64,000 bases of DNA from Micromonospora cathayae. Its GTDB lineage: Bacteria > Actinomycetota > Actinomycetes > Mycobacteriales > Micromonosporaceae. The notes beneath the pieces were generated by a model, which made no database searches, was not told the origin of the DNA, and worked only from the letters and a program-made list of their open reading frames with translations. Positions 1 through 64,000 of the stretch are shown here, one piece after another. The stretch is from contig NZ_CP118615.1 in assembly GCF_028993575.1 (NCBI RefSeq), positions 310,001 through 374,000 of the forward strand, given 5' to 3'. Position numbers and translations under genes: made by a program. Every line of letters starts with the position of its first letter. Position 1 is the stretch's first letter.

Positions 1-17
1 CCTACCAACCAAGTAGG
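1..17 (+). promoter_or_regulatory. possible operator upstream of the ABC operon
   Basis: The first 17 bases form an interrupted inverted repeat: CCTAC, 7 nt, GTAGG. It lies just before the Shine-Dalgarno-like AGAGG (24-28) of the substrate-binding protein gene. The last gene of the operon encodes an Rrf2-family regulator without cysteines. I infer that this is its operator, as for CymR-like sulfur regulators. The core promoter lies outside the window. Confidence 0.4.
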
Positions 18-32
18 AATAAAGAGGATTGG

Positions 33-1103
33 ATGATGAGGATGAGACGGCACCCCTACCGTCGGGCGTTGTCCCTGGCAGCCGTGACGCTCGTCGGACT
101 GGCGACCCTGGCCGCCTGCGGCGGCGAGGACGACGCGGGCGCGGCCGGTGGCTCCTCCGGGCCGACGACGCTGCGTCTCGGCTACTTCCCCAACATCACC
201 CACGCCCCGGCCGTGGTCGGCGTCGAGAAGGGCATCTTCGAGGAGAAGCTCGGCTCGGACGTCAAGCTGGAGACCAAGACGTTCAACGCCGGCCCGGCCG
301 CCATCGAGGCGATCTTCTCCGGCGCGCTGGACGCCACGTACATCGGTCCGAACCCGACGGTCAACGCCCACTCCAAGAGCAAGGGCGAGGCGGTCCGGGT
401 CATCTCCGGCGCGGCCTCCGGCGGCGTGGCGCTGGTCGTCAAGCCCGAGATCACCTCGGTCGAGCAGCTCAAGGGCAAGAAGATCGCCACCCCGCAGCTC
501 GGCAACACCCAGGACGTCGCGCTGCGGTTCTGGCTCAAGGAGAAGGGCATCGCCACCACCAAGGAGGGCGGCGGCGACGTCAAGATCGTCCCGCAGGAGA
601 ACGCGCAGACCGTCGAGACCTTCAGCAGCGGTGCGATCGACGGCGCGTGGGTGCCCGAGCCGTTCGTCTCCCGGCTGGTCAACGCCGGCGGCAAGGTGCT
701 GGTCGACGAGCGGGACCTGTGGCCGGACCGCAAGTTCGTCATCACCAACCTGATCGTCAGCACCAAGTTCCTGAAGGAACACCCGGACGTGGTGAAGAAG
801 CTGGTCGAGGCGCAGGTGGCCGCCAGCGACTTCGTCAACACCAAGCCGGACGAGGCGCAGCAGGCCATCTCCGACCACCTCGGCAAGATCACCGGCAAGC
901 CGCTGGACCTGAAGCTGATCAAGCAGGCGTGGCCGACCCTGGAGTTCACCAACGACCCGATCGCCTCGTCGCTGAAGACCGGGCTGGACCACGCCGTCGC
1001 GGTCGAGCTGACCCAGCCGGTCGACCTCAAGGGGCTGTACGACCTGACGTACCTCAACGAGGTGCTCAAGGCCCAGGGCAAGCCCGAGGTAACCCAGCCG
1101 TGA
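33..1103 (+). CDS. ABC transporter substrate-binding lipoprotein, sulfonate/nitrate/taurine type
   Basis: The 356-aa protein has a lipoprotein signal: basic N-terminus, hydrophobic stretch, and lipobox LAAC with lipidated Cys29. The mature part matches the SsuA/TauA/NrtA family, with an RLGYFPNITHAP strand-turn and a conserved AAIEAIFSGALDATYIG segment. It would bind the substrate outside the membrane and deliver it to the permease encoded two genes downstream. ATG33 and ATG36 are both possible; AGAGG at 24-28 fits either. The stop overlaps the ATPase start (GTGA), so translation is probably coupled. Aliphatic sulfonates are the likely substrate because of the linked sulfur-type regulator, but nitrate or a pyrimidine precursor cannot be excluded. 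Confidence 0.88.
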   Translation: MMRMRRHPYRRALSLAAVTLVGLATLAACGGEDDAGAAGGSSGPTTLRLGYFPNITHAPAVVGVEKGIFEEKLGSDVKLETKTFNAGPAAIEAIFSGALDATYIGPNPTVNAHSKSKGEAVRVISGAASGGVALVVKPEITSVEQLKGKKIATPQLGNTQDVALRFWLKEKGIATTKEGGGDVKIVPQENAQTVETFSSGAIDGAWVPEPFVSRLVNAGGKVLVDERDLWPDRKFVITNLIVSTKFLKEHPDVVKKLVEAQVAASDFVNTKPDEAQQAISDHLGKITGKPLDLKLIKQAWPTLEFTNDPIASSLKTGLDHAVAVELTQPVDLKGLYDLTYLNEVLKAQGKPEVTQP

Positions 1104-1879
1104 CGTCGACCACGACGACCCCGCGCAGCGCGACCGGTGCGGTCGCGCTGCGCGGCGTGACCAAGGTGTACGGGCGCGGCGACGGCGCCGTCCTCGCCCT
1201 GGACGGGGTCAGCCTGGACGTCGAACCGGGCGAGTTCGTCTGCCTCGTCGGCGCGTCCGGCTGCGGCAAGAGCACCCTGCTCAACCTGGTCGCCGGCCTG
1301 GACCGGGTCAGCGGCGGCGAGATCGACCTCGGTCCCGGGGTCAACCCGGGGCTGATGTTCCAGGAATCCGCCCTCTTCCCCTGGCTGACCGTGGAGGGCA
1401 ACGTCGAGGTGCCGCTGAAGCTGCGCGGCCTGTCCCGGTCCCAGCGCCGGGACCGCGTCGCCGAACTGCTGCGCACCGTGCACCTGGCCGACTTCGGCCG
1501 CAAGCGCCCGCACGAACTCTCCGGCGGCATGCGGCAGCGGGTCGCGCTGGCCCGCACCCTCGCCCTGGAGACCCCGGTGCTGCTGATGGACGAACCGTTC
1601 GGCGCGCTCGACGCGATGACCCGGGACATCCTCCACGACGAGCTGGAACGGATCTGGTCCGAGCGGAAGCTCACCGTGATCTTCGTGACGCACAACGTCC
1701 GCGAGGCGGCCCGGCTGGCCGACCGGATCATCCTGCTCTCCAGCCGGCCCGGCCGGATCATCTGGTCCACCCGGGTCGACGTGCCCCGGCCCCGGCGCAT
1801 CGACTCCCCCGAGGTCGCCTCGATCGCCGCCGAGGTCACCGACCGACTCCGTACGGAGGTGGGCCGCCATGGCCGGTGA
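1100..1879 (+). CDS. ABC transporter ATP-binding protein (SsuB/TauB type)
   Basis: This 259-aa nucleotide-binding subunit powers import by the permease that follows. Visible motifs are Walker A GASGCGKS (about residues 51-58), ABC signature LSGGMRQR (about 140), Walker B LLMDEP (about 160) and the switch His in VTHN. The EPFGALD context is typical of the nitrate/sulfonate/taurine ATPases. The start is GTG1100, which overlaps the upstream stop (GTGA). The frame is open further upstream, but only as a shadow of the binding-protein gene. The 3' end overlaps the permease by 11 nt, so this is a tight operon. Confidence 0.9.
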   Translation: MTSTTTTPRSATGAVALRGVTKVYGRGDGAVLALDGVSLDVEPGEFVCLVGASGCGKSTLLNLVAGLDRVSGGEIDLGPGVNPGLMFQESALFPWLTVEGNVEVPLKLRGLSRSQRRDRVAELLRTVHLADFGRKRPHELSGGMRQRVALARTLALETPVLLMDEPFGALDAMTRDILHDELERIWSERKLTVIFVTHNVREAARLADRIILLSSRPGRIIWSTRVDVPRPRRIDSPEVASIAAEVTDRLRTEVGRHGR

Positions 1880-2753
1880 CACCCTCACCAGCGACCAGCG
1901 GACCGACGCCGAGATCTCCGGCCTGGACGCGCTGGAGATCGCCGGGCAGGAGAAGGCCGCCTCCCGGGCCAGCCGGCTCTGGTCGGCCACCTGGCCGAAG
2001 CTGGCCGCCCTCGCCATCGCCATCGGCGCCTGGCAGGTGGTGGTCTGGACCGGCTGGAAACCCGAGTACTCGCTGCCCGGCCCGGTCACCGTCGGCCAGG
2101 AACTGCTCCGCCAGGCCAGCGGCCCGCAACTCTGGGACGGCATGGCGACCACGCTGCGCCGGGCCGCCGTCGGGTACGTCTTCTCGGTCGCGGTGGGCCT
2201 GCTGGTCGGCCTGGCGGTGGCCCGCTCCACGGTGCTCCGGGCGGCCATCGGCTCGATGATCACGGCGTTGCAGACCATGCCGTCGATCGCCTGGTTCCCG
2301 CTGGCCATCCTGCTGTTCGAGCTGAGCGAGAAGGCCATCTTCTTCGTGGTGGTGCTCGGGGCCGCCCCGTCCATCGCCAACGGCGTGATCGCCGGCGTCG
2401 ACTACGTACCGCCGCTGCTGCTGCGCGCCGGCCGCAACCTCGGGGCCCGGGGGCTCAACCTGTACCGGTACGTGATCGCGCCGGCCGCGCTGCCGGCCAT
2501 CGTCGCCGGGCTCAAGCAGGGCTGGGCGTTCTCCTGGCGCAGCCTGATGGCCGGGGAGCTGATCGTGGTGGGTATCTCGCAGACCTCGCTGGGCGCGCAG
2601 CTGACCTACTCCCGGGAGCTGTCCGACGCGCCCTGGCTGCTCGCCACGATGATCGTCATCCTGATCGTCGGCCTGGTCGTCGACGCCGCGTTCGGCGCGG
2701 CCGACAAGGCGATCCGCCGCCGCTGGGGCGTCCTCGACCAGGCGGGCACCTGA
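1869..2753 (+). CDS. ABC transporter permease (SsuC/TauC type)
   Basis: A 294-aa integral membrane protein with about six hydrophobic helices after a hydrophilic N-terminus of roughly 40 residues. It carries the cytoplasmic coupling (EAA-like) loop GRNLGARGLNLYRYVIAPAALP, cut here to its family sense: G-x-R-N-L-G, then the I-x-P-A-x-L-P end. It forms the membrane channel with the preceding ATPase. ATG1869 is preceded by GGAGGT and lies inside the ATPase gene's 3' end. Confidence 0.9.
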   Translation: MAGDTLTSDQRTDAEISGLDALEIAGQEKAASRASRLWSATWPKLAALAIAIGAWQVVVWTGWKPEYSLPGPVTVGQELLRQASGPQLWDGMATTLRRAAVGYVFSVAVGLLVGLAVARSTVLRAAIGSMITALQTMPSIAWFPLAILLFELSEKAIFFVVVLGAAPSIANGVIAGVDYVPPLLLRAGRNLGARGLNLYRYVIAPAALPAIVAGLKQGWAFSWRSLMAGELIVVGISQTSLGAQLTYSRELSDAPWLLATMIVILIVGLVVDAAFGAADKAIRRRWGVLDQAGT

Positions 2754-2756
2754 CAC

Positions 2757-3200
2757 GTGCACGTATCCGCCCGCGCCGACTACGCCCTCCGTGCCGTGCT
2801 CGCCATCGCCGACACCGGCGGTGGCGAGCTGGTCAAGGCCGCCGTCCTGGCCGAGGCGCAGCAGATCCCGCTGAGCGTGCTGCACGGGATCCTGCTCGAC
2901 CTGCGCCGGGCCGACCTGCTGCTCAGCCATCGCGGCACGGAGGGTGGCTACACCCTGACCCGCCCACCCGACCAGATCACCATCGGCGACGTGCTGCGCG
3001 CCGTCGGCGGCACCCTGACCACCGTCCGCGGGCTGCCTGCGGACGTCGCCGGCTACCAGGGCGTCGCCACCGGCCTACGGGACGTCTGGCTCGCCGTGCA
3101 GGGGGCGATCACCCAGGTGGTCGACCGGACCACGCTGGCCGACCTGCTCACCCCCGAACGCCGGTCGACCGCCCCCGGCCGGGAGACCCCGGTCAGTTGA
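2757..3200 (+). CDS. Rrf2-family transcriptional regulator, CymR-like
   Basis: A 147-aa winged-helix protein. The N-terminus (VSARADYALRAVLAIA) and the wing (RGTEGGYTLTRPPDQITIGDVLRAV) are typical of Rrf2 proteins. The protein has no cysteine at all, so it cannot bind an Fe-S cluster as IscR or NsrR do. That points to the CymR-like branch, which senses cysteine supply through a partner or ligand. The GTG start lies only 3 nt after the permease stop, so it is made with the transporter and probably controls it. Its 3' end overlaps a convergent small gene by 8 nt. Confidence 0.82.
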   Translation: MHVSARADYALRAVLAIADTGGGELVKAAVLAEAQQIPLSVLHGILLDLRRADLLLSHRGTEGGYTLTRPPDQITIGDVLRAVGGTLTTVRGLPADVAGYQGVATGLRDVWLAVQGAITQVVDRTTLADLLTPERRSTAPGRETPVS

Positions 3201-3390
3201 CCGGGTTGGCTACCGTTCGACCGTCCGCCGGCCGTACCGGGCTGTGCAGCTCGACCACCACGGCCGGCGGCCGGTCGCCCGCCCCGGGATGCCAGGGACC
3301 GAACGCCGCCAGTAGCGCGAGCAGCAGGCCGATCCCGGCCATCACCAGCACCACCAGCAGTTCGCGTACGGCTCCAGCCTGAACCCCCAT
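3193..3390 (-). CDS. small membrane protein, unknown function
   Basis: A 65-aa protein with one clear membrane span (about residues 10-33, ELLVVLVMAGIGLLLALLAA) and a short Pro/Val-rich tail. ATG3390 is chosen because GGGAGG sits about 8 nt upstream; the frame extends to 3477 but upstream starts lack a ribosome-binding site. It converges on the Rrf2 gene with an 8-nt overlap. I do not recognise the family. Confidence 0.5.
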   Translation of the reverse strand: MGVQAGAVRELLVVLVMAGIGLLLALLAAFGPWHPGAGDRPPAVVVELHSPVRPADGRTVANPVN

Positions 3391-3742
3391 CGCAATCCCT
3401 CCCGACCGGGCCGATCCCCATCGGCCCGGTTTCGTCAGGCGGGTCGGCCCCCACCGACCCGCTCCCCCCTGACGCACACGATCAGCCCCCCGGCCGCGTG
3501 GCGCTGTCGGCCAACGGACTCAGCCGTTGCTGATCCCCGACTCAGCGACGTGTCCGATGGTGACGTGAGGGAACCTACCGTCCCGGTCCGACATCGGCTC
3601 GTTCGGCACGGCGGGAACGAACGAGCCCGGACCGTGCGGCCGATGCCGACCGGCGAACGGCCCGGTACGCGCCACCGAACAGATCGGGCCGGCCGGACAC
3701 CGGATCAGGGCCGGATGGGCCGGCCGGCCCGGAGCAGGACCG
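3391..3742. other. intergenic region, no convincing gene
   Basis: About 350 bases between two minus-strand genes. Short ORFs here are proline/arginine-rich GC shadows without ribosome-binding sites. The only structure seen is the hairpin at 3596-3627, listed separately, together with the ribosome-binding region of the small membrane protein. Confidence 0.5.
3596..3627 (-). terminator. hairpin downstream of the DEAD-box helicase gene
   Basis: A 10-bp perfect inverted repeat (GGCTCGTTCG at 3596-3605, CGAACGAGCC at 3618-3627) with a 12-nt loop, about 115 nt beyond the helicase stop. It has no T-tract. It is a candidate terminator or 3'-end stabiliser. Confidence 0.4.
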
Positions 3743-5068
3743 TCAGACGGTGCGGGGGCGACGCGGACGGCGCGGGCGGCCCGAGGAACGGTGCGGGGCA
3801 CGGCCACCACCGGCGGCCGGGGCACCGCCACCGGACCTGCCGCCGGACGTGCTCCGGGCGGCCGGAGCCGGCGGCGGGGTGATGGTCACCGGTACGCCGG
3901 ACGGCTCCCGGGCACCCGTCACCCGTACCAGGGCCTCGTCACCGGGGCGTACCTGGACCGAGTGCGGCGTGATGCCCGCGACGACCATCAGCCGGGAGAC
4001 GTCCCGCCGCTGCTCGGGCAGGACCAGGGTGACCACGGTGCCGGACTCGCCGGCCCGGGCGGTCCGGCCGCCCCGGTGCAGGTAGTCCTTCGCCTCGGTC
4101 GGCGGGTCCACGTTCACCACCAGGTCCAGCCCGTCCACGTGGATGCCCCGGGCCGCCACGTCGGTGGCGACCAGCGTGGTCACCTGCCCGGTACGGAACT
4201 GCTCCAGGATCCGGGTGCGCTGCGGCTGCGACTTGCCGCCGTGCAGGGCCGCCGCGCGTACCCCCTTGGCGAGCAGTTGCCGGGCCAGCCGGTCGGCCCG
4301 GTGCTTCGTACCCATGAACAGGATGGTGCGGCCCTCGCGGGCGGCGATCTGGGTGAGCGCGGCGGGCTTGTCGGCCGCGTCCACGTGCAGCACGTGGTGG
4401 GTCATCGCGGTCACCGTAGCGGTGCCCGGGTCGACCGAGTGCGAGACCGGGCTGGTCAGGAAGCGACGGACCAGCCGGTCGACGCCGCCGTCCAGGGTGG
4501 CGGAGAAGAGCATCCGCTGCCCGTCCGGGGCGACCTGCTCCAGCAGCTTGGTGACCTGCGGCAGGAAGCCCATGTCGGCCATCTGGTCGGCCTCGTCCAG
4601 CACGGTGACCGCCACCTGGTCCAGCCGGGCGTCCCCCCGGTTGATCAGGTCGTGCAGCCGGCCCGGGGTGGCGACCACCAGTTCGGCCCCGGCCCGCAGG
4701 GCGTCCGCCTGGCGTTGCAGGGACAGCCCGCCGACCACGGTCGCGCAGCGCAGCCCGAGCGCCCGGGCGTACGGGGTGAGCGCGTCGGTGACCTGCTGGG
4801 CCAGTTCGCGGGTGGGCACCAGGACGAGGGCCAGCGGACGGCCGGCGCGGGCCCGGCGACCGGCGGTACGGTGCAGCACCGGCAACCCGAAGGCCAGGGT
4901 CTTGCCGGAGCCGGTCCGGCCCCGGCCGAGCACGTCCCGCCCGGCGAGCGAGTCGGGCAGGGTCGCCGCCTGGATCGGGAACGGCCGGTCGATGCCCTGC
5001 ACGGCGAGTTCGGCGAGCAGTTCGGGGCGCAGGCCGATGTCGGCGAACGACGGTAGGACAGTGGTCAT
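3743..5068 (-). CDS. DEAD-box ATP-dependent RNA helicase
   Basis: A 441-aa RNA helicase with all family motifs in order: Q motif (FPIQAATLP), motif I (GRTGSGKT), Ia (PTRELAQQV), Ib (ATPGRLHDLI), II (LDEADQMADMGF), III (SATL), and VI (HRGGRTARAGESG). The C-terminus from about residue 395 is a low-complexity Ala/Gly/Arg/Pro tail ending in repeated RPR, probably for RNA binding. It is preceded by GAGGAAGG. It lies downstream of a cold-shock protein gene on the same strand, so a role in unwinding structured RNA in the cold is likely. Confidence 0.93.
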   Translation of the reverse strand: MTTVLPSFADIGLRPELLAELAVQGIDRPFPIQAATLPDSLAGRDVLGRGRTGSGKTLAFGLPVLHRTAGRRARAGRPLALVLVPTRELAQQVTDALTPYARALGLRCATVVGGLSLQRQADALRAGAELVVATPGRLHDLINRGDARLDQVAVTVLDEADQMADMGFLPQVTKLLEQVAPDGQRMLFSATLDGGVDRLVRRFLTSPVSHSVDPGTATVTAMTHHVLHVDAADKPAALTQIAAREGRTILFMGTKHRADRLARQLLAKGVRAAALHGGKSQPQRTRILEQFRTGQVTTLVATDVAARGIHVDGLDLVVNVDPPTEAKDYLHRGGRTARAGESGTVVTLVLPEQRRDVSRLMVVAGITPHSVQVRPGDEALVRVTGAREPSGVPVTITPPPAPAARSTSGGRSGGGAPAAGGGRAPHRSSGRPRRPRRPRTV

Positions 5069-5184
5069 GGCAAAGCCTTCCTCGACGCGGCACGTGTCGA
5101 GGGAGGGCGCCGGCCAGCGGCGCTGTCACCGGAGGCGTCGCCGCAGCGGGCAGCCGGTGGTCACAAGCACGAACCGAAGGGGGT

Positions 5185-5226
5185 ACGCGACCGGCCCGCG
5201 CGGTGTGCGCTGCAGGCCGGTCGCGT
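5185..5226 (-). terminator. strong hairpin between csp and the helicase gene
   Basis: A 12-bp perfect stem (ACGCGACCGGCC at 5185-5196, GGCCGGTCGCGT at 5215-5226) with an 18-nt loop, 48 nt after the cold-shock gene stop and 117 nt before the helicase start. It may terminate the short csp mRNA or attenuate read-through into the helicase gene. There is no T-run, which is usual at this GC content. Confidence 0.55.
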
Positions 5227-5274
5227 CACCACACCCGTTGCGGGTGCGATGGGTGTTACCGGGATCCCGAAGGA

Positions 5275-5478
5275 TCAGAGCGGACGGATGTTCTCCGCCT
5301 GCGGGCCCTTCTGGCCCTGGGTCACCTCGAACTCGACCCGCTGGTTCTCGTCCAGGCTGCGGTAGCCGGAGGTCTGGATCGCCGAGAAGTGGGCGAAGAC
5401 GTCCGCGCCGCCGCCGTCCGGGGTGATGAAGCCGAAGCCCTTGTCGGCGTTGAACCACTTGACGGTGCCAATTGCCAT
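5275..5478 (-). CDS. cold-shock protein, CspA family
   Basis: The 67-aa protein is a single cold-shock domain that binds single-stranded RNA or DNA. Both nucleic-acid-binding motifs are intact: RNP1 (KGFGFI, about residues 13-18) and RNP2 (VFAHF, about 28-32). It begins [14 protein letters not shown] and has family-typical length. ATG5478 has AAGGAG about 10 nt upstream; a 12-codon extension has no such site. The gene has its own leader and is followed by a hairpin and the DEAD-box helicase gene. Confidence 0.95.
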
Positions 5479-5675
5479 TTGTTTCGTCTCCTTGACGGAA
5501 CGTCGTGTCCGCACCTGTTGCGGTCACGATGGGAGCGCGCCGCGTGCGCGGCCCGCTTGTCGCTGCTGGTCGCCCCGCCCGGAGAACTCCGGACACAACA
5601 AAGCGCGCCTGGGGCCACAATCCACCAGGCGCACACAGAGTCTCTGGTAACCAAAACTGCAACCCAGCCAAGCTA
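5479..5675 (-). other. leader region of the cold-shock gene
   Basis: About 197 bases between adnB and csp, distinctly less GC-rich near 5640-5680 than its surroundings. It contains an 8-bp stem with a 12-nt loop (GCGCCTGG at 5605-5612, CCAGGCGC at 5625-5632). A long structured 5' leader is common for csp mRNAs; whether this one is thermoresponsive is only inferred. I could not fix the promoter. Confidence 0.35.
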
Positions 5676-8600
5676 TCACGGATCCCCTGCCGGCGACACT
5701 CCCCGGGGCGTCCCGTCCGCCGGCTCCGCCGTCGCCCCGGCCACCAGCGCGGTCAACCCGTCGACGTCCAGCAGGTCCGTCGGGCGGACGGTCACCCCGT
5801 CCCGGACGTAGTGGAACGCCGCCCCGACGTGCTCCACCGGCACCCCGGCCAGCTCCGCCCAGGCCAGCCGGTAGACGGCCAACTGCACCGCCGCCGCGTC
5901 GGCCTCCACCCCGGTCGGCTGCCGGCCGGTCTTCCAGTCGACCACGTCGTACCGGCAGCCGGGGCGGGCGAAGACCGCGTCCATCCGGCCCCGGACCACC
6001 ACCTGCGCGATCACCGTGGCGAACGGCACCTCCACCTCCACCGGCACCCGGTCGGCCCACTCGCTGGCCAGGAAGCGCGCCTGGAGGGCGAGCAGTTCGG
6101 TGTCCGGGGCGGCGTCGGCGTCGGCGGCACCGGGCAACTCGTCCACGTCGAGCAGCCGGTCCACCCCGTACCGCTGCTCCAGCCAGGTGTGGAAGGCGGT
6201 GCCCCGGCGGGCGTACGGGTTGGGTGGGGTGGGCAACGGCCGGCGCAGCGTACGGGCCAGTTCCGCCGGGTCCCGGCGCAGCGTGACGAGCTGGGAGACC
6301 GACAGGTGGGTGGGCAGGATCACCTCGACCGGACCGGCCCCGCGCAACGCCTCGGCCCGCTCGGCCAACAGCAGGTCGGTCTCCCGCCGCCAACGGGCCA
6401 CCTCCGGATCGTCGTCGGCGTCGTCCACCGCCGGCTCCTGCTCCGCACCGCCGGCCGCCGCAGCCGGGCCGGTGGCGTCGTCCGGGCCGGCGGCTGCGGC
6501 CGGGACCGGCCCGTCGGTGATCAGGAGCTGCCGGACCAGGGCCGCCGCCTCGGCCAGCACCGGCCGGCGTACCCCCAGCGGATCGGCCGGCCACTCGGCA
6601 CGCAACACCACCTCGGTGGTCGGGTTGACCGCGTCGCCGGCCGGCTCCGGCGACCAGACGTCCACCACCTGCCCGTCGCCCGCGTCCAGGCAGGCGTCGT
6701 GCACCTCACGCAGGAACACCGAGGGACCGCGCGGACGTTTCGTCCCCTCCCCCCACCAGTAGCCGGAGCAGAGCAGCAGCCGCCGGGGCCGGGTCACCGC
6801 CACGTACGCCAGCCGCCGTTCCTCCCGCTCGTCGTGCGCCCGCCAGTCGTCGACGAAGTCGGCCAGCGCCCGGGCCACCGCACGCTGGTCGTCCGCCCCG
6901 GCCAGGGCCAGGTCCGGCAGGCCGTCGGCGTCCCCGCGCAGCGGGAAGGGCAGCACACCCAGCCCGCCCAGATAGTGGTCGGAGGAGCGGACCTGGCCCG
7001 GCCACCCGCCCCGGGTCAGCCCGGCGACCGCCACCACGTCCCACTCCAGCCCCTTGGCGGCGTGCGCGGTGAGCACCTGCACCGCGCCCTCCACCACCTC
7101 GACCTCGCCGGGGGTCAACCCGCGTTCCTCGTCCTCGGCGGCGGCCAGGAAGGCCAGGAAACCGGCCAGCGTCGCGCCCGGCGTCTCCCCGCCGAACCGG
7201 GCCGCCACGTCGCCGAGGGCGTCCAGGTGGCCCCGGGCCAGACCGGCGTCGCCGGTGCCGTCCCGACCGGCCCGCACGGCCACCTCCACGTCCAGGCCGA
7301 TGGTCCGTTCGACGTCCGCGACCAGCTCCGGCAGGGACTGGTCCAGCCGGTACCGGAGCAGGGCCAGCTCGTCCGCGTACGCCCGGAGCCGGGTGTACCC
7401 CTCCGCCGAGTACGTCTGCGCCGGCCCGAGGTCGGCCAGCGCCTCGACCAGGGTCGCCTCGTCCAGGACGTCCACGCCCTCCGGCACCTCACCGGCGGCC
7501 CCCAGCTTCCGCCGGGCGGTGGCGAGTTGCCGGGCCCGCCGGTGCAGGGCCACCAGGTCCCGGGGACCGATCCGCCAACGGGCCCCGGTGAGCAGCCGAA
7601 GCAGCGCCGCCCCGTCGGTCGGGTCGGCGAGCACCCGCAGCGTGCACACCACGTCCCGGACCTCCGGGGTGTCCAGCAGCCCGCCCAGGCCGACCACGTC
7701 GACCGGCAGCCCCCGGGCCCGCAGCGCCGACTCGATCGCCGGGATCTGGCTGCGTACCCGGACCAGCACGGCGGTGGTGGGGCGCTGCGGCACCGGAATG
7801 TGCTCGGGCAGCGCGCCCGGCATCCGGGCCGCCCCGCGCCACGCGTTCAGCACGCTGTCGGCGATCCACTCCGCCTCGTCGGCGTACGTGGGCAGCAGCG
7901 CACAGTGCACGGTGCCGCCGGCCAGCCCGCCCGGGGTGCGGTGCGGGATCGGGTCGGCGACGGTCAGCGCGGCGCGCAGCTCCGGCACCCGCGCCCCGGC
8001 CGCCCGCAACGGAGTCGCCAGCGCGTTCGCCACCGCCAGGATCTCCGGGCGGTTACGCCAACTGGTGGTGAGCCCCAGCACCCGGGCCGGCCCGCCGTCG
8101 GCCCGGGTGAACTGCTCCGGGAAACGTTCCAGGGTGCCGGCGCTCGCCCCCCGCCACCCGTAGATCGACTGGCAGGGGTCACCGACCGCGGTGACCGGAT
8201 GGCCGCCGCCGAACAGCGAGTGCAGCAGCACCACCTGCGCGTGGCTGGTGTCCTGGTACTCGTCCAGCAGCACCACCCGGTACCGGTCCCGTTCGATCCG
8301 GCCGACCTCCGGATGGTCCCGGGCCACCCGGGCGGCGCGGGCCAGCTGGTCGGCGAAGTCCATCGCCTCGAAGTCCGCCTTGCGCTCGGCGTACGCCCGG
8401 ACCAGCGGAAGCAGCCGCAGCCGGGTCTGCTGCACGGCGAGCGCCTTGCGCACGTCCGCGTACACCTTGCCGGGGCGGGACTGCACCTCGTGGAAGAACC
8501 GGCCGGTCCAGGCGGACAGGTCGTCCGGGTCGACCAGGTGCTCGTCCAGCTCGGCGGCGAGCGCCAGCACCGCGTCGGTGACCGTGCTGGGCATCCGTTG

Positions 8601-9143
8601 CAGCTCGGACAGGTCACCGTCGTGGTTGCGGACCAGCAGGTCCACCAACTGCCAGCGGGACGCCTCGGTGAGCAGCCGGGTGGAGGGTTCGTAGCCGGCG
8701 CGCAGCCCGTGCTCGGTGACGATCCGGGCCGCGTACGAGTGGTAGGTGGCGACGGTCGGCTCACCGGCCAGCGGATCGTCGGCCGGATCCCGACCGGGCC
8801 GGCCGAGCCGGCGGATCAGCTGGTCGAGCCGGGTGCGTACCCGGTGGGCCAGCTCACCGGCGGCCTTGCGGGTGAAGGTGAGGCCGAGGATCTGTTCCGG
8901 CCGGACGTGCTGGTTGGCGACCAGCCAGACCACCCGGGCGGCCATCGTCTCGGTCTTGCCGGAGCCCGCGCCCGCCACCACCAGCAGCGGCTCGACCGGC
9001 CCGGCGATGATGGCCGCCTGCTCCCGGGTGGGTGCCGGCCGCTGGAGCAGCTTCGCCAGCTCAACCGGCGTGTACCGGGGGCCGGCGTCGGCGGTACGCG
9101 GGGTCGGTGCGGTGGTGGCGCCGAACAGCGCGGGCTGGGTCAC
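5676..9143 (-). CDS. adnB: AdnB-type ATP-dependent DNA helicase-nuclease subunit
   Basis: A 1155-aa UvrD/PcrA-like helicase fused to a RecB-like nuclease. It has Walker A AGAGSGKT near residue 58, motif II LLDEYQDTS, motif III GDPCQSIYGWRGA, and AHAAKGLEWD of motif V. The C-terminal nuclease shows RRGTAFHTWLEQ, then the PD-(D/E)xK core RGRMDAVF...VVDWKTG and QLAVY. In mycobacteria AdnAB resects double-strand breaks, with AdnB as the leading motor. The start is GTG9143, 22 nt after the adnA stop. The canonical DEYQDT fits an active ATPase. Confidence 0.9.
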   Translation of the reverse strand: MTQPALFGATTAPTPRTADAGPRYTPVELAKLLQRPAPTREQAAIIAGPVEPLLVVAGAGSGKTETMAARVVWLVANQHVRPEQILGLTFTRKAAGELAHRVRTRLDQLIRRLGRPGRDPADDPLAGEPTVATYHSYAARIVTEHGLRAGYEPSTRLLTEASRWQLVDLLVRNHDGDLSELQRMPSTVTDAVLALAAELDEHLVDPDDLSAWTGRFFHEVQSRPGKVYADVRKALAVQQTRLRLLPLVRAYAERKADFEAMDFADQLARAARVARDHPEVGRIERDRYRVVLLDEYQDTSHAQVVLLHSLFGGGHPVTAVGDPCQSIYGWRGASAGTLERFPEQFTRADGGPARVLGLTTSWRNRPEILAVANALATPLRAAGARVPELRAALTVADPIPHRTPGGLAGGTVHCALLPTYADEAEWIADSVLNAWRGAARMPGALPEHIPVPQRPTTAVLVRVRSQIPAIESALRARGLPVDVVGLGGLLDTPEVRDVVCTLRVLADPTDGAALLRLLTGARWRIGPRDLVALHRRARQLATARRKLGAAGEVPEGVDVLDEATLVEALADLGPAQTYSAEGYTRLRAYADELALLRYRLDQSLPELVADVERTIGLDVEVAVRAGRDGTGDAGLARGHLDALGDVAARFGGETPGATLAGFLAFLAAAEDEERGLTPGEVEVVEGAVQVLTAHAAKGLEWDVVAVAGLTRGGWPGQVRSSDHYLGGLGVLPFPLRGDADGLPDLALAGADDQRAVARALADFVDDWRAHDEREERRLAYVAVTRPRRLLLCSGYWWGEGTKRPRGPSVFLREVHDACLDAGDGQVVDVWSPEPAGDAVNPTTEVVLRAEWPADPLGVRRPVLAEAAALVRQLLITDGPVPAAAAGPDDATGPAAAAGGAEQEPAVDDADDDPEVARWRRETDLLLAERAEALRGAGPVEVILPTHLSVSQLVTLRRDPAELARTLRRPLPTPPNPYARRGTAFHTWLEQRYGVDRLLDVDELPGAADADAAPDTELLALQARFLASEWADRVPVEVEVPFATVIAQVVVRGRMDAVFARPGCRYDVVDWKTGRQPTGVEADAAAVQLAVYRLAWAELAGVPVEHVGAAFHYVRDGVTVRPTDLLDVDGLTALVAGATAEPADGTPRGVSPAGDP

Positions 9144-9165
9144 GGCGTCACTTCGCCTCGCACGC

Positions 9166-12100
9166 TCACGGTTCCTCCGGCGGCCGGACGGTCGGCGGTT
9201 CCACCACCTGACGCCCCTTGCCGGAGACCGGGCAACTCGTCCGGACCGGGCAGACCCGGCACCGCGAGTTGGCGACGGCGGCGAAGGTGGCGGCGGCCAT
9301 CGTATCGGCGGTCCGCCGGACCAGCGCGGTCGCCCACCCGGCCTCCGGCCCCTCGCCGACCGGTGGCTGGGTCTGCTCCTTCGCCTCCTTGGCGGTGGTG
9401 CCGAGCTGCACCAGGGCAGCGCCGCCGGACTCCGCGCCGTACTCGGCGAACGCCCCCGCCTCGACCGCCGCCTGGTACGCGCCCAACTGGGGGTGCTCGG
9501 CCAGTTCCCGACCCACCGCGGTGGACTTGCCGGTCTTCAGGTCCACCACCACCAGTCGACCGTCCTCGTCGACCTCCAGCCGGTCCACCCGGCCCACCAG
9601 GTCGACGGGGCGGTTCGGGTCGTCCAGCCGGACGGCGAACTCGTGCTCGATGGCGAGCAGCCGACGCGGGTTCCCGGCCAGCCAGCGGAGCAGTTTGTCC
9701 ACCATGGCCTGGGCGCGGGCCTGTTCCGGGCCGGCCATCCACCGGGCGGCCAACTCGATCGCGTCGAACCGCGCGTTGACGTACTCGATCAGCTTCGCCC
9801 GGTCGACGCTGGCGTCCTCGGCGAGCATCGCGGCGGCGTGCACCAGGTTGCCGACGCCCTGCGCGGTACTGGCCGGGGCGCTGCCGCCGTGCCGTTCCAG
9901 CAGCCAGCGCAGACTGCACCGCAACGCGCTCTCCATCCCGGACGGGGTCACCCGGACCGGTTCGCCCTCGTCGACCAGGGGCCGGTCGTCGGAGAGCCCG
10001 CGCAACCCCCACCAGTCGTCCGGGTGCGCGCCGGGCACCCCGGCGGCGGCCAGCCGGGCCAGTTGGGCCGCCGCCGCGCGCTTCCGGGTCGGCGGGGCCG
10101 CCGGGTCGGCCACCGCGGTACGCAGCTCCGCGACCAGCGCCGGCAGGGTCAGTCCCCGGGGTGGCCGCCCCACCGGCAGCCCCTGCCCCCACCCGGTCCC
10201 CACCCCCGGCCCGTCACCACCGCCCGGCCCGTCACCACCCGACTCATCGCCGCCGCCCGGAGTGTCGCCGTCCGGCCCACTTCCACCGTCCGGCCCACTT
10301 CCACCGTCCGGAGTGTCGCCGCCACCGGTGCGGGGTGGCCCAGCGGCGGCGAGTTCGTGCAGGAACCGGCTCGGCTGCTCCTCGTGGTCGTCACCGCCGA
10401 CCGACGCCGAGGCGACCGCGCTGACCAGCAGCCGGTGCCGGGCCCGGGTGACCGCCACGTAGAAGAGCCGACGCTCCTCGTCGAGCAGGGCCGACGTCTG
10501 CCCCACCAGGGCGGCGGTCACCCCCGCGCCCTCACCCCGCCCGGCCAGTACGTCGACCAGCCGCTCGGAGCCGAGCAGACTGCCGCGCAGCCGCAGGTCC
10601 GGCCAGACGCCCTCCTGCACCCCGGCGACCGCCACCACGTCCCACTCCAGTCCCTTCGCGGCGTGCGCGGTGAGCAGGCGGACCGCCTCCCCCCGGTCGG
10701 CGCTCGGTGCGATGGTGTCGGCCGGCAGGTCCTGCCCCAGCACGTGGTCGAGGAAGACCTCGGTACGCGCGCCGGGCAACCGGTCGACGAACCGGGCCGC
10801 CGCGTCGAACAGCACCAGTACGGCGTCCAGGTCCCGGTCGGCCGCGTCGGCCCGCCAGCGCCGGGCGGTCTCGCCCTCCCTGGCGTCGCCCCGCCCCCCG
10901 ATCGCCGCGGACCAGCGTTCGGCCAGCCCGCTGGCCTGCCACACCGCCCAGAGGACGTCCTCGACCGTGGCGTCCGGCCGGGCCGCCGTCTCCCGGGCGG
11001 TGGCGAGCAGCGCGGCCACCGTCCGGGCCGGCTGGGCCCACTGCCGGTCCACCCCGGCCAGCCCGGCCGGGTCACGCAGCACGTCCACGAGCAGTTCCCC
11101 GGAGGGCCGCCGGTCGCCGACGGCCAGGGCGAGCGCCCGCAGCCCCTGTCGTAGCCGCCGTTCGGCCAGCGGGTCGGCGCCGCCCAGCGGCGAGTGCAGC
11201 AGCGCGACCGCGGACTCCTCGTCCAGCCGGTCCGGTTCGAGGGAGCAGCGCAGCAAAAGCAGCAGCGGGGCCACCGCCGGTTGCAGGTGCAGCGGCAGGT
11301 CCTCGCCGTGCACCACGGTCGGGACCCCGGCGGTGTGCAGCGCCCGGCGCAGGGTGGGCAGTTGCCGGGTGGTCGACCGGACCAGCACCGCCATCCGGGA
11401 CCACGGCACCCCGCCGAGCAGGTGCGCCTCCCGCAACGCGTGGGCCAGGTACGCCGACTCGCTGGTCGCCGAGCGGAACGTCCGCACCTCCACCGTTCCC
11501 GCCGGGGCGTCCGGCAGCGGCGTCAGCCGCCGGTGGGTCACCGGCCCACGCAGTCGCCGGGCCACCCGGCCGGCGGCGGCGAGCAGCTCCGCCCCGGCCC
11601 GGTACGAGGTGGTCAGCACCACCTGGGCCGCCGGTGCCCCGGAGGCGGTCCGGAACCGGTGCGGGAAGGCCGTCACCCCGGTCGGATCGGTGCCCCGGAA
11701 GGCGTACGTGGAGGAGTCCGGGTCACCGAAGGCGACCAGGGACTTGCCGCCGCCGGTCACCACGGCGAGCAGGTCGAGCTGGGCCGGGTCGGTGTCGGCC
11801 AGTTCGTCGACGTACACGTGGGCGAGGCGACGGCGTTCCGCCTCGAGCAGCTCCGGGTCGTCCAGCAGCAGCCCGGTGGCGGCCCGGACCAGTTCCGCCG
11901 GGTCGTACGCGACCGAACCCCGGTTGCTGACGTCGCGCAGCGCGAGCACCGAGACGTACTCGCGGAGGAACCGGGCGGCGGCCGGCCAGTCGGCGCGTCC
12001 CAGCCGCTCGCCGAGCCGGGCCAGTTCCGCCGGACCCACCCCGCGTTCGGCGGCCCGCATCAGCAGGTCCCGGAGCTGTCCGGCGAAGGCCCGGGTACGC

Positions 12101-12828
12101 AGTGCCGGCCGCAGTTCCTCCGGCCAGCCCACCGGATCGTCCTCGGGGTCGTCCCCCACCACGTCCAGCAGTTCCCGGATGATCAGATCCTGTTCCGGGC
12201 CGGTGAGCAGCCGCGGGGAGGGCTCGCCCCGCTCGGCGGCGGCCCGCCGGAGCAGGCCGAACGCGTACGCCGGGAAGGTCCGCACGAGCGGCTCGCGGAC
12301 CACCCGGTTACCGACGGCGATCCGCGCCTCGATCCGGTGGCGCAGCGCGGTGGCGGCCCGGCGGCCGAAGGTGAGCACCAGGACGCGTTCCGGGTCGACG
12401 CCCTCGGCCACCCGGGCAGCGACCGCCTCGACCATGGTGTCGGTCTTGCCCGTTCCGGGGCCGCCCAGCACCAGCATCGGCCCGTCGGTGTGCGCCACCA
12501 CCTCGGCCTGCCGCGGATCGGCCACCCGGCCACCCACCACCCCGACTCGCTCCGCCCCGCCCGCCGCCCCGACTCCGTCCCCGCCTCGCTCCGCCCGGAC
12601 TCCGTCCCCGCCCCGGCCCGCCCCCGTTCCCCCCGACGCACCGTCCGCCTCCGCGCCGCCTACACCCGTTCCCCCCGGCACACCGTCCGCCCCCACCACG
12701 CCCGTTCCCCCCGAGCCGCCCGCCGCCCGGTCCGCTCCCGCCCCACCCACTCCCCCCGTCGAACCGGGAGCCGCCCCGTTCCCCGAGGTCAGCCCACCGA
12801 CCCGACGCACCAACCGGTACGTCTGCAT
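9166..12828 (-). CDS. adnA: AdnA-type ATP-dependent DNA helicase-nuclease subunit
   Basis: The 1220-aa partner of AdnB. A UvrD-like motor (Walker A GGPGTGKTDT) is followed by a RecB-like nuclease (DLVGRVDRLEV...VVDLKTG). The C-terminal CRVCPVRTSC plus the Cys in ESALRCSLRW give the four-Cys set of Fe-S-stapled nucleases. Motif II reads VDELADTD instead of DEFQDT, which agrees with a weaker motor in this subunit. It is longer than mycobacterial AdnA because of two Gly-rich low-complexity inserts, about residues 10-100 and 833-883. ATG12828 (MQTYRLVRRVGG) is preferred; the 27-residue extension upstream is a Gly shadow. Confidence 0.88.
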   Translation of the reverse strand: MQTYRLVRRVGGLTSGNGAAPGSTGGVGGAGADRAAGGSGGTGVVGADGVPGGTGVGGAEADGASGGTGAGRGGDGVRAERGGDGVGAAGGAERVGVVGGRVADPRQAEVVAHTDGPMLVLGGPGTGKTDTMVEAVAARVAEGVDPERVLVLTFGRRAATALRHRIEARIAVGNRVVREPLVRTFPAYAFGLLRRAAAERGEPSPRLLTGPEQDLIIRELLDVVGDDPEDDPVGWPEELRPALRTRAFAGQLRDLLMRAAERGVGPAELARLGERLGRADWPAAARFLREYVSVLALRDVSNRGSVAYDPAELVRAATGLLLDDPELLEAERRRLAHVYVDELADTDPAQLDLLAVVTGGGKSLVAFGDPDSSTYAFRGTDPTGVTAFPHRFRTASGAPAAQVVLTTSYRAGAELLAAAGRVARRLRGPVTHRRLTPLPDAPAGTVEVRTFRSATSESAYLAHALREAHLLGGVPWSRMAVLVRSTTRQLPTLRRALHTAGVPTVVHGEDLPLHLQPAVAPLLLLLRCSLEPDRLDEESAVALLHSPLGGADPLAERRLRQGLRALALAVGDRRPSGELLVDVLRDPAGLAGVDRQWAQPARTVAALLATARETAARPDATVEDVLWAVWQASGLAERWSAAIGGRGDAREGETARRWRADAADRDLDAVLVLFDAAARFVDRLPGARTEVFLDHVLGQDLPADTIAPSADRGEAVRLLTAHAAKGLEWDVVAVAGVQEGVWPDLRLRGSLLGSERLVDVLAGRGEGAGVTAALVGQTSALLDEERRLFYVAVTRARHRLLVSAVASASVGGDDHEEQPSRFLHELAAAGPPRTGGGDTPDGGSGPDGGSGPDGDTPGGGDESGGDGPGGGDGPGVGTGWGQGLPVGRPPRGLTLPALVAELRTAVADPAAPPTRKRAAAAQLARLAAAGVPGAHPDDWWGLRGLSDDRPLVDEGEPVRVTPSGMESALRCSLRWLLERHGGSAPASTAQGVGNLVHAAAMLAEDASVDRAKLIEYVNARFDAIELAARWMAGPEQARAQAMVDKLLRWLAGNPRRLLAIEHEFAVRLDDPNRPVDLVGRVDRLEVDEDGRLVVVDLKTGKSTAVGRELAEHPQLGAYQAAVEAGAFAEYGAESGGAALVQLGTTAKEAKEQTQPPVGEGPEAGWATALVRRTADTMAAATFAAVANSRCRVCPVRTSCPVSGKGRQVVEPPTVRPPEEP
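10255..10325 (-). repeat. in-frame short repeats inside adnA
   Basis: A tandem of about 21-nt units encoding repeated DGGSGP-type residues (GGSGPDGGSGPDG), inside a wider Gly/Asp-rich block at 10180-10330. The units keep the reading frame. The block lies between helicase and nuclease parts and probably forms a disordered linker. Confidence 0.7.
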
Positions 12829-12910
12829 CCGACCATCACACCACGCGCCCCCGACACCCACCCCAACCCCCGACCCACCCCACTCCCGGCACCCACCCAC
12901 CCCCGGCACC

Positions 12911-12971
12911 GTTGATCATGAAGTTGTTGTCCGCGACACGCCGGGCCGGTGACAACAACTTCATGGTCAAC
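12911..12971 (-). repeat. palindromic intergenic repeat, family A, copy 1
   Basis: A 21-bp inverted repeat with one mismatch and a 19-nt loop (arms 12911-12931 and 12951-12971; the core arm is TTGATCATGAAGTTGTTGTC). It begins 20 nt past the stop of the LOG gene at 12992. Read in the direction of that gene, the loop ends in CGGCGTGTCGCG, identical to the copy at 47594. The plus-strand flank on the adnA side is a C-rich tract (about 12835-12910). Confidence 0.85.
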
Positions 12972-12991
12972 GCGCGCCGCGACGCTCCCTC

Positions 12992-13543
12992 TCAGTGCAG
13001 GGTGGAGGGTGGGGTGAGGAGGGTGAGGGCCGCCGGGAGGGTTTCGGCGATCAGCAGGAGGGACTGGCCGGCGGGCTTGATGAACTGCTGGTCGGTGAGG
13101 GTGGTCAGCCAGTCCAGCAGAGGACGGTAGAAGCCGTCCGTGTCGAGCAGGACCATCGGCTTGGTGTGCATCGCCAGGGTGGCGGTGGTCCACACCTCGA
13201 ACAGCTCGTCCAGGGTGCCCAGGCCGCCGGGAAGGGTGAGGAAGGCGTCCGACCGGTCCATCATGACGGTCTTGCGGGCGGCCATCGAGTCGGTGACCAC
13301 CAGCTCGTCGGAGGCCAGGTCGGCGACCTCCAGGTCGACCAGCGCCTGCGGGATCACCCCGACCGTACGGCCGCCGGCCGACCGCGCGCCGTCGGTCAGC
13401 GCTCCCATCATGCCGACGCACCCGCCGCCGCTGACCAGCGTGTGCCCGCGCCGGGCCAGCTCCGCGCCGGTGTCGAAGGCGAGGTCCAGCCAGCGCTGGT
13501 CGAGCGTACGGGAGGACGCGCAGAACACCCCGATCGCGGCCAC
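12992..13543 (-). CDS. LOG-family cytokinin riboside 5'-monophosphate phosphoribohydrolase-like protein
   Basis: A 183-aa Rossmann-like protein with the LOG signature PGGLGTLDELFE (about residues 105-116) and an N-terminal GGGCVGMMG nucleotide loop (about 38-46). The family hydrolyses nucleoside monophosphates at the N-glycosidic bond; the substrate here is unknown. The GTG start lies 4 nt after the stop of the second LOG gene, so both are in one transcript. A palindromic repeat follows the stop. Confidence 0.85.
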   Translation of the reverse strand: MAAIGVFCASSRTLDQRWLDLAFDTGAELARRGHTLVSGGGCVGMMGALTDGARSAGGRTVGVIPQALVDLEVADLASDELVVTDSMAARKTVMMDRSDAFLTLPGGLGTLDELFEVWTTATLAMHTKPMVLLDTDGFYRPLLDWLTTLTDQQFIKPAGQSLLLIAETLPAALTLLTPPSTLH

Positions 13544-13547
13544 CCGG

Positions 13548-14390
13548 TCAGTGCTCCCCGTGCGAGGCGGCGGCCTGCTGGTCGGCGGCGGTACGGGCGA
13601 CGGCCTGCTCGCGTACCGCCTCCTGCTCGGCGGAGAGCTGCGCCTCGGCCTCCACGATGTGCCGGACCGCCGCGTCCACGTCGTCGGTGAGGCAGATCAG
13701 TTCCAGGTCCACCGGGCCGATCTTGCCGTCGGCGGCCATGGTGTCCCGCAGCCAGTCCAGCAGTCCCCGCCAGTAGTCGGTGCCCATCAGCACCACCGGG
13801 AACCGGGTCACCTTGCCGGTCTGCACCAGGGTGAGCGCCTCGAACAGCTCGTCCATGGTGCCGAACCCACCGGGCAGCACCACGAACGCCTGCGCGTACT
13901 TGACGAACATGGTCTTACGGGCGAAGAAGTAACGGAAGTCGATGGCGAGATCGACCCAGTCGTTGAGGCCCTGTTCGAAGGGAAGTTCGATGCCGAGGCC
14001 CACGGAGAGGCCACCGGCCTCGCTGGCACCCCGGTTCGCCGCCTCCATCACCCCCGGCCCGCCACCGGTGATCACCGCGTAGCCGGCGCGGGCCAGGGCC
14101 GCGCCGAGCTGTTCGGCCAGCAGACACTCGGGGCTGTCCGGTTTGCTGCGGGCCGAACCGAAGACACTCACCGCCGGGGGCAGGTCGGCCAGGGTGTCGA
14201 ACCCCTCGACGAACTCGGAGAGGATGCGCAGCGCCCGCCAGGCGTCCTTGGTCTTCCAGTCCGCCCGGCCGCGCGAGTCGAGCAGCCGCTCGTCGGCGGT
14301 GCTGCTCGGCAGGGCCTTGCGGCGCAGCGTGACCGCCCCCCGGTGCCGTTCCTGCCCCGGGCTGGTGCCGCGTCCGTCGCTCTGGCTCAT
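13548..14390 (-). CDS. LOG-family protein (TIGR00730-like phosphoribohydrolase)
   Basis: A 280-aa paralogue of the next gene, with PGGFGTMDELFE (about residues 173-184) and TGGGPGVMEAANRGA (about 107-121). The extra 70 N-terminal residues are hydrophilic. The long upstream open frame is a shadow; ATG14390 (MSQSDGRG) is chosen because a leaderless-type -10 lies 6 nt before it. The link with dapE/dapD resembles the order near Rv1201c-Rv1205 in Mycobacterium tuberculosis. Confidence 0.85.
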   Translation of the reverse strand: MSQSDGRGTSPGQERHRGAVTLRRKALPSSTADERLLDSRGRADWKTKDAWRALRILSEFVEGFDTLADLPPAVSVFGSARSKPDSPECLLAEQLGAALARAGYAVITGGGPGVMEAANRGASEAGGLSVGLGIELPFEQGLNDWVDLAIDFRYFFARKTMFVKYAQAFVVLPGGFGTMDELFEALTLVQTGKVTRFPVVLMGTDYWRGLLDWLRDTMAADGKIGPVDLELICLTDDVDAAVRHIVEAEAQLSAEQEAVREQAVARTAADQQAAASHGEH

Positions 14391-14396
14391 GCAGCC

Positions 14397-14402
14397 ACCG
14401 TA
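14397..14402 (-). promoter_or_regulatory. -10 element of a leaderless promoter for the LOG gene
   Basis: On the minus strand TACGGT lies 6 nt before ATG14390. TAnnnT at this distance places the transcription start at the A of the start codon. No good Shine-Dalgarno sequence is adjacent. Confidence 0.4.
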
Positions 14403-14569
14403 GTGGAGGCTCCCGGCGCAGGTCGGGAGGGTCGGGAGGGTCGACCGACCGGTCCGCCGGCCCGCTCGACACCGGAGGCGGGAACCACCGCGCCGGGCGG
14501 CGGCCGGTTTCTGCCCGGTCGGCGATCCGACATCCGCGGAACGCAACGAATTCGGTCGCACGTGCGTCC

Positions 14570-14575
14570 TAGTAT
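14570..14575 (+). promoter_or_regulatory. -10 element for the 54-aa protein gene
   Basis: TAGTAT within CCTAGTAT, about 47 nt before GTG14622. The same octamer CCTAGTAT precedes the GNAT gene at 32489-32496. No clear -35 is seen. The leader would be about 40 nt and contain the GGAGGAG site. Confidence 0.3.
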
Positions 14576-14621
14576 TCACACACGGGGGGAAGCCCTGACG
14601 CGCCTTCGGGGGAGGAGCAGC

Positions 14622-14786
14622 GTGATCAGCAGCAACGAGAGGATCCGGATCCGGCGACAGATGCAGCGGCGGATCCGGGACGTGGTGGCCGAGCGGCGCC
14701 GGGCCCGCATGATGCGGCCCATCGAACCGACCGTCGAGACCGAGGCGCGGTCGGAGACCGACGCGCCCGTACTGAGCAACGGCTGA
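14622..14786 (+). CDS. small basic protein, unknown function
   Basis: A 54-aa protein beginning VISSNERIRIRRQMQRRIRD. The first two thirds are strongly basic and predicted helical, and the tail is acidic (TVETEARSETDAP). GGAGGAG at 14611-14617 is 4 nt from the GTG start, a strong site that distinguishes it from the shadow frame around it. It lies between divergent LOG and convergent dapE. It could bind nucleic acid; I do not recognise a family. Confidence 0.6.
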   Translation: MISSNERIRIRRQMQRRIRDVVAERRRARMMRPIEPTVETEARSETDAPVLSNG

Positions 14787-14841
14787 CCGACCGGCCGGGG
14801 GTGGGTGACCGGTCCGGCCGGTCGCCCGCCCCCGGTCCCGG

Positions 14842-15915
14842 TCAGGCCGGGGCCAGCCAGCGGTGCAGGGTCGCCGCGCCGTCGCGGATCTTCGAGATCT
14901 CGACGTGCTCGTCCTTGTGGTGGGCCAGGTTCGGGTCACCGGGGCCGAAGTTCAGCGCCGGGATGCCCATCGCCGCGAACCGGGCCACGTCCGTCCAGCC
15001 CAGCTTGCCGATCGGGGCGGCACCGACGGCGGCCAGGAACTCCTGCGCGGCCGGAGCGTCCAGGCCGGGCAGCGCACCGGCGGCCACGTCGGTCACGGTC
15101 AGCGCGTACCCGTCGAAGACCTCCCGCAGGTGCGCTTCGGCCTGGGCCGGGTCGCGGTCCGGCGCGAACCGGTAGTTGACCTCGATCTCGCACCGGTCCG
15201 GGACCACGTTCCCGGCCACCCCACCGTGGATCCGGACGGCGTTCATCCCCTCCCGGTAGGCGCAGCCGTCCAGGGTCACCCGGCGGGCCTCGTACGCCGC
15301 CAGCCGGCGCAACACCTCGCCCGCGCCGTGGATGGCGTTCACCCCGTGCCAGGAGCGGGCCGAGTGGGCCCGCTCGCCGACCGTGGTGACCACCGCCCGC
15401 ATCGTGCCCTGGCAGCCGGCCTCCACGATGCCGTACGTCGGTTCGAGCAGCACCGCGAAGTCCGCCTCCAGCCACTCCGGGTGCGCCTCCGCCACCAGGT
15501 TCAGGCCGTTGTACTTCTGCTCGATCTCCTCGCCCTCGTAGAAGAAGTACGTCACGTCGTACCGGGGGTCGGGCAGGGTCACCGCCAGGTGCAACGCGTA
15601 CGCCACGCCGGACTTCATGTCCGAGGTGCCGCAGCCGTACATCAGGTCGCCGCGCATGCTGGACGGGAAGTTCCCGTTCAACGGCACGGTGTCCAGGTGC
15701 CCGGCGAGCACCACCCGCTGTGCGCGTCCCAGGTCGGTGCGGGCCATCACCGTGTTGCCGTACCGGTGGGTGGTCAGGTGCGGCACCGCCCGCAGCACCT
15801 GCTCGACACAGTCGGCGATCGCCTTCTCGTTCAGGGACACGGACTCGATGTCGACCAGGGCACGGGTCAACGCCACCGGATCGGCGAGGACCTCGGGGGT
15901 CAGCGGGTTCTCCAT
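14842..15915 (-). CDS. dapE: succinyl-diaminopimelate desuccinylase
   Basis: A 357-aa M20-family metallohydrolase. It removes succinate from N-succinyl-LL-2,6-diaminopimelate in lysine and peptidoglycan synthesis. The metal-binding LAGHLDTVP, GCGTSDMKSG and the catalytic EGEEIE are present, as is the C-terminal HHKDEHVEI. ATG15915 (MENPLTPEV) is preferred over the long upstream frame, which is antisense to dapD. It is divergent from dapD with 79 nt between the starts, so both lysine-pathway genes share a regulatory region. Confidence 0.93.
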   Translation of the reverse strand: MENPLTPEVLADPVALTRALVDIESVSLNEKAIADCVEQVLRAVPHLTTHRYGNTVMARTDLGRAQRVVLAGHLDTVPLNGNFPSSMRGDLMYGCGTSDMKSGVAYALHLAVTLPDPRYDVTYFFYEGEEIEQKYNGLNLVAEAHPEWLEADFAVLLEPTYGIVEAGCQGTMRAVVTTVGERAHSARSWHGVNAIHGAGEVLRRLAAYEARRVTLDGCAYREGMNAVRIHGGVAGNVVPDRCEIEVNYRFAPDRDPAQAEAHLREVFDGYALTVTDVAAGALPGLDAPAAQEFLAAVGAAPIGKLGWTDVARFAAMGIPALNFGPGDPNLAHHKDEHVEISKIRDGAATLHRWLAPA

Positions 15916-15922
15916 GGTTCGC

Positions 15923-15928
15923 ACGGTA
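15923..15928 (-). promoter_or_regulatory. -10 element of a leaderless promoter for dapE
   Basis: TACCGT on the minus strand, 7 nt before ATG15915. The spacing fits a leaderless transcript. Confidence 0.45.
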
Positions 15929-15994
15929 CCGTCAGGGCTGTAGGGGCCGGGAGTGAGCTGTTCCGCCCCGTGGTCGTGAACGAAGGGTGAAACC

Positions 15995-16954
15995 GTGACG
16001 TCCGCACAGTCTGCCTGGGGTATCGGCGTGGCCACCGTGACCGCCGGTGACCAGGTCCTCGACACCTGGTACCCGACCGGCAAGCTGGGTCTGGGCGAGC
16101 TGCCGCTGGTCCCCGGCGAGGAGCAGGCGGACGTGCTGGACCTGCCGCCGGGGGCGGTCGGCGAGCGGGCGCTGCCCGGTCTGCGTACCGTCGAGGTGGT
16201 CACCGTGATCGGCGCGCTGGACGACCCGATCAAGGACACCGCCGACGCGTACCTGCGCCTGCACCTGCTCTCGCACCGCCTGGTGCGGCCGAACGAGCTG
16301 AACCTGGACGGCATCTTCGGCAAGCTGCCGAACGTGGCCTGGACGTCGGCCGGGCCGTGCCCGCCGGAGCGGGTGGACGAGCTGCGGGTGATCGAGCGGG
16401 CCGCCGGCCGCCACCTGGCCGTGTACGGGGTGGACAAGTTCCCCCGGATGACCGACTACGTGGTGCCGTCCGGGGTGCGGATCGCCGACGCGGACCGGGT
16501 GCGGCTCGGCGCGCACCTGGCCCCCGGCACCACGGTCATGCACGAGGGCTTCGTCAACTTCAACGCCGGCACGCTGGGCACCTCGATGGTGGAGGGCCGG
16601 ATCGTGCAGGGTGTGGTGGTCGGCGACGGTTCGGACATCGGCGGCGGGGCGTCGATCATGGGTACCCTCTCCGGCGGCGGCACCGACCGGGTCCGCATCG
16701 GCGAACGGAGCCTGATCGGCGCGAACGCCGGGGTGGGCATCTCGCTCGGCGACGACTGCGTGGTCGAGGCGGGCTGCTACGTCACCGCCGCGTCGAAGAT
16801 CACCCTGCCGGACGGGCGGGTGGTCAAGGCCCGCGAGCTGTCCGGCGTCGACGGGCTGCTGTTCCTGCGCAACTCGGTCACCGGCACGCTGGAGGCCCGC
16901 CCCCGCACCGGCCAGGGCATCACCCTGAACGCCGCGCTGCACGCCAACGACTGA
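15995..16954 (+). CDS. dapD: 2,3,4,5-tetrahydropyridine-2,6-dicarboxylate N-succinyltransferase
   Basis: The 319-aa actinobacterial form of DapD, which transfers succinate from succinyl-CoA to tetrahydrodipicolinate, two steps before DapE. The C-terminal half is a left-handed beta-helix with hexapeptide repeats (for example IGGGASIMGTLSGGG and RIGERSLIGANAGVGISLG). The N-terminal SAQSAWGIGVATVT fits the mycobacterial type rather than the shorter enterobacterial enzyme. GTG15995 is preceded by GAAGGGTGA. The stop codon region is duplicated downstream (separate entry). Confidence 0.93.
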   Translation: MTSAQSAWGIGVATVTAGDQVLDTWYPTGKLGLGELPLVPGEEQADVLDLPPGAVGERALPGLRTVEVVTVIGALDDPIKDTADAYLRLHLLSHRLVRPNELNLDGIFGKLPNVAWTSAGPCPPERVDELRVIERAAGRHLAVYGVDKFPRMTDYVVPSGVRIADADRVRLGAHLAPGTTVMHEGFVNFNAGTLGTSMVEGRIVQGVVVGDGSDIGGGASIMGTLSGGGTDRVRIGERSLIGANAGVGISLGDDCVVEAGCYVTAASKITLPDGRVVKARELSGVDGLLFLRNSVTGTLEARPRTGQGITLNAALHAND

Positions 16955-17022
16955 ACGCCGACGGACAACCGTCGTACGCCGACGGACACGCGCGGCACGC
17001 CGACGACTGAACGCCGACGGAC
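16939..17022 (+). repeat. duplication of the dapD 3' end
   Basis: The 28 nt that span the dapD stop codon (16939-16966) recur at 16995-17022 with one mismatch, an offset of 56 nt. Further partial copies of ACGCCGACGGAC lie between them. It has no coding function after the stop. Confidence 0.8.
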
Positions 17023-17025
17023 GCA

Positions 17026-17063
17026 CGAGCGGCCCGCACCCCGGAAGGGGCGCGGGCCGCTCG
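17026..17063. terminator. bidirectional terminator between dapD and the subtilase gene
   Basis: A 12-bp stem (CGAGCGGCCCGC at 17026-17037, GCGGGCCGCTCG at 17052-17063). After one A/C mismatch it continues as CCCC/GGGG closed by a GGAA tetraloop. It lies between convergent genes, so it can serve both. Confidence 0.75.
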
Positions 17064-17141
17064 CGTGGGGCTGGTGGTGTCCCCGGGCGTCAGCAGGGCG
17101 TCCCGGCCGGTGACCCCTGCCACCGGCCGGGACGACCCGGC

Positions 17142-20100
17142 TCACCGCAGCCGGTACGCCTGGGTGATCTGCTGACCGACCCGGCTGCCGTCGCTGGCGG
17201 CGGCGCTGGCCCGTAGCGTCGCCCAGCCGGTGCCGGCCGGGTGTCGGACGGTGGCGACCCAGCCGTCGCCCTGCTTCCGCAGGTGGGCCGGTTGCCAGGT
17301 CTTGCCCCCGTCGTACGACACGTCCACGGTCAGCGCGGTCACCGGGGCCGCCGGGGTGCCGGGCTGCCGCTGCACCGTCACCGGAATGGTGAAGGCCCGA
17401 CCGGCCGGGGCGGCGCTGTTCGCGTCCAACCGGGGGGCGAAACGGACCGCCAGCACCGGCTGCGGCACCAGTTCCTCGCCGTCCGCGTGCCCGGACCGGA
17501 AGGTCCAGTTGGCGATCACCTCGGTGCTCAGGTCGGTGAAGTCCCGGCGGGAGACCAGCTCCGCCCGGTACTCGGCCTCCTCCGGCGGGACCTCGAACTC
17601 GCCGTACGGGTTCTCCCCGACCAGCTTGCCGTCCCGGTAGAGGCGGACCGTGTTGTCCGCCAGCGAGAACCCGGGGTGTCCCTGCGCGTCGCTGTACGTG
17701 GGCACGTACACGAGGAGCAGGTCCCCGTACCGGTACACGCCGTCGCCGGGCCTGCGCATCTGCGGCAGGGCCGGGCCGAACGGCGCGCCGTTCCACTCGT
17801 CCCGGTAGACCCGGCCGGCCCGGTAGGCGATCTCGTCGGAGTACAGCATCGTCTGCGTCTCCAGCCACCCGTCGTCCTGGAGTTCGCCGGTCTCCAGGAG
17901 CGACCACCAGCGCAGTTCCGGATGGGCGTTGACGTACTCGACCCGGCTGCCGGGCAGCGGTGCGGACACCCCGGCGGCCGACGAGAAGAAGACCCCCTCC
18001 CACTCGGGGAAGAGCGCCCGGTAGGAGTCCACCCCGGTGTCGCCGTGCAATCGCTGGTGCACGGTGGCCAGGTCACGCTTGCGGTAGTCCCGGACGAACC
18101 CGGTCGGCATCGTGCCGAGCCACCGCTCGCTCACCGCGTAGAGGTACGGGCTGGCCGCCGCCCCGTCCTGCACCCACTGGCTGCTGATCAGCCCGACGAA
18201 CCCGTCCGGCGTGCCGGCCCCGCCGATCCGGCCGGTGCGCAGACCGTCGAACCCGTCCACCCAGAAGCCGGACCCGTAGTCGGCGTCGACCCCGGTGAAC
18301 TGCACGGAGACGTCCACCATCGCCGGTACGGCGGACTTCTCCGGCACCGACATCCGGACCGGCCCGGTACGCCGCGCGTCCACGGTGACCCGGACGTCGC
18401 GGTCGACGGTCAGTTCCGGCTGGGCGAGCAGGGCAAGCCCGCTCCCCTCGGTCTCGAACACCCCACTGACCAGTCCGTACCGCCCCTTGGGCAGCCGGAC
18501 GACGTCCAGCCCGTCGGGGCCCTGGACGTCCACCGCCCGGTACTGGTCCAGCCCGTACAGGGAGGCGTAGTGGTCGCCGGTCCGGGCCCCGGACCGGTCG
18601 AGCGTCTCGACGGTCACGTCGTAGCTCTCCACCTCCCGGTGCACGGCCAGCGGGGTCGTCACGGTCGTGCCGTCGGCGCGGGCCACCAGCCGGCCGGTGT
18701 GGTACCCGTCCGGGCCGGTCACCGCCGTGTCGGCGGTGACCGCGACCTCCACCCGACCGTTGGCCGGGACGGTCACCTGGTCCGCGCCGAGCCGGAACAT
18801 GCCGGCCGGGGAGGGTTCGCCGTCGGGGCCGGTGGCCTCCACCGCCAGGCGCAGGGTCACCGGGTCGGAACCGGAGTTGTGGTACGTGACCTTCCGGCCG
18901 ACCGGGGTGTCGTCGTCGTGCGGCCATTCGGTGCGGCCGAACGAGACGCTGGGCGGGTCGCTGGTGATCCGCTGGCCGATGGCGGCGGCCACGTCGACCC
19001 GGCCGGCGCCCTGCTGGAAGACGGTCTGCTCGGGATGCGCCTTCGCCGAGTTCATGGCCAGGGCCTTGAGCTGCCCGGCGGCGGCGTCCGGATGCTGCTG
19101 GGCCAGCAGCGCCACCGCGCCGGCCACGTGCGGGGCGGCCATCGAGGTGCCGGAGAGGATCACGTACCGGTCACCGACCGGGGTGCCGATCTGCCCCTTG
19201 GTCGCCTTCGCCGCCACGATGTCCACCCCGGGGGCGGTGATGTCAGGCTTGACCGCGTCGTCGTACCGACGTGGCCCCCGGCTGGAGAAGTCGGCGAGGT
19301 TGTCGTCCCGGTCGACCGCGCCCACGGTCAGCGCGGCGTCGGCGCTGCCCGGCGAGCCGACCGAGGCGTCCGAACCGTCGTTGCCGGCGGAGATCACGAA
19401 CAGCGCCCCGGTCTGCGCGGTCAACGTGTCGACCGCCTCCTCCAGCGGGTCGGTCCCCGGACCGTCGTAGCCACCCAGACTCATGTTGATCACCGTCGCG
19501 TCCTGGTCGACGGCGGCCCACTGCATACCGGCCAGGATCGCCGAGTCGGTACAGAACTGGCTCTCGCACACCTTGCCGGAGAGCAGGGTGGCGTCCGGCG
19601 CGACGCCGCGGTACCTACCCCCGTCGGCGGCCCCGCTGCCACCGATGGTGGCGGCGACGTGGGTGCCGTGCCCCACGGTGTCGTCCGGGTCGGTGTCCTC
19701 GCTGAAGTTGCGGCTCCCGGCCACCCGGCCGACCAGGTCCGGATGGGTGGTGTCGACGCCGGTGTCGAGCACCGCCACCTTCACGCCCCGCCCGGTCAGG
19801 CCGGCCCGGTACGCCGCCGGCGCGCCGATCTGGGCCACGCTCCGGTCGAGGTTGATCCGGCGCTTCCCGTCCAGCCAGATCCGGTCGACACCCCCCGCCG
19901 TGTCGACCCGGGCGTCGGGCGTGCCCGTGGTGAGGGCCGTCCACACGGTGGTGGCCCGGTCCTTCGGGGCAGTGACCGCCGCGCCGCCGATGGCGGGCAA
20001 CTGCCGGGTGACCCTGGTGCCGGCGGCGGACGGGCCGCCCGGCTTCGCGTCGCCCCGGTACCGCAGCAGCAGCGGCAGGGTGTCCCGCCGCGCGTCGTCG

Positions 20101-20477
20101 TACCCGAGGGCGGCCAGCTCGGTGACGTCGAACAGCCGCTGGTCGACCCGGCCGGCCCGGACCAGCGGCACCGCGTCCCGGGGCAGCACGACGACGTGGT
20201 CGCGGACCCGTCGGGTGACGAACGTGATGTCGGCCCGCCCCGGACCGGGGCGCACACTGACCGCGCCGTCCGCGGCGACGGTGACCCGGTCGCCGGTGAG
20301 CAGCGTGACGGTGACCGGCCGGGCGGCGGCCGCGGTCGGCCCGGGGCCGATGGCCGGTGTCCCGGTGGTGCCGGGGACGAGGGCCTGGGCGGGCGACGCA
20401 CCGGGTACGACCGCGGTGGACACGCCCAGCACCAGGCCCATGAGCAGCCCTACCCTGGATCTCCCTGTTCCTGACAT
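17142..20477 (-). CDS. secreted S8-family (subtilisin-like) serine protease
   Basis: A 1111-aa exported protease. A Sec signal peptide (MSGTGRSRVGLLMGLVLGVS, cleavage near AQA) is followed by a propeptide region. The peptidase domain has the catalytic triad Asp (AVLDTGVD, about 236), His (GHGTHVA, about 272) and Ser (SGTSMAAPH, about 444). About 550 residues of beta-rich accessory domains follow and contain many Gly/Asp/Tyr. ATG20477 has GGGAGG 6 nt upstream; the longer frame has no site. No membrane anchor is seen at the C-terminus, so it is probably released. Confidence 0.92.
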   Translation of the reverse strand: MSGTGRSRVGLLMGLVLGVSTAVVPGASPAQALVPGTTGTPAIGPGPTAAAARPVTVTLLTGDRVTVAADGAVSVRPGPGRADITFVTRRVRDHVVVLPRDAVPLVRAGRVDQRLFDVTELAALGYDDARRDTLPLLLRYRGDAKPGGPSAAGTRVTRQLPAIGGAAVTAPKDRATTVWTALTTGTPDARVDTAGGVDRIWLDGKRRINLDRSVAQIGAPAAYRAGLTGRGVKVAVLDTGVDTTHPDLVGRVAGSRNFSEDTDPDDTVGHGTHVAATIGGSGAADGGRYRGVAPDATLLSGKVCESQFCTDSAILAGMQWAAVDQDATVINMSLGGYDGPGTDPLEEAVDTLTAQTGALFVISAGNDGSDASVGSPGSADAALTVGAVDRDDNLADFSSRGPRRYDDAVKPDITAPGVDIVAAKATKGQIGTPVGDRYVILSGTSMAAPHVAGAVALLAQQHPDAAAGQLKALAMNSAKAHPEQTVFQQGAGRVDVAAAIGQRITSDPPSVSFGRTEWPHDDDTPVGRKVTYHNSGSDPVTLRLAVEATGPDGEPSPAGMFRLGADQVTVPANGRVEVAVTADTAVTGPDGYHTGRLVARADGTTVTTPLAVHREVESYDVTVETLDRSGARTGDHYASLYGLDQYRAVDVQGPDGLDVVRLPKGRYGLVSGVFETEGSGLALLAQPELTVDRDVRVTVDARRTGPVRMSVPEKSAVPAMVDVSVQFTGVDADYGSGFWVDGFDGLRTGRIGGAGTPDGFVGLISSQWVQDGAAASPYLYAVSERWLGTMPTGFVRDYRKRDLATVHQRLHGDTGVDSYRALFPEWEGVFFSSAAGVSAPLPGSRVEYVNAHPELRWWSLLETGELQDDGWLETQTMLYSDEIAYRAGRVYRDEWNGAPFGPALPQMRRPGDGVYRYGDLLLVYVPTYSDAQGHPGFSLADNTVRLYRDGKLVGENPYGEFEVPPEEAEYRAELVSRRDFTDLSTEVIANWTFRSGHADGEELVPQPVLAVRFAPRLDANSAAPAGRAFTIPVTVQRQPGTPAAPVTALTVDVSYDGGKTWQPAHLRKQGDGWVATVRHPAGTGWATLRASAAASDGSRVGQQITQAYRLR

Positions 20478-20633
20478 GCAACCTCCCATGAGGGTTCTCA
20501 TCGACGCCGATGACGACGACAGGGCACCGCCACGCTTCCACACGGGACGTAGCCGGAAGGTCAGCAATATGACCGAAAAATCGGGAAAGCTAGGGCAACC
20601 TTTCACCCGCCCGGCGCGTGGTCAGATTCCTTC

Positions 20634-22020
20634 CGTGGATACTGCGGCCTTCAGGCCGGTGAGGAAACGGATCCCCTGCGGAGCAGGGCAGGCGACGCCG
20701 ATCCGCCGGCAAGACGGACCGGTGTCCACCCGCGTGTCACCGTGAGGATCGCCGGCTGGCTCGCTAGGCTGTGGGTCGTGTCGAGGGCGGTGAAGCGGGC
20801 GTTCAGGTACCGCTTCTACCCGACCGACGGACAGGCCGCCGAGCTTGCCCGCACGTTCGGGTGTGTGCGCCTGGTCTACAACATGGCGTTGCAGGCCCGC
20901 ACCGAGGCGTGGACGGTGCGTCAGGAACGGGTCAGCTACGCGGCCACGTCGGCGATGCTAACTGCCTGGAAGAAAACCGACGAGCTGGGCTTCCTCAACG
21001 AGGTGTCGTCGGTGCCGTTGCAGCAGACACTGCGGCACCTGCAGGCCGCGTTCACCAACTTCTGGGCGAAACGCGCGAAGTATCCGACGTTCAAGAGCAG
21101 GAAGAAGTCCCGCCGCTGCGCGGAGTACACCACCAGCGCCTTCCGCTACCGTGACGGCCGGCTCACCCTGGCCAAGATGACCGAACCCCTGGACATCGTG
21201 TGGTCCAGGCCGCTGCCCCAAGGGGCGGCCCCGTCCACGGTGACCGTGTCCCAGGACGCGGCCGGACGCTGGTTCGTGTCCCTGCTCTGCGAGGACGTCA
21301 TCGACGTGCCGCCGGCGACCGGGCAGGTGGGGATCGACGCCGGCCTGGACAGTCTGCTCACCCTCTCCACCGGAGAGAAGATCACCAACCCGAAGCACGA
21401 ACGCCGGGACCGGGCCGCCCTGACCAGAGCGCAACGGAACCTCGCCAGGAAGGAGAAAGGCTCCGCCAACCGGGCCAAGGCCCGACTCACGGTAGCCCGG
21501 GTCCACGCCCGCATCGCCGACCGTCGCCGCGATCACCTGCACAAACTCACCACTCGACTCGTTCACGAGAACCAAGTGATCGTGATCGAGGACCAAGTGA
21601 TCGTGATCGAGGACCTCACCGTCCGCAACCTGCTCGGCAACCACCGCCTGGCCCGCGCCATCAGCGACGCCGCCTGGCGGCAGTTCCGCACCATGCTCGA
21701 GTACAAAGCCCACTGGTACGGCCGGACCCTCGTCGTCGTGGACCGCTGGTTCCCGTCGTCCAAACTCTGCTCCGCGTGTCGTGCCTCGCCGAGCGGATGC
21801 CGTTGCACGTCCGGGTGTGGACCTGCCGGTGCGGGCAGACTCACGACCGGGACGTCAACGCGGCCCGCACGATCCTCGCGGAGGGGCTCTCCGTGATCGC
21901 CTGTGGAGACGGCGTAAGACCCCAACGGGCGCAAGCCCGCACGGGGCGGCCGTCGACGAAGCAGGAACCCCCTGGGGCGACCCAGGGAATCCCCGTCCTT
22001 AGGGCGGGGAGGATTGTCAA
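20634..22020 (+). mobile_element. tnpB-only IS200/IS605-group (IS1341-type) insertion element
   Basis: The left end carries two small subterminal hairpins (CGGCCT/AGGCCG at 20645-20658; CCCTGC/GCAGGG at 20674-20688). The right end carries CCCTGGG/CCCAGGG (21970-21987) and CCCCG-type foldback 21991-22009, then GAGGATTGTCAA. These are the usual single-strand transposition ends of this group, and the right end overlaps where an omega (reRNA) guide RNA would lie. No tnpA is present. Boundaries are approximate by about 10 nt on the left. The right end stops a few bases before an acetyltransferase gene. Confidence 0.75.
20765..20770 (+). promoter_or_regulatory. -10 element of a leaderless promoter for tnpB
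   Basis: TAGGCT, then 7 nt, then GTG20778. Same arrangement as at several chromosomal genes in the window. Confidence 0.4.
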
Positions 22021-22030
22021 CGAGCGGTGA
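20778..22030 (+). pseudogene. tnpB: TnpB (OrfB), frameshifted
   Basis: TnpB proteins are RNA-guided nucleases of IS605-type elements. From GTG20778 (VSRAVKRAFRYRFYP) the frame runs through the RuvC-I region ([13 protein letters not shown]) and RuvC-II ([11 protein letters not shown]), then loses frame near 21780, just after the first zinc-finger pair (KLCSAC). The second pair (WTCRCG) and the last RuvC motif (HDRDVNAA) continue in another frame to 22030. In addition a 21-nt tandem duplication repeats QVIVIED in RuvC-II. It is most likely non-functional unless a programmed frameshift exists. Confidence 0.8.
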
Positions 22031-22584
22031 CGTCGATGAGGGACCGCATGCTCGCCGGAGAGCTGTACCAGGCCGACGATCCGGAGATCCTCGCCGAACT
22101 GGACCGGGCCGCCATGCTGATGGAACGGTTCAACGGCAGCCGCGCCGACGACCCCGAGGGCCGGCTCGCCGCCCTGCGGGACCTGCTCGGCGAGGTCGGC
22201 GAGGGCACCTGGGTCCGGCCGCCGTTCCACTGCGACTACGGCAGCCGGATCACCATCGGGCCGCGCGGCTTCGTCAACTTCAACGCGGTCTTCCTGGACG
22301 TCGCCCCGATCACCATCGGCGCGGACGCGCAACTGGGGCCGAACGTCCAACTGCTCACCGCCACCCACCCGGTCGAGCCGGAGCCCAGGCGGGACAAGTG
22401 GGAGGCCGCCGCCCCGATCGTCCTCGGGGACAATGTCTGGCTCGGCGGCGGCGTGATCGTCCTCGCCGGAGTCACCATCGGCGACAACACGGTCGTCGGC
22501 GCCGGGGCCGTGGTGACCCGGGACCTGCCGGCGAACGTGGTGGCGGTCGGTAACCCCGCCCGCGTCGTCCGCTCCCTGACCTGA
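22027..22584 (+). CDS. sugar O-acetyltransferase (maltose/galactoside acetyltransferase type)
   Basis: A 185-aa left-handed beta-helix protein of the Maa/LacA/NodL family. It has the N-terminal [14 protein letters not shown] signature, His-containing TATHPVEP, and hexapeptide repeats ending [14 protein letters not shown]. It would transfer acetyl from acetyl-CoA to a sugar hydroxyl. GTG22027 or ATG22036 can start it. The IS right end lies only 6 nt upstream, so its native promoter is displaced; GGGGAGGA of the IS end (22006-22013) is the nearest purine tract. Confidence 0.88.
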
Positions 22585-22689
22585 TCCGAAGACTTCCCGA
22601 CTGAGCTGCGAAAACAACCCCGAAAAGACTGGCCGCGACCGGCAGATCGAGAGCACTCTGGGTAGTGATACGGTCACCGGGAGGCAGCG

Positions 22690-25317
22690 ATGGCCAGTCG
22701 GGTACTCGAACTGCGCGTCCACGGCGTGTCGAACACGCCACCTGACCAACTCCTGGGCCTGCGCCCCGAACCGGGCGAACCGGCCCCGCAACCGTGGCTG
22801 GTCGCCGGCGACGAGGTCACCGGCTTCTACCGCTGCCCCGGGCCGCCGCCCACCGGCCCCCGCCCCGCCGACCGCCCGGCCCCCGCCGCTGACGACCGGT
22901 CCCCCGCCACCGACCGGGCCACCACCGACGACCGGGCCACCACCGACGAGCCGGTCACCGTGGAGGCGTACAGCTGGGGGCAGTTGACCTCCGGCGCGCG
23001 GACCGCGCGGGACGTCGAACGCGCACTCTGGACGCTGCTGCTGCCGTTCACCCTCGCCAACGTGGCCCTGCACGCCCGACCGGAGATCCCCGCCGACCCG
23101 AACCGGGAACGGTGGGCCAGCCGCTCCGGCATCGCCGCCTGGCTGATCCGGCTGTTCTGCCTGAGCCTCACCGGCACCCTGGTCCTCGCCGCCACCGGCA
23201 TCGGCGTGGACCTGATCGGCTGGCAGTGCGTGGACCTCGCCTGCCTGCGCCGGGTACCCGGCCCCTGGGAGTTCCTCGGGCACGGCTGGTGGAGCGAGGG
23301 CGCGCACGCCCTCGCCGCCGGGCTGCTGCTGCCGCTCGGCCTGATCGCGCTGGTCGGCCTGCTCACCTGGCGCACCTACCAGTACGAGGCGGAGATGCCC
23401 GCCGGGCCCAGCGGACCACCGGTCGGGGTGCCGCTGGCGAACCCGTTGCAGGACCCCACCTTCTGGTGCGGCGAGGGACAACTCCGGCGGGCCGCCGTCC
23501 TGCACCTGTGCTGCGGGACGGTCACCGCGGCGGCGGTACCACTCGGCGCGGTGCTCGCCATGGACCCGCCGCAGGGTCCACGCGCCGCGCTGGCCTGGTC
23601 CACGGTGGCCCTGCTGGTACTGCCGGTGCTGGTGGCCGTGGTGGCGCTCGGGCAGCCGTACCTGACCCGGCGCGGCGGGCACACCCCGCTCGGCCCGTAC
23701 AGCGTGCTGGTGGTGGTGAGCACCCTGGCCGGGCTGGGCGGCACCTTCCTGCTCCTGCTGCTGCCCGACGGGCCGGCCGGCGTACCGCTGGCCGACCTGC
23801 GGCCACCGACCGGCTGCGCGGTCCGCCTCGACACACCCGGCTGCGGCACCGACCGCTCCCTGCCCGGGTACGACTGGATCATCGCCTGGTGGGCGGTCGG
23901 CCAGTTCCTCCTGCTCATCGCGATCGGCGCGGTGTCCCGCACCGGCCGGTGGGCGCTGGTCCCCCCGGCCGGCGCGGGGCTGGCCCTGCTGGTCGGGGTC
24001 GCCTGGGTCGCCGGCTGGCTGCCCGCGTTGCCCGCCCCACCGGACCGGCTCGACATCTGGATGCTGGTGCCCCCGGCGATCGGCCTGGCCGCCGTCGGGC
24101 TCCTCCTGCGCCGCCCGGCGCCGGACGTGCCACCCCGGGACCGGCACGCCGCACTGGCCTGGGGCGGCCGGGGACCGGCCCTGATCGCCGGCCTCGGCTG
24201 GCTGCTCGGCATGGCCTACTGCGCCGGCGTCCTCTACTGGGTCAGCAACCGGCTCAACTCCGGCGACCGGGTCACGGTGGCAGCCCCGGTCCCGGTGCGG
24301 TGGGCCGGGCTGGTCTTCGCCGTCGCCCTGCTGGTCGTCCTCGCCACCGCCGTCCGGGCCGGGCTGATCTTCACCGGACTTCGGCACCGGGAGTACGAAC
24401 GCCTGGTGGCGACCGGTCGCCGGCTCTCCGCCCACGACGTACGCCGGTGCCGGGACGTGAGCACCTTCCGGGCGCTGCACCGGCTCGTCGGGGAACACGC
24501 GGTCCGGCTCACCGGCCGGTGCGCGACGGTCGTCGCCGTCCTCGCCGCGCTGGGCTGCGCCGCCGCCCTCTCCCACGCCCAGCCGCACCCGGCCCCGGGC
24601 ACCGGCTGGGGCGTCCTGGTCCGGGGGGCCGCCGACAGCGGGGACAAGCTGCTCGGCTGGCTGCCCGCGCTGATCGCCGCGCTCGGCCTGCTGGTCTACC
24701 GCAACGACACGGCCCGCCGGTCGGTCGGGGTGCTCTGGGACATCGGCACCTTCTGGCCCCGGGCCGCCCACCCGCTCGCCCCACCGAGCTACGCCGAACG
24801 GGCCGTACCGGAGTTGCAGACCCGGGTCGCCGGGCTGCTCGCCCTGCCCGAGGACGACCCGCGCGGGGTGTCCGGAGTGATCCTCTCCGGGCACAGCCAG
24901 GGCACGGTCATCTGCGCCGCCATGATCTTCCAGTTGCCGGCCCGGTGGCGACGCCGGGTGTGGTTCTTCTCGTACGGCTGCCAGCTCGCCCGACTGTACG
25001 GACGGGTCTTCCCCGCGTACTTCGGGCCGCAGCGGCTGCCGGTGCTGGCCGACGCGCTCACCGACCGGTCCGGCCGGACCGCCTGGACGAACTTCTGGCG
25101 GGAGACCGACCCGCTGGGCTGGCCGGTGACCGCGGCTCGACGGGAGCTGGCCGTCCAGGACCCGGAGGGGCTGCACCCCACCGGCGGGGAGGTCACCGAC
25201 CCGCCGATCCGCAACCACAGCGGGTACCCGGAATCCGCCGAGTTCCTCGCCGAACGGGACCGGGTGGCCGGGCTGCTCCGGCCGGACGTCCCGTCACCCC
25301 GACAGGGGGTCGGCTGA
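22690..25317 (+). CDS. polytopic membrane protein with split alpha/beta-hydrolase motifs
   Basis: An 875-aa protein of unknown function. The N-terminus reads ELRVHGVSNTPP (His11-Gly12), like the oxyanion-hole strand of alpha/beta hydrolases. A variable Pro/Asp/Thr-rich segment follows (about 55-90, repeats of TDDRATTDE). About ten hydrophobic helices occupy residues 160-670. The nucleophile elbow ILSGHSQGT with Ser736 comes only after them, and a candidate catalytic His843 is in RNHSGYPES. ATG22690 has GGGAGG 6 nt upstream. A membrane-bound lipase/esterase or acyltransferase is plausible, but the substrate is unknown. Confidence 0.75.
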   Translation: MASRVLELRVHGVSNTPPDQLLGLRPEPGEPAPQPWLVAGDEVTGFYRCPGPPPTGPRPADRPAPAADDRSPATDRATTDDRATTDEPVTVEAYSWGQLTSGARTARDVERALWTLLLPFTLANVALHARPEIPADPNRERWASRSGIAAWLIRLFCLSLTGTLVLAATGIGVDLIGWQCVDLACLRRVPGPWEFLGHGWWSEGAHALAAGLLLPLGLIALVGLLTWRTYQYEAEMPAGPSGPPVGVPLANPLQDPTFWCGEGQLRRAAVLHLCCGTVTAAAVPLGAVLAMDPPQGPRAALAWSTVALLVLPVLVAVVALGQPYLTRRGGHTPLGPYSVLVVVSTLAGLGGTFLLLLLPDGPAGVPLADLRPPTGCAVRLDTPGCGTDRSLPGYDWIIAWWAVGQFLLLIAIGAVSRTGRWALVPPAGAGLALLVGVAWVAGWLPALPAPPDRLDIWMLVPPAIGLAAVGLLLRRPAPDVPPRDRHAALAWGGRGPALIAGLGWLLGMAYCAGVLYWVSNRLNSGDRVTVAAPVPVRWAGLVFAVALLVVLATAVRAGLIFTGLRHREYERLVATGRRLSAHDVRRCRDVSTFRALHRLVGEHAVRLTGRCATVVAVLAALGCAAALSHAQPHPAPGTGWGVLVRGAADSGDKLLGWLPALIAALGLLVYRNDTARRSVGVLWDIGTFWPRAAHPLAPPSYAERAVPELQTRVAGLLALPEDDPRGVSGVILSGHSQGTVICAAMIFQLPARWRRRVWFFSYGCQLARLYGRVFPAYFGPQRLPVLADALTDRSGRTAWTNFWRETDPLGWPVTAARRELAVQDPEGLHPTGGEVTDPPIRNHSGYPESAEFLAERDRVAGLLRPDVPSPRQGVG

Positions 25318-25321
25318 CCGG

Positions 25322-25377
25322 CCGTCAGACCTGGACCGGGTCGGCCGGGCCGTCAGACCTGGGTCGGGTCGGTCAGG
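25322..25377. repeat. duplication at the 3' end of the kinase gene
   Basis: CCGTCAGACCTGG at 25350-25362 spans the stop of the minus-strand kinase gene. It recurs at 25322-25334, with the following 15 nt also similar (period 28 nt, about 24 of 28 identical). Confidence 0.7.
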
Positions 25378-26078
25378 CGGACCACCAGGTCGGCGCGTGC
25401 GGCGGTACCGGCCACCAGCGCCGCGTTGGCCTCGTCCGAGCCGTACGCCCAGCGGCGGGCCTCGGCCGGCGACCGCCCGTACGCCTCGTGCCGGGCGGTG
25501 AGCCGGCGCAGCCGCAGCTCGACGTCGAGGTCGAGGAACCAGGCGTCGTGCAGCAGGGTGCGGACCTCGTCCCACGGGTCGTCGGGGAGGAGGAGGTAGT
25601 TGCCCTCGGTCACCACCAGCGTGACCCAGGGCGGCACCGCGATCGACCCGGCCACCGGCTCCTCGATGTCCCGGTGGAAGGCGGGAGCGTACACGGCGGT
25701 CGGTTCCAGCCGGTGCAACCGACGCAGCAGGGACACGTAGCCGTACGCGTCGAAGGTGTCCACCGCGCCCTTGCGGTCGGCCCGGCCCTGCCGGAGCAGC
25801 TCGGCCTGGGCCAGGTGGAAGCCGTCCATCGGCACCAGCCGGGCGGTCTCGCCGACCTCGGCCACGATCCGCTCGGCGAGCGTGGACTTGCCGGCCCCCG
25901 GCGCGCCGGCGATGCCGAGCAGCTGGCGTGGGCCGGCGGCGGCCAGCTCCCGGGCCCGCGCCACCAGCTCCCCGACCGTGCACTCCCGGGCCGGCACCGG
26001 ACCGCCCGACGACGCCGGGTCACCGGGCGGCACCGGACCGGCTGGCGGCACCGGACCGGGCGGCGGGGCGTCGGCCAT
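25353..26078 (-). CDS. P-loop nucleoside/nucleotide kinase family protein (uridine kinase-like)
   Basis: A 241-aa protein with Walker A GAPGAGKST near residue 61, followed by VPMDGFHLAQAELLRQG, the acceptor-site region of uridine-kinase/PanK-like enzymes, and a VVTEGNYLLL strand. The first 30 residues are a Pro/Gly repeat (GPVPPAGPVPPG). ATG26078 shares its A with the stop of the SIMPL gene (TGATG), so they are coupled. The substrate cannot be told from sequence; fructose, nucleoside or pantothenate-type acceptors occur in the family. Confidence 0.82.
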   Translation of the reverse strand: MADAPPPGPVPPAGPVPPGDPASSGGPVPARECTVGELVARARELAAAGPRQLLGIAGAPGAGKSTLAERIVAEVGETARLVPMDGFHLAQAELLRQGRADRKGAVDTFDAYGYVSLLRRLHRLEPTAVYAPAFHRDIEEPVAGSIAVPPWVTLVVTEGNYLLLPDDPWDEVRTLLHDAWFLDLDVELRLRRLTARHEAYGRSPAEARRWAYGSDEANAALVAGTAARADLVVRLTDPTQV

Positions 26079-26725
26079 CAGTCCAGGACCGGCTCGCTGA
26101 TCGCGAACCGGGCCTCGACGGCGGCCTGCACGGTCTGCTGCTGCGGGTCGAGGTCGATCTCCGGAGCCGCACCGCCCCCGCCCCTGCCGGCGTAACCGGC
26201 CGCCCGGAACGTCATCGGCTGGGCGGCCAGCCCGGTGTCGGAGAGTTCGAGCAGAGCGGTCACCCGGGCACCCAGCGCCTCGGCGTACTCCCGGGCCCGC
26301 TGGATCGCCTCCGCGATGGCGGCCTGCCGGGCCTCCCGGTGCACCGGGCTGTCCGGACGCAGGGACCACCAGGGGCCGGCGACGGCGACCTGGTCCTGGT
26401 CGGCCAGGCGGAGCATCAGCTCACCGAGCACCGTGAAGTCGGTGACGGTGACCGTGGTGGTGACGCTGCCGTGGTACGCCACGACCCGCTCGCCGGACCG
26501 CTTCAACTCGGGACGGACCCGCAGCTCACCGCTCTCCCGACGGTCCACCGCCGGGCCGTACCCGTCGAGCAGCACCCGGATCGCGGCGGCCCGCTCGGCC
26601 AGCCTGGTCAGCGTCGCCTCGCGGTCCTTGTCGCGGGCCATCGCGGTCACCGCGAAGCGGGCGATCTCGGGAGCCACCTCCCGGTACGCCTCGCCGCGTA
26701 CCGCCACCACCGGTCCGTCCACCAT
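26078..26725 (-). CDS. SIMPL-domain (DUF541) protein
   Basis: A 215-aa protein covering a single SIMPL domain: VAVRGEAYREVAPEIARF at the start, HGSVTTTVTVTDFTVLGELM in the middle, and AIQRAREYAEALGARV before the C-terminal strand pair. SIMPL proteins assemble into rings in some bacteria, but their role is unclear. Unlike many members it has no signal peptide, so it is probably cytoplasmic. The gene sits 9 nt after tyrA and overlaps the kinase gene by 3 nt. Confidence 0.8.
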   Translation of the reverse strand: MVDGPVVAVRGEAYREVAPEIARFAVTAMARDKDREATLTRLAERAAAIRVLLDGYGPAVDRRESGELRVRPELKRSGERVVAYHGSVTTTVTVTDFTVLGELMLRLADQDQVAVAGPWWSLRPDSPVHREARQAAIAEAIQRAREYAEALGARVTALLELSDTGLAAQPMTFRAAGYAGRGGGGAAPEIDLDPQQQTVQAAVEARFAISEPVLD

Positions 26726-26731
26726 GTGCTC

Positions 26732-26737
26732 ACCCTA
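26732..26737 (-). promoter_or_regulatory. -10 element overlapping the tyrA stop
   Basis: TAGGGT on the minus strand, 6 nt before ATG26725. Its TAG is the tyrA stop codon. It may give a separate leaderless SIMPL-kinase transcript. Confidence 0.35.
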
Positions 26738-27853
26738 GCCGCGCTCCATCTCCCCCGCCGGCTTGTGCGCGGTGTACTCGACCGCCGTCCCGCTGATCCG
26801 GCACCGGCTGAGATGACCGCCGGCCGCGCCGATCCCGAGCAGGAAGTCGAGTTCCTCCCGACCACCGTCGGCGCCCGGACCACCGCCGTCCCGACCACCG
26901 TCACCGTGATCGCCGCCGGTCCCGTGATCGCCACCGTCGCCGTGGTCGCTGCCGGTGTCGGCCGGGAAGCTGCGGTGGATCTCGGTGAAGGCCCGGCCGG
27001 TCAGGGCGGTCCGGGTGGCGCGGGCGTCCCGGTAGCCGGCGGTGAGCGCCCCGGCGTCGGCGTCGGCCAGCGCGCCGGCCAGCTCGTCCAGGAAGGACCG
27101 GACGCCGGCCAGTTCCCGCAGCACGTGCTCCCGGTTGCCGAGCAGCATGTTCGCGGTCCGCTCCGGCGGGGTGCCCGCCACCCGGGTACCGTCCCGGAAA
27201 CTCCCGGCGGCCAGCGCCAGCACCGCGTCGCGCAGCGCGGACCGGTCCACCGCCCCGGCCAGGGCCCCGGCCAGCAGGTGCGGCACGTGCGAGGCGAGCG
27301 CGGCCACCGCGTCGTGCCGGTCCGCCGCCATCGGCACCACCCGGGCCTGGAACACCTCGCCGAGCAGCCCGGTCAGCCACCGGAACGCGGGCAGGCCGGG
27401 GCCCGCCGAGGGGCAGAGCACCCAGGCCGCCCCGGTGAGGAGATCAGGTTCGGCAGCGCCGAGCCCGGCCCGGTCGGTGCCGGCCATCGGGTGCCCGGGT
27501 ACGAAACGGTGGGTCAGCCCGTGGGCGGCGGCGAACGCGGCCAGCCCGCCCTTGGTGCTCCCCACGTCGGTGAGGACGCACTCCCCGCCGGTCGCCGCCG
27601 CGACGGTCAGCAGGGTCTCCGGCAGGGTGGGCAGCGGCCCGCAGAGGAACACCACGTACCGGCCGGCGACCGCTGCGGTCAGCTCGTCCGGAGCGGGCAC
27701 CCCGGCGTCGCGGGCCGCCAGGCGGGTCGCCGGATCCGGGTCCCAGCCGGTCACGTCGAGGCCGGCCCGGTGCAGCCGGAGCAGGATCGAGCCACCGATC
27801 AGGCCGGTGCCGACCACCGCCGCCCGGACCCGCGTACCAGAGCTTGCCACCAT
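26735..27853 (-). CDS. tyrA: prephenate dehydrogenase
   Basis: A 372-aa NAD(P)-dependent enzyme that oxidises prephenate for tyrosine synthesis. The Rossmann loop GTGLIGGS is at residues 15-22; DVGSTKG, the prephenate-binding HPMAGTDRAG and SHVPHLLAGAL follow in family order. An unusual His/Asp/Gly-rich repeat (DHGDGGDHGTGG and more) fills about residues 297-333, before the C-terminal end. ATG27853 (MVASSGTRV) has GAGGTGG upstream. It leads an operon with the SIMPL and kinase genes. Confidence 0.9.
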   Translation of the reverse strand: MVASSGTRVRAAVVGTGLIGGSILLRLHRAGLDVTGWDPDPATRLAARDAGVPAPDELTAAVAGRYVVFLCGPLPTLPETLLTVAAATGGECVLTDVGSTKGGLAAFAAAHGLTHRFVPGHPMAGTDRAGLGAAEPDLLTGAAWVLCPSAGPGLPAFRWLTGLLGEVFQARVVPMAADRHDAVAALASHVPHLLAGALAGAVDRSALRDAVLALAAGSFRDGTRVAGTPPERTANMLLGNREHVLRELAGVRSFLDELAGALADADAGALTAGYRDARATRTALTGRAFTEIHRSFPADTGSDHGDGGDHGTGGDHGDGGRDGGGPGADGGREELDFLLGIGAAGGHLSRCRISGTAVEYTAHKPAGEMERG

Positions 27854-28003
27854 CTGCCCACCTCGGCGTTCCGCTCGGTGCGGGTCGAGGCTGACCCCGT
27901 TCGGCGCCGAGGATATCGCCCCGGCCGACGGCGTACCGACCGGTGACGTGCGGAGTCCGGCCACCGGGACCCGCCGGCCCCGACCCACCACCACCGACCC
28001 GGA

Positions 28004-28975
28004 TCAGTCGGTGTGCTCGGTGACCACCCGCCGCCATCTGGTGAAGGCGGTGACGGTTCCGCCGGACAGGTACTGCCAGGGCCAGTTGGTGACCCTGTCA
28101 CCGATCACCGCGAACTGCCCGGCCGCCGAGTCGTGGTCCCCGGCCAACGTGAAGGCCATGGCGAACGAGTTGTGCAGGGTCGGCCAACCCGGCCGGGGAC
28201 GGTGGTCCGGGTGCCGGACGGAGTGGTCGGCGGCGGCGTTCAGCTCGGCCACCACCTCGTCGGAGCGCAGGTACTCGTCGTCCTCGCCGGCCGGGAGCCG
28301 GAGCCACACCTCCAGGTGCGCGGCTGACACGAGCTGTCCCAACGGCGTACCGGCCGGTGCCCCGGCCGATGCGGTGCGGGCGAACTCCAGCGCCTCCTCG
28401 TGGCTGCCGGACCACTTCGCGCAGCGGTACTGGAGCATCTGCTCGTGCGCGATCCGGTGCCCCGGGTGCCGCTCGACCACCTCGCCGAACCGGCGGTCGG
28501 CCTCGGCCCGGTCCACCTGCCGGCCCCGCGCGGAGGTGACCAGGAAGGCGCGGGCGGTGGTGTCGTCCGGGTCCCGGGCGGCCACCTCGTCCAGGCAGTT
28601 CTCGGCGAACTTCAACCGTCGCCAGAACTCCCGGAACTGCTCCTGGCTGGTCCGGGAGGCGGCCTGCGCGCCCCGGGCCTCCCACGCCCAGTAGACCGCG
28701 TGCGCCCCCTGCACCAGCAGCGGGAGCGTCGAGCGGGGTTCCGCCTCGACCCACTCCCGGATCCACTCCTGCACGCCCGGCACGTCGGCGGCGACCGAGA
28801 CGTGGAACGCGTGGTCGTCCGGGTCGGTGACCGGGGTGAGCAGGTCCCGGGCGGTCCGCCAGTCCCGCCGCTCCAGCGCCGTGATCAGCTCCCGTGCGGT
28901 CGGCTCACCCATCGCCGGGTCGACCCGCAGCGTCGGGACGTCGTCGTGCTTCCGGGCCCGTCGGAACGGCCACAT
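28004..28975 (-). CDS. helical repeat protein, unknown function
   Basis: A 323-aa soluble protein that begins MWPFRRARKHDDVPTLRVDP. The body is alpha-helical with TPR-like stretches, for example ELITALERRDWRTARDLL and RFGEVVERHPGHRIAHEQML, and Trp-rich turns. No enzyme motif is visible. ATG28975 has GGGGGAGG 8 nt upstream. It is divergent from the M48 protease gene. The family is not one I can name safely; DUF4034-like proteins look similar. Confidence 0.7.
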   Translation of the reverse strand: MWPFRRARKHDDVPTLRVDPAMGEPTARELITALERRDWRTARDLLTPVTDPDDHAFHVSVAADVPGVQEWIREWVEAEPRSTLPLLVQGAHAVYWAWEARGAQAASRTSQEQFREFWRRLKFAENCLDEVAARDPDDTTARAFLVTSARGRQVDRAEADRRFGEVVERHPGHRIAHEQMLQYRCAKWSGSHEEALEFARTASAGAPAGTPLGQLVSAAHLEVWLRLPAGEDDEYLRSDEVVAELNAAADHSVRHPDHRPRPGWPTLHNSFAMAFTLAGDHDSAAGQFAVIGDRVTNWPWQYLSGGTVTAFTRWRRVVTEHTD

Positions 28976-29115
28976 GTCCGGTACCTCCCCCGTGTCGAGC
29001 GCCGATCGTAGGGTCCGGTCGATCGGACCGGAAGAGGGTTGTCGTACGAAGATCCACGTCGTACCGTCCCTGCGCCGCTCGCCGTTCGGGCGGGCCACGG
29101 GGGAAGGAACTCCAC

Positions 29116-30957
29116 ATGTCCGCGACGTACCGGGCGCTCGCCTCGGTGCTCATGTTGATCGGCTTCTACGTCGTCGCGCTGCTCCAACTGGCCGCCGTCG
29201 GCGCGTTCGGCTGGTGGCTGCTGGGCGTCTCCAACGGCCTCGTCACCGCCAAGTTGACCCTCCCGCTGCTGGTCGCGCTGGGCGCGGTGGTGGTCGCGCT
29301 GTGGCGGGCCGTCCGCACCCGGAACGAACCCGAGCCGGGGCTGACCGTCGGTGACCGGGAGGCACCGCAGCTGTGGGCCGCCGTCCGGGAGCTGGCCGCC
29401 GCCGTCGGTACCCGCCCGCCCGACGAGATCCGGATCGTGCCGGGCGTCAACGCCGCCGTCGCCGAGGACGCCAAGCTGCTCGGCCTGCTGCCCGGCCGGC
29501 GCATCCTCTACGTCGGACTTCCGCTGCTCCAGACCATGCGGACCGACCAGATCCGCTCGGTGCTCGCGCACGAGCTGGGCCACTACTCCGGGCAGCACAC
29601 CCGGCTGGGCGGGGTGGCGTACCGGGGGCGGCTGGCCATCCTCGGCACCGTCGGCCGGATCAGCGGACGCAACCCGATCGGCTGGGTCTTCACCGCGTAC
29701 GCCAAGCTCTACCTGCGGGTGGACAACGCCGCGTCACGCCGCCAGGAGCTGGAGGCGGACCGCTCGTCGGTGCTGCTGGCCGGCCCGGAGGCGGCGGCCT
29801 CCGCGTTGCGGGCGCTGCCCGCGCTGGACGCGGCGTGGGGTTTCTACATGCGCCGGTACGTCGAGCCGGGCTGGAGCGCCGACCTCGCCCCGGACGACCT
29901 GTTCGGCGGCTTCGCCGAGTTCTGCGCCGCCCGGGAGCAGGAACTCGTCGCGCTGCGCGAGGCCCCGCCGGACGAGGAGCGGTCCCCCTGGGACACCCAC
30001 CCGCCGATCGGCGTGCGGATCGCCGCGATGCGGGACGCCCCGGCCGGCACCGTCGACCCGGACCCGCGACCGGCCGCGCACCTGCTCGCCGATCCCGCGG
30101 GCGCGGGCCGGCAGCTCCAGCAGATCGTCGTCGAGCACGGCCGGCGGCAGCGGCTGCCCTGGCCGGAGTTCACCGCGGCGGCGGTGGCCGCCATGGTGCA
30201 GCGGCAGGCCGACCGGATCTTCCGGGCCGCCGGCCGGTTCGCCGGCACCCCGGAGCCGTCCCTGGCGACCGTGCTGGACCTGGTCCGGTCGAACCGGCTG
30301 GGTGAGTTCGCCGAGCGGTTCTTCACCGACGCCACCCGCCGGGAGGCCGCGCTGCGGTTCGCCGAGCCGATGGAGATCCTGTTCGAGAACGCCGTGGTCC
30401 GGGCCGGGGCGGCCCGGTGGGAGCACTCGTGGAGCGGTCCGGCCCGGCTGGTCGGCCCGGCCGGTGAGCCGGTGGATCTCGCGGAGACCGCCAAGCTGGC
30501 CGTCGCCCCGCAGACCCTGGACGAGGCGCTGGCCCGGCTCAGCGCGTTCGGCGTCGACCCGGGGCGGGTCACCGTGGTGCAGTCCCGGGTCACCGCCCGC
30601 GACGCCGACCTGGTCGGCGCGATCGCCAACGTGAAGGTCGACGGGGTGCAGCACGACGTGCTGATCCTGGACCGGGGGCTGGTGCTGGTCGGCAAGCCGG
30701 GCCGCGCCGGCAACGGGCAGAAGCGGCTGCGCAAGCTGGTCGGGTCGGCCCCGGTGGAGCAGATCGCCGCCGCGCACACCTTCCTGCCGTACGAGGAGAT
30801 CGTCGCGGCGACGGTCCGCCGGCAGGTGCCGTTGAAGGCCGAGCTGACCCTGCACGACGGCCGTACCGTCGCCGTCCAGGAGCTCTACGGCAGCGAGCTG
30901 CTGGAGAAGCACAGCCGGGACAACCTGCTCGCCGTGCTGCGTTCGATCGACGAGTGA
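29116..30957 (+). CDS. M48-family membrane metalloprotease
   Basis: A 613-aa protein with two N-terminal membrane spans (about residues 10-35 and 45-63). The zinc site is HELGHYSGQH (His152, Glu153, His156), with the third ligand in the later ELEADR (about Glu213). This is the HtpX/Ste24 fold, likely with a cytoplasmic active site. The second half (350-613) is an M48-associated region with a SHOCT-unlike PH-type strand pattern that I cannot assign. ATG29116 follows GGGGGAAGGA. Confidence 0.85.
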   Translation: MSATYRALASVLMLIGFYVVALLQLAAVGAFGWWLLGVSNGLVTAKLTLPLLVALGAVVVALWRAVRTRNEPEPGLTVGDREAPQLWAAVRELAAAVGTRPPDEIRIVPGVNAAVAEDAKLLGLLPGRRILYVGLPLLQTMRTDQIRSVLAHELGHYSGQHTRLGGVAYRGRLAILGTVGRISGRNPIGWVFTAYAKLYLRVDNAASRRQELEADRSSVLLAGPEAAASALRALPALDAAWGFYMRRYVEPGWSADLAPDDLFGGFAEFCAAREQELVALREAPPDEERSPWDTHPPIGVRIAAMRDAPAGTVDPDPRPAAHLLADPAGAGRQLQQIVVEHGRRQRLPWPEFTAAAVAAMVQRQADRIFRAAGRFAGTPEPSLATVLDLVRSNRLGEFAERFFTDATRREAALRFAEPMEILFENAVVRAGAARWEHSWSGPARLVGPAGEPVDLAETAKLAVAPQTLDEALARLSAFGVDPGRVTVVQSRVTARDADLVGAIANVKVDGVQHDVLILDRGLVLVGKPGRAGNGQKRLRKLVGSAPVEQIAAAHTFLPYEEIVAATVRRQVPLKAELTLHDGRTVAVQELYGSELLEKHSRDNLLAVLRSIDE

Positions 30958-30963
30958 GCCGGG

Positions 30964-30999
30964 AGGGGGCCTTCCGCCACCCGGGGCGGAAGGCCCCCT
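30964..30999. terminator. bidirectional terminator between the M48 gene and dapC
   Basis: A perfect 15-bp stem (AGGGGGCCTTCCGCC at 30964-30978, GGCGGAAGGCCCCCT at 30985-30999) with a 6-nt loop. It starts 7 nt after the protease stop and includes part of the dapC stop codon (30998-31000). Confidence 0.85.
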
Positions 31000-32116
31000 A
31001 CGGCTGGGCGAGCCGGGCGGGTACCGCGGCGACCTGCTCGTCGGAGGCGGTGAGCGCCACCCGGACGTGGTGGCTGCCACCCGGACCGTAGAGCGCGCCG
31101 GCGGCGGCCAGGATGCCCCGACGGGCCAGCCAGTCCACGGTCCGCCAGCACTCCTCGCCGTCCCGGGTCAGCCACAGGTAGAGGCCCGCCTCGGAGTGGT
31201 CGACGGTGAACCCGGCGGCGGTGAACGCGGCGAGCAGCTTCTCCCGCCGGGCCCGGTAGCGTTCCCGCTGCTCGTCGGCGTGCCGGTCGTCGGTCAGCGC
31301 GGCGACCATCGCCGCCTGTACCGGGGCCGGGACGATCATGCCGGCGTGTTTGCGCAGCTTGAGCAGCTCGGCGACCAGGGCCGGATCCCCGGCGACCAGC
31401 CCGGCACGATACCCGGCCAGGTTGGAGCGCTTGGAGAGCGAGTGCACCGCGAGCACCCCGTCGTACGAGCCGCCGCAGACCTCGGGCGACAGCACCGACA
31501 CCGGTTCGGTGTCGGTGGACCAGCCCAGCGGCAGGTAGCACTCGTCGCTGGCGACCACGGCACCCCGCTCGCGGGCCCAGTCGACCACCTTGCGCAGGTG
31601 GGCGGCGGGCAGCACCCGGCCGGTCGGGTTCGCCGGCGAGTTGATCCAGACCAGGCGGACCCGGGAGGTCGGCCCGACCGCGGTCAGCGAGTCGGTGCGT
31701 ACCTCGGTGGCCCCGACCAGCCGCACCCCGTCGGAATAGGTGGGGTAGCAGACGGACGGCACGACGACCACGTCACCCGGGCCGATGCCGAGCAGGGTGG
31801 GCAGCCAGGCGACCAGCTCCTTGGAGCCGATCGTGGGCAGCACGCCGTACCCGCCGGCGCCGGTCCGGCAGGTACGCGCCACCCAGTCGGTGATCGCGGC
31901 CCGTAGGGCCGGGGTGCCGGCGGTCAGCGGGTAGCCGGGCGCGTCGGACGCGTCGGCCAGGGCCCGCCGGATCACCGGGGGCACCGGGTCGACCGGGGTA
32001 CCCATGGACAGGTTGATCAACCCGTCCGGGTGCGCCGCGGCCAGGGTGGCCGCGGCGTCCAGGGTGTCCCAGGTGAACTCGGGTAGCCGCGACGAGACCG
32101 GCGTGGGCCGGTTCAG
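30998..32116 (-). CDS. dapC: succinyldiaminopimelate transaminase
   Basis: A 372-aa PLP aminotransferase (class I/II) that makes N-succinyl-LL-diaminopimelate, between DapD and DapE. Visible are GYPLTAGTPALR, the substrate-binding INSPANPTGRV, ASDECY, and the PLP-binding lysine in SLSKRSNLAGYR (about Lys227). The frame has no ATG, GTG or TTG between about 32050 and its far upstream end. The best start is CTG32116, preceded by GGAGAGGG and overlapping the ferredoxin stop (CTGA). The fdx-dapC order matches Rv1177-Rv1178. Confidence 0.88.
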   Translation of the reverse strand: MNRPTPVSSRLPEFTWDTLDAAATLAAAHPDGLINLSMGTPVDPVPPVIRRALADASDAPGYPLTAGTPALRAAITDWVARTCRTGAGGYGVLPTIGSKELVAWLPTLLGIGPGDVVVVPSVCYPTYSDGVRLVGATEVRTDSLTAVGPTSRVRLVWINSPANPTGRVLPAAHLRKVVDWARERGAVVASDECYLPLGWSTDTEPVSVLSPEVCGGSYDGVLAVHSLSKRSNLAGYRAGLVAGDPALVAELLKLRKHAGMIVPAPVQAAMVAALTDDRHADEQRERYRARREKLLAAFTAAGFTVDHSEAGLYLWLTRDGEECWRTVDWLARRGILAAAGALYGPGGSHHVRVALTASDEQVAAVPARLAQP

Positions 32117-32439
32117 TGGCCCTCTCCGCGTGGTGGCTGGGCGGCCACGAAGGTGGCGTCCTTCTCCACCTTGCCGATCTTCGAGGCACCACCCGGCGAG
32201 CCGAGCTCCTCGAAGAACTCGTAGTTCGCCCCGGTGTAGTCCTTCCACTGCTCCGGCACGTCGTCCTCGTAGAAGATCGCCTCCACCGGGCAGACCGGCT
32301 CACAGGCACCGCAGTCGACGCACTCGTCGGGGTGGATGTAGAGCATCCGATTGCCCTCGTAGATGCAGTCGACCGGGCACTCCTCGATGCATGCCTTGTC
32401 GAGCACATCCACGCACGGCTCGGCGATGATGTAGGTCAC
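32113..32439 (-). CDS. fdxA: seven-iron (3Fe-4S/4Fe-4S) ferredoxin
   Basis: A 108-aa electron carrier. The first cluster region (CVDVLDKACIEECPVDCIYEG) has the spacing of a 3Fe-4S plus 4Fe-4S protein, and CVDCGACEPVCPVEAI supplies the second set. The C-terminal half (EQWKDYTGANYEFFEEL) is the usual FdxA/FdxC extension. GTG32439 has GGAGGAG upstream. Its stop overlaps the likely dapC start, so dapC depends on its translation. Confidence 0.93.
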   Translation of the reverse strand: MTYIIAEPCVDVLDKACIEECPVDCIYEGNRMLYIHPDECVDCGACEPVCPVEAIFYEDDVPEQWKDYTGANYEFFEELGSPGGASKIGKVEKDATFVAAQPPRGEGH

Positions 32440-32490
32440 CGGTCATCTCCTCCGCAAGACGCGTCGCGATCCTCCGCGACGGTAAGAGCC

Positions 32491-32496
32491 TAGTAT
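32491..32496 (+). promoter_or_regulatory. -10 element for the GNAT gene
   Basis: TAGTAT, 22 nt before GTG32519. A 7-bp inverted repeat (CGTCGCG at 32462-32468, CGCGACG at 32475-32481) lies just upstream, between the divergent ferredoxin and GNAT genes. Confidence 0.4.
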
Positions 32497-32518
32497 CTCG
32501 CCGGGGAGGGGGTCGATC

Positions 32519-33481
32519 GTGCTCCGACAGCAGGATGTGGGACATCGGATCGTGGTCCGGCGGATTGTGGGGATTCGTGAGGGCCGCCCGCTGTTCTCCG
32601 ACGCTCTGGGCGAGTTGGTCGAGCTGAGCGAGACCCACATCACTCTCGCCACCGACCGTGGACGGCTCCAGGTGCCCCGGGCCGAGGTGCACCGGGCCAA
32701 GCGGGTCCCGCCGGCGAGCCGGCCGACCGCCGCCGCCATGGTCGCCCTGGAACACGCCGCCGACGCGGCCTGGCCGGCACCGGTACGCGGGCGGCTCGGC
32801 GACTGGCTGCTGCGTGCGGCCGACGGCTGGACCGGGCGGGCGAACTCGGCGCTGCCGGTGGGCGACCCGGACCGTCCGCTGCCGGCCGCCGTGGACGCCG
32901 TCGAGCGCTGGTACGCCGACCGGGGCCAGCCGGCGATGATCAACACGCCGTTGCCGCTGGCCACTCCGGTCGGGGCCGAGCTGGACGCCCGGGGCTGGAG
33001 CGCCCGGCCGCTGGTGCTGGTGCAGACCGTGCCGTTGGCGAAGCTGCGCGCCGCCGGGCCGCCACCCGACCCGGCGGCCCCCGGAGCCGAGCTGACCACC
33101 GCCCCGTCGCCGGAGTGGCTGACCATCGCCGCCGGGCGCAAGGGCGGCCTGCCCGACTCCGCCCGGCACGTGCTCACCGCCGTGGACCAGCTCCGCTTCG
33201 CCGGGGTGTACGTGGACGGCACGCTGGTCGCGGTGGGCCGGGGCACCGTCACCGGGCAGGGACGCTGGCTCGGGCTGAGCCTGATCGAGGTGGTGCCGTC
33301 GGCGCAGCGGCGCGGCCTGGCCCGGACGGTGATCCGCGCCCTCGCCGAGTGGGCGGCGGAATCCGGGGCCACCGACGCGTTCCTCCAGGTGGAGCAGCGC
33401 AACACGCCCGCCGTCACCCTCTACCGGGGGCTCGGCTTCACCACCCACCACACGTACCTCACCCGGGTCGCCCCGGGCTGA
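32519..33481 (+). CDS. GNAT-family N-acetyltransferase with an N-terminal extra domain
   Basis: A 320-aa protein. The acetyl-CoA-binding core is C-terminal: IEVVPSAQRRGLARTVIRAL (about 255-274) matches the Q/RxxGxG/A loop, and YRGLGF is the family end. The first 60 residues (RIVVRRIVG...LVELSETHITLATDRG) resemble a small SH3-like barrel. GTG32519 follows GGGGAGGGGG. The substrate is unknown. Confidence 0.82.
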   Translation: MLRQQDVGHRIVVRRIVGIREGRPLFSDALGELVELSETHITLATDRGRLQVPRAEVHRAKRVPPASRPTAAAMVALEHAADAAWPAPVRGRLGDWLLRAADGWTGRANSALPVGDPDRPLPAAVDAVERWYADRGQPAMINTPLPLATPVGAELDARGWSARPLVLVQTVPLAKLRAAGPPPDPAAPGAELTTAPSPEWLTIAAGRKGGLPDSARHVLTAVDQLRFAGVYVDGTLVAVGRGTVTGQGRWLGLSLIEVVPSAQRRGLARTVIRALAEWAAESGATDAFLQVEQRNTPAVTLYRGLGFTTHHTYLTRVAPG

Positions 33482-33493
33482 CGCCGCCTGCCG

Positions 33494-33958
33494 TCAGCGG
33501 CGGACCACCCGGCGGGGTTTGGTGGTCTTCACCTCGGCGTACCGCTTGAGCTGCTGGGAGCGGTAATCCAGGCCGAGGGCGGTGGCGATCAGGTACCCGA
33601 CCAGGATGCCGGCGGCGGTCGCCAGCAGGTAGAGCCCGAGCTGGCCGAAGAACGTGCCCGCCCCGCCGCCGAACGGGTTGTCGCCGACCAGCAGCGGCCC
33701 GACCAGGACGGTCAGCAGCAGCGCGACGCCCACCGCGGCGGCGATGTCGGCACCCCACCGGGCCACCGGGGCACGCCGGGACCAGGTGAACACCACCACC
33801 GCCAGGATCAGCCCGATCACCAGGAACATGATCAACGAGACCCGACCGAAGGCGGCCTCATCGTCGTCGAAGGCGAACCGGGTCACCAGCCGAGCGACCA
33901 CGTTGACCGCGAACAACGCGCCCGCCAGCACACCGATGGACCGCCACTGGTCCCGCAT
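33494..33958 (-). CDS. four-helix membrane protein, unknown function
   Basis: A 154-aa protein with about four membrane helices (7-28, 41-60, 70-90, 105-128) and a basic C-terminal tail (KTTKPRRVVRR). A charged FDDDEAAFG loop separates helices 1 and 2. ATG33958 has GGGAGG 6 nt upstream. No family recognised. Confidence 0.7.
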   Translation of the reverse strand: MRDQWRSIGVLAGALFAVNVVARLVTRFAFDDDEAAFGRVSLIMFLVIGLILAVVVFTWSRRAPVARWGADIAAAVGVALLLTVLVGPLLVGDNPFGGGAGTFFGQLGLYLLATAAGILVGYLIATALGLDYRSQQLKRYAEVKTTKPRRVVRR

Positions 33959-34036
33959 CGCATGCCTCCCGCCGTACCGCCCGCCCCGACGGCGGGCCTC
34001 CTGGCAGGAATATCTACCACCCGGTCCGGGCCGGCG

Positions 34037-34537
34037 TCACCCGCCCGGCCGGGACCCGGTGTCGTCGTCGGGCCGGGTCACCGGGGCCGGTGGCGGCACC
34101 GGGGCGATGATCAGGCGGAAACCCATCACCGCGAAGGTCATCGCGCCGGCCACGATCATCGCCAGCCCGACCCAGTTGTCGCCGACCAGCAGCAGGTCAC
34201 CCTCGTCCGTCCGGCCCGCCGCGACGACCATCATGGCGAACCAGGGCAGCGCGGGCAGCACCACCGCCCAGCGTCGCCCCACGGCGGCGTGCGCGAACCA
34301 GCTCAACGCCACGTTCGCCACGATCGCCACCAGCACCGACACCCCGATCAGCTGCCCACCCACCCGGAGCCCGGCGAGCACCAGCTCCAGGACGGCGGTC
34401 AGCACGCCACCGAACACGGCGATCGCGCCCCCGGCCACCCGCAGCGCGAGATCGAGCAGCCGGACCAACCGCCCCGGCGACGGTGGCGGGTCGGCCTGCG
34501 GCGGGGCTACCGACATCGGCGCGGCGGGCAGGGTCAC
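34037..34537 (-). CDS. small membrane protein, unknown function
   Basis: A 166-aa protein with four to five membrane helices after a Pro-rich N-terminus and with a Pro-rich C-terminal tail ([14 protein letters not shown]). The likely start is GTG34537, overlapping the mshB stop as GTGA; an internal ATG (MSVAPP) seven codons later is the alternative. Translation is probably coupled to mshB. Similar DUF6113-type genes can accompany mshB in actinobacteria, but I am not certain of that assignment. Confidence 0.7.
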
Positions 34538-35448
34538 CGCAGCCCGGCCGACCCGGCCGACGCGGGCTCCGACGCGGTGGGGTCGAGCCCGGCGAAGAGG
34601 TCGTCCTCCCAGCCGTACGGGCCGCTGCCGGGCCCCTTCTCGCCGACCGCGAGGGTGTAGTACTCCACGCCCATGAACTCGTTGCCGAAGTTGCCGGCGA
34701 TCGAGTACAGCCACGAGTTGTCCGGGATCTGGGTGGCGTGCGCGCGCATCGCGGCCTCCTTGGCCACGTGCTGGTCGGTGGCGTCGATCCGGGCGGCGAT
34801 CTCCGCGTCGGGGGTGCCGAAGGGCAGCTCGGAGACGTCGGTGAGCTCGGCGAAGGGGTTGTCCGACGAGCCGGCGAAGTGGGTCATGCCGGCTTCCAGC
34901 ACGCTCAGCGGCATCGCCGTCCAGTAGACCTTGGCGGGCGCGAAGCCCTCGGCCCGGGCCAGTTCCACGGCACGCATCGCCACCCGGTGCGCCTGGATGT
35001 GGTCCGGGTGGCCGTAGAAGCCGTTCTCGTCGTACGTGACCAGCACCTGGGGGCGTACCTCGCGCATGATCTCCAGCAGGTGCCCGGCGGCCTCGTCGAG
35101 GTCGGCCTGCCAGAAGGCCCGGGGGTGTTCGTTGGTGGCCAGGCCCATCATGCCGGAGTCGCGGTAGCGGCCCGCGCCGCCGAGGAACCGGTGGTCGGTG
35201 ACGCCGAGGGCGGCGCAGGCGGCGGCCAGCTCGGCGATCCGGTACCCGCCGAGCTGGTCGGCCTCGGCGGCGGCGAGCTGGGCGAACGCCGGCACGTGGA
35301 TCTCACCCTCCTCGCCCAGCGTGCAGGTCACCAGGGTGACGTGGGCACCGGTCGCGGCGTAGTGCGCCATCGTCGACCCGGTGCCGATCGACTCGTCGTC
35401 AGGGTGGGCGTGGACCAGCAGGAGCCGTCGGTCGGGCAGCGTCGTCAC
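34534..35448 (-). CDS. mshB: N-acetyl-1-D-myo-inositol-2-amino-2-deoxy-alpha-D-glucopyranoside deacetylase
   Basis: A 304-aa zinc deacetylase of the LmbE/PIG-L fold that makes glucosaminyl-inositol for mycothiol. The metal-binding AHPDDES is at residues 14-20 and [10 protein letters not shown] supplies the later His. The length and the CTLGEEGEI strand agree with MshB rather than the mycothiol-conjugate amidase Mca, although the two are close. GTG35448 is preceded by a leaderless-type -10. Confidence 0.9.
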
Positions 35449-35454
35449 GCGGTC

Positions 35455-35460
35455 ACTCTA
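35455..35460 (-). promoter_or_regulatory. -10 element of a leaderless promoter for mshB
   Basis: TAGAGT on the minus strand, 6 nt before GTG35448. Confidence 0.4.
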
Positions 35461-35530
35461 TCCGTCGCGGCCGGGGCCGTCGGATCCGACGCGTCCGCTC
35501 AGGTCGGCCACATCACCCCCGGTACGGCTC

Positions 35531-35536
35531 TACGAT
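35531..35536 (+). promoter_or_regulatory. -10 element of a leaderless promoter for the S9 peptidase gene
   Basis: TACGAT, 7 nt, GTG35544. No Shine-Dalgarno sequence is present. Confidence 0.45.
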
Positions 35537-35543
35537 CTGGCGT

Positions 35544-37682
35544 GTGGACTATCCCGAGCTGGCCGCCCGTACCCGTCGGTTCAGCCACGGGGCGCCGCGC
35601 GCCGTCACCGTGGCCGACGACGGATCCCGGGTGGTGTTCCTGCGTTCGGACGGTCCGCAGGACCCGGCCGACGCGCTCTGGCTGCTCGACCTGGCCACCG
35701 GCGAGGAACGGCTGGTCGCCGACGCGGCGACGCTGCTCGGCGACGACCCGGACGCCGGGCTGCCGGCGGCCGAGCGGGTGCTGCGCGAACGGCTGCGGCT
35801 GAGCGCCGGGGGCATCGGCTCGTACGCGACCGACCCGGCCGCCCGGGTGGCGGCGTTTCCGCTGGCCGGCCGGTTGTTCCGGGCCGACCTGGTCGACGGC
35901 GACGTGGTCGAGGTGACCACCGCCGGCCCGGCGATCGATCCCCGGCCGGACCCGACCGGGCAGCGGCTGGCGTACGTGACGGACGCCGGTGAGCACACCC
36001 GCCGGGGCGAGCTGCGGGTGATCGAGCCGGACGGGACGGACCTGCTGCTGGCCGGGGAGGACTCCGGGGTCACCTGGGGGCTGGCCGAGCACGTCGCGGC
36101 CGAGGAGTTCGACCGGTTCCGGGGCTACTGGTGGGCGCCGGACGGCCGGTCGATCCTGGCCGCCCGGGTCGACGAGTCCCGGCTGCCGCGCTGGCACCTG
36201 CATGACCCGGCCGACCCGACCAGCCCGCCGGACAGCGTCGCGTACCCGGCGGCCGGCGGGCCGAACGCCGAGGTCACCCTGCACCTGCTCGACCTCGACG
36301 GCGGCTGGGTGGACGTGCACTGGGACCGGGAGACCTACCCGTACCTGGTCTCGGTGGACTGGGCGGAGGGCGGCCCGCTGATCACCGTGCTGCGCCGGTC
36401 GCAGCAGCACGGCCTGGTGCTGGCGGTGGACCCGCGTACCGGGGAGACCCAGGTGCACGCCGAGCTGGCCGACCCGCGCTGGGTGGACCCGATCCCGGGC
36501 ACCCCGGCGCACCTGCCGGACGGGCGGGTGCTGGTCGGCGGGGAGCTGGCCCACGACGGGTACGACGCGCGGTGCCTGTTCGCCGACGGCACCCTGCTCA
36601 CCCCGCCCTCGCTGTACGTGCGTCGGGTGGTGGGGCGGCTGCCGGCCGGCACCGGCCCGGCGGACCTGGTGGTGGAGGGCAGCGACGGCGAGCCGAGCCA
36701 GCGGCACCTGTTCCGGATCCGGACGGTGATCGGCGGCGGGGTGGACGTACGGCGGATCACCTCGGACGCCGGTTGGCACACCGCAGCGGTGGGCGGGGAC
36801 GTGCTGGTCGTCGGGTACGCCTCGCTGGACCATCCGGGGGTGCGCTGGTCGGTGCGCCGGGGCGACGAGGAGGTCGCGACGCTGCGGTCGCATGCGGCGA
36901 CCCCGCCGTACGCGCCCCGGCCGGTGCTGGAGCGGGTGACCGACCGGCGGCTGCCGGCGGCGGTGCTGTACCCGGGCAACCACGTCGCCGGGCGGCGGTT
37001 GCCGGTGCTGCTGGACGTGTACGGCGGCCCCGGTCACCAGGAGGTGGTGGCGGCGCGGGCGGCCTGGCTGGAGCGGCAGTGGTGGGCCGACGCCGGGTTC
37101 GCGGTGGTGACCGTGGACAACCGGGGCACCCCGGGGGTGGCCCCGTCGTTCGAGAAGGCGATCCACCGGCGGATGGCCGACGTGGTGCTGACCGACCAGC
37201 TCGACGCGCTGGACGCCCTCGCCGAGAAGCATCCCGACCTGGACACCGGCCGGGTGGCGGTGCGCGGCTGGTCGTTCGGGGGCTGGCTGGCCGCGTTGGC
37301 GGTGCTGCGGCACCCGGAGCGGTTCCGGTGCGGCATCGCGGGTGCCCCGGTGACCGACTGGAACCTGTACGACACCGCGTACACCGAGCGTTACCTGGGT
37401 CTGCCGGACGAGGGGACGGACGTCTACGACCACCACAGCCTGGTCGAGCTGGCCGCCGAGCCGCCGGCCGGTGAGGACGACCGGCGGCCGTTGCTGCTGG
37501 TGCACGGGCTGGCCGACGACAACGTGGTGGCCGCGCACACGCTGCGGTTGTCGGCGGCGCTGCTGGCGTCCGGTAGGCCGCATTCGGTGCTGCCGTTGAC
37601 CGGGGCGACGCACCTGGCGGCCGGCGGTACCGCCGAGCGGCTGCTCCGCCTGGAGCTGGACTTCCTCCAGATCTGGCTGTGA
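35544..37682 (+). CDS. S9-family peptidase (dipeptidyl-peptidase IV/prolyl oligopeptidase type)
   Basis: A 712-aa cytoplasmic-looking peptidase without a signal peptide. The first 450 residues form the propeller (repeated blade-like segments such as TYPYLVSVDWAEGGPLITVL). The C-terminal hydrolase has Ser577 in GWSFGGW, Asp near 658 in ADDNVV and His near 690 in ATHLAAG. YGGPGHQEV precedes the nucleophile as in DPP-IV. It would cleave dipeptides or short peptides, and lies beside a peptide importer. The stop-codon region is duplicated downstream. Confidence 0.9.
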   Translation: MDYPELAARTRRFSHGAPRAVTVADDGSRVVFLRSDGPQDPADALWLLDLATGEERLVADAATLLGDDPDAGLPAAERVLRERLRLSAGGIGSYATDPAARVAAFPLAGRLFRADLVDGDVVEVTTAGPAIDPRPDPTGQRLAYVTDAGEHTRRGELRVIEPDGTDLLLAGEDSGVTWGLAEHVAAEEFDRFRGYWWAPDGRSILAARVDESRLPRWHLHDPADPTSPPDSVAYPAAGGPNAEVTLHLLDLDGGWVDVHWDRETYPYLVSVDWAEGGPLITVLRRSQQHGLVLAVDPRTGETQVHAELADPRWVDPIPGTPAHLPDGRVLVGGELAHDGYDARCLFADGTLLTPPSLYVRRVVGRLPAGTGPADLVVEGSDGEPSQRHLFRIRTVIGGGVDVRRITSDAGWHTAAVGGDVLVVGYASLDHPGVRWSVRRGDEEVATLRSHAATPPYAPRPVLERVTDRRLPAAVLYPGNHVAGRRLPVLLDVYGGPGHQEVVAARAAWLERQWWADAGFAVVTVDNRGTPGVAPSFEKAIHRRMADVVLTDQLDALDALAEKHPDLDTGRVAVRGWSFGGWLAALAVLRHPERFRCGIAGAPVTDWNLYDTAYTERYLGLPDEGTDVYDHHSLVELAAEPPAGEDDRRPLLLVHGLADDNVVAAHTLRLSAALLASGRPHSVLPLTGATHLAAGGTAERLLRLELDFLQIWL

Positions 37683-37728
37683 GCCCGGAGCCCGATCCGG
37701 CGGGGAGCCCGATCCGGCTGTGAGCCGG
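37671..37728 (+). repeat. duplication across the S9 peptidase stop
   Basis: ATCTGGCTGTGAGCCCGG (37671-37688) includes the stop codon and recurs as ATCCGGCTGTGAGCCGGG at 37712-37729 (16 of 18 identical). GGAGCCCGATCCGG also occurs twice between them. Confidence 0.65.
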
Positions 37729-37756
37729 GGTCCCCCGTCGACGCGGGGGACCCCGG
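37725..37756. terminator. bidirectional terminator between the S9 gene and the ABC operon
   Basis: A 13-bp perfect stem (CCGGGGTCCCCCG at 37725-37737, CGGGGGACCCCGG at 37744-37756) with a 6-nt loop, between convergent transcription units. Confidence 0.8.
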
Positions 37757-37765
37757 TACGTACGC

Positions 37766-39502
37766 CTACTGCTTGACGTGCACGTTCACGAACGACGGGT
37801 AGCCGAAGATGCTGGAGATGAAGATCCCGCCGACCTTGGAGCCGTGCAGGTAGTAGCCGTTCTCCACGAACAGCGGCACGGCCGGGGCCAGCTCCTTCAT
37901 GATCCGCTCGTCGAGCTTGGCCCACTCCGCGCCCTGCTCGGCGACGGGCAGCGCGAGCACCCGGTCGAACTCGGCGTTGATGGCGTCGCTGTTGACGTAC
38001 GAGGTGTTGCTGTTGTTCTCAGCCTTGATGGTGCGGCCGTCGAAGAGCACCGGCAGGATCGCCGCGCCGCTGGGCCAGTCGGCGGCCCACTGGTCGGTGT
38101 ACAGGTCCCAGGGGTTGCCCTTCTTGCCGACCTCGTCGAGCTTGGCGTCGGCCGGGATGGTCTTCACCGTGATCTTGAAGCCGGCCTTCTCCAGGTTGCC
38201 CTTGAGCTGGGTGGCGAGTTCGGTGGAGTCGTCGCTGATGCCGAGGACCAGTTCGGGGGTCTTGCCGGCGAGCAGTTCCTTGGCCTTCTCGACGTTGCCG
38301 TTCGGCCCGGCCGGGTAGACGTCGTGCTTCTGGAAGCCGATGGTCGACGGCGGCAGCAGGCTGGTGACCGGGCGGGCGGACGCCTCACCGCCGTACGCCT
38401 TGACGAAGCCGTCCCGGTCGATGGCGTAGTTGAGCGCCTGACGTACCGCCAGGTCGGTGACCCGGCTGGTGTTGATGGTCAGCCGCCAGAGGCTCGGGGT
38501 GGGGCCCTGCACCGAGCGCGGCTTGAGGCCGGCGTCCCCGGTGACCCGGGCGACCAGCGCGGAGGGGACCCCGTTCCAGGCCAGCGCGGCCTGGTCGTCG
38601 CCGTTGTCGGCGATCACCCGGTTGGCGCCCGCCTCCGGGTCCGGGCCGAAGTTCCAGACGATCCGGTCCGGGTACGCGTGCCGCACCGGGTCGGTGTTCG
38701 GGTCCCAGTGCTCGTTGCGTTCCATCACCAGCTCGACACCGGCGTTGTTCTTGGTGATCTTGTACGGTCCGGAGGAGAACGGCTGGTTGTCCAGGTTGAC
38801 CCCGGTGTCCTTCTCCGGCTTCAGCGGCGCGGTGTACGGCAGCGAGGCGGCGAACGGCAGGTCGCAGTGCGGCTTGGCGAACTCGAAGCGCAGCGTCTTG
38901 TCGTCCGGGGTGGTCAGGCCGGGCGGGAGCGAGGTCTTGTTGGTCTTGAAGTCCCACTTGGTGTCGTACTGCGGGGTGTCGGCGAGCCACTCCTGGAGGT
39001 AGGTGGGGCCGCCGGTCAGGTCGGGGTCGAAGGAGCGGGCGATGCCGTAGGCGATCTCCTTGGCGGTGATCGGGCTGCCGTCCTCGAACTTCACCCCGTC
39101 CTTGACGGTGAACTCCCAGACCTTGCAGTCGGAGTTCACGTCCTTGCCGGGGGTGGTCGCCAGGTCGCCGACCAGGGTGACCTTCCCGGAGCCGTCGTCC
39201 TTGAAGGTGGTCAGGGACCGGCTGTAGAGCGGCGCGTTCATCAGCCCGGCGAACGAGTAGACCCGCTGCGGGTCCAGGTGCGAGATCTTGGTCTCCCGGA
39301 GCACCCGGAAGGTGCCGCCCTTCGCCGCGCCGGGCACCTCGGCGGCCGGTCCCATCGACTCCTTCGGGTCGGTGGCGATCGATCCGCTCTGTACCCGGTC
39401 GACGTCGGTGGTCGTGTCGGTGCCCTTGTTCTCGCTGCACGCGCCCAGCGCCGCGAGCAGTGCGAGCGCTCCGCCGGCGGCGGCTGCCCTCTTCAGGCGC
39501 AT
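37766..39502 (-). CDS. ABC transporter substrate-binding lipoprotein, family 5 (peptide type)
   Basis: A 578-aa extracytoplasmic binding protein. It has a lipoprotein signal with Cys22 in LGAC, then the family-5 pattern: GGTFRVL, the conserved WEFTVKDGVKFEDGSPITAKEIAYG segment, and SSGPYKI. It should bind oligopeptides or a related solute. ATG39502 has GGGAGGAGG upstream. It is the last gene of the operon, 47 nt after the first permease gene, and ends before a strong terminator. Confidence 0.92.
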   Translation of the reverse strand: MRLKRAAAAGGALALLAALGACSENKGTDTTTDVDRVQSGSIATDPKESMGPAAEVPGAAKGGTFRVLRETKISHLDPQRVYSFAGLMNAPLYSRSLTTFKDDGSGKVTLVGDLATTPGKDVNSDCKVWEFTVKDGVKFEDGSPITAKEIAYGIARSFDPDLTGGPTYLQEWLADTPQYDTKWDFKTNKTSLPPGLTTPDDKTLRFEFAKPHCDLPFAASLPYTAPLKPEKDTGVNLDNQPFSSGPYKITKNNAGVELVMERNEHWDPNTDPVRHAYPDRIVWNFGPDPEAGANRVIADNGDDQAALAWNGVPSALVARVTGDAGLKPRSVQGPTPSLWRLTINTSRVTDLAVRQALNYAIDRDGFVKAYGGEASARPVTSLLPPSTIGFQKHDVYPAGPNGNVEKAKELLAGKTPELVLGISDDSTELATQLKGNLEKAGFKITVKTIPADAKLDEVGKKGNPWDLYTDQWAADWPSGAAILPVLFDGRTIKAENNSNTSYVNSDAINAEFDRVLALPVAEQGAEWAKLDERIMKELAPAVPLFVENGYYLHGSKVGGIFISSIFGYPSFVNVHVKQ

Positions 39503-39549
39503 CCCGCGCCTCCTCCCTGATGATGTGACATGTGACAAACCGGTGGTGC

Positions 39550-40536
39550 TCAGCGCAGCCGCACCCGGGGATCGATGGCGGCGTAGAGCAGGTCGACGAC
39601 GATGTTCGCGACCACGATGAACACCGCCGAGATCAGTACGGTCGCCATGATCGTCGGCAGGTCCCCGGCGCGTACCGCGTCGATGGCGGTCCGCCCCAGC
39701 CCCTGGATGCCGAAGGTGGTCTCGGTGATCACCGTGCCGCCGAGCGCGCTGCCCACGTCCAGGCCGGCGATGGTGACCACCGGGGTGATCGCGGCGCGCA
39801 GCGCGTGCCGCCCGTACACGGTGCGTTTCGCCAGGCCCTTGGCCCGCGCGGTACGCACGAAGTCCTCGGACAGCGTCTCCAGCATCTGCGCCCGGGACAG
39901 CCGGGCGTAGATCGCGGAGAACAGGAACGCCAGCGACACCCAGGCCAGCACCAGCCCGCTGGCCCACTTCACCGGGTCGTCGAGGATCGACGTGTAGCCG
40001 GGCACCGGGGTGATCCGGAGCTGGTACGTGAAGATCAGCAGCAGCACCGCGCCGACGAAGTACAGCTGCATCGACGCCCCGGTCAGCGAGAAGCCGATGG
40101 CCGCCTTGTCCAGCCAGGTGCCCCGGCGCAGCGCGGAGACCATGCCCAGCCCGACCCCGACCAGCAGCCACAGCACCGCCGCCGGGAACACGATGCTCAA
40201 CGTCACCGGCAGCACCCGGACCAGGGTGTCGGTGACCGCCTCGTTGTTCACGTACGACCAGCCGAGACAGGGCGCGTCGCAGTGGCCGCCCTGCGCGCTG
40301 CCCAGGTCCCGGCCGGTGACGATGCCCGTCATGTAGTTGGCGTACTGCTCGACCAGCGGGTCCCGCAGGCCCAGTTCCTCGCGGACCCGCTCCAGCCGTT
40401 CGGCGTTGCAGTTCTTCGGGCACATGCCGCTGACCGGGTCCTTGGGCAGGGCGAAGAACATCAGGAAGCTGAGCACGCTCACCACGAACAGGGTGAGCAC
40501 GGCGCTGAGCAGCCGACGTACCACGAATCGCGTCAT
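39550..40536 (-). CDS. ABC transporter permease, DppB/OppB type
   Basis: A 328-aa permease beginning MTRFVVRRLLSAVLTLFVVS, the family-typical first helix. Six helices are visible. The coupling loop EDFVRTARAKGLAKRTVYGRHALR is present. An external loop between helices 1 and 2 has four Cys (MCPKNC and HCDAPC), which could form disulfides. AGGAG lies 11 nt before ATG40536. It pairs with the DppC-type permease encoded 13 nt upstream. Confidence 0.92.
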   Translation of the reverse strand: MTRFVVRRLLSAVLTLFVVSVLSFLMFFALPKDPVSGMCPKNCNAERLERVREELGLRDPLVEQYANYMTGIVTGRDLGSAQGGHCDAPCLGWSYVNNEAVTDTLVRVLPVTLSIVFPAAVLWLLVGVGLGMVSALRRGTWLDKAAIGFSLTGASMQLYFVGAVLLLIFTYQLRITPVPGYTSILDDPVKWASGLVLAWVSLAFLFSAIYARLSRAQMLETLSEDFVRTARAKGLAKRTVYGRHALRAAITPVVTIAGLDVGSALGGTVITETTFGIQGLGRTAIDAVRAGDLPTIMATVLISAVFIVVANIVVDLLYAAIDPRVRLR

Positions 40537-40549
40537 GGGGACAGGGCTC

Positions 40550-41554
40550 CTACCGGGACGACTTCGGGTCGAGCGCGTCACGCAGCGCGTCACCGAACAG
40601 GTTGAACGCGAGCACCAGCGCGAAGATCGTGATGCCCGGGAAGAAGACGTACGCCGGGTCGGTCTGCAGGTACGGGATGCTCTGGAAGATCATCCGGCCG
40701 AAGTCGGCGGTGGGTTCGAGGATGCCGATGCCGAGGAACGACAGCGCCGCCTCACCGGTGATGTACTGCGGCACCGCGAGCGAGAACGCCACCAGGATCG
40801 GCGCCCACAGGTTCGGCAGGAGCTGCCGGAACACCATGTGCCCGAGCCCGGCCCCGCTGGCCCGCGCCGCCTCCACGAACTCCCGTTCGCGCAGCGAGAT
40901 CACCTGCCCCCGGACCAGCCGGGCGGTGCTGGTCCAGCTGAACGCGGCGAAGACCCCGATCAGCACGGCCACCTGGAACCAGGCCGGCACCTCCTCGCGC
41001 GGCCCGTAGAAGCGCAGCGCCACCGTCGGCACCACGGCCAACGCGAAGATCAGGAACGGCAGGGCCAGCGCCACGTCGGTGATCCAGCTGATCACCGTGT
41101 CGACGATCCCGCCCAGGTAGCCGGCGAGGATGCCGGTGACCACCCCGATGGTGGTGGTCACCACGGCGGCGGCGAACGCGATGAACAGCGAGGTGCGCAG
41201 CCCGTACACCATCCGGATGAAGATGTCCCGGCCCAGCCGGGGCTCCAGGCCGAACCAGTGGTCGCCGCTGACCCCGCCGACGTAGCCGAGCGGCATCCCG
41301 TTGCCGTCCAGCAGCTCCTGGAACTGCTCGTTCGGGCCGACCCCGTACAGCTTCGAGATCAACGGCGCGGCGAGCGCGACCGCCATCAGCACCAGCAGCA
41401 CGACGCCACTGACCACCGCCGTCCGGTCCCGGCGCAGCCGCGCCCAGGCCAACTGCCCCGGCGACCGGCCGACGACCTGGCGGTCCGCCGGGCCTTCGGC
41501 CGCAGCCGGGTCGAGGTCCGCGCGGACCTCGCCCTCCACCGGGGACAGGCTCAT
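40550..41554 (-). CDS. ABC transporter permease, DppC/OppC type
   Basis: A 334-aa permease with the OppC N-terminal segment (SPGQLAWARLRRDRTAVVSGVVLL) and the coupling loop REREFVEAARASGAGLGHMVFRQLLPN. Six helices. The ATG shares its A with the stop of the upstream ATPase gene (TGATG), indicating coupling. Confidence 0.92.
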   Translation of the reverse strand: MSLSPVEGEVRADLDPAAAEGPADRQVVGRSPGQLAWARLRRDRTAVVSGVVLLVLMAVALAAPLISKLYGVGPNEQFQELLDGNGMPLGYVGGVSGDHWFGLEPRLGRDIFIRMVYGLRTSLFIAFAAAVVTTTIGVVTGILAGYLGGIVDTVISWITDVALALPFLIFALAVVPTVALRFYGPREEVPAWFQVAVLIGVFAAFSWTSTARLVRGQVISLREREFVEAARASGAGLGHMVFRQLLPNLWAPILVAFSLAVPQYITGEAALSFLGIGILEPTADFGRMIFQSIPYLQTDPAYVFFPGITIFALVLAFNLFGDALRDALDPKSSR

Positions 41555-42591
41555 CAGGACACCCCGTTCGGTACGGCCACCACGTCACCGGCCGAGGTCA
41601 GCGGCCCGGTTTCCGGGTAGTGGCAGGCGGTGGACTGGTTGCCGCCGTCGCGGGGCACCAGGGCGGGGGTTTCGGTGGCGCACCGGTCGGTGGCCTTCCA
41701 GCAGCGGGTCCGGAACCGGCACCCCGACGGCGGGTCCAGGGGCGTCGGCACGTCCCCGGTCAACCGGATCCGCCCGCCCGTACCCACCCCGGTCACGTCC
41801 GGCACCGCCGACAACAACGCCCGCGTGTACGGATGCTGCGGACGCTGGTAGATGTCGACCCGGTCCCCGATCTCCACGATCCGTCCCAGGTACATCACCG
41901 CCACCCGCTGCGACACGTGCCGCACCACCGCCAGATCGTGCGCCACGAACACGAACGCCAACCCCAGATCCCGCTGCAACCGCCGCAACAGGTTGATCAC
42001 CTGCGCCTGGATCGACACGTCCAACGCCGACACCGGCTCGTCCGCCACGATCAACTTCGGCTCCAACGCCAGAGCCCGCGCGATCCCGATCCGCTGCCGC
42101 TGCCCACCGGAGAACTCGTGCGGATACCGGTTGTAGTGCTCCGGGTTCAACCCCACCAGTTCCAGCAACTCCCGTACCCGGTTACGCACCCCACCGGTCG
42201 GCCGGATCCCGTTCACCTCCAACGGCATCGCCACGATCCGCCCCACCGTGTGCCGCGGATTCAACGACGCGTACGGGTCCTGGAAGATGATCTGCAGGTC
42301 CTGCCGCAACCGCCGCAACTCCCCACCACGGGCCCGGGTGATGTCCCGACCCGCGAACGTCACCGTCCCAGCGGTCGGGGTCAACAACCGCACCAGCATC
42401 CGACCCGTGGTCGACTTCCCACACCCGGACTCCCCGACCAGACCCAGGGTCTCCCCCGACCCGACGGTGAAGTCCACACCGTCGACCGCCCGCACCACAC
42501 CCGAACGCCGGAACCCGTCCCGCACCGGGAAATGCTTCGTCAGACCACTGACCGTCAGCAGCGGGTCGGCGGAGCCGACTGGCACGCTCAC
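41554..42591 (-). CDS. ABC transporter ATP-binding protein, DppF/OppF type
   Basis: A 345-aa ATPase with Walker [10 protein letters not shown], signature FSGGQRQR, Walker B LIVADEP and His in VAHDL. The C-terminal oligopeptide/dipeptide extension has [14 protein letters not shown], a Cys-rich region typical of Opp/Dpp ATPases. GTG42591 overlaps the DppD stop (GTGA), with GAGGTAGGGGTGG upstream. It is a partner of the next gene and of both permeases. Confidence 0.92.
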
Positions 42592-43688
42592 CGGGCCACC
42601 CCTACCTCGTCGGCCCGGATCCGGGACCGCTCCGCCGCCGGCAGGTGGCAGGCCACCCGGTGCGCCGACCCTCCACCCACCGGCACCAGTTCCGGCACCA
42701 CCGTCCGGGACCGACCCTCCGTACGTTCGGCCCACCGGCAGCGGGGATGGAACGCACACCCCGCCGGCAGGTCGATCAAACTCGGCGGATTACCCGCGAT
42801 CGGCGTCAACTCCGCGCCCGCGTCCCCCCGCAACGACGGCACACTCCCCAACAACCCCCACGTGTACGGATGCCCCGGTGAGCGCAGCACCTCAGTCACC
42901 GTGCCGTGCTCCACCACCCGGCCGCCGTACATCACCAACACCTCGTCAGCCACCTGCGACACCACACCCAGGTCATGCGTGATCAACACGATCGCCGACC
43001 CGAACTCCGCCTGAAGATCAGCGAGGAGATCCAGAATCTGCGCCTGCACCGTCACATCAAGAGCCGTCGTCGGCTCATCCGCGATCAACAACTCCGGATC
43101 GTTGACCAACGCCATCGCGATCATCACCCGCTGCCGCATCCCACCCGAGAACTCATGCGGGTACTGGTCGAACCGCCGCCCCGGCTGCGGGATACCGACC
43201 CGGCCGAGCATGTCCACCGCCCGCGCGTGGGCCTCCCGTCGCCCCGCCCCGGAGTGGTGCACCCGGTACGCCTCCGCGACCTGCCGCCCCACGGTGTAGT
43301 ACGGATGCAACGCCGACAACGGATCCTGGAACACCATCGCCATGTCCCGTCCGCGCAGCCGGCGGACCGTCTCCTCGGGCAGACCGACGATCTGCCGGCC
43401 ACCGAGGGTGATCTCACCGCTGACCGTCGCCCGACGCGGATCATGCAGACCCAACACCGCCAACGACGTCACACTCTTCCCCGAACCCGACTCCCCCACG
43501 ATCCCCAACGTCCGACCCCGCTCCACCGCGAACGACACCCCGTCCACCGCCCGCACCACACCATCAGCGGTGTCGAACCGCACCCGCAGATCAGTCACCC
43601 GCAGGTACGGATCAGTTGCGGTACGCTCTGCGGGCGCGTCGCGCCCATCGCCCGGCCTGTCGGCCGGCATCGACTCGGGTCTCTTCAC
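42588..43688 (-). CDS. ABC transporter ATP-binding protein, DppD/OppD type
   Basis: A 366-aa ATPase and the first gene of the D-F-C-B-A importer operon. Walker A GESGSGKS, signature FSGGMRQR, Walker B LLIADEP and VLITHDL are intact; the C-terminal [15 protein letters not shown] is the Cys-rich extension. GTG43688 is chosen because GGGGAGG is 10 nt upstream; ATG43670 (MPADRP) is the alternative. A 257-nt divergent region separates it from the Uma2 gene and holds the operon promoter, which I could not place. Confidence 0.9.
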
Positions 43689-43945
43689 GACCGACCGCCT
43701 CCCCTGCCTGGACGAAGAGAACTTGCAGCACAACCCAGATGGCGAAAATAAGCTACAAGCCACCGTCCTGTCAGCGGTCGATCCCGTAACGAGTCGGCAT
43801 CGGCCCGCCGGGACACCCCTCGGGTCCGCCGAGCGGCGCGGCCCGGCGGGGTGCGGCCGGTCGGGGACCTCCAACGCACCTGAGGTGCGACGATGGGGGT
43901 CGGCGACCAGGAGAGGATGCCCGTCGGCTCGAGGTGGAGGTGCCC

Positions 43946-44497
43946 ATGACCGCAGCGGTGTTCGACCACGACGGACCGTGGCTGGAGGAGGAGTACCTCG
44001 CCCTCGGCGAGACGCAGCAGCGCGTCGAACTCTTCGACGGGAGCCTCCACGTGACCCCAGCCCCCACCCCACGCCACCAGCGCATCGCCCGCCGGCTCGG
44101 CAGCGCCCTCGAACCTGGTGCCCAGGCGGCCGGGCTGGAACTGCTGGACGCGGTGAACGTCCGGCTCCGACAGGACCGCATCCCCATCCCCGACCTGGTC
44201 GTCACCGACCCGATCGACCTGAAGTACCCGTTCGTCGACGGGTGGGACGTACGGCTGGTCTGCGAGATCGTCTCGCCCGGCAACGCCGCCACCGACCGGG
44301 TGCTGAAGATGCACTACTACGCCGCGGCCGGCATCGAGTGGTACCTCCTGGTCGAGCAGGACACCCTCGTCGTCCAGCTGCACCGGCGGCGGCCCGACGG
44401 GCACTACGTCGAGGTGGCCGCCGCCGCACCGGGCGAGGTGCTGGAGCTGACCGAGCCGGTGCGCGCCACGATCCGCCCGGAGACGTTGCTGGACTGA
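43946..44497 (+). CDS. Uma2-family (DUF820) restriction-endonuclease-fold protein
   Basis: A 183-aa protein of the PD-(D/E)xK superfamily. PTPRHQRIARRL, PIPDLVVTDP and VRLVCEIVSPGNAATDRVLKMHYYAAAGIEWYLLV, read as spaced motifs, give the Asp, Glu and Lys of the fold. Uma2 proteins are very common in actinobacteria and cyanobacteria; their biological role is unknown. ATG43946 has GGAGGTG 5 nt upstream, better than GTG43934. Confidence 0.85.
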   Translation: MTAAVFDHDGPWLEEEYLALGETQQRVELFDGSLHVTPAPTPRHQRIARRLGSALEPGAQAAGLELLDAVNVRLRQDRIPIPDLVVTDPIDLKYPFVDGWDVRLVCEIVSPGNAATDRVLKMHYYAAAGIEWYLLVEQDTLVVQLHRRRPDGHYVEVAAAAPGEVLELTEPVRATIRPETLLD

Positions 44498-44517
44498 CAA
44501 GCGTCGGTGGGGTCGCC

Positions 44518-44523
44518 TAGGGT
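44518..44523 (+). promoter_or_regulatory. -10 element of a near-leaderless promoter for tldD
   Basis: TAGGGT, 8 nt, ATG44532. No ribosome-binding site. Confidence 0.4.
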
Positions 44524-44531
44524 CATGGCCC

Positions 44532-45968
44532 ATGACCGAGTTCGACGTGGCGACCGCCGCCGTACAGGCCGCGCTGGACGCCGGGGCGCGGTACGCCGAC
44601 GTCCGGGTGATGCACCGCCGCTACGAGTCGATGTCGGCCCGTAACGGCGAGATCGAGGAACTGGCCCAGGACTCCGACCTCGGGCTCGGGGTACGCGCCC
44701 TGGTCGGGTCGAGCTGGGGCTTCTACGCCGTACCGGACCTGTCGGACGCCGCCGCCCGCGACGCCGGCCGGCGTGCCGCGCGGATCGCCGCCGCGAGCGC
44801 GCGGGTGCCCGGCCCGCCGGTGGAGCTGGTCGCCTCCCCCGCCGTCACCGCCAGCTGGGCCTCCTCCTGCGCGGTCGACCCGCTCGGCGTCTCGCTGAGC
44901 ACCAAGGGTGACCTGCTGGTCGAGGCGACCGGGACGATGCGGGCCCACGGGGCCGACCTGGCCGAGGGGCTCTACCAGGTGTGGGACACCACGAAGTGGT
45001 TCGTCTCCAGCGAGGGCCACCGGATCGACCAGCACGTCCGTGAGTGCGGGGCGGGCATCTCGGCCACCTCGATCGGCGACGGCGAGACCCAGCGCCGCTC
45101 CTGGCCCAGCTACCGCGGCCAGTACGGCACCACCGGCTGGGAGCTGGTCGACTCGCTCGACCTGACCACGCACGCCGCCCGGATGGCCGAGGAGTCCCGG
45201 GCACTGCTCACCGCGCCGGTCTGCCCGGCCGGCGAGACCGACCTGATCCTCGGCGGCGAGCAGTTGGCGTTGCAGATCCACGAGTCGGTCGGGCACGCCA
45301 TCGAGCTGGACCGGATCCTCGGCTGGGAGGCCGCGTTCGCCGGCACCTCCTGGCTGGATCTCGCCCAGCTCGGCTCGCTGCGCTACGGCTCCGAGCTGAT
45401 GAACGTCACCATCGACCCGACCATCCCCGGCGCGCTGGGCAGCTTCGGCTTCGACGACGAGGGTTCCCCGGCGGTCGCCCGGGACGCGGTCCGCGCCGGA
45501 CGCTGGGTCGGGGTGCTCGCCGGCCGGGATTCGGCCGCCGTCGCCGGCCTCGACTACGGCGGCAGTGTCCGCGCCGACGGGTGGGGGCGGCTGCCGATGG
45601 TCCGGATGACCAACGTCGGTCTGGAGCCGGGGCCGCACACCCTGGAGGAGATCATCGCCGCCACCGACGACGGGGTGCTGATGGACATCAACCGGTCCTG
45701 GTCGATCGACGACCGGCGGCTCAACTTCCAGTTCGGCTGCGAGATCGGCTGGGAGATCAAGAACGGTCGCCGGGGGCGGATGCTGCGCAACCCGACCTAC
45801 ACCGGCATCGGCCCGCTGTTCTGGCGCTCGATGGACATGCTCTCCTCGGAGATCGTGCCGTGGGGCACGCCGAACTGCGGCAAGGGCCAGCCGGGCCAGG
45901 TCGGGCACACCGGTCACCCGGCCGCGCCGGCCCGCTTCCGCAACGTCCGGGTGGGGGTGTCCGCGTGA
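44532..45968 (+). CDS. tldD: TldD metallopeptidase subunit
   Basis: A 478-aa zinc peptidase subunit. TldD/TldE form a heterodimer that degrades unfolded peptides and, in some organisms, matures peptide natural products or modulates gyrase toxins. The zinc motif HESVGH (His250, Glu251, His255) is intact, and the C-terminus has CGKGQPGQVGHTGHP. Length is family-typical. The stop lies in a GTGA overlap that is itself part of a duplicated sequence. Confidence 0.92.
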   Translation: MTEFDVATAAVQAALDAGARYADVRVMHRRYESMSARNGEIEELAQDSDLGLGVRALVGSSWGFYAVPDLSDAAARDAGRRAARIAAASARVPGPPVELVASPAVTASWASSCAVDPLGVSLSTKGDLLVEATGTMRAHGADLAEGLYQVWDTTKWFVSSEGHRIDQHVRECGAGISATSIGDGETQRRSWPSYRGQYGTTGWELVDSLDLTTHAARMAEESRALLTAPVCPAGETDLILGGEQLALQIHESVGHAIELDRILGWEAAFAGTSWLDLAQLGSLRYGSELMNVTIDPTIPGALGSFGFDDEGSPAVARDAVRAGRWVGVLAGRDSAAVAGLDYGGSVRADGWGRLPMVRMTNVGLEPGPHTLEEIIAATDDGVLMDINRSWSIDDRRLNFQFGCEIGWEIKNGRRGRMLRNPTYTGIGPLFWRSMDMLSSEIVPWGTPNCGKGQPGQVGHTGHPAAPARFRNVRVGVSA

Positions 45969-46072
45969 GCGCGAGGAACGCAGCGAAGCGGAGTCCCGCA
46001 GCCGCGAACGAAGAAAGGCTCCGCGTGAGCGCGAGGAACGCAGCGGAGCGGAGTCCCGCAGCCGCGAACGAA
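45961..46072 (+). repeat. in-frame direct repeat at the tldD/tldE boundary
   Basis: Two copies of a 52-nt sequence (45961-46012 and 46021-46072), 51 of 52 identical, with a period of exactly 60 nt. Each copy has GTGAGCGCGAGGAACGCAGC and ends GCCGCGAACGAA. Read in the tldE frame they encode SARNAAxRSPAAANE twice. The first copy contains the tldD stop codon. Confidence 0.9.
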
Positions 46073-46126
46073 AGCGGGTTCAGCGTGACCAGGGCCGGAG
46101 CTGGGCGGACGGGCGGGGGTGCCGGC

Positions 46127-47524
46127 ATGACCGAGCGGGAACTCGCCGAACAGGTGGTGGAGCTGGTCCGCCGGTCGGCCGGCCCGGGCGCGCACGCCGA
46201 GGCCACGGTCTCCCGGAAGGACCTGGCGCTGACCCGGTTCGCCAACTCGTTCATCCACCAGAACGTCGCCGGGTCGAGTGTCGAGGTCCGGCTGCGGGTG
46301 CACGTCGACGGCCGTACGGCCACCGGCAGCGGCAGCCTGACCAGCCCGGACGGCCTGCGGGAGCTGGTCGAGCGGACGTTGGTGGCGGCCCGGCTCTGCC
46401 CGCCCGACCCGGCCTGGCCGGGACTGACCCCGCCCACCCCGATGCCGTCCGCCCCGGCCGCCGACGAGGCGACCGCGTACGCGGAGCCGGACGAGCGGGC
46501 CGCCCGGGTCCGCGCCTTCGTGGACGCGGCCGGTGGGCTGGAGACGGCCGGCTTCTGCCGCACCTCGCAGGAGTTCGCGGCGTTCGCCAACACCGCCGGG
46601 CACACCGCGTACGGCCGGATGGTCGAGGCGGCCATGGACGGCATCGCCCGTACCGGCGGGGTCGACGGGGTGGCGCGGCTGGCCGCCGACCGCCTCGCCG
46701 ACCTGGACGGGGCGGTCCTGGGGGCGCAGGCGGCGGCGAAGGCACGGGCCGGCGTCGACCCGGTCGAGTTGCCGCCGGGGCGGTACGAGGTGGTCTTCGA
46801 GCCGGCCGCCGTGGCCGACCTGCTGCAGAATCTCTCGTACTGGGGCTTCAACGGCAAGGCGTACGCGGAGCGCAAGTCCTTCGCCGAGCTCGGCGCGGCG
46901 CAGTTCGACCCGGCGGTGACCCTGGTGGACGACCCGCTCGCCGGCAGCGGGCTGCCGTTCGACATCGAGGGCACCCCGCGCGGCGCGCTGCCCCTGGTGA
47001 CGGCCGGTACGACCACCGGGGTGGCACACGACCGGCGGACCGCCGCCGCGGTGGGCGGCACGTCGACCGGGCACGCCAGCGGGGAGTCGCCCACCTTCGG
47101 GCCGTTCCCGGTGAACATCCGACTGCTCCCGGCCACCGCGCACGCGCACACCACGGGGCCGGAGCGCGCCGGGGGCGAGGTCACCGGGCCGGTGGCCGAC
47201 CCGGACACCGCCGCGCTGGTCGCCGGCGTGCGCCGGGGCCTGCTGGTCAGCGACCTCTGGTACACGCGGGTGCTGGACCCGAAGGCGTTGACGGTGACCG
47301 GGCTGACCCGTAACGGGGTGTGGCTGGTCGAGGACGGGGTGGTCACCCGGGCGGTACGGAACCTCCGGTTCACCCAGGCGTACCCGAGGGCGCTCGCCCC
47401 CGGCGCGGTGCTCGGCCTGGGCCGCGTCCCGGTCCGCCAGCCGGCCCGCACCGAGCCGGTCTGGTGGAGCACTCCCCCCCTCCACCTGGCCAGTTGGAAC
47501 TTCACCGGCAACGCCTCCGGCTAA
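46127..47524 (+). CDS. tldE: TldE/PmbA peptidase partner subunit
   Basis: A 465-aa partner of TldD with the same fold but no HExxxH motif, as usual. Landmarks are RFANSFIHQNVAGSSVEVRLRV near the start, the DDPLAGSGLPFDIEGTPRG region, and FPVNIRLLPA. ATG46127 is chosen (GGGGGTG about 7 nt upstream). The frame is open back through the duplicated 60-nt sequence to GTG45965, so a longer protein with 54 more residues is possible. Confidence 0.88.
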   Translation: MTERELAEQVVELVRRSAGPGAHAEATVSRKDLALTRFANSFIHQNVAGSSVEVRLRVHVDGRTATGSGSLTSPDGLRELVERTLVAARLCPPDPAWPGLTPPTPMPSAPAADEATAYAEPDERAARVRAFVDAAGGLETAGFCRTSQEFAAFANTAGHTAYGRMVEAAMDGIARTGGVDGVARLAADRLADLDGAVLGAQAAAKARAGVDPVELPPGRYEVVFEPAAVADLLQNLSYWGFNGKAYAERKSFAELGAAQFDPAVTLVDDPLAGSGLPFDIEGTPRGALPLVTAGTTTGVAHDRRTAAAVGGTSTGHASGESPTFGPFPVNIRLLPATAHAHTTGPERAGGEVTGPVADPDTAALVAGVRRGLLVSDLWYTRVLDPKALTVTGLTRNGVWLVEDGVVTRAVRNLRFTQAYPRALAPGAVLGLGRVPVRQPARTEPVWWSTPPLHLASWNFTGNASG

Positions 47525-47944
47525 CCCCCCTCCCCCACCTCCCCTCCCCCCTCCCCCTCCTCCCCTCCCGCCCCGCGCCCGTCCCCCGCACCCTTGATCA
47601 TGAAGTTGTTGTCACTCACACGGCGTGTCGCGGACAACAACTTCATGATCAACGGGGCGAGGGACGGGCGGAGGGCGGGCGGGAGGGCGGGGTGGGGGTG
47701 AGGTTCTTAACATCCGTGGGGGAAGGGCGGGGTCCGGCTTTCCATGGGACGGCTCACACGCGACACTCCCTGCGCGAACGGCTCGTACCGAGCGGCGTAA
47801 CGTGTGTCACTTAGCTGCGTCGGTACGCCCCGGCGTGGCCTTGTGTGCGCAGGGGGACGTGGCTGCGGGGGCGGTGTGCCGGCCCGCGTGCCCGGCCGGA
47901 AGATGATCCGTGCCCGCGAGGGCCCCGTCAGGGAGACAACTGGA
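47525..47944. other. intergenic region before sdhC
   Basis: The first 70 bases are almost pure pyrimidine (runs of CCCCTCCC). Next comes the palindromic repeat, then a G-rich mirror-like tract to about 47710. Bases 47790-47830 are less GC-rich and include GTGTGTCACTTAGCT, where TTAGCT (47811-47816) may be the -10 of the sdh operon, leaving a leader of about 120 nt. No gene is convincing here. Confidence 0.4.
47594..47652 (+). repeat. palindromic intergenic repeat, family A, copy 2
   Basis: A perfect 20-bp stem (TTGATCATGAAGTTGTTGTC at 47594-47613 and its complement at 47633-47652) with a 19-nt loop ending CGGCGTGTCGCG. It lies 69 nt after the tldE stop. In the direction of transcription, arms and the last 12 loop bases equal those of copy 1 after the LOG gene. 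Confidence 0.88.
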
Positions 47945-48751
47945 ATGACTTCAACGGCAACGAGGCCGCGGGGTGCGCGAGCGCGCGCCGCCATCGCGGC
48001 GAAGACGTTGCGTACCGACCGCTGGTGGTTGGCGCCGCTGATCACGGTCATCGGCCTCGGCGCGTGGGTCACGTACGCGACGGTGCGGGTCTTCATGCAC
48101 AAGTGGTACTGGGTCGACGAGTACCACTACCTGACCCCGTTCTACTCACCGTGTGTGACCGACCGGTGCGTGCCGGAGGCGTCGCACTTCGGGCAGTTCC
48201 TGCCCGGCTGGTGGATCATCCCGGACGCCGCGATGACCCTGCCGTTCCTGCTGCTGTTCCGGTTGACCTGCTACTACTACCGCAAGGCGTACTACCGGTC
48301 GTTCTGGCTGTCGCCGCCGGCCTGCGCCGTGCCGGACGGGCACAAGACGTACTCGGGTGAGACCCGCTTCCCGCTGCTGGGCCAGAACCTGCACCGGTAC
48401 GCCTTCTACGCCGCCGCGATCATCTCGCTGATCAACACCTGGGACGCGATCCTCGCCTTCCACTCGCCGAAGGGCTTCGGCTTCGGGCTGGGCAACATCG
48501 TCCTGCTGGTCAACGTGATCATGCTGTGGGCGTACACGCTCTCCTGCCACTCCTGCCGGCACATCATCGGCGGCAAGCTGAAGCACTTCTCCAAGCACCC
48601 GGTCCGCTACCGCGCCTGGACGGGCATCTCGTGGTTGAACGTCCGGCACATGCAGCTCGCCTGGATCACCCTCGGCACGCTGGCGCTGACCGACTTCTAC
48701 GTGATGGCGCTGGCCGCCGGCTGGTTCAGCGACCTGCGGTTCATCAACTAA
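47945..48751 (+). CDS. sdhC: succinate dehydrogenase cytochrome b (membrane anchor) subunit
   Basis: A 268-aa protein with five membrane helices (starting about residues 26, 82, 140, 178, 225) and several conserved His (YHYL, LHRYAF, CHSCRHIIGG, RHMQ) suited to haem and quinone binding. It anchors SdhA-SdhB to the membrane. A single large anchor followed by sdhA and sdhB is the layout of mycobacterial Sdh1 (Rv0249c-Rv0247c). ATG47945 has GGGAG 9 nt upstream; the longer frame is a shadow. Confidence 0.88.
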   Translation: MTSTATRPRGARARAAIAAKTLRTDRWWLAPLITVIGLGAWVTYATVRVFMHKWYWVDEYHYLTPFYSPCVTDRCVPEASHFGQFLPGWWIIPDAAMTLPFLLLFRLTCYYYRKAYYRSFWLSPPACAVPDGHKTYSGETRFPLLGQNLHRYAFYAAAIISLINTWDAILAFHSPKGFGFGLGNIVLLVNVIMLWAYTLSCHSCRHIIGGKLKHFSKHPVRYRAWTGISWLNVRHMQLAWITLGTLALTDFYVMALAAGWFSDLRFIN

Positions 48752-48766
48752 AGGGCCCGGACACAG

Positions 48767-50689
48767 ATGACTACGCGAATCGAACGACACCACTACGACG
48801 TCGTCGTGATCGGGGCTGGCGGCGCCGGCCTGCGGGCGGCGATCGAGGCCCGGCTGGCCGGCAAGAAGACCGCCATCATCTCCAAGTCGCTGTTCGGCAA
48901 GGCGCACACGGTGATGGCCGAGGGCGGGGCCGCCGCCGCGATGGGGAACGTGAACAGCCGGGACAACTGGCAGGTGCACTTCCGGGACACCATGCGGGGC
49001 GGCAAGTTCCTGAACAACTTCCGGATGGCCGAGCTGCACGCGAAGGAGTCGCCGCAGCGGATCTGGGAGCTGGAGACGTACGGTGCGCTCTTCGACCGTA
49101 CGAAGGACGGCAAGATCTCGCAGCGGAACTTCGGCGGACACGAGTACCCGCGGCTGGCGCACGTCGGTGACCGGACCGGCCTGGAGCTGATCCGTACCCT
49201 CCAGCAGAAGATCGTCTCCCTCCAGCAGGAGGACAAGAAGGAGTTCGGGAACTACGAGGCCCGGATCAAGGTCTTCGCCGAGACCACCATCACCGAGCTG
49301 CTGCTGGACGGCGACCGGGTGGCCGGCGCGTTCGGCTACTACCGGGAGTCCGGCGAGTTCGTGCTGTTCGAGGCCCCGGCGGTGGTGCTCGCCACCGGCG
49401 GCGTCGGCCGGTCGTACAAGGTCACCTCGAACTCGTGGGAGTACACCGGGGACGGGCACGCGCTGGCGCTGCGCGCCGGCGGCACCCTGATCAACATGGA
49501 GTTCCTCCAGTTCCACCCGACCGGCATGGTCTGGCCGCCCTCGGTGAAGGGCATCCTGGTCACCGAGTCGGTGCGGGGTGACGGTGGCGTCCTGAAGAAC
49601 TCCGAGGGCAAGCGGTTCATGTTCGACTACGTGCCGGACGTGTTCCGCAAGCAGTACGCGGACAACGAGGCCGAGGCGGACCGCTGGTACAAGGACCCGG
49701 ACAACAACCGGCGTCCCCCGGAGCTGCTGCCCCGCGACGAGGTGGCCCGCGCGATCAACAGCGAGGTCAAGGCCGGTCGCGGCACCCCGGCCGGCGGCGT
49801 CTACCTGGACATCGCCTCCCGGCTGCCGGCCGAGGAGATCCGCCGTCGTCTCCCGTCGATGTACCACCAGTTCAAGGAGCTGGCCGACGTCGACATCACC
49901 AAGGAGCCGATGGAGGTCGGGCCGACCTGCCACTACGTGATGGGTGGCGTCGAGGTGGACCCGGACTCCGGGGCCGCGTACGGCAACGTGCGGGGCCTGT
50001 ACGCCGCCGGTGAGGTCTCCGGCGGTATGCACGGCTCGAACCGGCTCGGCGGGAACTCCCTGTCCGACCTGCTGGTCTTCGGTAAGCGGGCGGGCGGGCA
50101 CGCGGCCACGTACGCCGACGGGCTGACCGCCCGGCCGAAGGTGCCGGTGGACGCGGTGGAGGCGGCGGTGGAGACCGCGCTGGCCCCGCTCCAGCGGGAC
50201 ACCGGCGAGAACCCGTACACCCTCCAGCAGGACCTCCAGGCGGTGATGGGCGACCTGGTCGGCATCATCCGGCGCGAGGGTGAGCTGGCCGACGCGCTGG
50301 TCCGGCTGGCCGAGCTGCGGGAGCGGGTGGCGAAGGTCAGCGCGGCCGGTGGCCGGCGGTACAACCCGGGTTGGCACCTGGCGCTGGACCTGCGCAACAT
50401 GCTGGTGGTCTCGGAGTGCACCGCGAAGGCGGCGTTGGAGCGGCAGGAGTCGCGCGGCGGGCACACCCGGGAGGACTTCCCGAAGATGGACCCGACGTGG
50501 CGCCGGGTCAACCTGGTCTGCTCGCTGGACGGCGACACGGTCCGCCTGGAGCACAAGCCGCTGCCGAAGATGCGGGCCGAGCTGATCGGCCTGTTCGACC
50601 GGGCGGAGTTGGCGAAGTACCTGACCGACGAGGAGCTGGCCGACTTCGACGCCCTCGTCGCCGACGCCGAAGCTGAACAGGAGCGCTGA
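48767..50689 (+). CDS. sdhA: succinate dehydrogenase/fumarate reductase flavoprotein subunit
   Basis: A 640-aa catalytic subunit that oxidises succinate to fumarate. The FAD-binding GAGGAGL begins at residue 16. The FAD-linking His is His47 in GKAHTVMAEGG. Substrate-site segments FHPTGM, TESVRGDGG and YVMGGVEVD...GLYAAGEVSGGMHGSNRLGGNSL, read as motifs, are complete. ATG48767 lies 15 nt after sdhC. Confidence 0.95.
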   Translation: MTTRIERHHYDVVVIGAGGAGLRAAIEARLAGKKTAIISKSLFGKAHTVMAEGGAAAAMGNVNSRDNWQVHFRDTMRGGKFLNNFRMAELHAKESPQRIWELETYGALFDRTKDGKISQRNFGGHEYPRLAHVGDRTGLELIRTLQQKIVSLQQEDKKEFGNYEARIKVFAETTITELLLDGDRVAGAFGYYRESGEFVLFEAPAVVLATGGVGRSYKVTSNSWEYTGDGHALALRAGGTLINMEFLQFHPTGMVWPPSVKGILVTESVRGDGGVLKNSEGKRFMFDYVPDVFRKQYADNEAEADRWYKDPDNNRRPPELLPRDEVARAINSEVKAGRGTPAGGVYLDIASRLPAEEIRRRLPSMYHQFKELADVDITKEPMEVGPTCHYVMGGVEVDPDSGAAYGNVRGLYAAGEVSGGMHGSNRLGGNSLSDLLVFGKRAGGHAATYADGLTARPKVPVDAVEAAVETALAPLQRDTGENPYTLQQDLQAVMGDLVGIIRREGELADALVRLAELRERVAKVSAAGGRRYNPGWHLALDLRNMLVVSECTAKAALERQESRGGHTREDFPKMDPTWRRVNLVCSLDGDTVRLEHKPLPKMRAELIGLFDRAELAKYLTDEELADFDALVADAEAEQER

Positions 50690-50693
50690 GGAA

Positions 50694-51782
50694 ATGGGTA
50701 ACGCGAACACTCCGGCGCCCGGCAAGCCGGGCAGCAAGCGCCAATTCCGGATCTGGCGGGGCGACGAGAACGGCGGCGACCTGCAGGACTACACGGTCGA
50801 GGTGAACGAGGGCGAGGTCGTCCTCGACATCATCCACCGGCTCCAGGCCACCGAGGCCCCGGACCTGGCCTGCCGGTGGAACTGCAAGGCCGGCAAGTGC
50901 GGGTCCTGCTCGATGGAGATCAACGGCATGCCCAAGCTGGGCTGCATGACCCGGATGTCGACGTTCGAGGAGAACGAGACCGTCACGGTCACCCCACTGC
51001 GGACCTTCCCGATCATCCGGGACCTGGTCACCGACGTGTCGTTCAACTACGAGAAGGCCCGGGAGACGCCGGCCTTCGCGCCGCCGGAGGACCTGGCCCC
51101 GGGCGAGTACCGGATGCAGCAGGTGGACGTGGAACGCTCGCAGGAGTTCCGCAAGTGCATCGAGTGCTTCCTGTGCCAGAACACCTGCCACGTGATCCGG
51201 GACCACGAGGAGAACAAGCACGCGTTCGCCGGTCCGCGGTACTTCATCCGGGCGGCCGAGCTGGACATGCACCCGCTCGACACGAAGTCCGACCGCAAGG
51301 AGTACGCGCAGGCCGAGCAGGGTCTGGGCTTCTGCAACATCACGAAGTGCTGCACCGAGGTCTGCCCCGAGCACATCAAGATCACCGACAACGGCATCAT
51401 CCCGATGAAGGAAAGGGTCGTCGATCGGAAGTATGATCCCCTGGTGTGGCTTGGTAGCAAGATCTTCCGTCGGGGCCAGGACGAGTCCACCGGGACCGTC
51501 ACGAAGCCGCAGCTCGGTGTGCACCACGGGCTGCACTCGCACGCCGGTGGCTCGCACGATCCAGGGGCCGAGGCGCAGGCGCAGCGCGGCCTGAACTGGA
51601 ACCGTGAGGTGCCCAGGCCGACCCTGCCGGCGGTCGACGACCGGGGCAAGCTGCCGTTGAGCGAACTCACCTTCGACCGGGCCGCCGCGCCGTCGCCGTT
51701 CGGTGACGACGTGACGTTCCCGCTCCCGGCCGAGCATCTCAACTACGCGCACCCGGAGCAGGACGAGAAGAAGCAGCACTGA
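50694..51782 (+). CDS. sdhB: succinate dehydrogenase iron-sulfur subunit with a long C-terminal extension
   Basis: A 362-aa electron-transfer subunit. The 2Fe-2S ligands are Cys64, Cys69, Cys72 and Cys84. The 4Fe-4S and 3Fe-4S sites use CIECFLCQNTC (155-165) and CNITKCCTEVCPEH (about 213-226). The usual protein ends near residue 250. Here about 110 more residues follow, His-rich at first (LGVHHGLHSHAGGSH), then Pro-rich. The gene begins 4 nt after sdhA. The extension is in frame with no sign of a frameshift. Confidence 0.92.
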   Translation: MGNANTPAPGKPGSKRQFRIWRGDENGGDLQDYTVEVNEGEVVLDIIHRLQATEAPDLACRWNCKAGKCGSCSMEINGMPKLGCMTRMSTFEENETVTVTPLRTFPIIRDLVTDVSFNYEKARETPAFAPPEDLAPGEYRMQQVDVERSQEFRKCIECFLCQNTCHVIRDHEENKHAFAGPRYFIRAAELDMHPLDTKSDRKEYAQAEQGLGFCNITKCCTEVCPEHIKITDNGIIPMKERVVDRKYDPLVWLGSKIFRRGQDESTGTVTKPQLGVHHGLHSHAGGSHDPGAEAQAQRGLNWNREVPRPTLPAVDDRGKLPLSELTFDRAAAPSPFGDDVTFPLPAEHLNYAHPEQDEKKQH

Positions 51783-51800
51783 GCAGGGCATCGACACGAC

Positions 51801-51837
51801 GACGGGGGTCGTGCGGCGGAAGCCGCACGACCCCGTC
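51801..51837 (+). terminator. sdh operon terminator
   Basis: A stem of 16 bp with one bulged G (51801-51817 against 51822-51837) closed by a GGAA tetraloop, 18 nt after the sdhB stop. Confidence 0.85.
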
Positions 51838-51948
51838 CGCGTTGGCACGCGGTAACGGATGTAACCCGCCGGCCACAGGTGTGACACGTTCCCGGTCCCG
51901 TCGCGGTGGGGTGGGACGACGTGGCGGGAGCCCGTCAGGCCGGGTCGG

Positions 51949-52389
51949 TCAGGGACGTTCGAGGAGAGGACGGAGCGCGGCGACGATGGGAACGTCGGCG
52001 GGAAGCCAGGTGACGGTGTCGAGTTCGTCGGCGGTCAGCCAGCGCAGCTCGGCGTGCTCCAGCGCCTGCGGCTGGTCGCCGCCGAGGATCCGCGCCGCGT
52101 ACACCCGGAGCAGGGAGCGGCCGTGCGCCATCCGGACGTCCGGGCCGACCCGGTCGCCGACCTCGACCCGTACGGCGAGTTCCTCGACGCACTCGCGGGC
52201 CAGGGCCGCGGTCTCGGTCTCCCCCGGTTCGACCTTGCCGCCGGGGAACTCCCACCGGCCGGCGACCTCGGGCGGGGCGGACCGGGCGCAGGCCAGCACC
52301 CGCCCACCGGAGACGATCGCCGCGCCGACGACGACCTTCGGCTCGCGGCGTTCGCTCTGGCCACCATCGGTAATCCGTTCGGTCCGCAC
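51949..52389 (-). CDS. Nudix hydrolase, MutT-like
   Basis: A 146-aa protein. The Nudix box GGKVEPGETETAALAREC...EE is present, except that the Gly after EEL is Ala (EELAV). The short WEFPGGKVEPGE form and length suit an (8-oxo-)dGTP diphosphatase, but other nucleotide substrates are possible. GTG52389 is the outermost start; the conserved part begins VVVGAAIV at about residue 19. Confidence 0.85.
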   Translation of the reverse strand: MRTERITDGGQSERREPKVVVGAAIVSGGRVLACARSAPPEVAGRWEFPGGKVEPGETETAALARECVEELAVRVEVGDRVGPDVRMAHGRSLLRVYAARILGGDQPQALEHAELRWLTADELDTVTWLPADVPIVAALRPLLERP

Positions 52390-52572
52390 GGCTGACCAGC
52401 GTGCCAGATCAATCGGCGGTTTGGGTACCTCGGCCGACCGCTAGGCCAGTAAGACAGGGAAGTGTGGGCGTGGACACACCCTCCATGCGACGACAAACTG
52501 GGACGACCAACAAGGACACGGGATGGCGACGATTTGGCCACAAGCCGGCGACGACGCCTGGGAGGTGCGGTG

Positions 52573-52881
52573 ATGCGCGCTCTGTTCCGCAGTCGGGCCA
52601 AGGGTGACTACCTCAGCGACGCGCTCACCCTGCTCTCCGGGTGGACCCGGGACGGCGAACAGATCCGGCGGACGCTGGTCATCGACGACTCCCAGCACGC
52701 CGCGCTGACCGAGCGGGTCAAGGTGGTGGCGGACGCCCTGCACCTGCGTCCCGAGATCAGCCGCTCCGCCGACCGCACCCAGATCTGCGTGGGACACCGG
52801 GGCGACGAGCCGCTCAGCGAGGGCGAGGTCCTGTTGGCCGCCCGGATAGAGGACGCCTACCGGACGGTCACCGGTTCCTGA
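52573..52881 (+). CDS. pterin carbinolamine dehydratase-like small protein
   Basis: A 102-aa protein. The layout (helix with VKVVADAL, strand ISRSADRTQICVG, then LSEGEVLLAARIEDAYR) follows the 4a-hydroxytetrahydrobiopterin dehydratase fold. The catalytic HHP signature is replaced by LHLRPEI, so catalysis is doubtful. ATG52573 has GGAGGTG 5 nt upstream. It may be a regulatory or structural paralogue. Confidence 0.55.
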   Translation: MRALFRSRAKGDYLSDALTLLSGWTRDGEQIRRTLVIDDSQHAALTERVKVVADALHLRPEISRSADRTQICVGHRGDEPLSEGEVLLAARIEDAYRTVTGS

Positions 52882-53000
52882 CCGGTTCCTGAGAGTCACC
52901 TTGGCGATACGTCGACGGTCGCCGGGCTTACATTTGCGAACTTCCTTCACGGATACCGTCGGGTACCCGCGTTGTCACGGCCGTGTCGGCGCGGAGACGG

Positions 53001-53033
53001 GGAGGTGGCGGTTCTTGCACAACCGCCACCTCC
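53001..53033 (+). terminator. 13-bp hairpin upstream of the I36-like gene
   Basis: GGAGGTGGCGGTT (53001-53013) and AACCGCCACCTCC (53021-53033) with a 7-nt loop. It is 28 nt before the next start and about 120 nt after the previous stop. It can be a terminator or a structured leader of the next gene. Confidence 0.5.
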
Positions 53034-53061
53034 ATGGCCTCACTCGACCGTAGGAGGAATC

Positions 53062-53541
53062 GTGAGGACTCTCAGCAGGATAGCCGCCGCACTCGCCCTG
53101 ACGGGAGCACTGCTGTTCGCGGGCGCTCCCGTGGCGGCCCAGGCCACCGACGAAGGCGTCAGCCGGGTCACCTCGGCGCAGGGGCCGACCGCTCCCGGGA
53201 CGGCCGTCCGCGTGCCGGAGGGCGACGTCAGCGCCGCCGGCTGGTACGACTGCCCGAGCGGCAGCCTGTGCGTCTGGAGCGGCCCGGAGGCGACCGGCTC
53301 GCGCTGCACCTGGTCCGGCGCCGACGCGGACTGGTACAGCGGGAGCATCCAGTGCTCATGGGCGGACAACCAGCCTGTGCGGTCGCTGTTCAACCGTGGG
53401 ACGAGCAGCAGCTACTGGGGTGTCGTGGTCTACGCGGGCGCGAACTACGGCGGCGTGTACGGCTGTCTCCAGCAGGGGTACGCGATGTACGACATCTCGT
53501 ACTCCTTCCGGTCCCACCGCTGGCGGACGTCCTGCGGCTAG
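53062..53541 (+). CDS. secreted peptidase-inhibitor family I36-like protein
   Basis: A 159-aa exported protein with a Sec signal (VRTLSRIAAALALTGALLFA, cleavage near AQA). The mature part has six cysteines (YDCPSGSLCVW, SRCTW, IQCSW, YGCLQQ, TSCG) and the Trp/Tyr/Gly pattern of I36-type beta-gamma-crystallin-like inhibitors. GTG53062 is preceded by AGGAGGAA. Target protease unknown. Confidence 0.75.
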   Translation: MRTLSRIAAALALTGALLFAGAPVAAQATDEGVSRVTSAQGPTAPGTAVRVPEGDVSAAGWYDCPSGSLCVWSGPEATGSRCTWSGADADWYSGSIQCSWADNQPVRSLFNRGTSSSYWGVVVYAGANYGGVYGCLQQGYAMYDISYSFRSHRWRTSCG

Positions 53542-53646
53542 TGTTCCGCGCCACCACCGGTTGAGCGGTCACGCGGCACGGACCGCCGGGGTACGGGGAG
53601 CAGGACGGCACGCCGGTGGCGGCCCTGCTCCCCGCTTCCGTCGGCG

Positions 53647-53753
53647 GAACGAGCGCCCGGTCGCGGGACGCGCTTCCGACCCGACGGGCGGGACGAGCGC
53701 CCGGTCGCGGGCCGTGCCGCCGAGTCGGCCGGGACGAACGTCCGACTCGGCGG
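53647..53753 (+). repeat. direct and inverted repeats upstream of the PH-domain gene
   Basis: ACGAGCGCCCGGTCGCGGG occurs at 53649-53667 and again at 53693-53711. A 12-bp inverted repeat follows (CCGCCGAGTCGG at 53717-53728, CCGACTCGGCGG at 53742-53753, 13-nt loop), ending 17 nt before the -10. It could be an operator. Confidence 0.6.
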
Positions 53754-53770
53754 AGGTGGCACACCCCGCC

Positions 53771-53776
53771 TAGCGT
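53771..53776 (+). promoter_or_regulatory. -10 element of a leaderless promoter for the PH-domain gene
   Basis: TAGCGT, 7 nt, ATG53784. No ribosome-binding site. Confidence 0.45.
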
Positions 53777-53783
53777 GGAATTC

Positions 53784-54146
53784 ATGGCGAACGCGACGTA
53801 CGACCGGAAAGAGCAGTACAACCAGATCCAGAGTGGTCTGCTCCAGGGCGAGCAGATCATCGCCGTCTACGACGCCATCGGTACCGGCACCGGGTTCATC
53901 GGCCTGACCGACCGGCGCGTGATCATCCAGGACCGTTCCTTCGTGGGCAAGCGGTTCGCGATCACCAGCATCCCGTACTCGAAGATCACCAGCGTGAGTG
54001 TGGTCAGCAACAAGTCGTGGGGTGGGCAGTTCTTCTCCACCGGGGCGATCGCGATCCACGTCGGCACGCACACCTACGAGGTCGAGTTCCGGGGGTCGGA
54101 CAAGACCCACCACGTGCACAACGTGATCCTGCACTACATCAGCTGA
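53784..54146 (+). CDS. bacterial PH-like domain protein
   Basis: A 120-aa protein made of one PH-like barrel: LLQGEQIIAVYDAIG, FIGLTDRRVIIQD (the hallmark strand pair), SIPYSKITSVSV, AIAIHVGTHTYEVEF and a C-terminal helix. It is soluble, with no membrane span. Bacterial PH domains of this kind (DUF1696 type) are found in many phyla; function unknown. Codon use is slightly less GC-biased than its neighbours. Confidence 0.8.
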   Translation: MANATYDRKEQYNQIQSGLLQGEQIIAVYDAIGTGTGFIGLTDRRVIIQDRSFVGKRFAITSIPYSKITSVSVVSNKSWGGQFFSTGAIAIHVGTHTYEVEFRGSDKTHHVHNVILHYIS

Positions 54147-54216
54147 GACAAATGGGTTGCCGGGTGCCCGCCGGGGCCGGTTGGCTGAGGGGGACGCCGA
54201 ACGAAGGGAGCCGATC

Positions 54217-54324
54217 ATGAGTCACGCGCCGAGGTCCGTCCCGGTAGGAACCAGCCAACCCACGGAATCGAGGCTTCGTGAGTACGTGCACTCCCGCAGT
54301 TCCGGCGCTGCCCCGCGCCACTGA
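54217..54324 (+). CDS. possible 35-aa small protein
   Basis: ATG54217 follows GGGAG by 7 nt and opens 35 codons (MSHAPRSVPVGTSQPTESRL at the start) ending 24 nt before the methyltransferase gene. The product is hydrophilic and basic. It could be a leader peptide or a real small protein; only the ribosome-binding site and spacing support it. Confidence 0.35.
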   Translation: MSHAPRSVPVGTSQPTESRLREYVHSRSSGAAPRH

Positions 54325-54348
54325 CCGCACCACCCCGGGAGGTCGCTG

Positions 54349-55101
54349 ATGTCGATCTTCGACGATCCCGGGCTGTTCGGCCGACTCTGGGCCGACGCCT
54401 ACGACGGCCCCGGCGGCAACCCGGACCCGGCCCCGGCCGTCGACTTCCTCGCCGACCTGGCTGAACTGGCCGACCTGGCCGACGGCGGCCCGGTCCTGGA
54501 ACTCGCCATCGGCACCGGTCGGGTCGCCCTGCCGCTCGCCGACCGGGGCATCCCGGTCGAGGGCGTCGAGGCGTCCCCGGAAATGGTGGCGAAGATGCGC
54601 GCCAAGCCCGGCGGCGACCGCGTCCCGGTCACCATCGGCGACATGGCGGACGTGCCGGTGGCCGGCCCGTACCGGCTGGCGTACCTGGTGTTCAACACGC
54701 TGTTCAACCTGGTCCGCGCCGAGCGGCAGGCGGACTGCTTCCGCAACGTCGCCCGGGTCCTCGCGCCCGGCGGCGCGTTCGTCGTGGAGGCGTTCGTGCC
54801 GGACCCGGCCGACTTCCACCGGGACGAACAGGTCCGGATGCGGGAGGTGACCGAGGACTCGGCCACCATCCGGCTGCACCAGTACGACCGGGCGGCACAG
54901 ACGTTCGTCCGGCAGACCATCCGGTTCGACGCCGACGGCGTCCACCTGCATCCGTTCGCGATGCGGTACCTCTGGCCGCAGCAGATCGACGAACTCGCGG
55001 AGCAGGCCGGCCTCCGGCTCGCCGAGCGGTACGTCGACTGGGGCCGGACGCCGTTCGACACCGACAGTCGGACGCACGTCTCCGTCTACCGCAAGCCGTA
55101 G
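54349..55101 (+). CDS. class I SAM-dependent methyltransferase
   Basis: A 250-aa protein. Motif I is VLELAIGTGRVALPLADRG (about 50-68), followed by VEGVEASPEMVAKM, DMADVPVAGPYRLAYLVFNTLFNL, and RNVARVLAPGGAFVVEAF. This is a small-molecule methyltransferase layout. GGGAGGT lies 7 nt before the ATG. No clue to the substrate; the neighbours are unrelated. Confidence 0.85.
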   Translation: MSIFDDPGLFGRLWADAYDGPGGNPDPAPAVDFLADLAELADLADGGPVLELAIGTGRVALPLADRGIPVEGVEASPEMVAKMRAKPGGDRVPVTIGDMADVPVAGPYRLAYLVFNTLFNLVRAERQADCFRNVARVLAPGGAFVVEAFVPDPADFHRDEQVRMREVTEDSATIRLHQYDRAAQTFVRQTIRFDADGVHLHPFAMRYLWPQQIDELAEQAGLRLAERYVDWGRTPFDTDSRTHVSVYRKP

Positions 55102-55125
55102 GCAGGAGCGGCCCGACCGGCGGCC

Positions 55126-55172
55126 GGGAACGCGCTCACGACAGCACGCCCGGCCGCCGGGAACGCGCTCAC
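55126..55172. repeat. short direct repeat after the methyltransferase gene
   Basis: GGGAACGCGCTCAC occurs at 55126-55139 and 55159-55172, within similar CCGGCGGCC-rich flanks (offset 33 nt). It may help end both convergent transcripts. Confidence 0.5.
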
Positions 55173-55255
55173 AGCGGCACGACCGGCGGCCGGGGGGTGG
55201 CGTGAATGCCCCGCCCCGGCCGCCGGGGCGGGGCGAGCCACGTCGGCCCGCGCCC

Positions 55256-55693
55256 CTACGAGGTGGGGTTCCGCTGCTCACCCGCCGTCGCGGTGGCCGG
55301 GCGGGCACCGACATCAGCACCGGCACCGGCACCAGCACCGACATCAGCACCGGTGGCGATCAGGGCGTCGAGGATGCCCCGGGCCGCAGTGAGCCGCTCG
55401 ATCTGCGCGCTGATCCGCGCCCGCTCCTCGGCGAGTCCGTCGAGGAGTTCCGGGCAGGTGGGGGCGAGCACCGTCCGGTCGTCCGGGACGCAGGGCAGGA
55501 TCTCGGCGATCGCCGTCGTACCGAGCCCGGCCGAGAGCAGCAGCCGGATGTGCCGCACGGTGAGCAACGCGCTGGCGTCGTACTCGCGGTAGCCGCTCGC
55601 CCGACGTCGGGGCCGCAGCAGGCCCTGGCTCTCGTAGTAGCGCAGCGCCCGCGGGCTCACTCCGGTCCGCTGCGCCAACTCCCCGATCCGCAT
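55256..55693 (-). CDS. MerR-family transcriptional regulator
   Basis: A 145-aa regulator. The DNA-binding part is MRIGELAQRTGVSPRALRYYESQGLL, read as helix-turn-helix plus first wing residues, then RRRASGYREYD. A dimerisation helix follows (about 78-118). Two Cys (LPCVPDD, APTCPELL) may act in redox or metal sensing. The C-terminal GADVGAGAGAGADVG tail comes from a short nucleotide repeat. ATG55693 has no ribosome-binding site. It is divergent from an imine-reductase-like gene and probably controls it. Confidence 0.88.
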   Translation of the reverse strand: MRIGELAQRTGVSPRALRYYESQGLLRPRRRASGYREYDASALLTVRHIRLLLSAGLGTTAIAEILPCVPDDRTVLAPTCPELLDGLAEERARISAQIERLTAARGILDALIATGADVGAGAGAGADVGARPATATAGEQRNPTS

Positions 55694-55712
55694 CGGTACA
55701 GCAGACCGCAGA

Positions 55713-55736
55713 CTTGACTTTGACGTCAACGTCAAG
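55713..55736. promoter_or_regulatory. MerR operator in a divergent promoter
   Basis: CTTGAC (55713-55718) and GTCAAG (55731-55736) flank the perfect palindrome TTGACGTCAA (55720-55729). TTGACT (55714-55719) and TACCGT (55740-55745) give a -35/-10 pair with a 20-bp spacer occupied by the palindrome. An over-long spacer is the hallmark of MerR-activated promoters. Confidence 0.75.
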
Positions 55737-55739
55737 GTC

Positions 55740-55745
55740 TACCGT
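55740..55745 (+). promoter_or_regulatory. -10 element of the imine-reductase-like gene
   Basis: TACCGT, 7 nt, ATG55753: a leaderless arrangement under the MerR operator. Confidence 0.55.
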
Positions 55746-55752
55746 CGCCGGC

Positions 55753-56646
55753 ATGAGCGAACACGAACCCGATCCACGTACCCCGGTGGCGGTGCTCGGC
55801 CTCGGTCCGATGGGACAGGCGCTGGCCGGTGCCCTTCTCGCGGCAGGCGTCCCCACCATCGTCTGGAACCGTTCCCCGGCCCGCGCCGAGCCACTCGTCG
55901 CGCGGGGCGCCACCGCCGCGCCGACCGTCCCGGCGGCGGTACGGCAGGCCCGGCTGCTGATCGTCTGCCTGCTCGACCCGGAGGCGGTGCGGTCCGTCCT
56001 GGCCCGGCACGACAACTGGACCGGCCGTACGCTGGTCGACCTCACCAGCGGGCGCCCGGACACGGCACGGCACCTGGCCCGGTGGGCGGACGACCAGGGG
56101 GTGGACCTGCTGGCCGGGGCGATCCTCACCCCGACCCCGACGATCGGCACCCCGGCGGCCACGATCCTCTGTTCGGGTTCCCGCTCGGCCTTCGACACCA
56201 GCCTGCCGGCCCTGACCGCGCTCGGCGGCCAGCCCACCTACCTCGGCACCGACCCGGGCAGCGCGGCGGCGTACGACGTGGCGCTGCTCGACCTGTTCGC
56301 CACGACGGTCAGCGGCCTGACCCACGCCCTCGCGCTGGCCTCGGCCGAGGGCCTCGCCCCGGCCGCGTTCGCCAGGTACGCCAGCGGGATGGGCGGCATG
56401 CTCGGGGAGATGGCCGGCCGGTTCGCCGAGCAACTCGACGCGGGCCACTTCCCCGGCGACCGGTCCACCATCGCCTCGGCCAGCTCGGGCATCAACCATG
56501 TGATCGAGGTCGCCGAGACGCACGGCCTCGACACCGGCGTACTGCGGGCCGCCCGCCGGGTCATCGACCGCGCCGTCACCGCCGGCCACGGCCAGGACGG
56601 CCTGGCCCGACTGGCCCGGTGCCTGACGCCGACCACCGGGCACTGA
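55753..56646 (+). CDS. NAD(P)-dependent oxidoreductase, imine reductase-like
   Basis: A 297-aa protein of the 6-phosphogluconate/beta-hydroxyacid dehydrogenase superfamily. The Rossmann loop GLGPMGQAL is at about 16-24 and the WNRS cofactor-selecting turn follows. LTSGRPDTARHLARWA replaces the usual substrate loop, and YDVALLDLFATT lies where imine reductases place the catalytic Asp or Tyr. It is expected to reduce a C=N bond with NADPH; the natural substrate is unknown. Controlled by the divergent MerR gene. Confidence 0.82.
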   Translation: MSEHEPDPRTPVAVLGLGPMGQALAGALLAAGVPTIVWNRSPARAEPLVARGATAAPTVPAAVRQARLLIVCLLDPEAVRSVLARHDNWTGRTLVDLTSGRPDTARHLARWADDQGVDLLAGAILTPTPTIGTPAATILCSGSRSAFDTSLPALTALGGQPTYLGTDPGSAAAYDVALLDLFATTVSGLTHALALASAEGLAPAAFARYASGMGGMLGEMAGRFAEQLDAGHFPGDRSTIASASSGINHVIEVAETHGLDTGVLRAARRVIDRAVTAGHGQDGLARLARCLTPTTGH

Positions 56647-56650
56647 ACCT

Positions 56651-56693
56651 CGCGGGACGCGGCCCGTCCCCCATGGCGGTGCCGCGTCCCGCG
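56651..56693 (+). terminator. terminator of the imine-reductase-like gene
   Basis: A 13-bp perfect stem (CGCGGGACGCGGC at 56651-56663, GCCGCGTCCCGCG at 56681-56693) with a 17-nt loop, starting 5 nt after the stop. Confidence 0.7.
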
Positions 56694-56808
56694 CCGACCG
56701 GCGGCGCTGCTCACCTCCGGGTCGACGCCGCCGCCGCGGCGGTCCGGGTCCCGGGCCGCCGCGCACCGCCGGCAGGTCGCGCCAAGATCGGACCGTGGCC
56801 GGGGCTGG

Positions 56809-56814
56809 GATACT
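56809..56814 (+). promoter_or_regulatory. -10 element of a leaderless promoter for the SanA-like gene
   Basis: GATACT, 7 nt, ATG56822. It deviates from TAnnnT at the first position but keeps the spacing. Confidence 0.35.
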
Positions 56815-56821
56815 GGGCACC

Positions 56822-57541
56822 ATGCGGCAGGGGCTGGGCTGGGTGCGCAGGGTGTGGCAGGTGACGTTCGGGGCGGTCCCACGCTGGCTACGCTGGGCCG
56901 TCCTGGCCGGTGCCGTCGGGGCGGTGCTGCTGACCGCCGGTACGGTCGCCAGCGTGGCCTGGGTACGCAGCGGTGCCGAGGGACGCGTCTTCACCGCCGA
57001 GGACGTACCGCAGGCCCCGGTGGCGCTGGTGCTGGGCACCAAGGTGTACCCGGACGGCACCCCGTCGCCGTTCCTCACCGGCCGGCTGGAGATCGCCCGT
57101 ACCCTGCTCGCCACCGGCAAGGTCTCCGCGATCCTGGTCTCCGGCGACAACATGAACCACGACTACAACGAGCCGGCCGCGATGCGCCGCTGGCTGGTCG
57201 ACCGGGGCGTACCCGCCGACAAGGTGGTGCTCGACCATGCCGGCTTCGACACGTACGACTCGTGTGCCCGCGCGAAGCGGGTCTTCGGGGTGGACCGGGC
57301 CACCGTGGTCACCCAGACGTTCCACCTGCCCCGCGCGGTGACCGTGTGCCGGCAACTCGGCGTCGACGCGTACGGGGTCGGCGACGAGACCGCGAAGGCG
57401 TACGACCGGACCTGGCGGATCAGCTCCAGCCGGGAGAAACTGGCCGCCGTGAAGGCCGCCGTGGACGTGCTCTCCGGCCGCGACCCGGTACACCTCGGCC
57501 GCCCCGAGACCGGCGTCGAGGATGCGCTACGCCGCCCCTGA
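56822..57541 (+). CDS. SanA/YdcF-like (DUF218) membrane protein
   Basis: A 239-aa protein with one N-terminal membrane helix (about residues 22-45). The DUF218 core follows: ALVLGTKVYPDGTPSPFLTGRLE, ILVSGDNMNHDYNEPAAMRRWLV, TYDSCARAKRVFGV and VVTQTFHLPRAV. SanA proteins affect envelope permeability and vancomycin tolerance in enterobacteria; the enzymatic activity is unproven. ATG56822 is favoured; GTG56795 is nine codons upstream. The 3' end overlaps the convergent epimerase-like gene by 15 nt. Confidence 0.85.
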   Translation: MRQGLGWVRRVWQVTFGAVPRWLRWAVLAGAVGAVLLTAGTVASVAWVRSGAEGRVFTAEDVPQAPVALVLGTKVYPDGTPSPFLTGRLEIARTLLATGKVSAILVSGDNMNHDYNEPAAMRRWLVDRGVPADKVVLDHAGFDTYDSCARAKRVFGVDRATVVTQTFHLPRAVTVCRQLGVDAYGVGDETAKAYDRTWRISSSREKLAAVKAAVDVLSGRDPVHLGRPETGVEDALRRP

Positions 57542-59071
57542 GCCGGGCCGTTGTCGGACCGTCGTTGCAGCGGCCGACCCGGTCACCCCGGTCGCTTCCG
57601 GGGTCGGTCCGGGCGTGCCGGCGACCGCCACGCCCGGCGTATGCGGCAGCCAGTACCCGGCGAACGCCCCGGCGGTCGGCAGGTAGCAGAGCCGGCCGTC
57701 GATCCAGGCGCTGGCACCCACCGGGGCCGTCGACGGCCGGGAGAAAATCACCGTCCGCTCCCCGACCACCTGGCCCGAACCGTCGTACCGGTACCCGGTG
57801 TAGCTGCCGGCCTGCACGGTGAGCAGCCGGGACGGCGTGTAGTCGTGGCGTGCCGTCACACCGAGCAGTTCCCGCTCGCCGTACGCCTCCGCCACCAGGT
57901 AGCCGGCGAACACGCCGTTGGTCATCCGGTAGTGGATTCCCCGCCCGTACACCCGGATGCGCTGGTCGGCGGCGGCGGACGAGATCCGGGACAGGACCAC
58001 GCTCCGCTGCTCGACGACCCGGCCGGCCGGGTCGAAGCGGTAACCGACGTGGGTACCGGGAGCGAACCGGACCGTGCCGGCCACCGCGGGCGGCGGATAG
58101 TCGTCCCGGAGCAGGTCGGCGTACCGGGCGAAGACGGGTGCGCCGGTCGACGAGTACAGCTTCAGCAGCAGCGTGACGTGCAGCGGGTGGTAGTTGGCAT
58201 AGCTGTACGGGCACCCGATCGAGTACCTGCTGAGCCACTGCGGTAGCCGCTGGTCGGTCGGTACGTACCGGCGCATCGTGGTGGCCGCCCCGTCGAACAG
58301 TGCCACGGCGGCTGGGGCCCGGGTGATCCGCCAGTAGTCGTAGACGCCGAACAGGGCGAGGATCTGGCCGTTGAACACCCGTTCGCCCTGGACGGTGCCG
58401 CTGGTCGGGTACTCCTCCAACCAGAGCTGGCCGGACGGGTCGACCCAGCTCACCCAGGGCACACCGAGCTGGGGAGCCAGGTCGAGACTGGCGAACGTCC
58501 GGTCGGCGGCGAGCCGCCATTCCGGGTCGCCGGTCAGCTCGTAGAGCCAGACGAAGAGACTCAGCAGCTGCCCCTGGGCCATCGCGCTGTACCAGGGGGC
58601 CTGGATCGTTCCCCCGTCGCACCGGGAGAACTCGAAGGGGTACGGGTACCACCAGGCGTCCCGGGAGACCACCCGGCGGTCCAGGTTGCGCCGGGCCTGC
58701 GCGATGGCCCGGTCCAGGAAGAACCGGTCCCCGGTGTTCCGGTAGCTGACCAGGTTGTCGAATCCGTAGCCCGCCTGCGCCACCGGGTGGTCGTAGAGCT
58801 GGCCCTGCCACAGGAACAGCCGCACCCCGTCCTCGTCGTGCGGCCCGCTGTCGTACCGGGGGGCGGGTGCCTCGTCCCGGTACGGCAGGTCGGCCTCCGC
58901 CACGCCGAGCGGCCGGTAGCCGTCCCGGGCGTACCCGTCGATCGTCGTCACCGCCGCCGTCGTCGCAGCGGCCGGCACCGCTGCGGTGGCCGGAGCGAGC
59001 AGCCCGGCAACCGCCACGATCGCCACGACCAGCACACCCGCACCCATGGCGCCCCCAGCCAGCATCCTCAT
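57527..59071 (-). CDS. secreted D-glucuronyl C5-epimerase-like protein with two C-terminal repeats
   Basis: A 514-aa protein with a signal peptide (LAGGAMGAGVLVVAIVAVAG, cleavage near ATA). Residues 85-320 resemble the C-terminal catalytic domain of glucuronyl C5-epimerases: WYSAMAQGQLLSLFVWLYELTG, NGQILALFGVYDYWR and YANYHPLHVTLL. Two related segments of about 60 residues follow (TVRFAPGTHVGYRFDPAG..., SYTGYRYDGSGQVV...FAGYWLP), probably surface-binding modules. It may act on an exported uronic-acid polysaccharide. ATG59071 has GAGGCAGGTG-type sequence upstream. Confidence 0.75.
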   Translation of the reverse strand: MRMLAGGAMGAGVLVVAIVAVAGLLAPATAAVPAAATTAAVTTIDGYARDGYRPLGVAEADLPYRDEAPAPRYDSGPHDEDGVRLFLWQGQLYDHPVAQAGYGFDNLVSYRNTGDRFFLDRAIAQARRNLDRRVVSRDAWWYPYPFEFSRCDGGTIQAPWYSAMAQGQLLSLFVWLYELTGDPEWRLAADRTFASLDLAPQLGVPWVSWVDPSGQLWLEEYPTSGTVQGERVFNGQILALFGVYDYWRITRAPAAVALFDGAATTMRRYVPTDQRLPQWLSRYSIGCPYSYANYHPLHVTLLLKLYSSTGAPVFARYADLLRDDYPPPAVAGTVRFAPGTHVGYRFDPAGRVVEQRSVVLSRISSAAADQRIRVYGRGIHYRMTNGVFAGYLVAEAYGERELLGVTARHDYTPSRLLTVQAGSYTGYRYDGSGQVVGERTVIFSRPSTAPVGASAWIDGRLCYLPTAGAFAGYWLPHTPGVAVAGTPGPTPEATGVTGSAAATTVRQRPGSGAA

Positions 59072-59180
59072 TCACCTGCCTCAACGAGGAACCCGGGCGA
59101 CCGGGGCCCGGCCTGTCGGAATCCTGACCGCCGATCCGCAGGTCACCCGCCCCGATCACGGTCACCTGCTCCGATCGCGG

Positions 59181-59846
59181 TCACCCGTCCCGGCCACGGT
59201 CAGCGGTCCCCGGACAGGTGCGGGCCGAGGGCGGCCAGCGCGGCGGCAGCGGACACAGTCCCGGCAGGGCAGCCCGGCACAGGTCGGGCAGTCGACCACG
59301 GTGGACCAGCCGTCCGGCGGCCCGCTCACCGCAGCAGCCGCCGCGTACACGGTCCGTCGTGGCCGGCCCGCAGCAGGCAGCGCCGCCGCCGGCCATCCTG
59401 GCGTCACAGAACACCCGGTGCCGTACGCCCTGCTCGTCCTCGTACGACACGGTGGTCTCCCCCGGGTCGAGCTGGGACAGCACGGTCGCCCAGCGGGCCA
59501 CCACCCGGGCCAACCGGACCGCGCCGGCCAGGTCCGGGGCCACCACCGGCAGGTGGATCACGAACCGCCCGGCCATCAGCGGTACGCCCGCTCGTTGACG
59601 CACGGACGGTACGCCTGGTCGTTCGGGCGGTACGCCGGTTCGTTGCTGTGCGGGCGGTACGCCTTCTCGTTGATGCGCGGGCGGCAGCAGGCCGACGCTG
59701 CGGAACCGTCGCCGCCGCACCTGCCAGGGCCGCAACGGCACGTACGTCACCGACCGGTACCTGCTGCCGGGTGCACCCTGGCCGGCTGTCGGCTGGTCGG
59801 GCCGGTTCAGCCCTGTGAGCCTGATCAGCCGGGAGAGGAACCGCAT
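59181..59846 (-). CDS. repeat-linked two-part protein, unknown function
   Basis: A 221-aa protein. The N-terminal part (MRFLSRLIRLTGLNRP ... RYRSVTYVPLRPWQVRRRR) is very basic. A linker of four GVPP-type repeats follows. The second part begins MAGRFVIHLPVVAPDLAGAV (internal ATG59576) and ends in a Cys-rich region (CDARM, AACCG, GGCCG, LPDLCRAALPGLC) that could bind zinc. AGGAAGG is upstream of ATG59846. The two parts may once have been separate genes. I do not recognise a family. It is divergent from the GntR gene. Confidence 0.5.
   Translation of the reverse strand: MRFLSRLIRLTGLNRPDQPTAGQGAPGSRYRSVTYVPLRPWQVRRRRFRSVGLLPPAHQREGVPPAQQRTGVPPERPGVPSVRQRAGVPLMAGRFVIHLPVVAPDLAGAVRLARVVARWATVLSQLDPGETTVSYEDEQGVRHRVFCDARMAGGGAACCGPATTDRVRGGCCGERAAGRLVHRGRLPDLCRAALPGLCPLPPRWPPSARTCPGTADRGRDG
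59580..59675 (-). repeat. in-frame tandem repeat inside the 221-aa gene
   Basis: CGGTACGCC begins units at 59580, 59607, 59628 and 59655 (spacing 27, 21, 27 nt, all multiples of three). Each unit also has a TCGTT core. They encode the GVPP repeats. Confidence 0.75.
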
Positions 59847-60149
59847 ACCTGCCGCCTTCCTGGGAGGGGAACTGGAAGGGGTGGTCCACCCGCCCGCCGC
59901 GCACGGGTGGACCACCCCGGCCCCACCACCGCAGCTCCAATCAGCGGTACGACAGCAGGGCTGGCCTCCGACTCGTACGGGCAAAGCCGTCGACTGCCGT
60001 CGTCTCGGGGTTCCCGCCCGAGCACAAGTCGTGACTGCGAGACTAAAAACATGGGGACAGGGGCGCAACACTCGGGCGACAGGGGCACGTTTGACAGGGG
60101 GACATGGGCGGGTTTAGTTGTCCCCATAGGGCCATAAGTCTTCAGGGGC
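59847..60149. other. divergent regulatory region of the GntR gene
   Basis: About 300 bases, markedly less GC-rich at 60030-60150. Three GACAGGGG-type repeats lie between 60055 and 60105. ATGGGGACA (60051-60059) and TGTCCCCAT (60119-60127) form a widely spaced inverted repeat around the promoter, possibly two half-sites for GntR. No gene is evident. Confidence 0.5.
60091..60119 (+). promoter_or_regulatory. sigma70-type promoter of the GntR gene
   Basis: A consensus -35 TTGACA (60091-60096) and a -10 TTAGTT (60114-60119) with a 17-bp spacer. It is the only consensus -35 seen in the window. The transcription start would be near 60126, inside the right half of the inverted repeat. Confidence 0.6.
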
Positions 60150-60566
60150 ATGAGGATCGATCCCCGCTCGCACACGCCGGTCTACATCCAGCTCGCTGAC
60201 CTGCTGCGCGAGCAGATCGAATCCGGCAAGGTGCCGCCCGGCTCGGTCCTGGCAAGCGAGACCAGGCTCAGCCAGGAGCACGGCATCGGCCGGGAAAGCG
60301 TCCGGATGGCCGTGGCGATCCTGCGCTCCGAGGGACTAGTGAGCACGAGCCGAGGGCGTGGCACGTGGGTGCGGGAGGTCCCGCAGCGCGACGAGGTGGA
60401 ACTCACGCCGGGCGGGTCGGCGATCGCCCGAATGCCGTCGAGCCATGAGCGGCGCGAGATGGACCTCGACGAGGGCGTGCCGGTCCTGGAGATCCGCGAC
60501 GCCGCCGGCGACGTGCAGGTGCTACCCGCCGACAAGGCGCAGATCATCCGTCCCACGTCCGATTGA
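60150..60566 (+). CDS. GntR-family transcriptional regulator (short form)
   Basis: A 138-aa protein. Residues 1-75 are a complete GntR winged helix: IDPRSHTPVYIQLADLLREQI, SGKVPPGSVLASETRLSQEHGIGRESVRMAVAIL, and SRGRGTWVRE. The C-terminal 60 residues are too short for a FadR or UTRA ligand domain, but LEIRDAAGDVQVLPADKAQI is a small conserved tail. AGGGG precedes ATG60150. It probably controls its own gene and the divergent one. Confidence 0.85.
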   Translation: MRIDPRSHTPVYIQLADLLREQIESGKVPPGSVLASETRLSQEHGIGRESVRMAVAILRSEGLVSTSRGRGTWVREVPQRDEVELTPGGSAIARMPSSHERREMDLDEGVPVLEIRDAAGDVQVLPADKAQIIRPTSD

Positions 60567-60682
60567 CGACGTCCTCGCCCGATTACGCTGCGTGCCCGAT
60601 CCGGTAGCGTCAGCGGATGCCGATGACGGCCGATCGTCTCGATCTCGACGGGATCGGCCCAGTCGCTTCGGCGAGAAGGGCT

Positions 60683-60700
60683 ACCTACCGATCGGTAGGT
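60683..60700. promoter_or_regulatory. perfect 18-bp palindrome, TetR-operator type
   Basis: ACCTACCGATCGGTAGGT is a perfect palindrome. TACCGATCGGTA cores are typical of TetR-family operators. No TetR gene is in the window, and the nearby ORFs are broken, so it looks orphaned. Confidence 0.6.
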
Positions 60701-60755
60701 TTAGTGAGCGCAGGCGATATCGTCGCTCGGTTGACTCGGCCTCTCACAGACCGAG

Positions 60756-61103
60756 GTGGCCCGCCGGATGGACACCACGCGGTCCGCCGTGGCGGCATTC
60801 GAACGAGCCGGTGGCGATCCTCGGCTCTCCACGCTCCAGCGGTACGCCCGAGCAGTCGAGACCCAACTGTTGCCCGTCGACTACCAGGCGAGGTTCGGCG
60901 CAGATTGCGGCATCTTGGGTTCTCAGCAAAGGGCGACACCCCAAGATGCCGCATCCGTTATCGCGCCCGTCGAGGTGGCAGAGGTGATCGAGCGTCCGGA
61001 AGACGCCGAAGATGTGGCCGCCGCGCGGCAGGCACTTGCCCGCGTCGACGCGGGCGACGAGCCGATCGCATTGGCTGACCTGCGTACCGAGCTGGGCCTG
61101 TAA
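60756..61103 (+). pseudogene. chimeric remnant: HTH fragment joined to an antitoxin-like tail
   Basis: An open frame of 115 codons. The first 40 residues (ARRMDTTRSAVAAFERAGGDPRLSTLQRYARAV) are the second half of an XRE helix-turn-helix; the expected LSQTEVA part is present upstream but cut off by TGA. Residues 75-115 (ERPEDAEDVAAARQALARVDAGDEPIALADLRTELGL) look like the C-terminus of a RelB/Phd-type antitoxin. Between them lies a palindromic repeat. Probably decayed; no toxin gene is beside it. Confidence 0.6.
60906..60953. repeat. palindromic repeat, family B
   Basis: A perfect 14-bp stem (TGCGGCATCTTGGG at 60906-60919, CCCAAGATGCCGCA at 60940-60953) with a 20-nt loop, inside the chimeric ORF. 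Its loop holds GCGACAC (60933-60939), a heptamer also present in the family A loops. Confidence 0.75.
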
Positions 61104-61104
61104 G

Positions 61105-61221
61105 TGGTCCCGGCCCTCTACCGGCCAGTTCGTCGCGGAACTGTTCGGCGTAGCCGGCGGCGATGGCGTCGTACCCGACCCGGGTGGCGCGCAGGTAGTC
61201 GGTTTCTGACGTCAGTCCCAC
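61105..61221 (-). pseudogene. 5' stub of a SAM-dependent methyltransferase gene
   Basis: From GTG61221 the minus strand reads MGLTSETDYLRATRVGYDAI, then AAGYAEQFRDELAGR, the standard N-terminus of a class I methyltransferase. After about 35 codons the similarity ends at the antitoxin-like remnant. The rest of the gene is missing. Confidence 0.6.
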
Positions 61222-62015
61222 CAGAACGACCAGGAGTTCGAACCCCGGATCTCCTCCGCGTACGCGGCCAGCGAACCGCTGCCCTGGTGGACATTGTCCG
61301 GGCAGAAGGCGTGGTGCTCGGCGGCGACCCGCACGGCGTGCTCGGTCGTGGTCGGTGGCGCGGCCACACTGAGGTGCAGGGTGTCGAAGCCGACCGCCAC
61401 CACCTGCGCGCCGTACCGCTGCTCCCAGCTCCGCAGCACCGCCGAGAGCTGGCCGGCGTTGCAGATGTGGTTCGCGGAGCCGCTCCAGCCGACCACGGCC
61501 AGGGTGTCCGCGCTGCGGGTCGCCGCGACGAGCCCGAGTCGCGCCTCCCCGAAGAACTCCGGCTCGTGGGCGAGGAAGTCCACCAAGCCGTCGGCGCTGT
61601 CACCGGGCGGCTCCTGCGGCTCGCCGGGGGCGGCCAGGCCGGGCCAGCGCCGGCCGAACGGGGCGGTGGCCTCGCCCAGCTCGGCGTCGTCCTCGTCCTC
61701 GTCGGTCACGCCGTCGTGCCACCACTGGGCCAACAGCTCTGCCGGATCGTGTCGCTCCGGTGCCGACCGCCGGGTGGGTGACACCTCGCCGACCACCCAG
61801 GGCCGGTCCTCGTCACTCCGCAGACCGGTCAGCAGCAGCGGCCACAGGCCGGTCTCCGGGTGGTTGCGCCGCAACTGCGTCCACCGGTACGCCTCGGCCG
61901 GGGCGTCGCTCAGCCAGTACGCCGGTGGTCCGCCGACCTCCGGCGTGACCAGGCGACCGGGTGGCAGCGCCTCCGGTGGAAGGGCCGCGAGCAGGCGGGG
62001 CAGGTCCGTGTGCAC
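61212..62015 (-). CDS. DUF4253 domain protein
   Basis: A 267-aa protein. The C-terminal half fits DUF4253: ATRSADTLAVVGWSGSAN, LRSWEQRYGAQVVAVGFDTLHLSVA and HHAFCPDNVHQG...YAEEIRGSNSWSFWWD. The N-terminus is Pro-rich and variable, and the middle has an acidic TDEDEDDAELGE loop. GTG62015 is chosen because a leaderless -10 lies 7 nt upstream. Function unknown. Confidence 0.8.
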   Translation of the reverse strand: MHTDLPRLLAALPPEALPPGRLVTPEVGGPPAYWLSDAPAEAYRWTQLRRNHPETGLWPLLLTGLRSDEDRPWVVGEVSPTRRSAPERHDPAELLAQWWHDGVTDEDEDDAELGEATAPFGRRWPGLAAPGEPQEPPGDSADGLVDFLAHEPEFFGEARLGLVAATRSADTLAVVGWSGSANHICNAGQLSAVLRSWEQRYGAQVVAVGFDTLHLSVAAPPTTTEHAVRVAAEHHAFCPDNVHQGSGSLAAYAEEIRGSNSWSFWWD

Positions 62016-62022
62016 GGCCGGA

Positions 62023-62028
62023 AGCGTA
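62023..62028 (-). promoter_or_regulatory. -10 element of a leaderless promoter for the DUF4253 gene
   Basis: TACGCT on the minus strand, 7 nt before GTG62015. Confidence 0.45.
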
Positions 62029-62046
62029 GGCGGACCGTACGACAGA

Positions 62047-62703
62047 TCAGCCGCACAGGTTCGGCTGCGGGGCACCGACCGGGGCGAACCCGGACACCTT
62101 CACCAGCGTCGCCCCCTCAGCCTCGGCACCCGCCAGGGCGACCCAGAGCACCTCGCCGGCGGGGATCAGGTCCGGGCGTACCGTGAAGGCCCGCTCCTGC
62201 GGCCCCAGCGGCTCGCCGGTGATCGGGTTACGGCGGTCGCCGGGGTTCCCGGTCACCGGGGCGAACGCGTGGAACTCCGGGTAGTCCCGCACCGACGGTG
62301 GTCCCGACGGCAGGGGGTGCGGCGGGGAGGGCAGCCGGGGCGCGGTGAGCACGTCCAGGCAGGCCGGGTCCGCGACCAGTTCGATGCGTACGCCGCGCTG
62401 CTGGAGGTCCGCTTCGGCCTTCGCCACGTCGGCGGCGGTGATGCTGTACAGGACGACGGCGAGGCGGCCGTCCGGTTCCGACTCGATCGCGTACGCGGGG
62501 TGGCCGGTGTTGCCGACCAGCGTGCCGGCGAGCAGGGCGGCGACGGCGGCGGTGAGGCCCCCGGCACCGGCCAGCAGCGCCCGGCGTCGACCGGGCGGCC
62601 GGGCCGGCCCGGGGTCGGCGGCCGGCGGCAGCTCGGTGAGCAGTTCCTGGAGCAGCCGGTCCTCGAACCGGTTCGGGTCGGTGGGCCGGTCGGTGTCGGT
62701 CAT
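62047..62703 (-). CDS. single-span membrane protein, probable anti-sigma partner
   Basis: A 218-aa protein: a soluble N-terminus (MTDTDRPTDPNRFEDRLLQELL), one membrane helix (about 42-63) and an outer domain of about 150 residues with two Cys. The ATG overlaps the stop of the sigma-factor gene by 3 nt (ATGA), the usual arrangement of sigma/anti-sigma pairs. No zinc-binding HxxxCxxC motif is present, so it is not a ZAS-type anti-sigma factor. The role is inferred from position and topology. Confidence 0.65.
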   Translation of the reverse strand: MTDTDRPTDPNRFEDRLLQELLTELPPAADPGPARPPGRRRALLAGAGGLTAAVAALLAGTLVGNTGHPAYAIESEPDGRLAVVLYSITAADVAKAEADLQQRGVRIELVADPACLDVLTAPRLPSPPHPLPSGPPSVRDYPEFHAFAPVTGNPGDRRNPITGEPLGPQERAFTVRPDLIPAGEVLWVALAGAEAEGATLVKVSGFAPVGAPQPNLCG

Positions 62704-63257
62704 GGCGTCTCCACGGGGATCGAGTCGAGGGTGGACGGTGTGGCGCCGGCGGCCCGCAGGGCCCGGCGGGCCCGGAACAGCCGCACCCGGGCGGTGCCGG
62801 GGCGGATGCCCAGGACCGCGGCCGCCGCCGAGACGGTGAGGTCGTCCAGGGCGACGAGTTCCAGTACCGCCCGTTCCTCCTCGGGCAGGAACTCCAGCCT
62901 TGGATGCAGCCGGCGGGCGGCACGGGCCGCGTCGATCTGCTGCTCCAGCCGGCCGATGTCGTCCTCGTCGAGGTGGCGGCGGCCGGCCAGCCGCTGCTGT
63001 CGGGCCGCCTCCCGGGCCCGCGACCGGGCGTGGCTGGCGACGCAGTTGCGGGCGATGCCGTACAGCCAGGCGACCTCACCGCCGCGTTTCGGCCGGTACG
63101 ACGCCGCCGACTCGATGACCGCGCGGAACACCTCGGCGGTGACGTCCGCCGCGGTGTGCGGGTCGTCGACCCGGCGGGTGACGAAGCGCAGCACCGCGTC
63201 GACGTGGGCGCGGTAGAAGGCGGTGAACACCTCCGGGTCGGTCAACCGTCCGGTCAT
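62700..63257 (-). CDS. ECF-type RNA polymerase sigma factor
   Basis: A 185-aa SigE-like factor with sigma2 (FTAFYRAHVDAVLRFVTRRV, then TAEVFRAVIE and WLYGIARNCVASHAR) and sigma4 (LPEEERAVLELVALDDLTVSAAAAVLGIRPGTARVRLFRARRALR, read as spaced helices). No sigma3 domain, as usual. It would direct polymerase to promoters of a stress or envelope regulon. The gene order sigma then membrane partner supports signal-controlled release. Confidence 0.9.
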   Translation of the reverse strand: MTGRLTDPEVFTAFYRAHVDAVLRFVTRRVDDPHTAADVTAEVFRAVIESAASYRPKRGGEVAWLYGIARNCVASHARSRAREAARQQRLAGRRHLDEDDIGRLEQQIDAARAARRLHPRLEFLPEEERAVLELVALDDLTVSAAAAVLGIRPGTARVRLFRARRALRAAGATPSTLDSIPVETP

Positions 63258-63340
63258 GGCACTCCTCGAAGCGGCGTCTGGTACCCACCACTACTTGGTT
63301 CCGACCCCGCGAAGCGTTACCGCGCCGGGACGTACGCCGG

Positions 63341-64000
63341 TCAGGTGGGGGTGCCGCGCAGGTACGCCAGCACGGCCAGTACCCGGCGGTTGGTGTCGTC
63401 GCTGGGGGGCAGGTCGAGTTTGGCGAGGATGTTGCCGACGTGCTTGCCGACCGCCGCCTCCGTGACGTGCAGCTTCGCGGCGATCGCCGCGTTGGAGTGG
63501 CCCTCGGCGAGCAGCGCGAGGACGGTACGTTCCCGGGCGGTCAGGGTGGCCAGCGGGTCCCGCGTACGGCGCAGCAGGTGCCGGACCACGTCGGGGTCGA
63601 CGGCGGTGCCGCCGCCGACCACCCGGCGCAGCGTGGCGGCGAACTCGGCCACGTCGGCGACCCGGTCCTTGAGCAGGTAGCCGACGCGCCGGCCGTCGCC
63701 GCTGTCCAGCAGCGCCGAGGCGTACTCGGACTGCACGTACTGGCTGAGCACGACGACGGCGAGCGTGGGGTGGTGGGCGCGCAGGGCGACCGCGGCGCGC
63801 AGCCCGTCGTCGCGGTGGTCCGGCGGCATCCGGATGTCGGTGACCAGCAGGTCCGGTCGGTACGCCCCGACGGCGTCCCGCAGGGCCGGGGCCGAGCCGA
63901 CGGCGGCGACGACCTCGAAGCCGAACCGGGTCAGCAGGGCGACGAGGCCCTCCCGGAGGAGGACCTCGTCCTCGGCGAGCACGACGCGGGTCGGGACGGG
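63341..64000 (-). CDS. NarL/LuxR-family response regulator, truncated by the window edge
   Basis: At least 219 codons are visible; the start lies beyond 64000 (the frame reads VPTRVVLAEDE through the edge). The receiver domain has the acidic pocket AEDE, phospho-acceptor Asp in LLVTDIRMPPD and Lys in GYLLKDRV. The LuxR HTH is LTARERTVLALLAEGHSNAAIAAKLHVTEAAVGKHVGNILAKL in family order. The kinase gene is probably just outside the window. Confidence 0.92.
   Translation of the reverse strand, partial: PVPTRVVLAEDEVLLREGLVALLTRFGFEVVAAVGSAPALRDAVGAYRPDLLVTDIRMPPDHRDDGLRAAVALRAHHPTLAVVVLSQYVQSEYASALLDSGDGRRVGYLLKDRVADVAEFAATLRRVVGGGTAVDPDVVRHLLRRTRDPLATLTARERTVLALLAEGHSNAAIAAKLHVTEAAVGKHVGNILAKLDLPPSDDTNRRVLAVLAYLRGTPT

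Follow-up and report, generated by a model that had tools for sequence, protein, structure and literature searches.

Two palindromes behind genes in the window

The window, a stretch of 64,000 nucleotides of DNA from a soil-dwelling Micromonospora analysed here as a whole, carries two related palindromes of 59 nt each (61 counting a conserved outer G and C). Copy 1 (12912..12970, plus strand) faces the 3' end of a LOG-type gene (12992..13543, minus strand; Pfam Lysine_decarbox, TIGR00730), and copy 2 (47594..47652, minus strand) faces that of a tldE-type gene (46127..47524, plus strand; Pfam PmbA_TldD domains). The first-pass annotation had already located both, and its positions were confirmed; copy 2 is a perfect palindrome and copy 1 has one mismatch in one arm (TTGACC...). 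As it had also stated, orienting each copy by its upstream gene shows the final 12 bases of the loop to be identical (CGGCGTGTCGCG) and the initial 7 to be different. The CGACACGCCG core lies on the plus strand in copy 1, against the LOG gene, and on the minus strand in copy 2. The distance of 69 nt from a stop codon was reproduced; the one given as 20 nt was measured as 21.

Four arm matches were found in the window against none in 100 shuffles. The left flanks of both copies are C-rich (12840..12911 and 47525..47593), and the right flank of copy 2 is G-rich (47653..47708); the first 40 nt to the right of copy 1 are not clearly enriched in G. Since the CATGAAGTT form was absent within 330 nt after tldE in all 80 relatives fetched, copy 2 was probably gained in this lineage, as judged from these sequence comparisons. 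A second dispersed family is represented by a 48-nt palindrome with TGCGGCAT arms at 60906..60953 (no strand assigned), and two more 48-nt copies occur in the examined DNA of this genome. No Rfam model matched the window above its gathering score. Searching six loci with E up to 1 returned four matches, all to microRNA hairpin models and far below the gathering score (best E 1e-4). The likely cognate gene of the palindromes sits elsewhere in the genome, outside the window.

A dispersed family of about 50 copies

Across the 7.2 Mb genome, about 50 palindromes of 59-61 bp are dispersed, mostly at gene ends, bearing out the earlier suggestion of a REP-like dispersed unit. The 50 copies are the places fetched around arm matches minus a chance match in coding sequence (6054035); two atypical copies (583740 and 7096693) were left out of most element statistics and retained for gene-context counts. 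The arms occur mostly as facing pairs. A column profile built on 44 of the 50 copies showed that they end in G-TTGATCA and TGATCAA-C and that neither end carries an unpaired GTAG or CGTC tag. The shared loop reflects their membership in one family with the CGACACGCCG core. The genome-wide check that the first-pass annotation had proposed thus found many copies with a common core, but no clear orientation bias.

Related palindromes were found throughout the genus as well as in seven sister genera that were sampled, and the strict palindrome pattern matched none of 293 genomes of the class outside the genus. Arms of a single genome resembled one another more closely than did arms occupying the same site in different genomes. 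The complementarity of the flanks barely exceeded that expected from composition (10.5 vs 9.9 of 20, p=0.003), so an exact palindromic target was rejected; inspection of the flanks by eye revealed no target-site duplication.

A gene flanked by palindromes

A gene that we call X lies at G000:C1:1507191-1508129 and is the only gene predicted between purA and purD in this genome, the upstream gene being purA by both Pfam and NCBIfam. The encoded protein has 313 aa. Its N-terminal half resembles the AbiEi antitoxin, with the AbiEi fold, a wHTH and a match to Pfam AbiEi_4, and its C-terminal domain is predicted to adopt the Vsr/EDxHD catalytic fold of homing endonucleases; we take EDxHD to be the label of the Vsr-like homing endonuclease group. 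The gene evolves fast, and the C-terminal domain is its better conserved part. Depending on the species, the purA-purD interval is empty, holds one palindrome, or holds X between two of them (hp-X-hp). A second home locus was found in five genomes. A placement of this second locus after tldE was rejected, as it aligns beyond the sdhB-type gene. The candidate L386:651-1583, which has palindromes on both sides, was also rejected because it is not an X homolog. No match to X on plasmids or phages was found at E 1e-5.

Family palindromes flank X-clade genes on both sides at 58 of 62 loci and on one side at the other four, although these loci are not independent because most share one place, purA-purD. 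The 62 exclude G145, where a single degenerate palindrome lies on one side, G067, where X is fragmented and has a palindrome on one side, and the 45-47% paralogs L344 and L345, each with a palindrome on one side. For distant paralogs, 20 loci were taken and L303 was dropped for lack of an X match. Palindromes with other arms flanked 13 of the remaining 19 on both sides, compared with 9 of 597 control genes. In the present genome, a distant X paralog adjoins one of the two further 48-nt copies of the TGCGGCAT family. In six of the 19, one or both flanks lacked a palindrome (both in L296 and L349), and the pairs at four of the 13 doubly flanked loci were scored as unmatched (L294, L301, L364 and L369).

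The presence of X correlated with palindrome number (49 genomes with X vs 12 without, p=5e-5). In partial Mantel tests that controlled for descent, the N-terminal half of X co-varied with the arms, and co-variation of the nuclease domain with the arms was undetected; likewise, it was the N half, and not the C domain, that tracked the downstream palindrome. The correspondence has exceptions. Palindromes without X occur within the genus in G001 (25 copies), G044 (25), G073 (22) and G010 (8), with few copies in G048 (4), G006 (2) and G069 (1), and outside it in G094 (8) and G111 (4); in G001, G010 and G044, assembled in 410-800 contigs, X may have been lost at contig ends. G050 and G004 each have two arm dialects, yet one X-clade gene is listed for each, and the present genome has one X-clade gene for its roughly 50 copies. 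Because all comparisons are between species, no recent palindrome jump was caught.

Weighing the explanations

The palindromes and X together point to a system of repeats whose enzyme is not known in such a role. We consider it fairly probable, from comparisons of sequence, that X spreads or homogenizes the palindromes and that these are its dispersed cognate sites. If they were instead two-sided terminators or protectors of mRNA 3' ends, selected at the RNA level and with no enzyme of their own, their gene context would be readily understood: 27 copies lie between convergent genes, 21 between tandem genes and 2 between divergent genes, and distances to the stop codons of genes reading towards a copy cluster at about 41-69 nt. 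A change from C-rich to G-rich sequence also marks 36 of the 49 copy-bearing junctions but 10 of the 172 without one, and the folding energy of the 61-nt core is about -34 kcal/mol for both window copies. In an alignment of 12 sequences of the LOG site, 91% of stem cells pair, 5 of 19 stem pairs are changed on both sides, and the covariation score exceeds all 500 shuffles. However, that score is nearly unchanged when the alignment is slid by -3, and the doubly changed pairs and the pair types were equalled or exceeded in 96 and 348 of 500 shuffles, respectively. The sense shared by the window copies does not hold for the family, and the earlier proposals of a preferred insertion side and of selection on a sense-strand RNA loop were not upheld: tandem copies split 13 to 8 by orientation, with both window copies among the 8. 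Where the stem most often deviates, the pair on the transcript side was C.A in 10 tandem copies and U.G in 4, although RNA selection would favor the wobble. Such a reading also leaves the flanking of X, the dialects and the co-variation of the N half unexplained. Given the tests for sense bias and wobble preference and the Rfam results, it is insufficient alone, and we judge it unlikely, although a gene-end role can hold in addition as a co-opted function. The earlier interpretation of the palindromes is therefore partly supported.

The palindromes might also be operators, X being an AbiEi-like regulator whose regulon they mark and its nuclease domain being incidental. In favor of this are the binding of AbiEi antitoxins to inverted repeats of their own promoter, according to the available text of PMC7319586, the palindrome upstream of X, and the co-variation of its N half with the arms; but a second palindrome lies downstream, only 2 of 50 copies are at divergent junctions, and the supposedly incidental domain is the better conserved one, which makes this quite unlikely. 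That X is a passenger in palindrome-rich spots, with ordinary gene conversion homogenizing the repeats, seems very unlikely to us. Host recombination could convert near-identical 61-bp repeats, and the concentration at purA-purD fits a passenger, but the second home locus has the same architecture, distant paralogs keep it with different palindromes, and it is the N half that tracks the downstream palindrome. Movement by a Y1 (RAYT) transposase, in the style of enterobacteria and pseudomonads, would give the same genomic habit of dispersed gene-end palindromes with species dialects. Yet the first-pass annotation had seen no REP-type transposase nearby, and the Y1 domain PF01797 has no match in the whole genome, ruling out RAYT as the current mover here. 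Y1 occurs in 17 of 61 genomes of the genus, and no relation to palindrome number is evident: by the strict pattern, G014 lacks palindromes despite its 8 Y1 matches, and G057, which has no Y1 match, contains 57. This explanation is extremely improbable.

A possible mechanism and comparison with known systems

If the palindromes are indeed cognate sites of X, the AbiEi-like N half would recognize the 61-bp site through its two 20-bp arms, bound as an inverted repeat, and this would account for the fixed palindrome length. The Vsr/homing-endonuclease-like domain would nick or cut the site, and repair from another copy would homogenize the arms and spread palindromes, or occasionally an entire hp-X-hp unit, to new locations. 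Insertions 3' of genes would be tolerated and a stable hairpin could act as a two-sided transcript end, so that many copies would be long-lived; many palindromes may thus serve as gene-end hairpins.

Such a system would operate like REP/RAYT with a different enzyme. It shares with REP/BIME/REPIN-RAYT systems, whose hallmarks are described in the available text of PMC2817692 and PMC3733652, the dispersed gene-end palindromes, the cognate gene between two of them, the existence of dialects, a fast-evolving gene that co-evolves with the repeat, and a copy number tied to the presence of that gene. It differs in that X is not a Y1/HuH transposase, the enzymes being unrelated, and in palindrome size (59-61 nt, compared with 20-40 bp for REPs in the available text of PMC3733652, whose main text does not contain the words Micromonospora, Salinispora or actinobacteria). 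The predicted fold of the C-terminal domain resembles that of Vsr-like homing endonucleases such as I-Bth0305I, but X has an AbiEi-like domain fused and palindromes flanking it, and its homing is putative. With the type IV toxin-antitoxin antitoxin AbiEi, which binds inverted repeats (available text of PMC7319586), it shares the N-terminal fold and the Pfam AbiEi_4 match, and it differs by the extra nuclease-like domain. The pairing of X with palindromes was undescribed in the open-licence PMC literature searched (arm sequences, actinobacterial palindromes, RAYT/REPIN and DUF559/AbiEi/MTES_1575), and an earlier description elsewhere is possible. DNA uptake sequences form inverted-repeat terminators and have dialects. 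Dialects and gene-end inverted repeats are thus common to both, but the arms here occur mostly as facing pairs, not as single copies.

Implications

Bacteria commonly carry dispersed palindromes, and for some families, such as the CGTC-type REPs according to the available text of PMC3733652, no dedicated enzyme is known. Here, a non-Y1 protein family displays the hallmarks once used to tie RAYT to REP. We regard as evenly balanced the wider proposal of a second, RAYT-independent REP class, in which AbiEi-Vsr nucleases would act in a homing-type manner on palindromes of 40-80 bp with a paralog-specific dialect and fixed spacing, seeding several independent families per genome in Micromonosporaceae and perhaps other actinobacteria, some of which would end transcripts. 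The paralogs of X come with differing palindromes, which allows each repeat to be matched with a recognition half and the pairs to be put to a direct test. The finding suggests a possible role for proteins currently annotated as AbiEi antitoxin-domain or DUF559 proteins.

Results

A dispersed palindrome family in Micromonospora cathayae

Both palindromes that the first-pass annotation had placed after LOG (12912-12970) and tldE (47594-47652) were recovered far above chance, with four arm matches in the window versus none in 100 shuffles. In the complete genome (G000; 7,196,442 bases, one contig), whose proteins had Micromonospora as their nearest relatives among named records, the arm was matched 90 times when up to three mismatches were allowed, compared with 3 times for the reversed control pattern. 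Fifty places were kept, at which the element measured 59 nt (48 copies) or 60 nt (2 copies); a conserved outer G and C extended it to 61 bp overall. The first 14 bases of the arm were almost invariant (TTGAYCATGAAGTT), while variation was seen in the inner part of the arm and the latter half of the loop. TTGACCA was frequent in one arm and occurred in both arms in 0 of the 50 copies. The core CGACACGCCG sets the direction of the element (25 copies A, 23 B, 2 undecided), and almost every copy was flanked by a C-rich left and a G-rich right side, independently of this direction.

According to a simple in-house gene caller, 27 copies lay at convergent, 21 at tandem and 2 at divergent junctions. 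A shared sense relative to the preceding gene, noted earlier for the two window copies, does not hold as a general rule, because the core direction of the tandem copies was split 13 to 8, with both window copies among the 8. Forty-eight copies were spread unevenly over the chromosome (12, 7, 7, 10, 2, 2, 1 and 7 per eighth). At eight loci, X (see below) included, a TGA inside the arm coincided with the predicted gene end (L054, L055, L059, L066, L072, L074, L077 and L085); these genes, X among them, would therefore take their stop codon from the element. At L057 (G000 1890548), an additional single-arm copy directly followed the element, as if by a nested or template-switch event.

Gene X is flanked by the palindromes

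Between the two palindromes of the purA-purD junction lies gene X (313 aa), which matched Pfam AbiEi_4 in its N half and, below the cut-off, REase_MTES_1575; its C domain is predicted to be Vsr/homing-endonuclease-like. NCBI names its homologs AbiEi-family antitoxin domain or DUF559 proteins. Close homologs (X-clade; E < 1e-45, well separated from the next matches) had family palindromes on both sides at 58 of the 62 loci counted and on one side at 4, in three of which a contig ended no more than about 75 nt from the X start. A second common X locus, again with palindromes, was found in G047, G052, G057, G071 and G075, beyond the place matching the succinate dehydrogenase genes of the window. 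In the window itself, no family palindrome was seen in the stretch after the sdhB-type gene (51783-51948), the second X locus of these five congeners being beyond the matching place.

X-clade genes were present in 49 of 61 genus genomes, the gene of G067 being in pieces. A strict generalised pattern, which undercounts (15 in G000 versus about 50 places), detected 0-75 copies per genome in 56 of the 61, and all five genomes without palindromes by this pattern also lacked X. The 12 X-less genomes of the genus scored 0, 0, 0, 0, 0, 1, 2, 4, 8, 22, 25 and 25 copies. Outside the genus, X occurred in 14 of 16 genomes picked for having palindromes and in 0 of 3 without them. The strict pattern was found in 52 of 200 family genomes (8 of 44 genera) and in none of 293 genomes from other genera of the class; the length of 59 and the CGACACGCCG core were seen again in other genera. 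X is likely the cognate gene of the palindromes.

Distant paralogs of X (31%-38% identity) frequently had neighbouring palindromes whose arms differed from those of the family, e.g., GATCTTGCACTTTC, CTTCGGGGAAG, GATCATGCAGTTGTGG and CGACTTGCCTGGCA. Palindromes on both sides were found for 13 of 19 paralogs versus 9 of 597 control genes drawn from G057, G071 and the window, and matched arms on both sides for 9 of 19 versus 2 of 597 (Fisher test). One matched control turned out to encode a DUF559 protein sharing 30% identity with X, which amounts to a blind hit, and the other was an arginyl-tRNA synthetase gene sitting between two family copies. Some of these other arm variants (dialects) were also dispersed, in few copies, in 400 kb samples of G057 and G071. 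A family with TGCGGCAT arms, exactly 48 nt long, had at least three copies in G000, at window 60906-60953, at 873013 next to one of the distant X paralogs, and at 1218648. Palindromes of the CCGTTTCGGCG type, about 57-59 nt long, occurred six or so times in 400 kb of G071 (L392, L394, L395, L400, L407 and L408); similar arms adjoined an X paralog in G071 (L301), and one copy was present in G000 at 2359151. Several differing paralog dialects share a GATC start close to the outer end (GATCATGA, GATCTTGCA, GATCATGCA and GATCTAGGG).

Sites persist while arms change

The best-matching 29 other loci were compared at the G000 sites beside purA and purD. Where flanks could be mapped, a palindrome was present in 22 of 22 and 26 of 27 loci, respectively, often with differing arms. 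Arm identity was 0.75 between the two sites in one genome versus 0.59 for the same site across genomes (21 genomes, p = 0.0002). Ten further purA-purD junctions, chosen for looking different, comprised four empty ones (G006, G013, G015 and G059), five with a single palindrome and without X (G048, G052, G069, G071 and G073), and one with a palindrome and X; in still other species, X had a palindrome on each side.

At the LOG site, a palindrome was present in 23 (20 by script and 3 by eye) of the 29 other species that matched best, and the 15 of these with a CGACACGCCG core all had the G000 orientation. After tldE, the CATGAAGTT form was found in 0 of 80 relatives and some palindrome, by a loose test, in 12 of 80. 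Those of L143, L149 and L179 were taken by eye for other dialects; the arms of L143 and L149 are GCTACGAACTTGATGACG and GCTACCGACTTGATCG, perhaps those of yet another family. In G057, 7 of 49 sampled palindromes lay at G000 sites, 3 of them with different arms. The picture suggested by these comparisons is one of old sites whose content turns over, plus new sites.

The AbiEi-like half of X co-varies with the arms

After correction for descent by purD identity, arm identity was correlated with sequence identity in two segments of X, residues 1-60 (partial r 0.60) and 61-180 (partial r 0.56; p = 0.001 for both, 56 loci). Residues 181-300 showed hardly any or no correlation with the arms (partial r 0.08, p = 0.055; 56 loci) and tracked purD (r 0.85). 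The N half followed the downstream and upstream palindromes alike (0.59 and 0.54, p = 0.002; 53 loci), whereas the nuclease domain, which is the part nearer the downstream palindrome, followed neither (0.06 and 0.03; 53 loci). Of 49 copies taken from roughly the first half of the G057 chromosome by means of a pattern that fixed the outer arm, 47 had one of the two inner-arm types flanking the two X genes of this genome. Because the arms co-vary with the N half and not with the nuclease domain, and the inner-arm types match the X flanks in G057, the sequence data suggest that the AbiEi-like half recognises the arms.

Discussion

The architecture of the loci, the co-variation of X with the arms, their co-occurrence and the concerted evolution of the palindromes were shown by sequence comparison. 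We infer that X would bind the two arms at a fixed spacing, that its C domain would cut or nick the site, and that repair would copy the sequence between sites. The first-pass annotation had suggested an RNA hairpin in 3′ UTRs or a REP-like unit. The fixed length, the variable loop and arms drifting as dialects are more readily explained by a dimeric protein binding duplex DNA than by a hairpin acting only as RNA; the substrate of X may alternatively be a cruciform or a single-strand hairpin. From the placement and flanks of the copies, a putative second role as transcript ends is likely.

Literature searches covering open-licence PMC found no description of the palindrome-X pairing. Among the REP/RAYT features examined here, as given in PMC2817692, all were found except the enzyme, X being unrelated to RAYT, and the GTAG/CGTC tag of REPs, as described in PMC3733652, was absent from these palindromes. 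Thus, the palindrome and X would work like a REP/RAYT pair but are not a member of that group.
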